Shown here piece after piece: positions 1 to 38,752 of a stretch of 38,752 nucleotides of DNA. Numbering within the stretch: position 1 is the first letter of the stretch; each line of letters starts with the position of its first letter. The position numbers were made by a program, and so were the translations under genes. Below the pieces are notes generated by a model. The model saw nothing but the letters and a program-made list of their open reading frames with translations, ran no database searches and had not been told where the DNA came from. The stretch lies in contig NZ_SDWW01000045.1 of NCBI RefSeq assembly GCF_004168625.1, forward strand, positions 1 through 38,752. The letters are read 5' to 3'. The stretch comes from Pengzhenrongella frigida (GTDB lineage Bacteria > Actinomycetota > Actinomycetes > Actinomycetales > Cellulomonadaceae).

Positions 1-174
1 CCCCACCCGCGCCGCGACATCCGGCGCACCCGGCGCACCCGGCGGCAGCCCGCCAGGATCCGAACCACCCGCCTCCGGACCACCCGCCTCCGGACCACCC
101 CGCCACGACCTCGGACCACCACCGTTCTGACCTCCCGACGCACGCGCGTCCCCCGCTTCCGGTGCGCGCTTCAT
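1..174 (-). CDS. possible N-terminus of a Gly/Pro-rich protein, cut by the left edge
   Basis: An open frame starts at an ATG (172-174) and stays open to the window edge, giving 58 codons rich in Gly, Pro and Ala. A 15-bp unit encoding a GGPEA-type pentapeptide repeats about 2.5 times at 64-100. I see no good ribosome binding site. It lies on the same strand downstream of nadB, where actinobacteria often carry nadC, and its last visible residues (DVAARV) would not be out of place near a NadC N-terminus, but that is a guess. It could equally be non-coding GC-rich DNA. The stretch 175-262 shows nothing recognisable. Confidence 0.25.
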   Translation of the reverse strand, partial: MKRAPEAGDARASGGQNGGGPRSWRGGPEAGGPEAGGSDPGGLPPGAPGAPDVAARVG

Positions 175-262
175 TGCGCGGCACGGCGCGAACCGACGAG
201 CTCGCGGCGCGCCGAGGGGCCCAGCACGATGTCGCTGATCGCAATCAGCCGAGACAGTCCGG

Positions 263-326
263 GCACTCCGGCACTCCGGCACTCAGGCACTCCGGCACTC
301 CGGCACTCCGGCACTCCGGCACTCCG
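263..326. repeat. 8-bp tandem repeat, eight units
   Basis: Eight head-to-tail copies of GCACTCCG, with one variant (GCACTCAG, third unit), lie in the intergenic space just beyond the nadB terminator. The number of such short units often changes by slippage. No gene in this position is convincing, although frames through the array read as an artefactual repeat peptide. Confidence 0.9.
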
Positions 327-337
327 GCGTAGCCCAT

Positions 338-363
338 CCACGCACGAGGTGCCTCGTGCGTGG
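338..363 (-). terminator. perfect 12-bp hairpin downstream of nadB
   Basis: CCACGCACGAGG and its exact reverse complement flank a 2-nt spacer (the true loop will be slightly larger). It begins 6 bases past the nadB stop codon, so it probably terminates the PH-panC-panD-nadB operon. There is no clear U-tract, which is common for terminators in high-GC actinobacteria. Confidence 0.75.
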
Positions 364-368
364 TCTGC

Positions 369-2195
369 CTACTCGATCTCGGCGCGGCTGACTTCGAGCG
401 TGCCGTCCGGGGCGAGCCTCGCGACGAGGCGCACGCGCCAGGCGTCGTCGGGCAGGGGGAAGTCCGAACGGAAGTGCCCACCACGGCTCTCGGTCCGCGC
501 CAGCGCGGTCTCCGTCAGCACGGTCGCGACCTGGTGCACGTTGGTCGTCTCCCACTCCGCGACCTGGGGTGCCGCGACCACGCCGACGGCCAGGTGCGCG
601 TCGGTCCGGACCTTGCCCAGGTCAACAGCGGCGCGCAGCAGCCCGTCCGCCGACCGGACGACCCCCGGCCCGGCTGACGCCGCGCGCTGGATCCGCGAAC
701 GCGCGGCAGCAGCCACGAGCGCTCCCGGCCCCGGCCGATCGACCGGGTCACGCTGCGGGAGCTCGTCGGCAGCCACCCGGGTCGCGGCGTCACGAGCGGC
801 CCGGTAGGAGAACACCAGGCCCTCGAGCAGCGAGTTCGAGGCAAGCCGGTTCGCCCCGTGCACCCCGGTGCAGGCGACCTCGCCGGCGGCATAGAGGCCG
901 CGCAGGGTGGACCGGCCTGACAGGTCGGTGACCACCCCGCCGGAGTGGTAGTGCTGCGCCGGGGCCACCGGGACGAGGTCCGTGGTGAGGTCGATTCCGT
1001 GTTCGAGCAGCCGTTCGCAGATCGTCGGGAACCGCGCGCGGAGGAAGTCCGACCCGAGGTGCCGAGCGTCGAGGAGCACGTGGTCGGCTCCGGTGGCCTC
1101 CATCCGGCGCACCATGGCGTGCGCGACGACGTCTCGCGGAGCGAGCTCCGCCATCGGGTGCACGTCCGGCATGAAGCGCACCCCGTCGGTGTCGAGCAGC
1201 AGGGCACCCTCGCCGCGGACGGCCTCGGAGATGAGCGTCAGCTGCCCCCGCACCCCGGAGCCGAGCCACAGGACGGTCGGGTGGAACTGGACGAACTCGA
1301 TGTCGCCGATGGTCGCGCCGGCCCGGAGCGCGGCGGCGATGCCGTCGCCGGTGGCCTGCGCCGGGTTGGTCGACGAGCGGTACACCTGCCCGATCCCCCC
1401 GGTCGCCAGGATCACGGCCCGCCCGAGCGCTGCACCGACCCCGTCCCGCGAGCCCTCGCCGATCACGTGCAGCGTGACTCCGCAGGCCGGACCGGGACGG
1501 CCGTCGGGACCGGGCGCGGCGGTGAGCACATCGAGCACGAGCGCGTGCTCGATCACCTCGATCCCGGGGTCGGCACGCACCGCCTCGAGCTGGGCGACCA
1601 GGGCGCGCGAGACCTCGGCGCCGGTCGCGTCGCCGCCGGCGTGCACGATCCGGTCGGCGTGGTGCCCGCCCTCACGGGTGAGCGCGAGTCCCCCGGCGAC
1701 GTCGAGGTCGAAGTTGGTGCCGCGTGCGACCAGCTCGCGCACCCGCTCCGGGCCCTCGGTGACCAGGACTTCGACCGCCCGCGGGTCGCACAGTCCGGCC
1801 CCGGCCGTGAGGGTGTCAGCGAGGTGCGCGGCGGGCGAGTCCTCGGGATCCAGCGCGGCGGCGATGCCTCCCTGCGCCCACACGGTCGATCCCGACGCCA
1901 GCACGCCCTTGGTGACGAGCAGCACGCGCGGGACCCGGGTACGCAGCTCGAGCGCCGCCGTGAGCCCGGCGATCCCCGACCCGACGACGACGACGTCGGC
2001 CTGGGCGACCCAGCCTGCCAGCGGCGCAGCGAGCGTCGCAGCCATCCGGGGCATGCTCCCGGTGAGGCGAGGCAGCGTCGCGATGGGTGCGACGGTCGGT
2101 GGCGCGGTCGGTGGTGCGGTCGGTGACGCGGTCGGTGGTGCGGTGGCTGCGACGACCTGTGACGCGGTCGCGGGCATCCCCGCAACCGAGGTCAT
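369..2195 (-). CDS. nadB: L-aspartate oxidase
   Basis: This flavoenzyme oxidises L-aspartate to iminoaspartate, the first step of de novo NAD synthesis. Visible features are an N-terminal FAD dinucleotide motif (GSGIAG, residues about 72-77), the glycine-rich [10 protein letters not shown] segment, the [12 protein letters not shown] active-site region, [14 protein letters not shown], and the C-terminal [16 protein letters not shown] block near residue 440, all typical of NadB/succinate dehydrogenase flavoproteins. The start codon overlaps the panD stop in an ATGA, which supports this start. The protein then has about 65 residues before the FAD fold, made of Pro-Thr-Ala repeats (12-bp DNA repeats at 2092-2139), longer than usual for the family. 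A downstream Met51 is an alternative start. Last gene of the six-gene operon; aspartate is also the PanD substrate. Confidence 0.95.
2092..2139. repeat. 12-bp tandem repeat inside the nadB 5' end
   Basis: Four near-identical units of GCGGTCGGTGGT (plus-strand reading) encode the APPT/ASPT repeats in the N-terminal extension of NadB. The array lies before the conserved flavin domain, so changes in copy number would leave the enzyme core intact. Confidence 0.85.
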
Positions 2196-2644
2196 GCCCG
2201 AGATCCCTCGAATGACGTGCCGCTCGACTCGAGCCCGCCGTGCATCGTTCGGCCCTCTTCGGGCACCTGACCGGGGTCGCCGGACGACTCGACGATCCGG
2301 TTGTCCGCGTCCACGAACACGACCCGCGGACGGTAGGTCCGCGCCTCGGCGTCGTCGAGCGTGCCGTAGGCGATGAGGATGACGACGTCGCCGGGGTGCA
2401 CCAGGTGCGCGGCCGCGCCGTTGATGCAGATCTTCCCCGCCCCGGCCTCCCCCGGGATCACATAGGTGCTCAGCCGGGCTCCGTTCGTCACGTCGACGAT
2501 GTCCACCCGCTCCCCGGGCAGCAGATCCGCGGCGTCCAGCAGGTTGGCGTCGACCGTCACGGACCCGACGTAGTGCAGGTCTGCCTGGGTCACCGTCGCG
2601 CGGTGGATCTTGGCGGTCATCATCGTGCGTCGCAGTGACGTCAT
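2192..2644 (-). CDS. panD: aspartate 1-decarboxylase precursor
   Basis: PanD makes beta-alanine from L-aspartate for pantothenate synthesis. The 150-residue product carries the family core: [19 protein letters not shown] with the self-cleavage site Gly27-Ser28, where Ser28 becomes the pyruvoyl group. It also has [12 protein letters not shown] and the C-terminal YRPRVVFVD strand. The ATG at 2642-2644 overlaps the panC stop (ATGA), which decides the start over the longer upstream frame. The stop overlaps the nadB start in the same way. Translation is therefore probably coupled panC to panD to nadB. The C-terminal tail after the conserved strand is somewhat longer than in short PanD proteins. 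Confidence 0.96.
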
Positions 2645-3600
2645 GCGTCGTTCTCCTCGTGCTCGCCCAACCACAGCGGGACGTTGTCGATGAGTCGGGT
2701 CACGCCGACCCGCGCGGCGACCGCGAGCACCGCGGCGCCCTGGTGCCCGGCGGGCACCTCCAGGGCGGTGCGGGGGTCGACGAGGGCCAGGTAGTCGAGC
2801 TCGACGTCCGCGCCGTCGAGCTCGCCGCGGGCCGCGGCCCGCACCGCGTCGGCGTCCGCGGCCGAGGCGTTCGTCGCCCGCTCGCCGGCGCCCAGCGCGC
2901 GGGACAGCACGAGCGCCCGCGCGCGCTCCGCGGGGGAAAGGAACGCGTTCCGCGACGACAACGCCAGCCCGTCGGTGTCACGCACGGTAGGCGCGGCGAC
3001 GATCTTCACCGGGACGTCGAGGTCGCACACCATCCGTTCGACCGCCATGACCTGCTGCGCATCCTTCTGTCCGAACACCGACACGTCGGGCCGGGTCAGG
3101 TGCATCAGCTTGAGCACCACCGTCAGGACGCCGTCGAGGTGTCCCGGGCGGGTGACCCCTTCGAGGATCTCGCCCAGCGGACCGGCCGTGACCCGGACGA
3201 CCGGATCGCCGTCGGGAAACATCACGTCGGGGGTGGGCGCGAACACGAGGTCGGCGCCGACGCTCGCGAGGAGGTCGAGATCGCCCTCGAGGTCGCGCGG
3301 GTAGCGCCCGAGGTCCTCCCCGACGCCGAACTGCAGCGGGTTGACGAAGATCGTCACGACCACCTGGTCGGCGAGCTCACGCGCTCGACGGACCAGCGAC
3401 AGGTGCCCCTGGTGCAGCGCCCCCATCGTCATGACGACCGCGCGCCCGTAGGTCTTCCCCGTCGCGACGGGTCGCGCGGCGAGGGCGGCGGCGAGTTCGG
3501 CCCGGGTGCGCACGAGCACGGGGCGTGGGTTCCCCGGTTCGTTCGGACCGCGCACGACGCGCGATGCCCTCGGTGCGACCAGCGGATCGGGCGGGGTCAT
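2641..3600 (-). CDS. panC: pantothenate synthetase
   Basis: PanC condenses D-pantoate and beta-alanine using ATP. The 319-residue product has the nucleotidyl-transferase HIGH-like motif ([13 protein letters not shown], residues about 57-69), [28 protein letters not shown] and the KMSKS-like SSRNAFL loop, all diagnostic of PanC. It overlaps the upstream DUF2520 gene (3597) and the downstream panD by 4 bp each. The first ~25 residues are unconserved Pro/Arg-rich sequence. Together with panD it completes the beta-alanine branch of CoA synthesis; panB is not in the window. Confidence 0.97.
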
Positions 3601-4577
3601 GCGGGGTCCTCCTGGGGACTGGGGGGTTCTGCGAGCGTGTCCAGCAGCTCTTGGGCCGCCGATTCACGCAGGCGCCCGGCGGCCAGCAGTCGCTGGGTGC
3701 CCGCGCGGGCCAGGTCACGGTAGGCCAGCGGGATGTCGAGTGCACCTTCGCGGGTCGCCAGCTCGGTCAGCACGGCCAGGTGGTCGCGAACCGTACCCAC
3801 GTCACCGCGCGCGACCGGACCGGTCATCGTGGCGATCGCGCCCTGCCCGGCCTGGTCGGCCCGCCCGGCCTCGGCGCGCAGCGCGCCGTCCAGCGCAGCG
3901 GTGAGCAGCGGTGCCAGCAGACGTCCCGGCTCGTCGACGCCGGCCGCCGCGAGGGCCTGCGCCGCCTGGGCGACGAGGACCACGAGGTGGTTCGCGCCAT
4001 GGGCGAGGGCCGCGTGGTAGAGCGGACGGTCGGCCTCCGCCAGCACGACGGGCTCGCCGCCGAGCTCGACCACGAGCGCCTGACCGATCGGCAGCACCGG
4101 CCCCGGACCCGTCACCGCGAAGCAGCAGCCCTCGAGCCGCACGAGGTCCAGGGAGGTGCCGGTGAACGTCATGGCGGGGTGGATCGCGAGCGGGATCGCG
4201 CCGGCGGCGCGGGCCGGCGCGAGCACGTCGGTGCCGTACCTCCCCGACGTGTGCACCACGATCTGCCCGGCCTGCCAGGCGCCGACCTCGGCGAGACCCG
4301 CAACCAGGGGGGCCAGGGCGTCGTCGGGCACCGTGAGCAGGACCAGCTCGGCGCGGCCGACGACGTCGGGCACCTCGAGGATCGGGACCCCGGGCAGCAG
4401 CGCGTCCACCCGGTCGCGCGACGCGTCGGAGATCCCGCTCACCGCCACGACCGGATGCCCGACGGCGCGCAGCGCGCTGCCGAGGACGGCGCCGACGCGC
4501 CCGGCGCCGACGATCCCGATCCCGAGCCGCCCGGGTCGCGACGGACCGTCACCGGAGGTCGCGCGCTGGTCGGTCAC
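3597..4577 (-). CDS. Rossmann-like and DUF2520 domain protein
   Basis: This 326-residue protein has an N-terminal NAD(P)-binding Rossmann fold ([20 protein letters not shown] at residues 24-29), followed by a helical C-terminal half with the motifs [10 protein letters not shown] and [12 protein letters not shown] typical of the Rossmann/DUF2520 family. The family resembles ketopantoate and hydroxyacid reductases and often sits just before panC in actinobacteria, so a redox step linked to pantothenate is possible but unproven. The GTG start (4575-4577) overlaps the upstream stop as GTGA. The frame continues further upstream, but only through sequence already used by the preceding gene. Confidence 0.88.
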
Positions 4578-6028
4578 GAGTCGCCCGTCGGGCTCATCCA
4601 GAGCTCGGGGCCGGCGCTGGCACGCGCCGTACGGGCACGCGCGGCCTGCTCGGTCATGAGCTCGCCGGCGACCGACGCGAGCAGGTGCGGCACGCGCGGG
4701 CTGACGGGCCCGGGGGTCGAGTGCACCACGAGCGACGCGACGCCGAGCTTGCGCTGGACCGGCCCCTGCTCGAGCGACAACGACTGGGTGCGCTCGTGCG
4801 GCACGATCACGAGCCGGTGGATGAGCCAGCCGCTGCGGATCAGCAGGGCACGGTCCGTGACGACGTACCCGGTGCGGCGCCACCCGAAGGGGTCCAACCA
4901 GCGCGCCTGGCGGGGCATCGTCGTGAATCCACCCTCGTCGCCGCTGCCGTCCAAGGCCGAGGTGAGCAGGGCGCGCGGGTCGACGACCCCGAGGTCGGGC
5001 AGGACGAGCCAGATGGCCACGAGCGCCTGGTCGCGATCACCGACCGGGAGCAGCACGTTCTCGGTCGACTGAGCATCGACGCCGCTGTAGCCGGCCACGT
5101 TGATCTCGACGCGCCACCACCCCGGCCCGCGCCACAGCGGCCCCTGGGTCAGCCGCAGCGCCTGCACCCGGCCCGGGGGCACGGTCTGCGAGCGCGACTC
5201 GAGCAGCCCGTGCCGCAGACCGATCCCGTCGGGGGAGATGGCGGCCCGGAAGTTGAACTCGCGCGAGAAGCGGCCCCAGTAGAACGCGACGAACCCGAAC
5301 ATCGCCGGAACCATCACGAAGATGGTGCCGAACTCCCCCGACCACACGACCGCGGTGATCAGGCCGATCACGCCGAGCACCAGGAAGATGGTCGCGCCGG
5401 ACCGCGCCATGCCGGCCACGAGCCGCGCCGGGGGGACCTCGAGGACGGGCTGTTCGGGCACCGGCGGGGGCACGACGGCGCCTTCTACCCGCCGGACGCC
5501 CGCGGCGCGGGCAAGCAGCTCGGTGCGCAGCACTCCGGCGTCGTCCTCGTTGAGGAAGGCCAACGAGACGCCCGACCCGGTGCCGCCGGCGACCTCGAGC
5601 TTGAGCTCCGCGAGGCCCAGGATCCGCGCGAGCACGGGCTGGACGACGTCGACGGCCTGGAGCCGGTCGAGGCGCGCCTTGCGCTGCTGCCGGAACAGCA
5701 CGCCGCTGTGGAGGTAGACCGCCTCGTCGTCGATCGCGAAGCGCGTCATCCGCCACGCGATGGCGGCATAGCCGAACCCGACGACCGCGCCGGCGACGAT
5801 GACCCCCACCGCGATCAGCCAGGTGCGTCCGTGAAGCAGCTGACCGGCCTCGGAGAGGTTGTTGCCGAACTGCTGCGCGGCGATCACGAGCATGACCGCG
5901 AGCACCTTCCAGCCCTTCACCGCGGGCGTCACCGGGTGCATCCGGCGCCAGGTGAGGTCGGCGGGGACGACGACGGCGGACGCCTCGGCCTCGTCGGGCG
6001 TGGGGGAGCTCGCGAGCGGTTCGCTCAC
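4574..6028 (-). CDS. multi-pass membrane protein with bacterial PH (bPH2/DUF304) repeats, YdbT-like
   Basis: The 484-residue protein starts with two hydrophobic helices (residues about 35-60 and 70-95). A first bPH2 module follows (YLHSGVLFRQQRKARLDRLQ, LGLAELKLEVAGG), then two more membrane helices and two further PH-like modules, one with the signature VTDRALLIRSGWLIHR and VPHERTQSLSLEQGP. This is the layout of Bacillus YdbT, which works with YdbS, the product of the gene directly upstream. The GTG start overlaps that gene's stop (GTGA). In Bacillus these proteins are linked to export of or resistance to antimicrobial peptides; that role here is only by analogy. Confidence 0.88.
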   Translation of the reverse strand: MSEPLASSPTPDEAEASAVVVPADLTWRRMHPVTPAVKGWKVLAVMLVIAAQQFGNNLSEAGQLLHGRTWLIAVGVIVAGAVVGFGYAAIAWRMTRFAIDDEAVYLHSGVLFRQQRKARLDRLQAVDVVQPVLARILGLAELKLEVAGGTGSGVSLAFLNEDDAGVLRTELLARAAGVRRVEGAVVPPPVPEQPVLEVPPARLVAGMARSGATIFLVLGVIGLITAVVWSGEFGTIFVMVPAMFGFVAFYWGRFSREFNFRAAISPDGIGLRHGLLESRSQTVPPGRVQALRLTQGPLWRGPGWWRVEINVAGYSGVDAQSTENVLLPVGDRDQALVAIWLVLPDLGVVDPRALLTSALDGSGDEGGFTTMPRQARWLDPFGWRRTGYVVTDRALLIRSGWLIHRLVIVPHERTQSLSLEQGPVQRKLGVASLVVHSTPGPVSPRVPHLLASVAGELMTEQAARARTARASAGPELWMSPTGDS

Positions 6029-6528
6029 AACCCCGCCAGCCGCGCCTCGCCGCGCGACGCCAGCTTGTCGCGCAGGCGGGTCGCCTCGACCGGCGTCAGG
6101 CCGTCGATCGCGGCGTCGGAGCTCGGGGAGGCGGTGTGCAGCTGGACCGACGCGATGCCGAACGCACGCGCGAGCGGACCGGCCTGCACGTCCACGTACT
6201 GCATGCGTCCGTACGGGACCACGACCATCGAGCGGAACATGATGCCCTTACGGATGAGCAGGTCGTCCGCGCGTTCCGCGTACCCGACCGCGCGCACCTG
6301 ACGCGGGATCAGCCAGGCCGCCCACAGCCCGAGCGCGACGAACACCCCCGGGATCACCCAGAGCCAGACGATCCCGCTCAGGAGCGCCGCAACGGCCCCT
6401 CCGACGGCGGGAACGCCGACGACGATCGCCGTCATCGACAGCCGCGCGGACGCCAGCTTGCGCGAGACCGGGGCCCAGTTCACATCCGGCGGGTCGAACG
6501 GACCTGCCGGAACCACGTGCGATGTCAT
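6025..6528 (-). CDS. small membrane protein with bacterial PH domain, YdbS-like
   Basis: A 167-residue protein with two adjacent transmembrane helices (about residues 30-75) and one bPH2/DUF304 module (LLIRKGIMFRSMVVVPYGRM, then LARAFGIASVQLHTAS). The ATG at 6526-6528 is preceded by GGAAGGA with a 7-nt spacer, which supports this start over a longer frame. It is the first gene of the operon that runs to nadB and is the usual partner of the larger multi-PH protein that follows. Confidence 0.88.
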   Translation of the reverse strand: MTSHVVPAGPFDPPDVNWAPVSRKLASARLSMTAIVVGVPAVGGAVAALLSGIVWLWVIPGVFVALGLWAAWLIPRQVRAVGYAERADDLLIRKGIMFRSMVVVPYGRMQYVDVQAGPLARAFGIASVQLHTASPSSDAAIDGLTPVEATRLRDKLASRGEARLAGL

Positions 6529-6547
6529 ACCTGCATCCTTCCATCGC

Positions 6548-6570
6548 CGACGCCCGGCTCGGGCCCGTCG
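6548..6570 (-). terminator. possible hairpin after the DUF3180 gene
   Basis: CGACG-CCCG and CGGG-(cc)-CGTCG can pair around a 3-nt loop, with a two-base bulge. It lies between the folate cluster (ending at 6614) and the PH operon start (6528). It is weaker than the other hairpins in this window and overlaps the leader of the next operon. Confidence 0.35.
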
Positions 6571-6613
6571 TGGCATCCGACCTGCGCCGCGACGCCCGAC
6601 GGCGGCCGTGTGC

Positions 6614-7102
6614 TCAGGCGGCGGCAGGGTCGGCCGAGTCGCGCCCGGTGCGCTCGGTCGGCTTGTCCTGCGGTGGGACCCGGCAGAACCACTCCACGAT
6701 CAGTCCGACGACGGCGAGCAGCACCGCTCCTGCCACGGCGAGCCCGGCGCTGATCGCGCGCGCGCGGCGCGAGGCGATGTCCAGGTCGCCGACGACGAGC
6801 AGCACCTGGGCCGCATACCACCCGGCGAGCAGCGAGCCGGTGTACGACGACGCCTTGGCGAGCACCGCCGTGCGAGCCGCCCGGAGGGGGTCGAGGTCCG
6901 GCCGCCTGCCGCGCAGGAACTGCCGGACGGCCCAGCCCATCGTGAACACGATCACCGAGATCACGAGGAGAACGGCGACGACGAGCCACGGCACGGGCGG
7001 CAGCGTGACGCCCTGCCCCTCGAGCACGCGGAGCAGGAGCCACGCGAGCAGCCCGGTGACTCCGGTCAGCAGCAGCAGGTTCTGCCAGCGGGTGCGCTGC
7101 AT
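6614..7102 (-). CDS. DUF3180 membrane protein
   Basis: A 162-residue protein with four predicted membrane helices in two hairpins (about residues 8-27, 36-58, 90-108, 120-142) and a short polar C-terminus. Size, topology and position directly after folK match the actinobacterial DUF3180 family, whose function is not known. Its ATG overlaps the folB/folK stop by one base (TGATG), so it is translationally coupled to the folate genes. Confidence 0.85.
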   Translation of the reverse strand: MQRTRWQNLLLLTGVTGLLAWLLLRVLEGQGVTLPPVPWLVVAVLLVISVIVFTMGWAVRQFLRGRRPDLDPLRAARTAVLAKASSYTGSLLAGWYAAQVLLVVGDLDIASRRARAISAGLAVAGAVLLAVVGLIVEWFCRVPPQDKPTERTGRDSADPAAA

Positions 7103-9273
7103 CAGAGCTGTCGGTCGTCTGGGACCGGCTCGGAGGTCGGGCTCGGAGGCTCCGGGAGCCAGGCGAAGGGCGGCAGGGCATGGGCGCCCGACGCCGTCGC
7201 GGGCGGCTCGGCGTCCGAGGTCGACGGGACCGCCGCCGCGAGGGCCGCGGCTCGCGCGGCGGCAGCACGCTCGGCGGCCGCCAGGACGAACGCCGCCCGC
7301 TCGACCGTGGCCCGCTCGGGATCGGCGGCTGCGCGCTCGACGGCGTCAGGGCTGGCCGCGTCGGCCTCGTCCGGCTCGGCGGCGTCGACCTTGGCGGCGT
7401 CCGGCTCGGCGTCGGCAGCGTCGTTCGGCTCGGCGTCGTCCGGCTCGGCGTTGTCCGGCTCGGCGTCGTAAGGCTCGGCGTCGTTCGCGTCGTTCGCGTC
7501 AGGGTCGTTCGGCTCGGCGTCGTTCGGCTCGGAGACCTGCCCCACGATCTCGTCGTCAGGTCGCACCGTCGGCTCGACCGTCGGGAACGCTGTCCCGTCG
7601 AGGGTCGCGACGGCGTCCAGATCAGGCTCATCGGCGGTGTCGTCGGCCCAATCGACAGTCGGCTCGGGCTCGACTGCGACCCACTCGGCCACCACTGCGG
7701 CCTGCTCGGGCGCGTCGTCGGCCAGGGGGGCCTCGTCGATGTCCGCCTCGGCCTCGTCGACGTCGAGCCCCTCCGCAGCGGGCGCAGGCGCAGGCGCCGG
7801 CGCGGGCGACGTGATCGGCGGGGCCGTCAGCCAATCGAGCGCGAGCCAGCGGATGCCGCCGCGGTCGGGCGCCGTCGCGGCGAGCGCACCCACCGGGCCA
7901 CCGCCCAACCCGGGCAGAACGGCGTCGGGCGCGATCTGAGCCCAGGGCTGCAGGACGAAGGCGCGCTGATGGGCCCGCGGGTGCGGCAGCTCGAGGTCGT
8001 CGGTCACCGCGAGCGTCGTGCCGTAGACGATCAGGTCGATGTCGAGCGTGCGCGGGCCCCACCGCTCGTTGCGCTGACGTCCGTGCGCGTCCTCGACCGC
8101 CTGGGTCGCGCGGAGCAGGGCGCGGGGCGCGAGCGTGGTCCGCGCGATCACGACCGCGTTGAGGTAGTCGGGCTGCTCCGGGCCACCGACGGAGGCGGTC
8201 CGGGCCAGCGGCGAGACCGTCAGAACCTCGAGGCCGTCGACCTCGCCCAGGGCGACGACCGCCGCCCGCAGGGTGTCCTGCGGTGCTCCGACGTTCGACC
8301 CCAGGGCGAGCACGACCTCGACGGGTCCCGGCGGCGCCAGTTCGAGCCTCTCCCGCTCCGCGCGGTCGCGCTCGAGCCGGTTGCGCTCATGCCGGTCGTG
8401 CTCCTGCCGCTCGTGCTCGAGGCTCTCGAACTCGCTGAACGGGGACTCGTCAGCCACCTCCACGAGCGGTACTACCGAGTGCGACGCGGCAGCCGCGGGC
8501 GGAGCGACAGCCGCAGCGGGAACGGCGGCTGCAGGGGGAACGGCGGCCGCAGCCGGAACCGCAGCCGCGACGGCCGCGGCGAAGGCCTCGACGGCGAACG
8601 CGGCGCTGGCCGCGTCCGACACGGGCTCGGAGACGAGCCGCGGCTTCTCCTGGCCGTGGCCGTTGCCCGACAGCTCGGCGGCACCGTGCGCGTCCGCGTC
8701 CACGGTCGCCGGCGCGGGGCCGGCCGCCGGCTCGAAGGCGAGCGTCGCGAACGGCGTCGACTCCGGCGCACCCAGGTCGAACCCGGCCGGGCTCGACCCG
8801 AGGGACGCCGCCGCCGGCGCCTCGTCGGCGTGCGCGAACCGGGGCTCCGCCGCAGGCAGCTTGTGGTGATCGCGGCGGATGGTCACGACGATGTCGTCGA
8901 ACGGGACCGTGACCGGCGCCTGGGGCTTGTGCAGCGAGACGTCGACGACGGCGACAGCCGGGTACGCGAGCGCGACGGCCGCGATCCGCTCGGCGACCGT
9001 CTCGATGAGGTTGACGGGATCACCCGACAGGACCGCGGCCACCTCCGTCGCGAGCAGTCCGTAGTTCACGGTCAGGGAGAGGTCGTCGGTCGCGGCGGCG
9101 CGGCGCGTGTCGAGGTAGACGACGACGTCGGCCCGGAACACCTGGCCGTCGCGGCGCTCGTGGTCGAACACGCCGTGGTAGCCCGTGGCGGAGATGCCGA
9201 CGAGGGCGATCTGGTCGTACGGATGGCCGGAACCGTCGAGGACGGGGCCGACACCGCCGGGCTGCGTGGTCAT
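7102..9273 (-). CDS. folB/folK: bifunctional dihydroneopterin aldolase / HPPK (FolB-FolK fusion) with acidic tail
   Basis: Residues 1 to about 135 form a FolB aldolase domain (GISATGYHGVFDHERRDGQ; NLIETVAERIA; VSLHKPQAPV). A ~180-residue Ala/Pro linker follows and ends in a highly charged Glu/Arg/His helix. Residues about 316-481 are 6-hydroxymethyl-7,8-dihydropterin pyrophosphokinase (VLALGSNVG, RNERWGPRTLDIDLIVYG, LPHPRAHQRAFVLQPW). The last ~240 residues are low complexity, with Asp-Ala-Glu-Pro repeats and then an Ala/Arg/Glu helix. Both enzymes act in sequence in tetrahydrofolate synthesis, between FolE and FolP. The ATG at 9271-9273 is preceded by AAGGG. The fusion is known in actinobacteria, but this length is well above a plain FolB-FolK fusion (about 300-400 residues). 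Confidence 0.93.
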   Translation of the reverse strand: MTTQPGGVGPVLDGSGHPYDQIALVGISATGYHGVFDHERRDGQVFRADVVVYLDTRRAAATDDLSLTVNYGLLATEVAAVLSGDPVNLIETVAERIAAVALAYPAVAVVDVSLHKPQAPVTVPFDDIVVTIRRDHHKLPAAEPRFAHADEAPAAASLGSSPAGFDLGAPESTPFATLAFEPAAGPAPATVDADAHGAAELSGNGHGQEKPRLVSEPVSDAASAAFAVEAFAAAVAAAVPAAAAVPPAAAVPAAAVAPPAAAASHSVVPLVEVADESPFSEFESLEHERQEHDRHERNRLERDRAERERLELAPPGPVEVVLALGSNVGAPQDTLRAAVVALGEVDGLEVLTVSPLARTASVGGPEQPDYLNAVVIARTTLAPRALLRATQAVEDAHGRQRNERWGPRTLDIDLIVYGTTLAVTDDLELPHPRAHQRAFVLQPWAQIAPDAVLPGLGGGPVGALAATAPDRGGIRWLALDWLTAPPITSPAPAPAPAPAAEGLDVDEAEADIDEAPLADDAPEQAAVVAEWVAVEPEPTVDWADDTADEPDLDAVATLDGTAFPTVEPTVRPDDEIVGQVSEPNDAEPNDPDANDANDAEPYDAEPDNAEPDDAEPNDAADAEPDAAKVDAAEPDEADAASPDAVERAAADPERATVERAAFVLAAAERAAAARAAALAAAVPSTSDAEPPATASGAHALPPFAWLPEPPSPTSEPVPDDRQL
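7381..7530. repeat. imperfect short tandem repeats coding the acidic tail of FolB/K
   Basis: About 150 bp is built from a GGCTCGGCGTCG-type unit (plus-strand reading), with variants containing GTTCG, GTCCG or GTAAG. It encodes alternating Ala-Glu-Pro-Asp/Asn-Asp residues on the minus strand. The array sits after the HPPK domain. Confidence 0.75.
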
Positions 9274-9331
9274 GTCGTGGTGCCCTTCATCGGTGTTCGA
9301 AGATCGTTCCGGCTTCGGTGGGTGAGCACGC

Positions 9332-10240
9332 TCATGGGTGTTCAGCGCCGGTCCCGGGGGCTCGACGGGCCGCCGTCCAGGCAGCCGCGACGCGCACCGC
9401 ATCGGCAGAGCCTTTCACCTCGTGCACCCGGACACACCAGGCTCCGGCAGCAGCGGCGAGCGCGGTGATCGCCGCCGTCGCGTCGTCCCGGTCGAGGGGA
9501 CCGGCGGGCTCGCCGTCGGGACCGGCGAGCAGGTGGCCGAGGAACCGTTTGCGGGACGCACCGACCAGCACGGGGCGGCCGAGCGACTGCAGCGCGTCGA
9601 GATGCGCGAGCAGCGGCCAGTTGCTGGCACCGGGCTTGGCGAACCCGAGTCCGGGATCGAGCACGATCTGCTCGTCGCGGACCCCGGCCGCCTGCAGCTC
9701 GGCGAGCCGCGCTGCGAGCTCGCTGCGCACGTCGCCGACGACGTCGTCGTACTCGTCGAACGCGTCCATCACGTCCGCGTGGCCCCGCCAGTGCATGGCC
9801 ACGTAGCAGACGCCGGTCTCGGCCACCGCCCGGTGCATCTCCGGGTCGGCCAGTCCGCCGGAGACGTCGTTGATGACCAGGGCGCCCCGATCGACCGCCG
9901 CCCGCGCGACGCTCGCCCGGGTCGTGTCGGCGCTCACGACCGCACCCTCGGCGGCGAGCGCCTCGATGACGGGCAGCACCCGCGCGAGCTCGACCTCGAC
10001 CGGTACGCGACCCGCGTTCGGGCGGGTCGACTCCCCACCGACGTCGAGCAGGTCGGCGCCGTCGGCCAGCAGCTGCAGCCCGTGCCGCACCGCCGCACCC
10101 GGTTCGAACCAGCGGCCGCCGTCGGAGAAGGAGTCGGGGGTCACGTTCACGACCCCCATGACCAGCGTGCGGCCGGCAAGCCGGAGCCGAGCGGGAAGGA
10201 CCGCGGACAGCGGTGGCATCGGCGGGGCTTGAGCAGGCAC
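9332..10240 (-). CDS. folP: dihydropteroate synthase
   Basis: FolP joins p-aminobenzoate to dihydropterin pyrophosphate and is the sulfonamide target. The 302-residue product shows MGVVNVTPDSFSDGG, the pterin-binding DVGGESTRP loop, INDVSGG, LDPGLGFAKP, GASRKRFLG and a C-terminal RVHEV strand. The start is taken as GTG (10238-10240), 28 bases after the folE stop. A Met eight codons in is possible, and neither start has a strong Shine-Dalgarno. A 58-bp gap separates it from folB/folK. All catalytic loops look intact. Confidence 0.95.
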   Translation of the reverse strand: MPAQAPPMPPLSAVLPARLRLAGRTLVMGVVNVTPDSFSDGGRWFEPGAAVRHGLQLLADGADLLDVGGESTRPNAGRVPVEVELARVLPVIEALAAEGAVVSADTTRASVARAAVDRGALVINDVSGGLADPEMHRAVAETGVCYVAMHWRGHADVMDAFDEYDDVVGDVRSELAARLAELQAAGVRDEQIVLDPGLGFAKPGASNWPLLAHLDALQSLGRPVLVGASRKRFLGHLLAGPDGEPAGPLDRDDATAAITALAAAAGAWCVRVHEVKGSADAVRVAAAWTAARRAPGTGAEHP

Positions 10241-10268
10241 GCCCGTCAGCCTAGGTGCCCGGCCGCAG

Positions 10269-10913
10269 TCACCGACCCAGGATGAGGCTCATGGCCTCGG
10301 CCCGGGTGGCGATGTCGCGCATCTGACCGCGGACGGCGGAGGTGACGGTCCGCGAGCCGGGTTTGCGGACCCCGCGCATCGACATGCACAGGTGCTCGCA
10401 CTCGATCACGACGATCGCGCCGAGCGGTTCGAGGTGCTCGACCAGGGCGTCGGCGATCTGCGACGTCAAGCGCTCCTGCACCTGCGGGCGCCGCGCGAAC
10501 ACGTCGACCAGGCGCGCGAGCTTGCTCAGCCCGGCGACCCGCCCCGCGGCGGACGGGATGTACCCGACATGCGCGACGCCGTGGAACGGCACGAGGTGGT
10601 GCTCGCAGGTGGAGTACACCTCGATGTCCTTGACCAGCACCATCTCGTCGTGGCCGATGTCGAACGTCGTGCCCAGCACGTCGGCCGGGTCCTGCCGCAG
10701 TCCGGCGAAGACCTCCGCATATGCCCGGGCCACCCGCGACGGGGTCTCGAGCAGGCCCTCGCGCTCCGGGTCCTCCCCGACCGCGATGAGGAGCTCCCGC
10801 ACAGCCGCCTCGACCCGGGCGGCGTCATACGGCGGCACCTGGCGGGCTGGCGGGATCTCGTGATGGAGCCGCGTCACGACCGGGGCGGGTTGCGGGACAG
10901 CAGGCACCGTCAT
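10269..10913 (-). CDS. folE: GTP cyclohydrolase I
   Basis: FolE converts GTP to dihydroneopterin triphosphate, the entry to folate synthesis. The 214-residue product has the zinc and active-site blocks [18 protein letters not shown] and [16 protein letters not shown], plus [20 protein letters not shown] and a C-terminal TRAEAMSLI. The ATG at 10911-10913 lies just 4 bases past the ftsH stop, so the two are co-transcribed. The first ~25 residues are a Pro-rich, unconserved lead. Confidence 0.97.
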
Positions 10914-10917
10914 CGGC

Positions 10918-12960
<2,043 letters not shown>

Positions 12961-12967
12961 GGGCGGC

Positions 12968-12981
12968 GGGGGCGAACCCCC
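12968..12981 (-). promoter_or_regulatory. small UUCG-loop hairpin in the ftsH leader
   Basis: On the coding strand GGGGG-TTCG-CCCCC forms a perfect 5-bp stem 7 bases upstream of the ftsH ATG. The purine-rich GGAGGGAAGAG sequence that could serve as Shine-Dalgarno lies just before it, too far from the ATG unless the hairpin forms. It might tune ftsH translation (inference). Confidence 0.35.
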
Positions 12982-13043
12982 TCTTCCCTCCATCGCTTTA
13001 GGGCAGGTCAAAAGGTGAAGTTACACGCCCAACCTGTCGATCC

Positions 13044-13065
13044 GGCCCTTTGTTCGCCCAGGGCC
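13044..13065 (-). terminator. weak hairpin between hpt and ftsH
   Basis: GGCCCT and AGGGCC are separated by 10 bases in the 130-bp hpt-ftsH gap, starting 26 bases past the hpt stop. The stem is only 6 bp with no U-tract, so it may be attenuating rather than a full terminator. I could not identify a convincing ftsH promoter in this gap. Confidence 0.3.
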
Positions 13066-13090
13066 AAGGCGAGGAGGCCGTTCCGCGGTG

Positions 13091-13645
13091 TCAGTCGGCG
13101 TACACGTGGGGTGCGAGCGTGCCGACGAACGGCAGGTTGCGGTACCGCTCGTTGTAGTCCAGGCCGTAGCCGACGACGAACTCGTTGGCGATCTCGAAGC
13201 CGACGTAGCGCACGTCGACCTCGACCTTGGCGGCATCCGGCTTGCGGAGCATCGTCGCGATCTCCACGCTTCCGGGGTTGCGGCTGCGCAGGTTCGACAG
13301 CAGCCACGAGAGCGTGAGCCCCGAGTCGATGATGTCCTCGACGATCAGGACGTGCCGGTCGGTGAGGTCGGCGTCGAGGTCCTTGAGGATCCGTACGACG
13401 CCCGAGGACTTCGTGCCCGAGCCGTAGGACGACACCGCCATCCAGTCCATCTCGACCGGGGTGTGCAGGCGTCGGGCCAGGTCTGCCATCACCATGACCG
13501 CGCCCTTGAGCACACCCACCAGCAGGAGGTCCTTACCCGCGTAGTCGGCGTCGATCTGAGCCGCGATCTCATCGAGGCGAGCGCCGAGGCGTTCCTCCGA
13601 GATCAAGACCCGCTCGAGGTCGTCGCCCATGTCCGCAGCGTCCAC
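13091..13645 (-). CDS. hpt: hypoxanthine phosphoribosyltransferase
   Basis: Salvages hypoxanthine or guanine to IMP or GMP with PRPP. The 184-residue product has the PRPP-binding motif [14 protein letters not shown] (about residues 99-112), [15 protein letters not shown] near the N-terminus and the C-terminal [18 protein letters not shown]. The GTG start (13643-13645) has GAGGAG with an 8-nt spacer, which favours it over the in-frame ATG five codons later. The tilS-hpt-ftsH order is widely conserved in bacteria. Only 12 bases separate it from the tilS stop. Confidence 0.96.
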
Positions 13646-13657
13646 CGTCTTGGCTCC

Positions 13658-14710
13658 TCAGTCGTGGGGGGTGATGAAGGTCAGACTGCCACATGCGCGG
13701 GCGGCCTCGATCCGACCCGGCAGGGCCACCGGGCCCTGGCCGTGCCAGGACGTCACGAGGGCGTCGAGGGCGACCACGTGCGCGCGGTGCAGAGCGCCGG
13801 CCGGGCAGCCCGCCTCGAGCGCGGCAGCGCGCAGCGCCCGGCGACGCAACGCGGCCGGGGCCGCGGCGAGGGGGCCGACGTCGAGCACGACGGCGCGACT
13901 GGTGGGGGTCGGCCCGGTCACCGAGCGCGCCTGGTCGAGGAGGTCGGCCGCCAGCGCATCGAGTGCATCGGCGTCCTCGCGGAGCTGATCCGCCGTGCGT
14001 GCCAGCGCGACCGCCACCCCCGGCCCCAGCACGCCCTCGAGCATCGGCAGCACGTGCCGGCGGACGGCGCTCCGCCGCGGCGCGGGTGCCGGCTCGCCCG
14101 GCTCGTCCGGGCCGACGACGGCGATCAGGTCGCGGCCCGCGTTCGTCGGGTCGTGCCACGGCTCGAGCGCGAGTGCCGCGCACACCGCGAGCGTGTCGGT
14201 CCGGCGCAGGGCGAGCAGCGGGCGGCGCAGCACCCCGCGCCGCGCCGGCATCCCCGCGAGCGACCGGGCGCCCGAACCGCGGGCCAGCCCGAGCAGCACG
14301 GTCTCGGCCTGGTCGTCGAGCGTGTGCCCGAGCAGGACCGCCACCGCCCCCAGGTCGGCCGCGGCGTCCTCGAGGGCGGCGTACCGCGCGTGGCGGGCCG
14401 CCCCCTCGGGTCCACCGGCGGCGCCCACCGTGACCCGCACGACCCGCACCGGGTCCAGGCCGAGGCGGCGGCACGCGGCCCCGGCGTCGTCGGCCACGGC
14501 CGCACTACCGGCTTGCAGGCCGTGGTCGACGACGACGGCCCCCGCCCGCAGCCCGGCCCGGGGGGCCACGAAGGCCGTCGCGGCCGCGAGCGCGAGCGAG
14601 TCCGGTCCGCCCGAGCAGGCGACGAGCACGAGGTCGCCCGCCACCAGGTCGGCGAGGTCGGCCCGCACCGCCCGGCGCGCCGCGGCGACCGCCGGAGCGG
14701 GGCCGCTCAC
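13658..14710 (-). CDS. tilS: tRNA(Ile)-lysidine synthase
   Basis: TilS modifies C34 of the AUA-reading tRNA-Ile to lysidine. The 350-residue product carries the PP-loop SGGPDS at residues 33-38, VVDHGLQ, the second motif [20 protein letters not shown] and the [10 protein letters not shown] segment. It is the short actinobacterial form without an extended C-terminal domain. The GTG start lies 6 bases after the metalloprotease stop, so the two are likely co-transcribed. Confidence 0.94.
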
Positions 14711-14716
14711 GTCGGT

Positions 14717-15802
14717 TCAGCCATGGACGCGGCGCACCCAGGCGCGCGGGTCGGTGATCTCCCGCGGGCCGGGCAGCATCGACGGCGCCGACCACACGGC
14801 GTTGAGGCCCTCCTGGCCCACGGTGCGGGTGACGCTGCGCACGAACGCGGCGCCGTCGCGGTACTGGGCGAGCTTGAGGTCGAGCCCGAGCACGCGGCGC
14901 AGCACGCGGTCGACCGGTCCCCGGTGGCCCGCACCGTCGCGGCGGGCCTCGAAGCGTGCGCGGATCCGGCGCACCGTGGGGACCACCGAGCGCCCCACCG
15001 CGTCCATGGCGACGTCGGCGTGCCCCTCGAGCAGGGCCATCACGGCGCCCACCTCTTCGAACACCCGGCGCTCGTCGGGGCGCAGCAGCGCCTCGATGCC
15101 CGGGGCGTCGTCGTCCCCGCGCAGCGCCCGGGCGATCGTGCCCGCCAGGGCGCGCGCGCTGCGACCGTCGCGGTGGCCCTCGTCCCGGGCGAGGTCGCCG
15201 ATCAGCTGCCCGGACCGCGCCCGCAGGTGGTCGGTGAGCCAGGGCGCGGCAGCGAACTGGAGCGCGTGGGTCTGCTCGTGCAGCGCCACCCACAGCCGGA
15301 AGTCCGCCGGGGCGACGCCGAGCGCGCGCTCGACCTGGAGCACGTTCGGCGCGACGAGCAGGAGCCGGCCGCGCGTCGAACCCTCCGGCCCGGGGCCCTG
15401 GGTGAACGGGTCGAACTGACCGAGCACCTTGCCCGAGAGCACCGCCAGCACGGCGCCGGCCTGCGCCGCACCGGCGAGCCGCACGGCGCGCGACGGCGGC
15501 TTGGCGCCCGGTCTCGCAACAAGACCGGCGGTCAACGAGGCCAGGAGCTCGGTGTTCGCGCGCGCCCAGCCGGACCGGTCGACCACGAGCACGTGCGAGA
15601 CCCCGGCGACGGCGGGGTCGGATCCGTCGGCCGGGGTCATCCCCGTGATCCGGGCCACGTGCCCGGCCGCGGCCCCGGCGGACCGGCGCAGGTCCACGAC
15701 CAGGGCGGTCGCCTCGGCCAGATCGGTCTCGGGCCCGGGCTGCACGAGCCGGTCCGCGAGCCGTGCGGCTGCAGGCCAGTCCACCGGGGCGAAGTCGCTC
15801 AT
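14717..15802 (-). CDS. zinc-dependent metalloprotease, DUF2342 family
   Basis: The 361-residue product has a single zincin signature HEQTH (near residues 174-178) inside LWVALHEQTHALQFAAAPWL, and a downstream EEVGAVMALLEGHADVAMD segment that likely supplies the third metal ligand and structural helix. This is the actinobacterial DUF2342 family, sometimes labelled coenzyme F420 biosynthesis associated. There is no signal peptide, so it is probably cytoplasmic. The start MSDF (15800-15802) is chosen because the conserved region begins there; the longer frame reads antisense through dacB. Its substrate is unknown. It lies between dacB and tilS, as in many relatives. Confidence 0.88.
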   Translation of the reverse strand: MSDFAPVDWPAAARLADRLVQPGPETDLAEATALVVDLRRSAGAAAGHVARITGMTPADGSDPAVAGVSHVLVVDRSGWARANTELLASLTAGLVARPGAKPPSRAVRLAGAAQAGAVLAVLSGKVLGQFDPFTQGPGPEGSTRGRLLLVAPNVLQVERALGVAPADFRLWVALHEQTHALQFAAAPWLTDHLRARSGQLIGDLARDEGHRDGRSARALAGTIARALRGDDDAPGIEALLRPDERRVFEEVGAVMALLEGHADVAMDAVGRSVVPTVRRIRARFEARRDGAGHRGPVDRVLRRVLGLDLKLAQYRDGAAFVRSVTRTVGQEGLNAVWSAPSMLPGPREITDPRAWVRRVHG

Positions 15803-15860
15803 CCAGCCACGGTAGTCGTCCGAACGCCCCGGCTCCGCGTGGCCGAGGTTCCCGGGGATG

Positions 15861-15897
15861 CGGTGCGCCGGGCGCACCGATCTCCCGGAGAACCGGG
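15861..15897 (-). terminator. two consecutive hairpins after dacB
   Basis: The first (15884-15897) is CCCGG-AGAA-CCGGG. The second (15861-15879) is a perfect 8-bp stem CGGTGCGC/GCGCACCG with a 3-nt loop. Both lie within 55 bases downstream of the dacB stop and before the metalloprotease gene, a likely termination or attenuation point. Confidence 0.55.
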
Positions 15898-15914
15898 CGT
15901 TCGACGGGCGAGGA

Positions 15915-17330
15915 TCAGCCGCAGCCGCAGCCGGCGAGGCTCTCGACGAACGCGTCGATGGCGACCCGCGGCGCACCCTGCCCGCCGGCCGGGGTCTGGT
16001 CGGCGACGACGACGAAGAGCAGCTGGCGCCCGTCGGCGTCGATGACGGTCCCCGCGAGCGAGGTGACGCCGGACAGGCTGCCGGTCTTCGCCCGGACGAG
16101 GCCGCGCGCCGCGGACGAGCTGAACCGGCCGCTGAGCGTCCCGCGCAGACCGGCGATCGGCATGCCCACCGCGACCGGCCGCAGCTCGGTGTGCTTCGGG
16201 TCCGTGATGAGCGTGAGCAGCCCGAGGAGCGTCTGCGCGGGCAGCGCCGACCCGTCGGCAAGGCCGCTGGCGTCGACGAGCCGGGCGCCGGTCGTGTCCA
16301 CGCCGAGCTGGTGGACGCGGGCCAGGACGGCGTCGGTCGCGCCGTCGAAGCTGCCGGGCAGGCCCGCGTCGATCGCGACGAGCCGGCCGACGACCTCGGT
16401 GATGACGTTGTCGGAGGACTCCAGGAAGTAGTCGACGACCTCGCCGATCGGGGCGGACTCGACGGCCCCGAGCTGGAGCGCCCCGGCGTCCGCGGTCCCC
16501 CGGACGGGCGACCCCGTGACGGTGATCCCCTCGGCCGCGAGCGCGGTCGCGAATGCGGACCCGGCCGACAGGGACGGGTCGGACTGCCGGGGCGGGTAGT
16601 CGACGTCGGTGCGCAGCGCGGCGACGTCGACGGCGAGCGCGGTGACCGGCGCGGTGAAGCCGTTGGTCAGGTGGCTCGGGTCCCAGGCGGGGCTCAGGGC
16701 AGGGCCGGAGAACAACGTGTCGTCGACCGCGAGGGTGACGGTCGTGGTGCCGGCCAGCGTGAGCTCGCGGGCCGCCTGTCGCGCCAGGTCCGCGAGCCCG
16801 GCCCGGCCGTTGACCTTGGCCGGGTCGCCCGCGCCGGCCGCGAGCATCATGTCGCCGCCGCCGACGAGCACGATCTGGCCGTCCCCCCCGCGCACCACGC
16901 GGGTCTGGACGGTCTGGTCCGCCCCGAGCGCGCTCAGCGCGGCCACGGCGGTGACCAGCTTGGCCGTGGACGCGGGGGTGTGGGGGGTTGCCAGGTCGTG
17001 CTGGGCCAGGATCTCGCCGGTGAGCTGGTCGGCGACGACGATCCCGGCCGACGGGCCGAGTCGCGGGTCGGCCGCCAGCGCGTCGAGCAGGGCGGTGACC
17101 GCCGCCGCGGCCGGGACCGGCGCGTCGGCGTCGAGAGCCGGCAGCACGCCGCCGGGGTCCACCGCCGCGACCGCACCGGGCGCCGTCGCGAAGGGCTCGG
17201 GTGCAGGGGGGACCGGGGCGAGCGTCACGAGACCCGGGACGACGTCGTAGGCGTCGGCGGTCGCGTAGGCGCCCGTGGTCAGCACCACCACGAGCGCGCC
17301 GACGCCCAGCACCCGCATCGCCGCGCTCAT
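15915..17330 (-). CDS. dacB: D-alanyl-D-alanine carboxypeptidase/endopeptidase (PBP4, S13 family)
   Basis: A secreted or membrane-anchored low-mass penicillin-binding protein that trims peptidoglycan stem peptides or cross-links. The 471-residue product has an N-terminal hydrophobic helix (about residues 6-26), then the three active-site motifs in order: STAK (serine near residue 120), SDN within ESSDNVITE (near 305) and KTG within RAKTGSLSG (near 413). The long insert between the first two motifs is typical of PBP4. The ATG at 17328-17330 has GGAAGGA 5 bases upstream. It ends in an odd GCGCG peptide with two cysteines. Divergent from ppa. Confidence 0.94.
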   Translation of the reverse strand: MSAAMRVLGVGALVVVLTTGAYATADAYDVVPGLVTLAPVPPAPEPFATAPGAVAAVDPGGVLPALDADAPVPAAAAVTALLDALAADPRLGPSAGIVVADQLTGEILAQHDLATPHTPASTAKLVTAVAALSALGADQTVQTRVVRGGDGQIVLVGGGDMMLAAGAGDPAKVNGRAGLADLARQAARELTLAGTTTVTLAVDDTLFSGPALSPAWDPSHLTNGFTAPVTALAVDVAALRTDVDYPPRQSDPSLSAGSAFATALAAEGITVTGSPVRGTADAGALQLGAVESAPIGEVVDYFLESSDNVITEVVGRLVAIDAGLPGSFDGATDAVLARVHQLGVDTTGARLVDASGLADGSALPAQTLLGLLTLITDPKHTELRPVAVGMPIAGLRGTLSGRFSSSAARGLVRAKTGSLSGVTSLAGTVIDADGRQLLFVVVADQTPAGGQGAPRVAIDAFVESLAGCGCG

Positions 17331-17501
17331 CTGTGTCCTTCCGCATAGCCGCTGGGCACACACGCGCCCGCCGGTGCGCCACAATAGGCCCCTGGCACTA
17401 CCGGTGGGCCGCTGGACAGTCGCTCGCCACCGTCACACTCGTCGTCGTCGGACCGTCGCGCTCGCGGCGGGCACCGAGGGCTCGCCTTGCGGAGGAGAAC
17501 A
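17331..17501. promoter_or_regulatory. divergent promoter region of dacB and ppa
   Basis: These 171 bp separate the divergent starts of dacB (17330) and ppa (17502), so promoters for both should lie here. The dacB ribosome binding site is at its left end and the ppa GGAGGAG at 17491-17497. I could not pick convincing -35/-10 pairs by eye. Confidence 0.6.
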
Positions 17502-18005
17502 GTGGAGTTCGACGTCACGATCGAGATCCCGAAGGGTCAGCGCAACAAGTACGAGATGGACCACGCGACCGGGCGCATCCGCCTCGACCGCATGCTCTTC
17601 ACCTCAACACGTTACCCGGACGACTACGGCTTCATCGACGGCACCCTCGGCGAGGACGGCGACCCGCTGGATGCGCTCGTCCTGCTCGAGGAACCCACGT
17701 TCCCGGGGTGCCTGATCCGCTGTCGCGCGCTCGGCATGTTCCGCATGCGGGACGAGGCCGGCGGCGACGACAAGGTGCTGTGCGTGCCGTCCGGCGACCA
17801 GCGCGCCAGCTGGCGCCAGGACATCGACGACGTGTCGGACTTCCACCGGCTCGAGATCCAGCACTTCTTCGAGGTCTACAAGGACCTCGAGCCCGGCAAG
17901 TCCGTCGAGGGCGCGCACTGGGTCGACCGGGCCGCGGCCGAGGTCGAGATCCAGCGCTCCCGCCAGCGCGCGATCGACACGGGCTACTACGCGAACGGGC
18001 ACTGA
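17502..18005 (+). CDS. ppa: inorganic pyrophosphatase
   Basis: Hydrolyses PPi to phosphate, driving biosynthetic reactions. The 167-residue family I enzyme shows the acidic metal-binding core [20 protein letters not shown], an N-terminal [14 protein letters not shown] and a C-terminal VYKDLEPGK, where Tyr and Lys contact pyrophosphate. The GTG start (17502-17504) has GGAGGAG 4 bases upstream, which rules out the longer frame. It is the only confident plus-strand gene here and stands alone between dacB and a strong hairpin. Confidence 0.97.
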
Positions 18006-18013
18006 GCCTGAAG

Positions 18014-18070
18014 CACTGACGGGCTGAGCAAGCACTGACGAGCTGAGGAAGCACTGAGCAGTGAGCTCGT
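18014..18070. repeat. three imperfect 19-bp tandem repeats after ppa
   Basis: Units start CACTGACGGGCTGAGCAAG and CACTGACGAGCTGAGGAAG and continue into a third, more diverged copy (CACTGAGCAGTGAGCTC). They lie immediately after the ppa stop and before the terminator, in the 3' untranslated region. No function is evident. Confidence 0.75.
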
Positions 18071-18093
18071 ACTGAGCAGGACCGCCTGACACC

Positions 18094-18133
18094 CAGAAGC
18101 CGCCCGCCGGAAGGTTCCGGAGGGCGGCTTCTG
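18094..18133. terminator. bidirectional hairpin between ppa and the NlpC/P60 gene
   Basis: CAGAAGCCGCCC pairs exactly with GGGCGGCTTCTG (12 bp), and the interior CCGGAA/TTCCGG extends the stem after one mismatch. It lies between two convergent genes and can terminate both. A T-rich TGTGGTTGTT follows on the plus side. Confidence 0.85.
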
Positions 18134-18168
18134 TGGTTGTTCGAGGTTCGGGTGTTCGTGCGTGCGGG

Positions 18169-19569
18169 TCAGGGACGGCCCGCGAAGTCCATCGTCATGC
18201 CCCAGCGGCCCGACATCGACGTCAGCCGGCTCAGCACACCGGGCCGCGCGGCCTCGATGATCTGCCCGTTCCCGGCATACAGGGCCACGTGGTAGACGCT
18301 CGACGGGTCCGCGCCGTCGGAGCCCCAGAAGATCAGGTCGCCGGGGCGAAGGTCGCTGTAGCTGATCTTCAGGACCCGCTCGTACTGGGTGCGCGAGGTC
18401 CGGGTGATGTTGAGGCCCGCACTCGACCAGGCCTGGCTGGTGAGGCCCGAGCAGTCGTACGCGCTCGGTCCGGTCGCGCCCCAGACGTACTCCAGGCCGA
18501 GCTTGGTGCTGGCCCACGCCACCGCGGCGGCGCCCTGGCCGGCCGAGCCGCGCGCACTCCCGGAGCCGAGCAGCCCCGTGGACGGCGGGGTGGTCGGCGT
18601 CGGGGTGGGGGTCGGTGCGGGATTGGGTGCCGGCGCGGGAGCGGGAGCGGGAGCGGGTGCCGGGGCCGGAGTCGGCGTCGTGGGCGCAGCGGGGTTCGCA
18701 GCCGGGCTCGCAGCGGGGCTCGCAGCGGGCGCGGCAACCGGCGTCGCGGTGCCGGCGCCCGACGGCGTCGGGGGTGCGGTCCGCGCGGCCTCGGCGGCCG
18801 CGCTCGCGCGCGACGCCCGGTCGGCATCGATCTGGTCCTGGCGCGCGCGCTCGATCTCGGCGGTGGTGCTGCGTGCGGCGGCGAGCTGGTCGATCAGGGT
18901 GTCGCGCTGCACCTCGGCGGCAGCGACGGCCGACTCGGCGTCGGTCTGCGCCTGGGTGGCATCGGACAGTGCCGTCTGCGCGGCGGCGGCCGTCGCGGCG
19001 CGTTCGCTCACGGCCGCGTCGGCGCGGTCGCTCAGGGTGTCGGCGACCAGCGTGGACGCCCGGAACTGCTGGACCGCCCGGTCGGCTTTCGTGCCCATCC
19101 GGCTGAGCGCGGTGCTGCGCTCCACGATCTCGTCGAAGCCGTCGGCCGACAGGAACGCCTGGACCCCGTCGATCGCGCCGCCCGATCGGGCCGCGGCGAG
19201 GGCGATCGTCACGAGCGTGCGGCGCGAGGTCTCCATCTCGGCGTTCGCGGCCTCGAGCAGCACGGCGGCCCTCGTCGCGGTGTCCGCGGCGTCGACCCGC
19301 TCCTGCTCGGCGCGCAGGTACGCCTCACCGGCGGTGGCGGCCGCAGCAAACGCGGCATCGCGGACGGCGCTCTGCTGCGCAAGCTGGACCTCGATGCCGG
19401 CGACCGCGCTCACGCCGTCGGCAACCGCGCCGCGGGCCGACTGCAGCGCCTCCGCGGAGGGGTCGGCGGGCTCGGCGGCCGACGTCGAGGCCGGGGCCAG
19501 CGCGACCAGCAGCCCGACCGCGAGCGCCGACAGGCACATGCGTCCCCGTGCTCGGTAGGTGGTGTTCAC
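18169..19569 (-). CDS. secreted NlpC/P60 peptidoglycan endopeptidase, RipA-like layout
   Basis: Cleaves peptidoglycan stem peptides outside the cell. Residues 1 to about 36 are a signal peptide ending SAA-EP. Residues about 40-260 are Ala-rich helices with coiled-coil character, as in RipA and Cg1735-type proteins. A Pro/Ala/Thr linker follows, then the C-terminal NlpC/P60 domain with Cys373 (YDCSGL), His427 (YHVALYAG) and Glu439 (IIEAARPG), matching the Cys-His-Glu triad described for RipA. The GTG start (19567-19569) has AGGAG 8 bases upstream. The 127-bp leader carries two hairpins. The coiled-coil may hold the enzyme inactive or bind an activator (family knowledge). It follows pstB on the same strand but probably has its own promoter. 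Confidence 0.92.
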   Translation of the reverse strand: MNTTYRARGRMCLSALAVGLLVALAPASTSAAEPADPSAEALQSARGAVADGVSAVAGIEVQLAQQSAVRDAAFAAAATAGEAYLRAEQERVDAADTATRAAVLLEAANAEMETSRRTLVTIALAAARSGGAIDGVQAFLSADGFDEIVERSTALSRMGTKADRAVQQFRASTLVADTLSDRADAAVSERAATAAAAQTALSDATQAQTDAESAVAAAEVQRDTLIDQLAAARSTTAEIERARQDQIDADRASRASAAAEAARTAPPTPSGAGTATPVAAPAASPAASPAANPAAPTTPTPAPAPAPAPAPAPAPNPAPTPTPTPTTPPSTGLLGSGSARGSAGQGAAAVAWASTKLGLEYVWGATGPSAYDCSGLTSQAWSSAGLNITRTSRTQYERVLKISYSDLRPGDLIFWGSDGADPSSVYHVALYAGNGQIIEAARPGVLSRLTSMSGRWGMTMDFAGRP

Positions 19570-19589
19570 GCCGGTGCTCCTCGCGTCGT

Positions 19590-19624
19590 CGCGCGTCAGT
19601 ACGCGCGAGCCTGCGACGCAGGCT
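19590..19624 (-). promoter_or_regulatory. tandem hairpins in the NlpC/P60 leader
   Basis: CGCGCGT-CAGT-ACGCGCG (19590-19607) and AGCCTGCG-A-CGCAGGCT (19608-19624) are perfect stems only a few dozen bases before the GTG start. Further up, TCACA-CCGA-TGTGA (19672-19685) is another inverted repeat close to the pstB stop. They could be RNA structures controlling this wall hydrolase or regulator sites. None matches a riboswitch I recognise. Confidence 0.45.
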
Positions 19625-19696
19625 AGCGAGTTATGCCACGCAAAACACACCAGCCCCACCAGTCGCAGTAGTCACACCGATGTGATTCAGGAGGAA

Positions 19697-20686
19697 CTAC
19701 CCGAAATGCCCGCCGACGTAGGCCGCGGTCCGCTCGTCCTGCGGGTCACCGAACATCGAGCCGGTGTCCCCGTGCTCGACGATCACCCCGGGCGCCCCTT
19801 CGGCAGCGAGGAAGAACGCACACTGCTGCGAGACGCGCGCGGCCTGCTGCATGTTGTGGGTGACGATCACGATCGTCACCTCCCGGGCGAGCTCGGTCAT
19901 CGTCTCCTCGATCACCCGGGTCGACGTCGGGTCGAGCGCCGAGCACGGCTCGTCCATCAGCAGCACGCGCGGGCGGACGGCGAGCGAGCGGGCGATGCAC
20001 AGGCGCTGCTGCTGGCCACCCGAGAGTCCGCCGCCGAGGGCGCCGAGCCGGTCCCGGACCTCGCGCCACAGACCCGCCTTGGTCAGCGACTCCTCCACCA
20101 GCTGGTCCTTGGCCGAGGACGAGACCCGCACGCCGGTCAGCTTGAGCCCGGCGAGCACGTTCTCCCGGATGCTCATCGCCGGGAACGGGTTGGGCTTCTG
20201 GAACACCATGCCGATGTCGCGGCGGGCCTGGGTGAGCTTGCGTGCCGGGTCGTAGACGTCCTGGCCGTCGAGCAGCACCTCCCCCGCCATCGACGCGGAC
20301 GGCACGAGCTCGTGCATCCGGTTGAGGATGCGCAGGAAGGTCGACTTGCCACAGCCGGACGGACCGATGAGCGCGGTGACCTGCCCGGCGGGCATAGTGA
20401 GCGACACCCGGTCGAGGACCTGGTGGCGAGCGAACCAGGCCGAGATCGACTGCGCCTGGAGCTCCGCGAGCCCCTGGGGCTCGAACGACGGCGGTCGCCC
20501 GAGGTCGTGCCGGTGGGGCGCGGGAGGTGCCGGCGGCGGACCGGCATGCCGCACGGCGAACGGGTTGGTTCCCGCCGGCGCCACGGGCGCCATGGTCACG
20601 GTCGCCCCGGCCGGCGCGGTCGGCGCGAGCACGACCCGCTCCTCGTGCGGAGCGGGGCTGTCGTACGGCGCCCTGGGCTCGCTCAT
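19697..20686 (-). CDS. pstB: phosphate ABC transporter ATP-binding protein
   Basis: ATPase of the Pst phosphate importer. The 329-residue product has Walker A GPSGCGKST (near residue 108), Q-loop GMVFQKPNPFP (a PstB hallmark), signature LSGGQQQRL, Walker B VLLMDEPCSALDP and switch VTHNMQQA. About 75 extra N-terminal residues, Pro/Ala-rich, precede the ATPase fold; usual PstB is about 250-260 residues. Its ATG overlaps the stop of the DUF916 gene (ATGA), so its translation is coupled to a surface protein and not to pstSCA, which lie about 11-15 kb upstream in the same orientation. It presumably serves the PstC and PstA encoded here. Confidence 0.95.
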   Translation of the reverse strand: MSEPRAPYDSPAPHEERVVLAPTAPAGATVTMAPVAPAGTNPFAVRHAGPPPAPPAPHRHDLGRPPSFEPQGLAELQAQSISAWFARHQVLDRVSLTMPAGQVTALIGPSGCGKSTFLRILNRMHELVPSASMAGEVLLDGQDVYDPARKLTQARRDIGMVFQKPNPFPAMSIRENVLAGLKLTGVRVSSSAKDQLVEESLTKAGLWREVRDRLGALGGGLSGGQQQRLCIARSLAVRPRVLLMDEPCSALDPTSTRVIEETMTELAREVTIVIVTHNMQQAARVSQQCAFFLAAEGAPGVIVEHGDTGSMFGDPQDERTAAYVGGHFG

Positions 20687-22308
20687 GCGATCAGTCCTTT
20701 CCCTCGACGCGCGAGGAGATGGTTGCGGCCCAGGAGGGTGAGGGCGCCGGCGCTCCCGGCACCGCCGAGGCCGACGAGCGCCCACTGGGTCGGGGAGAGC
20801 TTGCGGTTCGCCGCCGACCACACCAGGTCGGGAGCCGGCGGTTCCGTGGCGATGACGGGGACGGCATCCACCCCGGTGGGCTCGGTGGCGGCTGGGGCGA
20901 TCGCCGGATCGACGACGGAGCCCGGGGCGGAAGCGGTGCGCGGTCGACCGGAGCTGCCGGTCGTGCCGCCACTGCTCGGGCCCGCGCCGGAAGACGAGGC
21001 GCTCGACGACGAGGCGCTCGACGGTGCGGGAACCGTGAGCGTGATCGTGTCGTCGACCGGGGCCGGCGGTGTGACGGCGCCGACCAGTGGTGCGGTTCGC
21101 CCGGCAGCGTGCGCGGCCGGAGCGGAGGCGACGAACAGGCCGGAGCCGAGGACCAGGACCGCCAGCACTGTCAGCACCGGCCCGCCGGCCGGGCCGATGG
21201 CGCGTCCGGCGCTGCGTCCGGCGCTGCGTCCGGCGACCTGCCCGAGTGCCGGGACCGGCTGCCCGGCCTCGTCGGCCTCGTCGGCCTCGGCAGAGAGACG
21301 ACGCCACAGCTCCTCCCCGTCCCGGCGCCGCTGACGGGCTCGACGCACGAGGAGCCACGCCAGAGCGGCGACGAGGAGCACGACGGCGAGGCCCGTCCAG
21401 GACACGACGAAGAAGGGGCTGCTTGCGGTGCTCGACACCAGCGGGATCTCGGTGTCGGGTCCCGGTGCGGCGACCATGTCGACGTCCACCACCGCCGCGA
21501 CGAGCCCGATCGGCGCGACGCCGTCGAGGAGCGAGCGCACGGTGACCGACTGGCCGGGAAGCACCTCCTGGGTGTCGACGGCCACCCCCGTGGCCAGCTC
21601 CAGCCCGAGGGGGCCGGTGACGCGGATGCGCGGTTTGCCGATGATCTTCACGTTGCCGGTGTTGGCGACCTCGTAGGAGACCTCCGTCGGGGCGGGCGCG
21701 AACGGCAACCAGCTCCCCGTGGCGGAGGCGTGCACCGCGCGGACCTCGAGCGAGGGGGTCAGCTCGCCGGGCACGCGCACGTTGAGGCGCACGGCCACGC
21801 GGGTGTCGAGGAGGACGCCGTCGGCCGTTGGCGTCGGGTTGACCAGGGACACGACCACGCCGCCGGCATGGTCGCCCGGGCTGGCGCCCTCCGGCACGGT
21901 CACGGTGAAGCCGACGACTGCGGTCGACAGCGCCGCGATCGTCACCGTGGGGGTGTCCGTCGTGACCCACAGGCCGACGTCGGTCGGGGCCGTGGCCGCC
22001 GCCCGAAGGTCGTACCCGCCGGCCGGGGTGTTGTAGGCGTCCGCGCCGTAGACGGCGAACGTCTGCTCGGCCGTGGAGGCGTTGGCGACGAGCACCCGGT
22101 CGGTCACTGCGGCCGAGACGTCGGCCTGCAGCTCGAACCGGGTGCGGCCGTCCTGCGCTCCAGCTCCGTCAGCGGGACTGGCGGACCAGGCCGCGGTGGC
22201 GTCATCTGCCACAGCGGCCTGGCCCAGGGTCAGGCCGAACGTTCCTGCCGCCGCGAGGGTCGCCGTGAGGGCGCCTTGCAGGATGCGGCGGACAACCAGG
22301 TGGGTCAT
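20683..22308 (-). CDS. DUF916 (WxL-interacting) protein with an extra membrane-anchored C-terminal segment
   Basis: The 541-residue product has a signal peptide, then beta-rich extracytoplasmic domains with the DUF916 signature VTVPEGASPGDHAGG, as in WxL-interacting proteins of Firmicutes. A TM helix lies at about 300-320, followed by a ~50-residue charged cytoplasmic stretch. A second hydrophobic segment (about 378-396) ends ASAPAAHAAG and looks like an internal signal sequence. A Ser/Gly/Pro-rich extracytoplasmic region and a third TM (about 513-532) with a basic tail complete it. The second half looks like another secreted protein fused on. It follows a WxL-like gene by 82 bp (GGAG 8 bases before the ATG) and overlaps pstB. 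Family assignment is by signature only. Confidence 0.7.
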   Translation of the reverse strand: MTHLVVRRILQGALTATLAAAGTFGLTLGQAAVADDATAAWSASPADGAGAQDGRTRFELQADVSAAVTDRVLVANASTAEQTFAVYGADAYNTPAGGYDLRAAATAPTDVGLWVTTDTPTVTIAALSTAVVGFTVTVPEGASPGDHAGGVVVSLVNPTPTADGVLLDTRVAVRLNVRVPGELTPSLEVRAVHASATGSWLPFAPAPTEVSYEVANTGNVKIIGKPRIRVTGPLGLELATGVAVDTQEVLPGQSVTVRSLLDGVAPIGLVAAVVDVDMVAAPGPDTEIPLVSSTASSPFFVVSWTGLAVVLLVAALAWLLVRRARQRRRDGEELWRRLSAEADEADEAGQPVPALGQVAGRSAGRSAGRAIGPAGGPVLTVLAVLVLGSGLFVASAPAAHAAGRTAPLVGAVTPPAPVDDTITLTVPAPSSASSSSASSSGAGPSSGGTTGSSGRPRTASAPGSVVDPAIAPAATEPTGVDAVPVIATEPPAPDLVWSAANRKLSPTQWALVGLGGAGSAGALTLLGRNHLLARRGKGLIA

Positions 22309-22390
22309 GAGATGTGCTCCGACTCAGGCTCGACGTGTTGCGGTGCGGCGGATCATTGAGGTGGATCGCTGAGCGGGATCGGGCCGCGCG

Positions 22391-23761
22391 TCAGCCGCCG
22401 ATGAGGGTGACGGTGATCGTCGAGGTGTAGCTGCCCTCGGCGGTCGTGGGCGGGATGGCCAGGTTGAGTGCGGCGCCCAGCGCGCTGGTCCCGCGGCCGC
22501 TGACCGTCGACTTGCCCAGCAGCTGGCTCGCGCCGAGGCCGGCGCTCGTGCCGCTGTCGAGGAACGACAGCACCTCGGGACCGGACTGGACGTTGAGCGG
22601 GCTGCCGGCGTCGGGGGTCTTGGTCGAGGACGGCGTCCAGCCGAGGTACTTCGCGCCGACGGTGCCGCCGGTGCTGGTGAAGTCCGAGGCCTGGACGTTG
22701 ACCTGCCAGCTGGTGAGGATGTCGTCGCTGCGCGTGTCAGAGACGGTCAGCGAGGGAAGGGCGGCCGTGGCCGTCACGCGGGTGTTGCCGGAGTCGCGTG
22801 CACCGGTCAGGGCGACGGTCGGGGCGGCGGGCGCGCTGATCGTCAGGCTGCCCGAGGTGACGACCGGCGCCGCGGGGACGAGGAGGGTCACCGTGATGTT
22901 GCTGGTTCCCACCGGCGCTGCGCCGACCGTGAAGGTCTGCGAGGCCGAATCGGAGGCGCCGAACGCCGCGGGGTCGGTCGGCACGAAGCTCGCGGTGAAC
23001 GTGTGGTTCCCGATCGAGGGCGCGGTCACCGTGTACGAGGCCGAACCGGCTGCGACAGCGACGGATCCGAGGTCGGTCGTCCCCTCGCGGAAGATCACCG
23101 TGCCGGCGGCGCTCGGTGCGACCGTCGCCGTCAGGACGAGGTTGGCGCCCGAGCCGACCGCGCTGAGCGTCGTGGCGGTGGCAACGACTCCGCTGGCGGT
23201 CAGTGCGGGCGGCGTCGGGACGGACCAGGTGCCGGCCGAGGTGTTGCCGACGACCGTCAGCGTCGACTCGAAGTACCCGGTGGCGACCGCCATCGGGTCC
23301 GCGCAGACGAAGGCCAGCGGCAGGGTGGCGGTGCCGCCCTGTGCGAGCACGTACGCGGCGACCTTCGCCGACGTCATCGGGTTCGAGTTGGTCGAGTTGT
23401 ACGAGCGGCCGAGCGCGTCAAGCTCCGTCGAGGTGGCGTTGAACTGCACCTCGTCCCAGCTGATCGGGTTGACCCCGACCTGCGGGATGCGCACCCGGGT
23501 GAAGTTCTGCGTCGTGCCCGCGGGGCAGACCTGGTCGACCGCGATCGTGGACCAGGGGCGCGTCAGGTTGGTGCCCGACGTGACGATGTTCGCGTTGGTC
23601 GCGTTGTTCAGGCTGACCGTCTTGCTGTTGAACAGGTAGATGTTGCCGGGCAGCAGAGGACCGTCGTCGGCAGCCGACGCCGAGCCGGCCGTCGCGACGG
23701 CCAGACCGGTGAGGAGCAACGAGCTGGCCGCGACAGCAGCCAGTGACTTGGTGAGGCGCAT
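22391..23761 (-). CDS. secreted WxL-like surface protein with one Ig-like repeat
   Basis: A 456-residue secreted protein. A signal peptide ends GSASA near residue 30. Residues about 30-185 form a Thr/Asn/Val-rich domain nearly identical to that of the protein at 25234-26868. A single Ig-like (Big_3-type) repeat spans about 190-275. The C-terminal ~150 residues contain LTVSDTRSDDILTSWQVNV and end in GSYTSTITVTLIGG, the layout of a WxL domain (DTR...W near its start, a YTATLTW-like final strand), although the final Trp is missing. WxL domains bind peptidoglycan non-covalently in Firmicutes. It lies between two DUF916 genes, the known WxL partners. The ATG at 23759-23761 is preceded by GGAAGGGA. 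Confidence 0.65.
   Translation of the reverse strand: MRLTKSLAAVAASSLLLTGLAVATAGSASAADDGPLLPGNIYLFNSKTVSLNNATNANIVTSGTNLTRPWSTIAVDQVCPAGTTQNFTRVRIPQVGVNPISWDEVQFNATSTELDALGRSYNSTNSNPMTSAKVAAYVLAQGGTATLPLAFVCADPMAVATGYFESTLTVVGNTSAGTWSVPTPPALTASGVVATATTLSAVGSGANLVLTATVAPSAAGTVIFREGTTDLGSVAVAAGSASYTVTAPSIGNHTFTASFVPTDPAAFGASDSASQTFTVGAAPVGTSNITVTLLVPAAPVVTSGSLTISAPAAPTVALTGARDSGNTRVTATAALPSLTVSDTRSDDILTSWQVNVQASDFTSTGGTVGAKYLGWTPSSTKTPDAGSPLNVQSGPEVLSFLDSGTSAGLGASQLLGKSTVSGRGTSALGAALNLAIPPTTAEGSYTSTITVTLIGG
23208..23710. repeat. 503-bp direct repeat, copy 1
   Basis: This block matches 26315-26817 (offset 3107) with one difference by my reading (A at 23657, C at 26764). It covers most of the signal peptide and the whole first domain of the two WxL-like genes. 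Identity stops abruptly at 23208, where the Ig-like region begins. Synonymous positions are identical, which indicates recent duplication or conversion. Confidence 0.95.
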
Positions 23762-23908
23762 GAGGGTGCGATCCCTTCCGGGGTTGTTCGGCACGTGGTC
23801 TACTGCCGCGGTCCGAGGATTGCTGAATCGTGTGAATAGCGGTCGGCGGCATGGTGTCCGCAGGACGAAGGGGGCACGCCCGCCTCACGTCACGGATCGG
23901 CCGGCCGA

Positions 23909-25051
23909 TCAGATCTGGTCGGCACCGACCGACTCGGCCGCCTCTCGCTCGGGGGCGTCGGCCTGCGTCGCGGCGCGTGCGCGTGCCACCCGCCGCGCGT
24001 TCCGGCGGGTCTTGCGGCGGCGAGCCCGTACGACCCGGTAGATGGTGATCGCGATCAGCAGGGCGAGCGTCGCGAGGATTGCCCACGGGAAAGCCCACAC
24101 GACCGCCGAACCCGTCGCGGTGCCCACTCCGGGGTCTTCCCCGGCGGTCGGCGCCACTCCTCGCGCCGAGACCGTGACCGTCTCGAACCCGAGCGGCCAG
24201 ACGTCGGGGACCGTCGTCGTGACCTTTACCTCGCCGCCGGGCAGGATCTCGTCTGCCCGCTCGCCCGCCGCGGTCCGCTCGAGCAGCCCGAACGGGCCGG
24301 CGACCCGCACCGACGGCTCCACCGCGAGCCGGACGTTCCCGCTGTTTCGCAGGGTGTAGCTGACCGTCATCGTCCCCGCGCGCACGCCCGCCAGGGCGCC
24401 CGCCGCGTAGGTCGCCGTGACGTCGACGACGTCCAGTCCCGGGTCGAGCGGCCCCTCGACCCGGATGTACACCCGCGCCGCGACGCGCTGCTCGAGGGCG
24501 ATGCTCGGCGAGTTCTCACCACCCTGACCGGCGGAGACCAGCGAGGCGACGATGCCGCCCAGGTGGTCCCCGGGCTGGGCGTTGGCGGGAATGGTGAGGG
24601 AGAACGGCACCACGACATAGCCGAGGCCCGTCTCCTGCGACTGCGCCGGGATCTGGATCGTGCCCGGACCCTCGACGGTGATCCACGAGCCGGCGTCGGT
24701 GGTGGCCTGGTCGCGCGCGGTGACGGAGAGGCCGCCGCCGTCGGCCATCACCACGTCGCCGCTGTACACCTGGAGGTCGATGGGCGCGGCCGCCTGGTTG
24801 ATGATCGCGACGTGGTCGTAGATGACTGCCCCAGGCCCGGCGCTGAACTCCAGGAACGACCGGTCATCAGGGCGCTCCGCACTGGCGGGGCCGATGCCGA
24901 ACGACGCCAGTCCGTCGCCGTCCACCGGGGCGTCGGACTCGACCGGCGACGGTGACGGCGCCGCCTCGGCGAGGGCGGGGGCCGCAGCAAGGAACGCCGC
25001 GGTCAACGCGACAGCAGCCACTGCGAAGGCCCTGCGGAGGTGGTCGAACAT
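23909..25051 (-). CDS. DUF916 (WxL-interacting) membrane protein
   Basis: A 380-residue protein with signal peptide (cleavage near ALA-EA, about residue 28), an extracytoplasmic beta-rich region bearing LTIPANAQPGDHLGGI (DUF916 signature) and a second immunoglobulin-like part with YTLRNSGNVRL. One TM helix lies at about 315-340, followed by a strongly basic 40-residue cytoplasmic tail. This is the standard layout of WxL-interacting proteins, which hold WxL proteins at the wall in Firmicutes. The ATG (25049-25051) has AGGGAG 9 bases upstream. It is preceded by a strong terminator and followed, after 147 bp, by a WxL-like gene. Confidence 0.72.
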   Translation of the reverse strand: MFDHLRRAFAVAAVALTAAFLAAAPALAEAAPSPSPVESDAPVDGDGLASFGIGPASAERPDDRSFLEFSAGPGAVIYDHVAIINQAAAPIDLQVYSGDVVMADGGGLSVTARDQATTDAGSWITVEGPGTIQIPAQSQETGLGYVVVPFSLTIPANAQPGDHLGGIVASLVSAGQGGENSPSIALEQRVAARVYIRVEGPLDPGLDVVDVTATYAAGALAGVRAGTMTVSYTLRNSGNVRLAVEPSVRVAGPFGLLERTAAGERADEILPGGEVKVTTTVPDVWPLGFETVTVSARGVAPTAGEDPGVGTATGSAVVWAFPWAILATLALLIAITIYRVVRARRRKTRRNARRVARARAATQADAPEREAAESVGADQI

Positions 25052-25108
25052 CGTGAGTGACTCCCTGAGATCCCTTGAGAAGAGGTGTGCGTGCGGACGA
25101 ACGGGTTC

Positions 25109-25141
25109 GAGGAGGTGGGGCGCCAGGCGCCCCACCTCCTC
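25109..25141 (-). terminator. perfect 16-bp hairpin after the larger WxL-like gene
   Basis: GAGGAGGTGGGGCGCC and its exact complement flank a single base (the real loop must open a few pairs). It begins 92 bases past the stop at 25234 and lies before the DUF916 gene at 25051. This would split the WxL block into two transcripts or attenuate between them. There is no U-tract. Confidence 0.75.
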
Positions 25142-25214
25142 TCGTCACTCACCTCTCATGTGCGAGGCGGGTCACGATCTCCGAGCTCACTGCCGTTGGA
25201 TCGGTCTGCGTGTG

Positions 25215-25246
25215 GATCAGACGGCGGTGCTGATCAGACGGCGGTG
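25215..25246. repeat. 15-bp direct repeat spanning the stop of the larger WxL-like gene
   Basis: GATCAGACGGCGGTG occurs at 25215-25229 and 25232-25246. One copy includes the gene's stop codon region; the other lies just beyond it. A small tandem duplication of the gene's last codons is the simplest explanation. Confidence 0.8.
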
Positions 25247-26868
25247 AAGGTCACCGTCGCGGTGTACAGACCCGTCGTCACCGACGACGGAACCTGGTCG
25301 ATGCCGAAGGTCCCGGCAAGGTGAGCCGTTCCGTTCGTCGTGCCGGCGGCGTGCGTCGCGAACACCTTGGGCGTGGCCAGGCCGACCGTGAACGGAGCGT
25401 TCTGGGTCGGGGTGACCTGCGTCGCGAGGAGGGCGTTGCCCGCGACCTGGGTCGCTGCCACACCGGTGAGCCCGGCGTGCTTGCCGCTGAAGGAGCCACC
25501 AGAGCCGTTGGTGAACGCACCCGACATGACCGAGGCGGTGAAGCCCAGCTGTCCGGCGCGCGTGTCCGTGATCACGATGTTCTCGAACGGCGCCGAGGCG
25601 GAGTAGGTCGAGTCGGTCGGGTCGAGAACCGCCTCGGAGAGCTCGAGGGGGGCGCCCTCGGTGTACGGCGTGGTGATGGTGATCGAGCCCTGCGGGATCG
25701 TCACGACGACGGTCTGCAGGTCGACGGCGCCCTCGTTCTCGTACGTCGCCTCGACAACGGCCGAGGTCGAGTTCGTGTACGGGCCCGAGCCGACGAACTC
25801 CGCGACCAGGTTGTGGACGCCGGCGGCAAGCGCGTTGGTGGTCAGCGGGGCAGCGACCCCGGCGACGCAGGGAACGGAACCGAGGGTGGTGGCGCCGTCC
25901 TTGAAGGTGACCGTGCCGTCAGCCGCACCGAGCGAGGCGGTGACGGTCGGCGTGAGCGTGATGGACGCGTTGGCGAAGCCGGTGACCGCGGAGACCGCGA
26001 GGACCGTGGTGGTGGACCGCGCGGCGACAGCCGTCACGGTCACGACGACCGGGGCGGAGGTGCTGGCGCCGTTGTTCGCGTCACCCGAGTAGACGGCAGT
26101 GATCGAGGGGGTGCCGACCGGGAGGGTCGACGTCGTCAGGGCGGCGGAGCCGGCAGCGACCGGGGCCGACCCGAGGGACGCGGCACCCGCGAAGAATTCG
26201 ACCGTGCCCGTCGCGGCGGCCGGAGCGACCGCGGCGGTGAGGGTGACGGGCGAGCCCGACTCGACGCTGCTGGCGCTCGCCGTGAGCCCCACCGTGGTGC
26301 CAGCCAGGATCGCCGGCGGCGTCGGGACGGACCAGGTGCCGGCCGAGGTGTTGCCGACGACCGTCAGCGTCGACTCGAAGTACCCGGTGGCGACCGCCAT
26401 CGGGTCCGCGCAGACGAAGGCCAGCGGCAGGGTGGCGGTGCCGCCCTGTGCGAGCACGTACGCGGCGACCTTCGCCGACGTCATCGGGTTCGAGTTGGTC
26501 GAGTTGTACGAGCGGCCGAGCGCGTCAAGCTCCGTCGAGGTGGCGTTGAACTGCACCTCGTCCCAGCTGATCGGGTTGACCCCGACCTGCGGGATGCGCA
26601 CCCGGGTGAAGTTCTGCGTCGTGCCCGCGGGGCAGACCTGGTCGACCGCGATCGTGGACCAGGGGCGCGTCAGGTTGGTGCCCGACGTGACGATGTTCGC
26701 GTTGGTCGCGTTGTTCAGGCTGACCGTCTTGCTGTTGAACAGGTAGATGTTGCCGGGCAGCAGCGGACCGTCGTCGGCAGCCGACGCCGAGCCGGCCGTC
26801 GCGACGGCCAGACCGGTCAGGAGCAAGGAGCTGGCCGCGAGCGCGGCGAGCGGCTTGAGAATGCGCAT
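25234..26868 (-). CDS. secreted WxL-like surface protein with two Ig-like repeats
   Basis: A 544-residue secreted protein. Its signal peptide and first domain (to about residue 185) are almost identical to those of the 456-residue protein at 22391-23761. Two Ig-like repeats follow (about 188-275 and 277-370; motifs GTVEFFAGAASLGS and GTVTFKDGATTLGS). The C-terminal part has IVITDTRAGQLGF and ends GLYTATVTFTAV, resembling a WxL domain with the aromatic motifs degenerated (F for W). No TM or sortase signal is visible, so it is either released or held by DUF916 partners. It follows the secreted PstS-like gene by 71 bp, with a purine-rich GAGAGAGAG leader, so the two probably form one transcript. 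Confidence 0.62.
   Translation of the reverse strand: MRILKPLAALAASSLLLTGLAVATAGSASAADDGPLLPGNIYLFNSKTVSLNNATNANIVTSGTNLTRPWSTIAVDQVCPAGTTQNFTRVRIPQVGVNPISWDEVQFNATSTELDALGRSYNSTNSNPMTSAKVAAYVLAQGGTATLPLAFVCADPMAVATGYFESTLTVVGNTSAGTWSVPTPPAILAGTTVGLTASASSVESGSPVTLTAAVAPAAATGTVEFFAGAASLGSAPVAAGSAALTTSTLPVGTPSITAVYSGDANNGASTSAPVVVTVTAVAARSTTTVLAVSAVTGFANASITLTPTVTASLGAADGTVTFKDGATTLGSVPCVAGVAAPLTTNALAAGVHNLVAEFVGSGPYTNSTSAVVEATYENEGAVDLQTVVVTIPQGSITITTPYTEGAPLELSEAVLDPTDSTYSASAPFENIVITDTRAGQLGFTASVMSGAFTNGSGGSFSGKHAGLTGVAATQVAGNALLATQVTPTQNAPFTVGLATPKVFATHAAGTTNGTAHLAGTFGIDQVPSSVTTGLYTATVTFTAV
26315..26817. repeat. 503-bp direct repeat, copy 2
   Basis: Partner of 23208-23710, in the same orientation and inside the second WxL-like gene. 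The two copies are 3.1 kb apart and are potential substrates for homologous recombination, which would delete the DUF916 gene between them. Confidence 0.95.
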
Positions 26869-26939
26869 GAGCTGTTCTCTCTCTCAAGTGATACTGCGGG
26901 GAGTGGTACGTCGTGCTGGGTGACGGGCGCGCGAAGGCG

Positions 26940-27989
26940 TCAGTTGACCGCGAAGTTCGTGACTGCGGCCGTCGTGCTGACCTGGGTGCCACACGCGCCG
27001 CCATCGATGGGCGAGGCCATCTGGTCGAGCCCGGCGGCCTTGATCAGGGCCGTGGCAGAGGAGCTGCACAGGAAGCCGTCGGAGCCGAAGAGGGTCGCGA
27101 CGTACGCCTTGTTGGCGTCGGCACCGCGAACCACGTCGTAGACCGCACGCGATGCCTGGAAGCTCCCGGCGCCGTTGAGGATGCGGACCACGCCGGTCGC
27201 GTTCGCGAACCCGGCGCGCCCGATGGAGAAGGGAGCGATGGCGTTGACGGCGTTCGGGTTCGTGGTGAAGACCGACGGGTCGTGCTCCTGGACGGTCACG
27301 AGGCCGGTGCTGAGCACGACGGCGGTGCCACCGTTGGCGGCCTGGAGCTGGGACTCGAAGAACGCGCGCGTACCCGAGCCCGCCTGCGGGATCATCGCGA
27401 CGATGGTGCCGCTCGTGCCACCGATCTGGTTCCAGTTGGTCGTGGCACCGGAGTAGATCGAGACGAGCTGAGCGATCGTGATCGCGGCAGGGGCGTTTGT
27501 GCCCGGTGCGGCGACGGCGATGGCGAGCTTGTCCACGGCGAACGGGTAGGCCTTGAGGTTGGCAGTGACCTCAGCGGCGCTGAGGGCCGAGGACGAACGG
27601 GCGAAGTTCACGGCCGCGTTCTCGGTGCCGGCCAGGTAGAGCAACTTCTTGCCGGCGCCCGACCCGTCGGGGCGGACGATCGGCGTGGTGCCGGACTTGA
27701 GCGTGATGGTGTCGTGGATGTTCGCGTCGGTGGTCGCGACGGACGGGTTGAGCGCGTTGAACGACACCAGACGCGCGTCGGCGGCCGCGTTGTAGCCCGG
27801 GCTGAAGTTCGCGCCGACCTTCACGCCGTCAGCGGCGTAGTTGAGCGCGTACTGGATCGTGTCCGATCCGACGCCGACGACGTCGCGCGCCTGCGGGGCG
27901 AAGTCGGCGGACGCGGAGGACGCGCCTGCGAGCGAGATGGCGCCGGTCAGCAGGACTGCTGCGACGGTCGCAACCTTCGTACGCTTCAT
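26940..27989 (-). CDS. secreted PstS-like substrate-binding protein
   Basis: A 349-residue protein with a signal peptide ending SSASA-DF (no lipobox cysteine) and a PstS-type periplasmic-binding fold. Recognisable parts are VGVGSDTIQ near the N-terminus, YPFAVDKLAIAV, IAQLVSIYSGATTNWNQIGG and IPQAGSGTRAFFESQL, equivalent to the anion-binding GSGT loop of PstS. No TM or anchoring motif is visible, so it may be released or wall-bound. The ATG (27987-27989) has GGAAGGG 8 bases upstream. It has its own promoter region behind a strong terminator and is probably co-transcribed with the WxL-like gene. Whether it binds phosphate or another oxyanion is not clear. Confidence 0.78.
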   Translation of the reverse strand: MKRTKVATVAAVLLTGAISLAGASSASADFAPQARDVVGVGSDTIQYALNYAADGVKVGANFSPGYNAAADARLVSFNALNPSVATTDANIHDTITLKSGTTPIVRPDGSGAGKKLLYLAGTENAAVNFARSSSALSAAEVTANLKAYPFAVDKLAIAVAAPGTNAPAAITIAQLVSIYSGATTNWNQIGGTSGTIVAMIPQAGSGTRAFFESQLQAANGGTAVVLSTGLVTVQEHDPSVFTTNPNAVNAIAPFSIGRAGFANATGVVRILNGAGSFQASRAVYDVVRGADANKAYVATLFGSDGFLCSSSATALIKAAGLDQMASPIDGGACGTQVSTTAAVTNFAVN

Positions 27990-28055
27990 GGGAAACCCTT
28001 CCAAACGGGGGTTGAGGGGACGAAATCTCGGCCCGGGCAATACCTTCCCGGCCCT

Positions 28056-28095
28056 GGGCAAACGGGCGCCCGTCGTCCGGTGAACGCAGGACGAC
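28056..28095 (-). promoter_or_regulatory. candidate PHO-box-like site upstream of the secreted PstS-like gene
   Basis: On the coding strand, GTTCACC (28079-28085) lies inside an inverted repeat GTCGTCC-N10-GGACGAC (28072-28095). It is followed 22 bases on by GTTTGCCC, in 11-bp phase. The 11-mer GGGCAAACGGG (plus strand) at 28056-28066 also occurs upstream of the small gene at 35947-36351. The distance to the start codon is about 90 bp. Confidence 0.4.
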
Positions 28096-28141
28096 GTGGG
28101 CCGGGCCCAGGGATTGCGCGCCGTCAGCTCCCTCAAAATGG

Positions 28142-28171
28142 CGCTGGAGCGGCCGATGGGCCGCTCCAGCG
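28142..28171 (-). terminator. strong hairpin with U-tract after the sortase-like gene
   Basis: A perfect 13-bp stem (CGCTGGAGCGGCC and complement) with a 4-nt loop begins 35 bases past the stop at 28207. On the coding strand it is followed by CCATTTTGAGG, so it is the best intrinsic terminator in the window. It probably ends the pstC-pstA-pstS transcript before the secreted PstS-like gene. Confidence 0.88.
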
Positions 28172-28206
28172 TTGGTTGAGATGGCGGGGTGACCCGGTCA
28201 GACGCG

Positions 28207-29193
28207 TCAGATGAGGTTGGGCACCAGCTGGACGACGACGTCCGTCGTCCACCACGCGAGCGCGATCAGCACCGGCGCAGCGAGAACCCACAGCACCCGC
28301 ATCGGCAGGTGACGACGCACCAGGACGACGCCCACCGCCGACAGGAGCAGTGCTTGGAGCGCCAGCGCGAGCATCGGGAGGACGGAGAAGTCGCCCTTGA
28401 GGCTCTTCTCGGCTTCCGGCACCGCGGCCGGTCTGCCCGCCGGACCGATGACGGCCTCGCCCTGGAGGGTGGCGTCGACATAGACAGCGCTCGTCGGCGC
28501 CACGGCTGCCATCGGTCCCTGACCTTCCGCCGTGACCAGCGTCAGCCGACTCCCGCCGGCCTTCAGCGCGGTCGGCATCGGATCTCCGCCGCGCCGGACC
28601 CCGTCGACCCGGTACACGAACTCGCCCTGCCCGGTGGTGACCTCGATCCCGTCGCCGGGACGCAGCGCGGTGATCGACCGGAACGGCCCGCCGTAGGTGA
28701 GGGCCCGCCCGTACACGAGCGAGACGCCGACCTGCCCCGGCAGCACGGTGTCGCGCCGGTGCCCTGGCCCGGACAGCAGGTCGCCCGCGGCGGTGCCCTC
28801 GACGACGACCTGCTCGCGGCCGAGGGTCGGGATCGACAGGATGGCCACCGGCGCGCCCGGTTCGATCGCCCCGCCGGTCGGCGCGGTCTGGGCGGCGAGC
28901 TGCTCGCGCAGCTCGGCATACAGGACGTGCTGTGCGCGTGCCTGCTCGAGCCCCCCGAGCCCCAGCACCTGGATCAGGAACCATCCGCAGAGCGCCGCTA
29001 CGGTGACCAGGGCCCAGATCCCGCTCGAAGCCCCGGCCGGCACCGGCGGCCGCGGGAGAGCGGGGCGCCGAGGACGGACCCCACCGTTGGCACGTCGCCC
29101 CGAGGGCGAGGAGGGATCGATGGGAGCGCCGACCGGCGCCGGTTGCCGGACCGGGCCGGCGCCGGTCGCTTCTTCGAGCACCTCGACGGTCAT
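28207..29193 (-). CDS. sortase-fold membrane protein lacking catalytic residues
   Basis: The 328-residue product has a Pro-rich cytoplasmic N-terminus, TM at about 58-79, a sortase-like domain (about 115-245) and two C-terminal TMs (272-292, 299-318). The domain follows class D/E sortases: AILSIPTLGREQVVVEGT, GPGHRRDTVLPGQ, then GVSLVYGRALTYGGPF where active sortases have GNxVIAGHRxTxGxPF. Arg163 thus replaces the catalytic His. The later LTLVTAEG has Ala222 in place of the catalytic Cys (LTLxTC), and no Arg follows in the expected strand. Transpeptidase activity is therefore unlikely; a structural or binding role is inferred. It overlaps the 887-residue gene by 4 bp (ATGA) and is the last gene before a strong terminator. 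Confidence 0.72.
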   Translation of the reverse strand: MTVEVLEEATGAGPVRQPAPVGAPIDPSSPSGRRANGGVRPRRPALPRPPVPAGASSGIWALVTVAALCGWFLIQVLGLGGLEQARAQHVLYAELREQLAAQTAPTGGAIEPGAPVAILSIPTLGREQVVVEGTAAGDLLSGPGHRRDTVLPGQVGVSLVYGRALTYGGPFRSITALRPGDGIEVTTGQGEFVYRVDGVRRGGDPMPTALKAGGSRLTLVTAEGQGPMAAVAPTSAVYVDATLQGEAVIGPAGRPAAVPEAEKSLKGDFSVLPMLALALQALLLSAVGVVLVRRHLPMRVLWVLAAPVLIALAWWTTDVVVQLVPNLI

Positions 29194-31853
29194 GAGCGGG
29201 GCCTCCGGGTTGAGATCTGGCGAAGCACCGGCGCGCCGATGAGTCCCAGCGTGCCGACGCCGAAGATCGCCGGCAGGGTTGCCCCGCCAAGCCCGCCGAG
29301 CCGGGGCGCGTCGGTGCGGACCGAGGCGGCGGCCACGCTCACGCTGGGACCGACGGGTGCCGGATCACCCGCCGACGTCAGCGGCACGACGGCGGTCGAC
29401 GCCGCGGCCGGCGGCACCGCGACGAACGGGTTCGAGACCGCCGTTGCGGGTGGTGCGGCCGGCTGCGCGACGGGCGGTGCGGCCGGCGACGCCGTGATGA
29501 CGGGCGGCACGACCGGCTCCACCATCAACCCGGTCTGAGCGGCGATGGCATCGGCGACCTTGCGCGCGCTCGTGTAGAGCGCAGCGGTCGCTCCGGTCGA
29601 CGTGATCGGGAGGTAGCCCTCCGGCAGCTGCCCGATCGCGGTGCCCTGGAGCTGGCCTTCCGTCGTCGCCACGTCGATGAACTGCGAGACCTGCCCGGCT
29701 GTGCCCGCGTTCAGACCGGTGAGCGCCGCGGCGACATTGACCGTCATCGTGCCCGGATAGGCATCGGGATGGGTGCGCAGCACCGCCTGGTCGAGCAGGT
29801 ACGGCCCCCCGAGCGCCGACTGCGTCGCGGTCTCGATCGCCGCGGCCATCGAGACGTTCTCCGGCCCGACGAACGTGCCGGATGTTCCGGTTCCGCTCGT
29901 GCGAAGCAGTGCCGTGGTCAGGCCGTATCGCCGCGCGTCGGCCACGGACACCAGACCGAGCATGTGGCGGGCACCATAGTTCTGCCGGGGTGACCGGGTG
30001 AACTTGCACAACGCGCTCACCGGATCCTGATCGTGGCTGTAGAGCGACTCGGGCGTGGCACTGAGCACGTCCTGGGCGATCTTGTTCATGCCGCTGACGG
30101 GCGCGAGCACGCGGTTGAACCACGCGAGCGGCTGGTCCGCGTCGCACACGTTCAGGCTCGGCTGCCGCCAGACGTCGAGCAGCGGCCAGTCGTCGCGGGG
30201 AAGTGCCAGGCCCTGGTAGGCCGCGTTGACGGTCATCCCGGACGGGTCCTTCTCACCGTTGAGGAATGCCATGGCCTCGGGATCGGCTGCGATGTACTCC
30301 GTGAGCGACCGGATGGCGTCCGAGGGGTTTGCCAGGGAGAGCAGGCTCGCCCAGGTGATGTCGGCGTTCTTCGTGTAGGCCAGCTCCGACCTCAGTCCCG
30401 GATTGAGGTCCAGGAACTCAGGATCGACGTTGATCGACCACGGGTTGTTCGCGAGATCCGGCCGCTCCTTCTTGGACGCGTCCGAGAGGGGGACTCCGGG
30501 GTACGAGCCCGACATGAGCTTGGCCAGCAACTTCGGGGTGAGGCGCAGCTCGGTCAGCTGACCGGCGTTGCCCGGGATGTCGACCACATAGGCGATCGCG
30601 AAGCCCGTCACCGCGATCGGGGCGTAGGCGTAGGGCAGATCGCCCTCCTGCGGTTCGCCCGGATAGCTGACCAGTGCGGCGGTCGCGATGCCGCGGCGCA
30701 GGTTCCGGAACGCGGTCGCCTCCGGCATGGCGTTGGCCTGGAACTTGAACCGGTCGCTCTTCCCGCAGTACGCCGGGGCCCACTGCAGCGCCGCCTGCGA
30801 GATCAGCTCCGACCCGTAGAACGCGAGCGGCGCCCGGGCGTCGAGGAGGTCGCAGACGTTGCGTGCGGCCGCGATCGTCAGGGGGATCACGAACCGGTTC
30901 CGCCAGTTCGACGCCGACCACCACGTCGCGCCCGTGACCGCGACGTTCGTGCCGACCTGGTCCGAGTAGTCGACCCCCGGCTCCCCCTTCGCCTCCTTCA
31001 CGCACTGCCTGTCGGCGTCGCGGCAGCTGATCCCCATGATCGGGATCACGACGATCGAGCAGGGCACGGTCGCCGAGCAGCCGAGCGACTGGTTCTCGGC
31101 AGACGTGCGGACCTCGAACGGCATCCCGCCCGTCCCGTCCAACCCGGTGATCGCCCCGAGCTCGTTGGGCGGCAACGCCGACCCGACCCCCATCTCGGGC
31201 GGGGACGAGTGCCCGCCGTTGCACGACCAGTACTTCGTCCCGTCCGCGCCGAGGAAGGGGACGAGGTGGCGGGCCGTGGTCGCGTCGCCAGCGGAGTCGC
31301 ACTCTGTCGGCCACGCGTCCGCCGCCGGCGACGAGACGGAGCGGTCCAGGTCGCTCGCGTAGAGGTCGTGGGTCCACACGGCGTAGAAGGCCGAGTCGCT
31401 GGTGTCCCGCTTCGAGGTGTCGGTGGTCCAGCAGGTCTCGGGGGTCACCTGATTGTCGACACCCCGGCACTGCAGAATGATCACCGGGTACTCCTGCTGC
31501 TGACCGCTGCTGCTCGACAGGTCGCCCTGCACGCTCGCCGTCGGACGCGCGCCCGTCCAGCTGACCGCGACGGACTGGCGGCCCTGCAGGTCGGTCGTCC
31601 GGTCGGCGACGACGGTGACCTCGCGGGAGTCCACCTCTTTGTCGGTGCCGTCCGGCTGGCGCATCACGCGAGTCAGGGTCTTCGTGACCTCGTACGCGGG
31701 ATCGGCGACCGCCGCCGCGACGACCGGCCCGGCGGCCACAGCCGGCGCGGCACTGGCACCGAGGTAACCGGCCCCCAGGATCGTCGTCGTGAGGCACAGG
31801 AGGGCGACTCCCGCGGCTCCCCGGCGCAGCCGCGGAACTCCCACGCGGGTCAT
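29190..31853 (-). CDS. large cysteine-rich secreted protein with a PstS-like domain
   Basis: An 887-residue protein with a signal peptide (about residues 1-41), an N-terminal domain of about 290 residues with most of its 12 mature cysteines (up to six disulfides), then a region resembling PstS: FYGSELISQAALQWAPAYCG, LPYAYAPIAVTGFAIAYVVD and ELRLTPKLLAKLMSGSYPG match PstS segments in the same order. I do not find the RSDGSGTT anion loop, so phosphate binding is uncertain. The last ~100 residues are Pro/Ala-rich, followed by a weak TM and RRPRS tail. The ATG overlaps the pstS stop (ATGA). Co-translation with pstS suggests a dedicated partner at the membrane surface. Confidence 0.68.
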   Translation of the reverse strand: MTRVGVPRLRRGAAGVALLCLTTTILGAGYLGASAAPAVAAGPVVAAAVADPAYEVTKTLTRVMRQPDGTDKEVDSREVTVVADRTTDLQGRQSVAVSWTGARPTASVQGDLSSSSGQQQEYPVIILQCRGVDNQVTPETCWTTDTSKRDTSDSAFYAVWTHDLYASDLDRSVSSPAADAWPTECDSAGDATTARHLVPFLGADGTKYWSCNGGHSSPPEMGVGSALPPNELGAITGLDGTGGMPFEVRTSAENQSLGCSATVPCSIVVIPIMGISCRDADRQCVKEAKGEPGVDYSDQVGTNVAVTGATWWSASNWRNRFVIPLTIAAARNVCDLLDARAPLAFYGSELISQAALQWAPAYCGKSDRFKFQANAMPEATAFRNLRRGIATAALVSYPGEPQEGDLPYAYAPIAVTGFAIAYVVDIPGNAGQLTELRLTPKLLAKLMSGSYPGVPLSDASKKERPDLANNPWSINVDPEFLDLNPGLRSELAYTKNADITWASLLSLANPSDAIRSLTEYIAADPEAMAFLNGEKDPSGMTVNAAYQGLALPRDDWPLLDVWRQPSLNVCDADQPLAWFNRVLAPVSGMNKIAQDVLSATPESLYSHDQDPVSALCKFTRSPRQNYGARHMLGLVSVADARRYGLTTALLRTSGTGTSGTFVGPENVSMAAAIETATQSALGGPYLLDQAVLRTHPDAYPGTMTVNVAAALTGLNAGTAGQVSQFIDVATTEGQLQGTAIGQLPEGYLPITSTGATAALYTSARKVADAIAAQTGLMVEPVVPPVITASPAAPPVAQPAAPPATAVSNPFVAVPPAAASTAVVPLTSAGDPAPVGPSVSVAAASVRTDAPRLGGLGGATLPAIFGVGTLGLIGAPVLRQISTRRPRS

Positions 31854-33535
31854 GCGCTGGCCTTCCGGCGCCGATGCCGCATGGCGAGCAGGCCGGGGAC
31901 CAGGACGAGCGCGATCAGCTCGGCCGCAGCCAGTGCCCCGAAGGCGAACCCTCCGCCGGCCGGCCGGGATGCGACCAGGCTTGCCACCGCGCCGCTCGCG
32001 ACAGCACCTGCACCGCCGGCAGCGTCCGCACCGATCGGGAGTCCGGTCTCGGGGTCGATCGCAGTGCTGGCGGCCTCGCCCGCCGCGGCCGCCGCAGCGG
32101 CGTCGGTCACCGATGCCCCGGCGGCACCGGCCGCGCCGGCGGCACCGGCGGCGGCCGAGCCGGCAGCTGCGGCAGCGCCGGCGGCGGCCGCAGCGCCCCC
32201 GGTCGTCGCGGCCCCGGCGGCACCGGCGGGCAGGCAGGGTCCGGCCCCCGCCTTGTCGCACGCGGCCGGCATCGGCGCGACGTCGGCCAGGCGGTTCGCG
32301 TTGAGGTCGCCCGGCACGAAGGTCGGGTTGTTGCACTTGGTCGCGTCGCGGTTCTGGATGTCGACGTTCGCGTCAGCGGTCTTGAGCTTGCCGAGCTGCT
32401 CGAACCCGGCCTGGACGAGGTTCAGGGGCAGCGGCGAGTAGCCGTAGGCCCCCGCTTTGCCCTGTCCTTCGCACAAACCGTAGAACATCAGGTCGAGCAG
32501 CGACTGTCGCTTCGCGGTCGTCATGCGGGTGTCCTCGCCCGCCCCCGAGCCCGACTTCCCGGTCGGCAGGATCAGGTACGAGTAGGACGAGAGCGCGTAC
32601 GCACGCGGGTCCGGGTTCGTGTAGACCTCGTCGAGGATCTGCGTCAGGTACAGCGGTGAGGCCTTGTCCTGGTTGATCTTCGCCTTCGTCAGCGCCACCG
32701 CGACGTTGTTGTCCGTCGGCTCGACGAAGTAGCCGGCTGCATTGAGGACCTTGGCCACCGGGTAGTCCTTGTTCAGCGCATAGGAGTACTCGACGTACCC
32801 GATCGTGCCGTTGCCGGCGCTCGAGGAGATCGTGTTCATCACCTGGTCCGAGCCGGGTGCGGAGAGCATCTTCGCGCCGCTCTTCGTCGGGTAGTACGAG
32901 GAGAGCCCGGCCTTGCCGAAGTACGGCTGCCAGATCGTGGGGAACTGGCTGTTCAGCCACGTCGTGAACTGGGCGGTCGTGCCGGATCCGTCCGAGCGCA
33001 CCACCGGGATGATCGCCAGGTCGGGGAACGTCCGACCGTTGTTGTCCGCCACGATCTGCGGGTCGGTCCAGTTGGTGATCTTGTTGGTGAATATCTTGGC
33101 CACCGTCTCCCCAGACAGCCGCACGTCACGCATCAACTTGCCGCCGACCTCGATGTGGTACGTGAACGCCGTGCCGCCGGCCACGATGGGCATGTAGGCG
33201 TACGGGCGGTTCGGGGAGGTGTCCGCCGCTCCGAACTCGTCGGTCCCCTGGTACGGGATCTCGCTGATCGCGAAGTCGTCCTGGAAGTTGGCGAAGTTCT
33301 TCCGTCCGAGCGACGAGCCACCACCGCTGTAGACGACCTGGATCCCGTTCGCGCTGACATCGGCGACCCACTGGTTGACGATGACCTGGCTCCAGGTCGA
33401 CCCGTCCCCCTCGATCAGGACGTAGTCGGCTGAAGCCGGGGCGGTCACGCCCCCGAGCATGGCGACGAGCACGAGCGCCGCGACGGCCGACGCTCGCCTC
33501 ACCCTGACCGCGGTCCTGGACGCGAGACGAGTCAT
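31850..33535 (-). CDS. pstS: phosphate ABC transporter substrate-binding protein, TM-anchored
   Basis: Captures extracellular phosphate for PstCA. The 561-residue product has a signal peptide ending PASA-DY (residue 36) with no lipobox, then the PstS fold: EGDGSTWSQ, YSGGGSSLGRKNF, RPYAYMPIVAGGTAF, LSGETVAKIFTNKITNWTDP and RSDGSGTTAQFTTWL (residues 180-194). At FAISEIPY Glu92 sits where PstS normally has the phosphate-contacting Asp (SDAP-like). After about residue 425 comes a ~100-residue Ala/Gly-rich stalk, then a C-terminal TM (about 530-550) and RHRRRK tail that replaces the usual lipid anchor. The ATG (33533-33535) has AGGAG 5 bases upstream. About 89 bp follow pstA. Confidence 0.9.
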   Translation of the reverse strand: MTRLASRTAVRVRRASAVAALVLVAMLGGVTAPASADYVLIEGDGSTWSQVIVNQWVADVSANGIQVVYSGGGSSLGRKNFANFQDDFAISEIPYQGTDEFGAADTSPNRPYAYMPIVAGGTAFTYHIEVGGKLMRDVRLSGETVAKIFTNKITNWTDPQIVADNNGRTFPDLAIIPVVRSDGSGTTAQFTTWLNSQFPTIWQPYFGKAGLSSYYPTKSGAKMLSAPGSDQVMNTISSSAGNGTIGYVEYSYALNKDYPVAKVLNAAGYFVEPTDNNVAVALTKAKINQDKASPLYLTQILDEVYTNPDPRAYALSSYSYLILPTGKSGSGAGEDTRMTTAKRQSLLDLMFYGLCEGQGKAGAYGYSPLPLNLVQAGFEQLGKLKTADANVDIQNRDATKCNNPTFVPGDLNANRLADVAPMPAACDKAGAGPCLPAGAAGAATTGGAAAAAGAAAAAGSAAAGAAGAAGAAGASVTDAAAAAAAGEAASTAIDPETGLPIGADAAGGAGAVASGAVASLVASRPAGGGFAFGALAAAELIALVLVPGLLAMRHRRRKASA

Positions 33536-33624
33536 CGGAGCTCCTGAGGTGCGGGTGCGGCGGCGGGGTGAGCGGGGGTGGGGTGCACGGAGGTGGGGTG
33601 GGTCCTGGGCGGGCCCGCGCGCGC

Positions 33625-34785
33625 TCATCGGCCGTTCGCCGGTCTGGCGAGTCGGCGAGCGACGACGAACAGGATCAGGACGATGGCGAGCAGGATCACC
33701 GCAGCGGCGAACCCTCGCTGGATGTAGACCGGCTCGCCGCTGCGCACGGCGCTGAAGATGAACAGCGGCAGCGAGTTCATCGACCCGATGAACGGGTTGA
33801 CCACCAGGAACGAGGACGCCCCCGACGTGAGCAGCACCGGGGAGGTCTCGCCGATGCCGCGCGCGATGCCGAGGATGAGCGCGGTGGCCAGGCCGGGTCG
33901 CGCCGTCGGCAGGACGACGTGCCAGACCGTCCGCCAGCGAGACGCACCGAGGGCCAGGCTCGCCTCGCGCAGCCCGCCCGGGACCACCCGCAGCACGACG
34001 TCGGCCGCCCGCGCGATGATCGGCAGCATCATGACCGACAGGGCCATCGCGGCCGCGAAGCCCGACCGCGGCACTCCCAGCTGGAGCAGCAGCACCGTGT
34101 AGATGAACAGCCCGGCGACGATCGAGGGGAGCGCGGTCATCGCCTCGACCACGGTGCGGACGACGCGCGCGAACCGACCCCCGACCTCCGTCATGAACAC
34201 CGCGGTGCCCAGCGCGAGCGGCACCGTCACGACGATGGCGATGCCGACCTGGATGAGCGAACCGACGATCGCGTGCAGCACGCCGCCCCGGTCCAGGGGG
34301 TCGCGTGGCCCCACCCCCGCCATGTCCTGCGTGAACGTGTTGAGGTGCGGCAGCACGGCCGCCCCGCGCGCGAACGTGAACACGACCGTCGAGACGAGGG
34401 CGATCCCCACGAGTGCCGCGCCGCCGGTGATCAACGCGGCGGCGAGCCGGTCGGCGACTGCCGGACCGGGGGTGAGGGCTGCGGTCGTCACCGTGACGAT
34501 CGCGAGGAACAGCACGAACCCGGTGAGCGCGAACGCCAGCACCGTTCCCCACGGGAGCAGCCGGAAGCAGACCAGCCAGGCCAGGGCGGGTGCGGAGACC
34601 AGCGACCCGAGCACGACCATGCGGTCCTGGGCGGTCGAGGTCGACAGGGTGCGCCTGCGCTGGGGCTCGGCGGTCGCGGGGAGGTCTTCGAGCGAACGGA
34701 CCCAGGTGCGCGGGCTCTCGTCCGCACCCGGGCGCGACCGCTCGCGGGTGGGCGTGATGGTGAGGGTGGGTGTGACCGTGGTCAT
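33625..34785 (-). CDS. pstA: phosphate ABC transporter permease PstA
   Basis: A membrane channel subunit of Pst. The 386-residue product has a ~55-residue polar N-terminus, several extra N-terminal helices, then the permease core with VGSLIQVGIAIVVTVPLALG, ALPSIVAGLFIYTVLLL and the EAA loop GLREASLALGASRWRTVWHVVLPTA, ending in GIARGIGETSPVLLTSGAS, typical of PstA. The ATG overlaps the pstC stop by one base (TGATG). It is longer than the ~300-residue E. coli protein mainly because of the N-terminal part, as in other actinobacteria. Confidence 0.95.
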   Translation of the reverse strand: MTTVTPTLTITPTRERSRPGADESPRTWVRSLEDLPATAEPQRRRTLSTSTAQDRMVVLGSLVSAPALAWLVCFRLLPWGTVLAFALTGFVLFLAIVTVTTAALTPGPAVADRLAAALITGGAALVGIALVSTVVFTFARGAAVLPHLNTFTQDMAGVGPRDPLDRGGVLHAIVGSLIQVGIAIVVTVPLALGTAVFMTEVGGRFARVVRTVVEAMTALPSIVAGLFIYTVLLLQLGVPRSGFAAAMALSVMMLPIIARAADVVLRVVPGGLREASLALGASRWRTVWHVVLPTARPGLATALILGIARGIGETSPVLLTSGASSFLVVNPFIGSMNSLPLFIFSAVRSGEPVYIQRGFAAAVILLAIVLILFVVARRLARPANGR

Positions 34786-35798
34786 CAGATGTCCGTCCCT
34801 GCGCCCGAGCGGCTGTTCGCGACGATGAGTGCCGCGAACGTGTTGACGACGAGCGTGATGAGGAACAGCACGAAGCCCGCGGTCAGCAGCGCCGAGAGCT
34901 GGGAGGGAGACGCCTCGCCGAACCGCCCCGCGATGAGCGCCGAGACCGTGTTGGTGCCGACCTCGAGCGGGCGGAACTTCAGGTCGAACGACGGCGAGAT
35001 GATCAGGACGACGGCGATCGTCTCACCGAGGGCGCGCCCCATGCCGAGCATCGTGCCGCCGATGATCCCGCCCCGACCGAACGGGAGCACCACCGTGCGG
35101 ATCATCCCCCAGCGGGTCGACCCGAGCGCGAGCGCCGCCTCCCGCTCCCCCAGCGGCGTCTGCGAGAAGACCTGGCGCATCACCGCGCAGGCCATCGGCA
35201 TGGCCATCATCGCGACGGCGAGTCCGGCCACGAAGGCCGAGGCCGTGTAGCGGGACTGCTCCCACATCGCGGCGTGCGCGTCGGCATCGACCCGGAAGAA
35301 CGGCAGGAAGCCGGCATAGGTCTGCAGCCAGTGCGCGACGTTGCTCGCGTGCGGCTGCAGCAGGAAGAACCCCCACAGGCCGTAGATGATGCTGGGCACC
35401 GCGGCCATCAGGTCGACGAGGGCGACCAGGGACGAGCGCAGCCGCGCCGGCGCGTACTCGACGATGAACAGGGCCATGGCCAGCGCGAGCGGGAAGGCGA
35501 CGGTCATCGCCACGAGCGCGACCGTCGCCGTCCCGACCAGCACCGAGGCGATCCCGATGACATCCGCCTCGGGCTGCCACTGGGTCTCGGTGAAGAACGA
35601 CAGCCCGTAGCGCCGCAGGGTCGGGAAGGCCTGCAGGGCGAGGAAGAAGCCGATCCCGCCCGTGATCGCCAGCACCGTGGCACCGACGGTCCGCGAGAGG
35701 ACCACGAAGACCTTGTCGGAGCCGCTCTGGTTGCTGGACAGCCGCCGCGGCGTCGCCGCCAGGAGCGCGGGATCCTCCGTCCGCACCGCAGTGCTCAT
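34785..35798 (-). CDS. pstC: phosphate ABC transporter permease PstC
   Basis: A channel subunit pairing with PstA. The 337-residue product shows about six TM helices, LMAAVPSIIYGLWGFFLL, the EAA loop GEREAALALGSTRWGMIRTVVLPF and GRALGETIAVVLIISPSFDL, all characteristic of PstC. The ATG at 35796-35798 is preceded by a modest AGAGAG; a longer frame exists but the conserved region starts here. It is the first gene of the pst transcript, with a PHO-box-like repeat about 90-110 bp upstream. The gene order C-A-S, with pstB far away, differs from the usual S-C-A-B. Confidence 0.95.
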   Translation of the reverse strand: MSTAVRTEDPALLAATPRRLSSNQSGSDKVFVVLSRTVGATVLAITGGIGFFLALQAFPTLRRYGLSFFTETQWQPEADVIGIASVLVGTATVALVAMTVAFPLALAMALFIVEYAPARLRSSLVALVDLMAAVPSIIYGLWGFFLLQPHASNVAHWLQTYAGFLPFFRVDADAHAAMWEQSRYTASAFVAGLAVAMMAMPMACAVMRQVFSQTPLGEREAALALGSTRWGMIRTVVLPFGRGGIIGGTMLGMGRALGETIAVVLIISPSFDLKFRPLEVGTNTVSALIAGRFGEASPSQLSALLTAGFVLFLITLVVNTFAALIVANSRSGAGTDI

Positions 35799-35887
35799 CG
35801 AATCGGCTGCTCTCTGCTGGTACCGGAACCGCGCTCCGGACTGGAGCCGACGCGATCGAAACGCACGGCGATGACCGCCGGCCGCCC

Positions 35888-35909
35888 GAGCGGTGAACGG
35901 GGGACGAAC
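35888..35909 (-). promoter_or_regulatory. candidate PHO box upstream of pstC
   Basis: Two adjacent 11-bp direct repeats read GTTCGTCCCCC and GTTCACCGCTC on the coding strand. They match the actinobacterial PhoP consensus of 7 conserved bases (GTTCACC-like) plus 4 variable ones. The site is 90-111 bp upstream of the pstC ATG. I could not assign a clear -10. Confidence 0.65.
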
Positions 35910-35946
35910 GGACCCGTCCACGTGAGAACCCGCCGCGCGATCCTCC

Positions 35947-36351
35947 TCATGTCTGCCCGCTCATCGACGCCGCGCGATCGACGGCCCTGGCGCCGCGTCG
36001 GAACGCGTACGTGGTCGGGTCGACCTCGGCCAGCGGCGCAAGGAGCACGAAGTTGCGCCACGCGTGCACGCACCGGACCCGGCGGTCCTGGTCGCTGACG
36101 CCCTGGACGGCAGGCACACCGTCCAACGCGAGCACCCAGCGCCACCGGTAGGCCTCCGTCACCCGCAGCGACGCGCTCAGCACGTCGATCGAGCCGACCA
36201 CCTGCGCGATCGACTGGCGCGCGGCGTCGGGCGACGGGTGCGGGGTCACGGTGCGGGCGATCCCGCGGCCGTTCGGGCTGATCATGCGCCACCAGACGAG
36301 GTCCTCGTCGAGCGTGCGGTAGAGCTGGAACACCGGCGCAACCAGGCGCAT
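35947..36351 (-). CDS. small protein with two DUF1508-like repeats
   Basis: A 134-residue soluble protein without signal peptide or TM. Two halves each resemble the DUF1508/YegP unit (aromatic strand, short turn with NG or DG, second strand): VFQLYRTLDEDLVWWRMISP-NGRGIA near the start, and YRWRWVLALDGVPAVQG later. The match is weak and the function unknown. It lies directly upstream of pstC (148 bp) on the same strand, and GTTCAT-type 11-bp repeats precede it, so it may belong to the Pho regulon. The codon use looks normal for the region. Confidence 0.6.
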   Translation of the reverse strand: MRLVAPVFQLYRTLDEDLVWWRMISPNGRGIARTVTPHPSPDAARQSIAQVVGSIDVLSASLRVTEAYRWRWVLALDGVPAVQGVSDQDRRVRCVHAWRNFVLLAPLAEVDPTTYAFRRGARAVDRAASMSGQT

Positions 36352-36436
36352 CCCGACACCGTTCGTCGATATCTCGGGCGCCTGCAGTGGCGCGTCGGAG
36401 GTGAGTCAAAGGGATGCCGACGACCAAGGGGGGCAA

Positions 36437-36469
36437 ACGGGATGACCGCGGGACGCTCGCTGGATGAAC
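36437..36469 (-). promoter_or_regulatory. candidate PHO-box-like triple repeat
   Basis: On the coding strand three consecutive 11-mers read GTTCATCCAGC, GAGCGTCCCGC and GGTCATCCCGT. The first and third fit the PHO consensus well and the middle one poorly. The site is 86-118 bp before the ATG at 36351. The adjoining GGGCAAACGGG 11-mer (36431-36441) is shared with the site at 28056. Confidence 0.45.
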
Positions 36470-36481
36470 GGTGGACGTCGC

Positions 36482-38137
36482 TCAGCCGGAGGTGACCGGT
36501 CCCGGCGAGGCGGTGGGACCCGCGGAGGGCGTCGGGATCGGCGCGGGGACCGCGGTGGGGACCGGGGTGGGGACCGGGAGGGGCGTGATCGCCTCGGGCG
36601 CCGCGATCAGCAGGACCTCGTCACCCACGAGCCGCGGGGTCCCGCTCCCCGGCGCGGTGCGGGTCACGGTCCCGGGCGCACCACCGGCGACGTCGCGTTC
36701 GACCACCACGAATCCGGCGCCCTCGAGCAGACCCCGGGCAGCCCCGCGCGCCAGGCCGACGACGTCGGGCACGATGCTCGTCCCGGAGGCGACCACGACC
36801 GCGACCGCACCGCCGACCGGAACGGATTCCCCGGGACCGGGCAGGCTGCTGAGCACCAGACCCGCCGGTTGCCCCGAGTTCGCGGACGTCACGTCGCCGA
36901 TCGCCAGACCGGCGGCCGCCAGCAGCCCCGCGACCTCGGCCATCGGCAACCCCACGAGCGCGGGCACGGTCGTGCCCAGCGGCGCGGTGTCCACGAGCGC
37001 CACCGGCACGTCCGCAGGCCCGGGCGCGGGCGCCGGCGCAGGGGGCGACCCCACCGCGCTCGAGGGCTCAGTGGCCGGTGTCGCCGGGGCGGCCTGCGCC
37101 TGATCGGCGCCGTGCCCGGCCTGGGCCACCGCCCCCGCCGCGAGGCCGCCGACCACCAGCACCGCCGTGAACGCCGCCGCCATGCCTGCCCGGCCGGTTG
37201 CGGGCTCGGCCGACGCCACCGGCCCCGGCTGCGCCGGCACGCGGTCGAGCCGCGCTGCCACCGGTGCCAGCTCCCGGGTCGAGCGTGCACCGGCGCCCCG
37301 CCGCGCCGCGATCCCGGCTGCGGCCCGCGCGACGGCGACCCCCATCGTGGTCGCCGACGCGAAGCGGTCCGCCGGGTCTTTCGCCAGGGCCGTCGCCACG
37401 ATGGCGTCGAGTTCGCGCGGAAGGCCGGCCACGACCGACGACGGCGCCGGTGGGTGGGCGTGGACGTGCGCCTCCAGGACCGCCCGGTGCGCTTCCCGCT
37501 CGAACGGCGGACGACCCGTGAGCAGGTAGAACAGCACCGCCCCGACGGCGTAGACGTCGGCCCGTGCGTCGGCCGGCGCGGCCGTGGCCAGCTCGGGGGA
37601 CGCGTAGTGCGGGGTGAGGCGCACGAGCGGGTCCGTCCGGGCCGGGCGCGGCCGGCTGCCCAGGTCGAGCAGCTGGGGGCGGGTCAGGTCGAAGCCGCCC
37701 GGCGCGTACGGCACCATCACGTTCGACGGCGACACGTCGAGGTGCAGGACGTCGTGCGCATGCGCGTGCGCGAGCCCGGCGAGCATCCCGGCGACGACCC
37801 GGAGCGCGTCGGGCGGCGTGAGCGGACCGACCCGGTCCACGAGGTCCCCGAGGGTCGCGCCGTCCACGAGCTCGGTCGCGACCCAGGCCGGCCCGGCGTC
37901 GTCCGCGCCCGCGTCGAGCACGCGCACCAGGTTCGGGTGGTCCAGCCGCGCCGCGGTCTGCGCGTCGGCGAGCAGCTCCGCGACGATGCCAGGCTGGGCC
38001 GCCAGGTGCGCGTGCAGCATCTTGACCGCGACCAACCGGCCGAGCCGGACGTCCCGCGCCTCGAACACGGCCCCCGAACCACCGGATCCGAGCAGCCGCC
38101 CGAGCGAGTACCGGCCGCCGACCAGCTCGTCGGTCAC
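36482..38137 (-). CDS. Ser/Thr protein kinase with PASTA domains, atypical active site
   Basis: A 551-residue PknB-type membrane kinase. The kinase domain (about residues 8-265) has the glycine loop GSGGSGAV (17-24), VAVK with Lys39, catalytic HLD (132-134), Asn139, and DLG (158-160). A TM lies near 325-350, a Pro/Ala linker follows, then two PASTA domains (about 400-463 and 464-530), which bind muropeptide or beta-lactam-like ligands in relatives. Odd points: HRD is HLD (a non-RD kinase), the usual catalytic-loop Lys (DLKPxN) is Ser136, and the alpha-C Glu position is Asp58. The GTG start (38135-38137) overlaps the upstream stop as GTGA. The C-terminal tail is Pro/Thr repeats. Confidence 0.87.
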   Translation of the reverse strand: MTDELVGGRYSLGRLLGSGGSGAVFEARDVRLGRLVAVKMLHAHLAAQPGIVAELLADAQTAARLDHPNLVRVLDAGADDAGPAWVATELVDGATLGDLVDRVGPLTPPDALRVVAGMLAGLAHAHAHDVLHLDVSPSNVMVPYAPGGFDLTRPQLLDLGSRPRPARTDPLVRLTPHYASPELATAAPADARADVYAVGAVLFYLLTGRPPFEREAHRAVLEAHVHAHPPAPSSVVAGLPRELDAIVATALAKDPADRFASATTMGVAVARAAAGIAARRGAGARSTRELAPVAARLDRVPAQPGPVASAEPATGRAGMAAAFTAVLVVGGLAAGAVAQAGHGADQAQAAPATPATEPSSAVGSPPAPAPAPGPADVPVALVDTAPLGTTVPALVGLPMAEVAGLLAAAGLAIGDVTSANSGQPAGLVLSSLPGPGESVPVGGAVAVVVASGTSIVPDVVGLARGAARGLLEGAGFVVVERDVAGGAPGTVTRTAPGSGTPRLVGDEVLLIAAPEAITPLPVPTPVPTAVPAPIPTPSAGPTASPGPVTSG

Positions 38138-38752
38138 GCTCCGCCCCCCGAGGCCTGCGAAGCGGCGGCATACCCGTTCGCCGAGGCGAGGATCGCCGCG
38201 ACGTACTCGTGCGAGTGGTTGTAGCTCAGGACGGCGGCCTGCCACGCGGGTGCCGCCGTCAGGTCGGTGCCTGCGGCACACAGGTACCGGCCCGCCGCGA
38301 GCGCGGCGTCATCGAGGTCGTTCGGGTCGGCCACCTGGTCGCCGTCACCGTCCGCGCCCCACCGGCGCCAGGTCGACGGCAGGAACTGGAGCGGGCCGAC
38401 CGCGTGGTCCCACACCGGGTCGCCGTGCCACGCGGTCGCGTCCGGGTCGGCGGGGATCGCCGCGAAGCCGGGCCGGCCGTCCAGCGCCGGGCCGATGATC
38501 GGGAGGCTCGGCCGCCCGTCGTCGTCCAGCACGGCGCCGCCGTGGGTGCCATGCCCGGACTCGGTCGCGCCGATGGAAGCGAGCGTGGTCCACCCGACCC
38601 GGCAGGCGGGCTGCTCCGCGGCCAGCGCGAGGGTGGCGTTCGCATAGGCCCGCATCGCGACGGGCCCGATCCCGGTAGCCGCCGAGGTCGACGCGACCCA
38701 GGCGGCGGCGGCACGCGCCGGGACCACCGGGCCGGCCGGCGCGGGCGCGGCC
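38134..38752 (-). CDS. lytic transglycosylase, N-terminus beyond the window
   Basis: The frame is open to the right edge, so only the C-terminal ~205 residues are seen. They carry an SLT-type fold: WTTLASIGATESGHGTHGG with the likely catalytic Glu, then HAVGPLQFLPSTWRRWGADG and DPNDLDDAALAAGRYLCAAG, as in actinobacterial lytic transglycosylases, and a final SYNHSHEYVAAIL. The residues at the edge are Ala/Pro-rich, suggesting a linker after a signal peptide or TM. Its stop overlaps the kinase start (GTGA), so a wall-cleaving enzyme and a wall-sensing kinase are co-expressed. Confidence 0.85.
   Translation of the reverse strand, partial: AAPAPAGPVVPARAAAAWVASTSAATGIGPVAMRAYANATLALAAEQPACRVGWTTLASIGATESGHGTHGGAVLDDDGRPSLPIIGPALDGRPGFAAIPADPDATAWHGDPVWDHAVGPLQFLPSTWRRWGADGDGDQVADPNDLDDAALAAGRYLCAAGTDLTAAPAWQAAVLSYNHSHEYVAAILASANGYAAASQASGGGA

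Follow-up and report, generated by a model that had tools for sequence, protein, structure and literature searches.

Analysis of a 38,752-nucleotide stretch of the Pengzhenrongella frigida genome (contig NZ_SDWW01000045.1; this whole stretch is hereafter called the window) revealed a second Pst system, additional to the canonical one. The conserved core of this locus consists of pstCAB, an anchored PstS, an 887-aa PstS-fold protein and a pseudo-sortase; the WxL/DUF916 pairs present in the window are accessory to it. We consider it fairly probable that the locus encodes a PhoP-controlled, wall-tethered high-affinity Pst importer that is organised by two pseudo-proteins. In the usual ABC importer of a thick-walled bacterium the binding protein is found at the membrane face. 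Here, phosphate-binding proteins are linked to wall-type modules and to two conserved pseudo-proteins. Literature searches found no description of such a pst system with a pseudo-sortase and wall proteins. Passages of a review on Streptomyces and related actinobacteria (PMC7866108) name PstSCAB and duplicate Pit systems as universally conserved, and no mention of a sortase or of a second or two pst was found in those passages. One paper on E. faecalis (PMC12502612) contains both 'WxL' and 'PstS'.

Gene organisation of the locus

All genes between positions 19697 and 35798 are on the minus strand, ordered from pstC down to pstB. The features are listed below.

35947..36351, minus strand: 134-aa ORF lying between the kinase gene and pstC; other pseudo-sortase loci have homologues
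35870..35909, minus strand: PHO-box-like direct repeats, 72-111 bp upstream of pstC
34785..35798, minus strand: pstC, permease (TIGR02138, 243.3 bits against a cut-off of 196.45)
33625..34785, minus strand: pstA, permease (TIGR00974, 207.6 bits against a cut-off of 193.45)
31850..33535, minus strand: pstS1 (PF12849, 2.8e-39), with a low-complexity linker and a C-terminal TM anchor
29190..31853, minus strand: 887-aa giant PstS-fold protein, PstS-like by profile and predicted fold
28207..29193, minus strand: pseudo-sortase, class E-like (sortase domain, 1.2e-12), with three hydrophobic segments
26940..27989, minus strand: pstS3, secreted PstS-like protein without a C-terminal anchor (PF12849, 1.8e-16)
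25234..26868, minus strand: wxlA, with an N-terminal domain, two Big_3_5 stretches and a C-terminal WxL-like domain
23909..25051, minus strand: dufA, DUF916/WxLIP-like, with a C-terminal TM
22391..23761, minus strand: wxlB, with an N-terminal domain, one Big_3_5 and a C-terminal WxL-like domain
20683..22308, minus strand: dufB, DUF916/WxLIP-like
19697..20686, minus strand: pstB, ATPase (PF00005, 3.7e-35)

A Ser/Thr kinase with PASTA domains is encoded upstream of the pst locus. The 134-aa ORF, for which no Pfam match was found at E<=0.001, possibly belongs to the pst unit. Open reading frames and domain searches confirmed the gene set proposed in the first-pass annotation, on one strand and with the gene ends given there, and the coordinates bore out its three 4-bp overlaps, between pstS1 and the 887-aa gene, between the latter and the sortase-fold gene, and between dufB and pstB. 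The overlap of pstC and pstA is 1 bp. Two further PstS-like proteins had also been proposed and were found, pstS3 being clear by PF12849 and the 887-aa protein by hhalign and predicted fold. The profile support sought for these assignments was obtained for PstS and sortase; the dufB score straddles the cut-off, and dufA and both WxL-like proteins lack a match of their own.

Conservation of the gene set

Among loci picked by the pseudo-sortase alone, pstB, pstS1 and the giant PstS were present in all 54 full-flank loci (54/54), followed by pstA (51), pstS3 (47) and pstC (43); these counts, like the others given below, span related genomes and are hence non-independent, and being HMM-based they omit genes that are cut at contig ends, score low or have a late match start. 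The 54 loci come from the best 80 of 295 relatives that a single peptide pattern retrieved, a sample rich in Nocardioides and Aeromicrobium from which 26 loci shorter than 19.8 kb were excluded. 'Not detected' refers throughout to the stretch examined and the thresholds used. At E<=1e-20 the pseudo-sortase was detected in 30 of the 197 genomes sampled from the class, a count that includes the genome of the window; two of the 30 score below 85 bits with a match confined to the sortase domain and could be ordinary sortases. Comparison of its distribution with that of the giant PstS across the 197 genomes revealed both in 26, the pseudo-sortase only in 4, the giant only in 2 and neither in 165. 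Chance adjacency is ruled out by the conserved gene set and by this genome-wide co-occurrence. No relative of the 887-aa protein was found in the plasmid collection at E<=1e-5.

A second Pst system with PHO-box-like sites

The window locus is a second Pst system, because the P. frigida genome also carries a canonical pst locus elsewhere (G000:C37). Two PstC proteins above the cut-off were found in 17/17 compared genomes with the locus and in 1/17 without it; the canonical locus and this comparison rule out that the window holds the only pst copy in the genome. The window locus resembles canonical PstSCAB in its PstC, PstA, PstB, PstS fold, PstS1 phosphate loop and PHO-box-like promoter sites. 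It differs in a PstS1 that has no lipobox and is TM-anchored at the C-terminus, in the addition of a giant motif-less PstS, a pseudo-sortase, PstS3 and wall-type proteins, and in the separation of pstB from pstC-pstA within the operon.

The repeats upstream of pstC in the window read GTTCGTC, GTTCACC and GGTCATC at 11- and 22-bp steps. Among 53 usable pstC upstream regions, drawn from 98 loci (the window, 17 others and the best 80 of 295 relatives), the PHO-box-like hexamer GTTCA[CT] lay between 36 and 150 bp ahead of the estimated pstC start in 33/41 regions where pstC is the first gene and in 1/12 where pstB directly precedes it, against 33/399 in the control. Pairs of PHO-box-like sites at 11 or 22 bp were found in 9/53 regions (0.12 expected from shuffles; control 0/153). 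For the PhoP protein of S. coelicolor, 11-bp GTTCACC repeats are described in two papers (PMC9019756, PMC4415409).

The pump and the binding proteins PstS1 and PstS3

PstC and PstA score above the NCBIfam equivalog cut-offs for phosphate, and the Walker A and signature motifs of PstB are intact as judged by reading the sequence. All three PstS-like proteins fall short of the NCBIfam PstS equivalog or subfamily cut-offs (pstS1, 169.7 bits against 205; pstS3, 55.4 against 206.6; no NCBIfam match for the 887-aa protein). PstS1 of the window retains GDGSTW and RSDGSGTT, fitting the pattern GxGS[TS]W and RSDGSGT, and has glutamic acid where canonical PstS has an aligned aspartic acid. Analysis of 76 aligned PstS1 proteins revealed serine of GxGS in all (76/76), arginine of RSDGSGT in 65/76 with histidine in the remaining 11/76, glutamic acid in place of aspartic acid at one binding-loop position in 63/76 and a C-terminal TM in 73/76. 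Given the glutamic acid, the histidine variants and the missed cut-offs, the PstS1 ligand could differ from phosphate.

This bears on an alternative that we consider unlikely, namely that the system imports or senses a ligand other than Pi, such as another oxyanion, phosphate-bearing wall polymers, nucleic acid or phosphoesters, with the surface proteins binding the polymer and the Pst-like permease taking the released ligand. The glutamic acid substitution, the giant PstS without RSDGSGT, the PstS-like scores and the canonical pst locus already owned by the genome agree with this alternative, but the permease scores for phosphate, the arginine kept in most PstS1 proteins and the upstream PHO-box-like sites argue for phosphate.

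The giant PstS-fold protein and the pseudo-sortase

Pfam shows almost nothing for the 887-aa protein (a weak PF12849 match, 0.0024, below the family cut-off) and NCBIfam nothing at all; its PstS nature was revealed only by profile comparison (hhalign 98.5%, E 2.6e-15) and structure, the best PDB match of the predicted fold being PstS-1 (E 1.8e-10). It has long insertions, conserved cysteines, a disordered linker and a C-terminal TM. Alignment and profile comparison found the RSDGSGT phosphate motif absent from this protein, and because of this absence it may not capture phosphate. Mycobacteria have several PstS per genome, and mycobacterial PstS1 and PstS3 (PDB 1pc3, 4lvq) are among the closest folds to the predicted model; the giant protein differs from them in its long insertions and missing phosphate motif, and we know of no wall module for the mycobacterial proteins.

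The sortase-fold protein had been described as inactive-looking, and alignment of 98 homologues agrees, as the catalytic residues are gone. No cysteine occurs within 6 columns of the catalytic site in 98/98 pseudo-sortases, the catalytic histidine is kept in 4/98 and mostly replaced by arginine, and the active-site arginine at the aligned column is found in 0/98. The window protein has arginine in place of the catalytic histidine and no cysteine near the site, and scores below the NCBIfam class E sortase cut-off (71.5 bits against 160). It shares with class E sortases (PDB 5go5; SrtE1, 5cuw) the sortase domain profile and can be aligned with them through the catalytic histidine and cysteine regions, but it lacks the catalytic cysteine and arginine and has extra C-terminal hydrophobic segments. 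An active-looking class E sortase paralogue is encoded elsewhere in the P. frigida genome (G000:C22).

Two degenerate components would also fit a locus that serves mainly as a wall-based sensor or regulator of phosphate: the pseudo-proteins would read extracellular Pi and pass the signal on via the permease or the PASTA kinase nearby, and little phosphate would be transported overall. The kinase upstream in the window and kinase homologues upstream of pstC in L032, L049, L050 and L059 are in line with such a role; a kinase homologue was found in only 2/54 full-flank loci, however, and PstB has an ABC ATPase domain with motifs that read as intact, which makes a sensor improbable in our judgement.

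WxL-like and DUF916 proteins

The WxL profile PF13731 matched neither wxlA nor wxlB. It was matched at E<=0.1 by 10/34 aligned WxL-like proteins (best 7.2e-6), and the three bit scores listed (20.4-23.1) are below the cut-off of 25. Aspartic acid and arginine before the first tryptophan occur in 34/34 of these proteins, at 8 and 6 residues from it in short-loop members and at 10 and 8 in wxlB, and the domain is situated at the C-terminus. The first tryptophan is present in 30/34; the second is absent in 34/34 and L/F/V/I occur instead. Judged from the alignment, the WxL domains are divergent. A predicted model of wxlB (pTM 0.41) gave mixed Ig-like matches and no WxL structure in a fold search. 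For dufB the PF06030 score (cut-off 27.3) was 29.9 bits in the whole-genome search and 26.3 bits with hmmscan, and dufA alone had no match; PF06030 matched 38/44 aligned DUF916-like proteins at E<=0.1 (best 1.2e-11), and the DUF916 family profile matches the solved EfmWxLIP1 (E 9.5e-8).

With the WxL/WxLIP (DUF916-DUF3324) clusters of Bacillota (PMC9772566, PMC10599100), the present proteins share the C-terminal WxL-like domain and a paired DUF916-like protein with a C-terminal TM, as well as the invariant aspartic acid and arginine before the first tryptophan (PMC9772566). The present clusters differ in that the second tryptophan is replaced, DUF3324 is not among the matches listed for the DUF916-like proteins (25 of 27 families), and they are pst-associated and in Actinomycetota. 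wxlA and wxlB are close to identical in their N-terminal parts only. Recent duplication of the two WxL/DUF916 pairs was rejected for the DUF916 genes, since these are placed in different parts of the tree.

The first-pass annotation linked these pairs to Pst. The 54-locus survey and the DUF916 tree indicate that the link is real and old; the pairs are nonetheless accessory, and their standing as an essential core is ruled out, as neither WxL-like nor DUF916 was detected in 34/54 full-flank loci (33/54 with the first, looser profile), both were detected in 19, DUF916 alone in 1 and WxL-like alone in 0. Separate locations of pst genes and WxL/DUF916 pairs, named beforehand as a sign of chance adjacency, were found in part, yet pst-linked DUF916 proteins group together on the tree (3 label changes, compared with 26.3 after shuffling; 0/500 shuffles as low), without forming one clade. 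Rows labelled as not linked to pst rest on 3-9 kb stretches. When pst-system profiles were run on the stretches, L183 alone, which already carried the pst-linked label, gave convincing matches, and the weak PstB-profile matches in L159 and L189 (94 and 114 bits) probably come from other ABC ATPases. By reading of locations, 7/40 PF06030 matches are situated in pst loci.

A wall-adhesion module merely carried in the operon, with no interaction with PstS, would explain why a WxL-like domain accompanies DUF916 within the stretch in 33 of the 35 additional DUF916 loci and pst-system genes do so in a single one (L183), and it fits the many pst loci without detected pairs. The clustering of pst-linked DUF916 proteins and the position of the pairs inside the pst operon, with the overlap to pstB in the window, stand against a passenger, as does a fusion of a PstS1 paralogue with a WxL-like domain, encoded at another place in this genome; we give the passenger little credence. 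The fusion speaks for the attachment of a phosphate-binding protein to the wall; in a comparison of 81 of the family, the window's genome alone showed it at full length.

Proposed mechanism

The importer that we favour would be produced during phosphate starvation and attached physically to the cell wall, with PstCAB as the pump. Two proteins would capture phosphate: secreted PstS3, and PstS1, whose anchor in the membrane is a C-terminal helix with a long flexible linker and not a lipid. The 887-aa protein and the pseudo-sortase would be membrane-bound non-catalytic scaffolds that dock binding proteins, or wall-anchored parts, onto the permease. WxL-like proteins, where present, would bind wall glycan, and DUF916 proteins would clamp these and connect them with the membrane. 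In this way binding proteins would come to sit inside the thick wall or beyond it and hand phosphate on inwards. The proposal joins what was computed (gene content, conserved order, motif conservation and loss, second-copy status, PHO-box-like sites and the fusion) to what we infer, namely phosphate as substrate, transport, PhoP control, complex formation, wall binding and relay.

More tentatively, the locus may represent a distinct and widespread ABC importer architecture of Actinomycetota, a wall-spanning complex for phosphate capture with a membrane core organised by the two pseudo-proteins. The dead sortase would still recognise surface proteins or hold them, the dead giant PstS would cap the permease, and the complex would be supplied with phosphate by binding proteins on WxL-like/DUF916 wall anchors.

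Overall, the gene order points to a means by which thick-walled bacteria could collect scarce phosphate at their surface, and the associated surface proteins probably hold to the cell wall. If this is true, the passage of scarce nutrients across the wall becomes a testable question, dead sortases gain a role, and WxL/WxLIP-type anchoring would exist in Actinomycetota with a nutritional use.

Gene content of the window locus

A total of eleven genes, all in a single direction, form the pst locus of the window.

35798-19697, minus strand: pstC, pstA, pstS1, S887, the sortase-fold gene, pstS3, wxlA, dufA, wxlB, dufB and pstB, in this order

PstS1 (561 aa) is a PstS with a C-terminal transmembrane (TM) anchor, S887 a giant PstS-like protein (887 aa), the sortase-fold protein (328 aa) a pseudo-sortase and PstS3 (349 aa) a secreted PstS-like protein; wxlA and wxlB encode WxL-like proteins and dufA and dufB their DUF916/WxLIP-like partners. 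The gene coordinates and 4-bp overlaps of the first-pass annotation proved exact on re-check. The window PstC and PstA exceeded the NCBIfam phosphate equivalog cut-offs and PstB is an ABC ATPase, while the NCBIfam PstS cut-offs were reached by none of the window's PstS-like proteins. Judged by sequence, PstS1 is a clear PstS despite scoring under that cut-off. These scores bear on one main rival explanation, that the locus handles a substrate other than phosphate.

Several further genes surround the operon. A Ser/Thr kinase with PASTA domains (36482-38137, minus) lies upstream, with homologues upstream of pstC in the compared loci L032, L049, L050 and L059. Between kinase and pstC is a 134-aa ORF (35947-36351, minus) without Pfam match, with homologues in L049, L050, L051 and L059 and weaker ones in L093, L095 and L115; GTTCATC and GGTCATC, 22 bp apart, are found upstream of it (about 36447-36469, minus). 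An NlpC/P60 peptidoglycan hydrolase (18169-19569, minus) immediately follows pstB, and a homologue follows in L032 too.

Conservation of the gene set

Among 198 genomes of the order searched, 17 beyond the window's own (a 4.3-Mb assembly in 126 contigs) contained a clear orthologue of the sortase-fold query (146-415 bits), and after a gap the scores resumed at 71 bits with ordinary class E sortases. The closest named match is from Cellulomonas humilata (64% over residues 51-322). All 17 orthologous loci contain pstB, and the 10 full-length loci among them contain S887 (10/10), pstS3 (10/10), pstS1 (9/10), DUF916 (8/10) and WxL-like (5/10) genes.

A wider set comprised the best 80 named loci of 295 relatives from a scan of genome contigs. 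Some pst gene was present in 78 of the 80, the other two being contigs under 4 kb carrying S887 and the pseudo-sortase. In the 54 loci with at least 19.8 kb of sequence, used for gene-set counts, pstS1, S887 and pstB were each present in 54, pstA in 51, pstS3 in 47 and pstC in 43. Assuming one common class-wide sample of 197 genomes for both searches, as the genome lists indicate, the pseudo-sortase occurred in 30 (E<=1e-20) and S887 in 28, together in 26, with S887 alone in two. Four genomes had the pseudo-sortase only, two being of low completeness and two giving weak, partial hits, perhaps to ordinary sortases. By reading of match positions, 21 of the 26 genomes with both carry them on one contig.

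Comparison with the canonical Pst system and upstream motifs

The window locus is the second Pst system of its genome. A canonical locus on a different contig encodes a lipobox PstS, PstC, PstA and PstB, together with PhoU-like, sensor-kinase-like and response-regulator-like ORFs (regulators named by sequence reading). Comparison of PstC copies in 34 genomes revealed two matches over cut-off in 17/17 genomes with the pseudo-sortase locus and a single one in 16/17 genomes without it, the exception (G008) having two.

Upstream of window pstC, GTTCGTC, GTTCACC and GGTCATC occur at 11- and 22-bp steps, and the region upstream of canonical pstS contains two GTTCA[CT], 11 bp apart. Among relatives, the stretch 36-150 bp ahead of the estimated start of pstC contained GTTCA[CT] in 33/41 cases with pstC as first gene and in 1/12 with pstB directly before it; of the control regions upstream of other genes in the same loci, 33/399 contained it. 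Pairs at 11 or 22 bp were found upstream of 9/53 pstC genes, with 0.12 expected from dinucleotide shuffles and 0/153 in controls. According to PMC9019756 and PMC4415409, the PHO boxes of Streptomyces coelicolor consist of 11-bp repeats containing GTTCACC. The motifs argue strongly that PhoP would control the second pst locus.

Binding proteins and the pseudo-sortase

Analysis of 76 PstS1 sequences revealed an invariant Ser in the GxGS motif, and Arg of the RSDGSGT motif kept in 65 and replaced by His in 11. At the position of the loop Asp of canonical PstS, taken here as E. coli Asp56, 63 sequences have Glu and 13 have Asp. A C-terminal TM was present in 73/76 complete PstS1 ORFs and absent from 77/80 complete PstS3 ORFs; window PstS3 has a hydrophobic N-terminus, and a pattern search recovered an [GS]SG[TS][RW] loop in 62/78 PstS3. 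Longer PstS3 in several Nocardioides loci (e.g. L054, L057, L077) have a C-terminal stretch resembling, by eye, Ig-like repeats.

S887 matches almost nothing in Pfam (best 0.0024). A profile of 49 homologues matched PstS structures (1.1e-7), hhalign aligned S887 to the PstS1 family (98.5%, E 2.6e-15), and the AlphaFold2 model (pLDDT 83.9, pTM 0.82) matched PstS 1pc3 (E 1.8e-10, TM-score by target 0.71). In the hhalign alignment no phosphate motif stands opposite the PstS1 RSDGSGTT loop, and the acidic residue of another PstS1 loop is also missing. The protein contains conserved cysteines, with a disordered linker and C-terminal helix in the model, and hydropathy indicated a C-terminal TM in 82/82 complete ORFs. 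S887 is probably a membrane-anchored PstS derivative, predicted to be non-binding, and may alternatively bind another ligand.

The sortase-fold protein can be aligned with class E sortases (PDB 5go5, E 1e-16). Using an active-looking sortase paralogue of the same genome as active-site reference (SGHRTTYG, TLTTC), none of 98 pseudo-sortase homologues had Cys at the catalytic Cys column or up to six columns away, or kept the catalytic Arg at the aligned column, and the catalytic His column held Arg in 91, Lys in three and His in four, bearing out the first-pass description of the protein as inactive-looking. The His-keeping members are from the four Dactylosporangium loci (L061, L067, L073, L074), where Cys is missing too. 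Hydropathy of the window protein indicated one TM-like segment before the sortase domain and two after it, and PNL close to the C-terminus was invariant in an 18-row alignment. That the protein is conserved although its active site is lost suggests a function in binding. A sensing role for the locus is another main rival.

WxL-like and DUF916 proteins

The alignment of dufA, dufB and homologues gave 38/44 PF06030 matches (E<=0.1, best 1.2e-11), and the family profile matched the solved EfmWxLIP1 (9i25, 9i1y; E about 1e-7). According to PMC10599100, DUF916 of WxLIP is a domain binding peptidoglycan and WxL. The alignment of wxlA, wxlB and homologues, fusion included, gave 10/34 PF13731 matches (best 7.2e-6). 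In PMC9772566, WxL domains have Asp 8 and Arg 6 residues ahead of the first Trp. Both residues are invariant in 34/34 WxL-like proteins, the spacing being the same in members with a short loop and wider by two residues in wxlB. The first Trp is present in 30/34 and the second in 0/34; these domains are therefore divergent and WxL-like, short of the strict dual-motif definition. wxlA and wxlB share N-terminal parts (26315-26840 and 23208-23733, minus) that are 99.4% identical over 526 bp, the remainder having diverged, which suggests that the N-terminal domain recently underwent gene conversion. An LAxTG-type sorting signal ends the DUF916 ORF in two Streptomyces loci.

A third main rival is that these proteins are an uninvolved, co-transcribed adhesion module. 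In the 54 loci, a WxL-like domain (profile of the C-terminal domain alone) was found in 19, DUF916 in 20, both in 19 and neither in 34. Across the order, PF06030 matched 24/119 genomes at 40 places, seven of them placed in pst loci by reading. A WxL-like domain was present in 33/35 extra DUF916 loci, one of which, L183, is a pst locus separated from its pseudo-sortase/pstB half. WxL-like and DUF916 gene pairs without convincing pst genes occur in L155-L159, L161-L182, L184 and L186-L189. The pairs are a general surface module too in this order, and those outside pst loci constitute a WxL/WxLIP-type surface system in Actinomycetota. The first-pass annotation held that relatives with pst genes and the WxL/DUF916 block at unrelated loci would indicate chance adjacency; pairs away from pst exist, yet pst-linked DUF916 sequences cluster on the tree. 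For 81 sequences (46 pst-linked, 35 not), the pst label changes three times vs 26.3 for shuffled labels, which argues that the pst-DUF916 link it proposed is old, though not general across the 54 loci. Two changes are forced by well-supported branches, ruling out a single pst-linked clade; dufA and dufB fall in separate parts of the tree.

A 634-aa ORF on another contig of the same genome encodes a fusion of a close paralogue of PstS1 with a WxL-like domain.

L143:10005-11909 (G000:C71, a contig of the window's genome), plus strand: PstS1-WxL-like fusion, away from pst loci

Its PstS1 part is 77% identical to window PstS1 over residues 25-512 and its WxL-like part 52% identical to wxlB over 432-634. 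No GTTCA[CT] was found upstream, and among 81 family genomes a full-length match occurred in the window's own only.

Proposed role

In the literature on PstS, WxL and WxLIP proteins, inactive sortases and the Pho regulon covered by title and abstract start, which leaves most subscription papers and all bioRxiv preprints outside, no description of such a Pst-wall system was found; absence from print is not claimed. The most likely reading is a second phosphate importer, induced by starvation, that would carry tethered binding proteins and be built around two membrane proteins without catalytic function; WxL-like/DUF916 pairs would fasten it to the wall in part of its range, every physical contact being inferred. 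The fusion, though a single case, unites a PstS with a WxL-like domain within one polypeptide.
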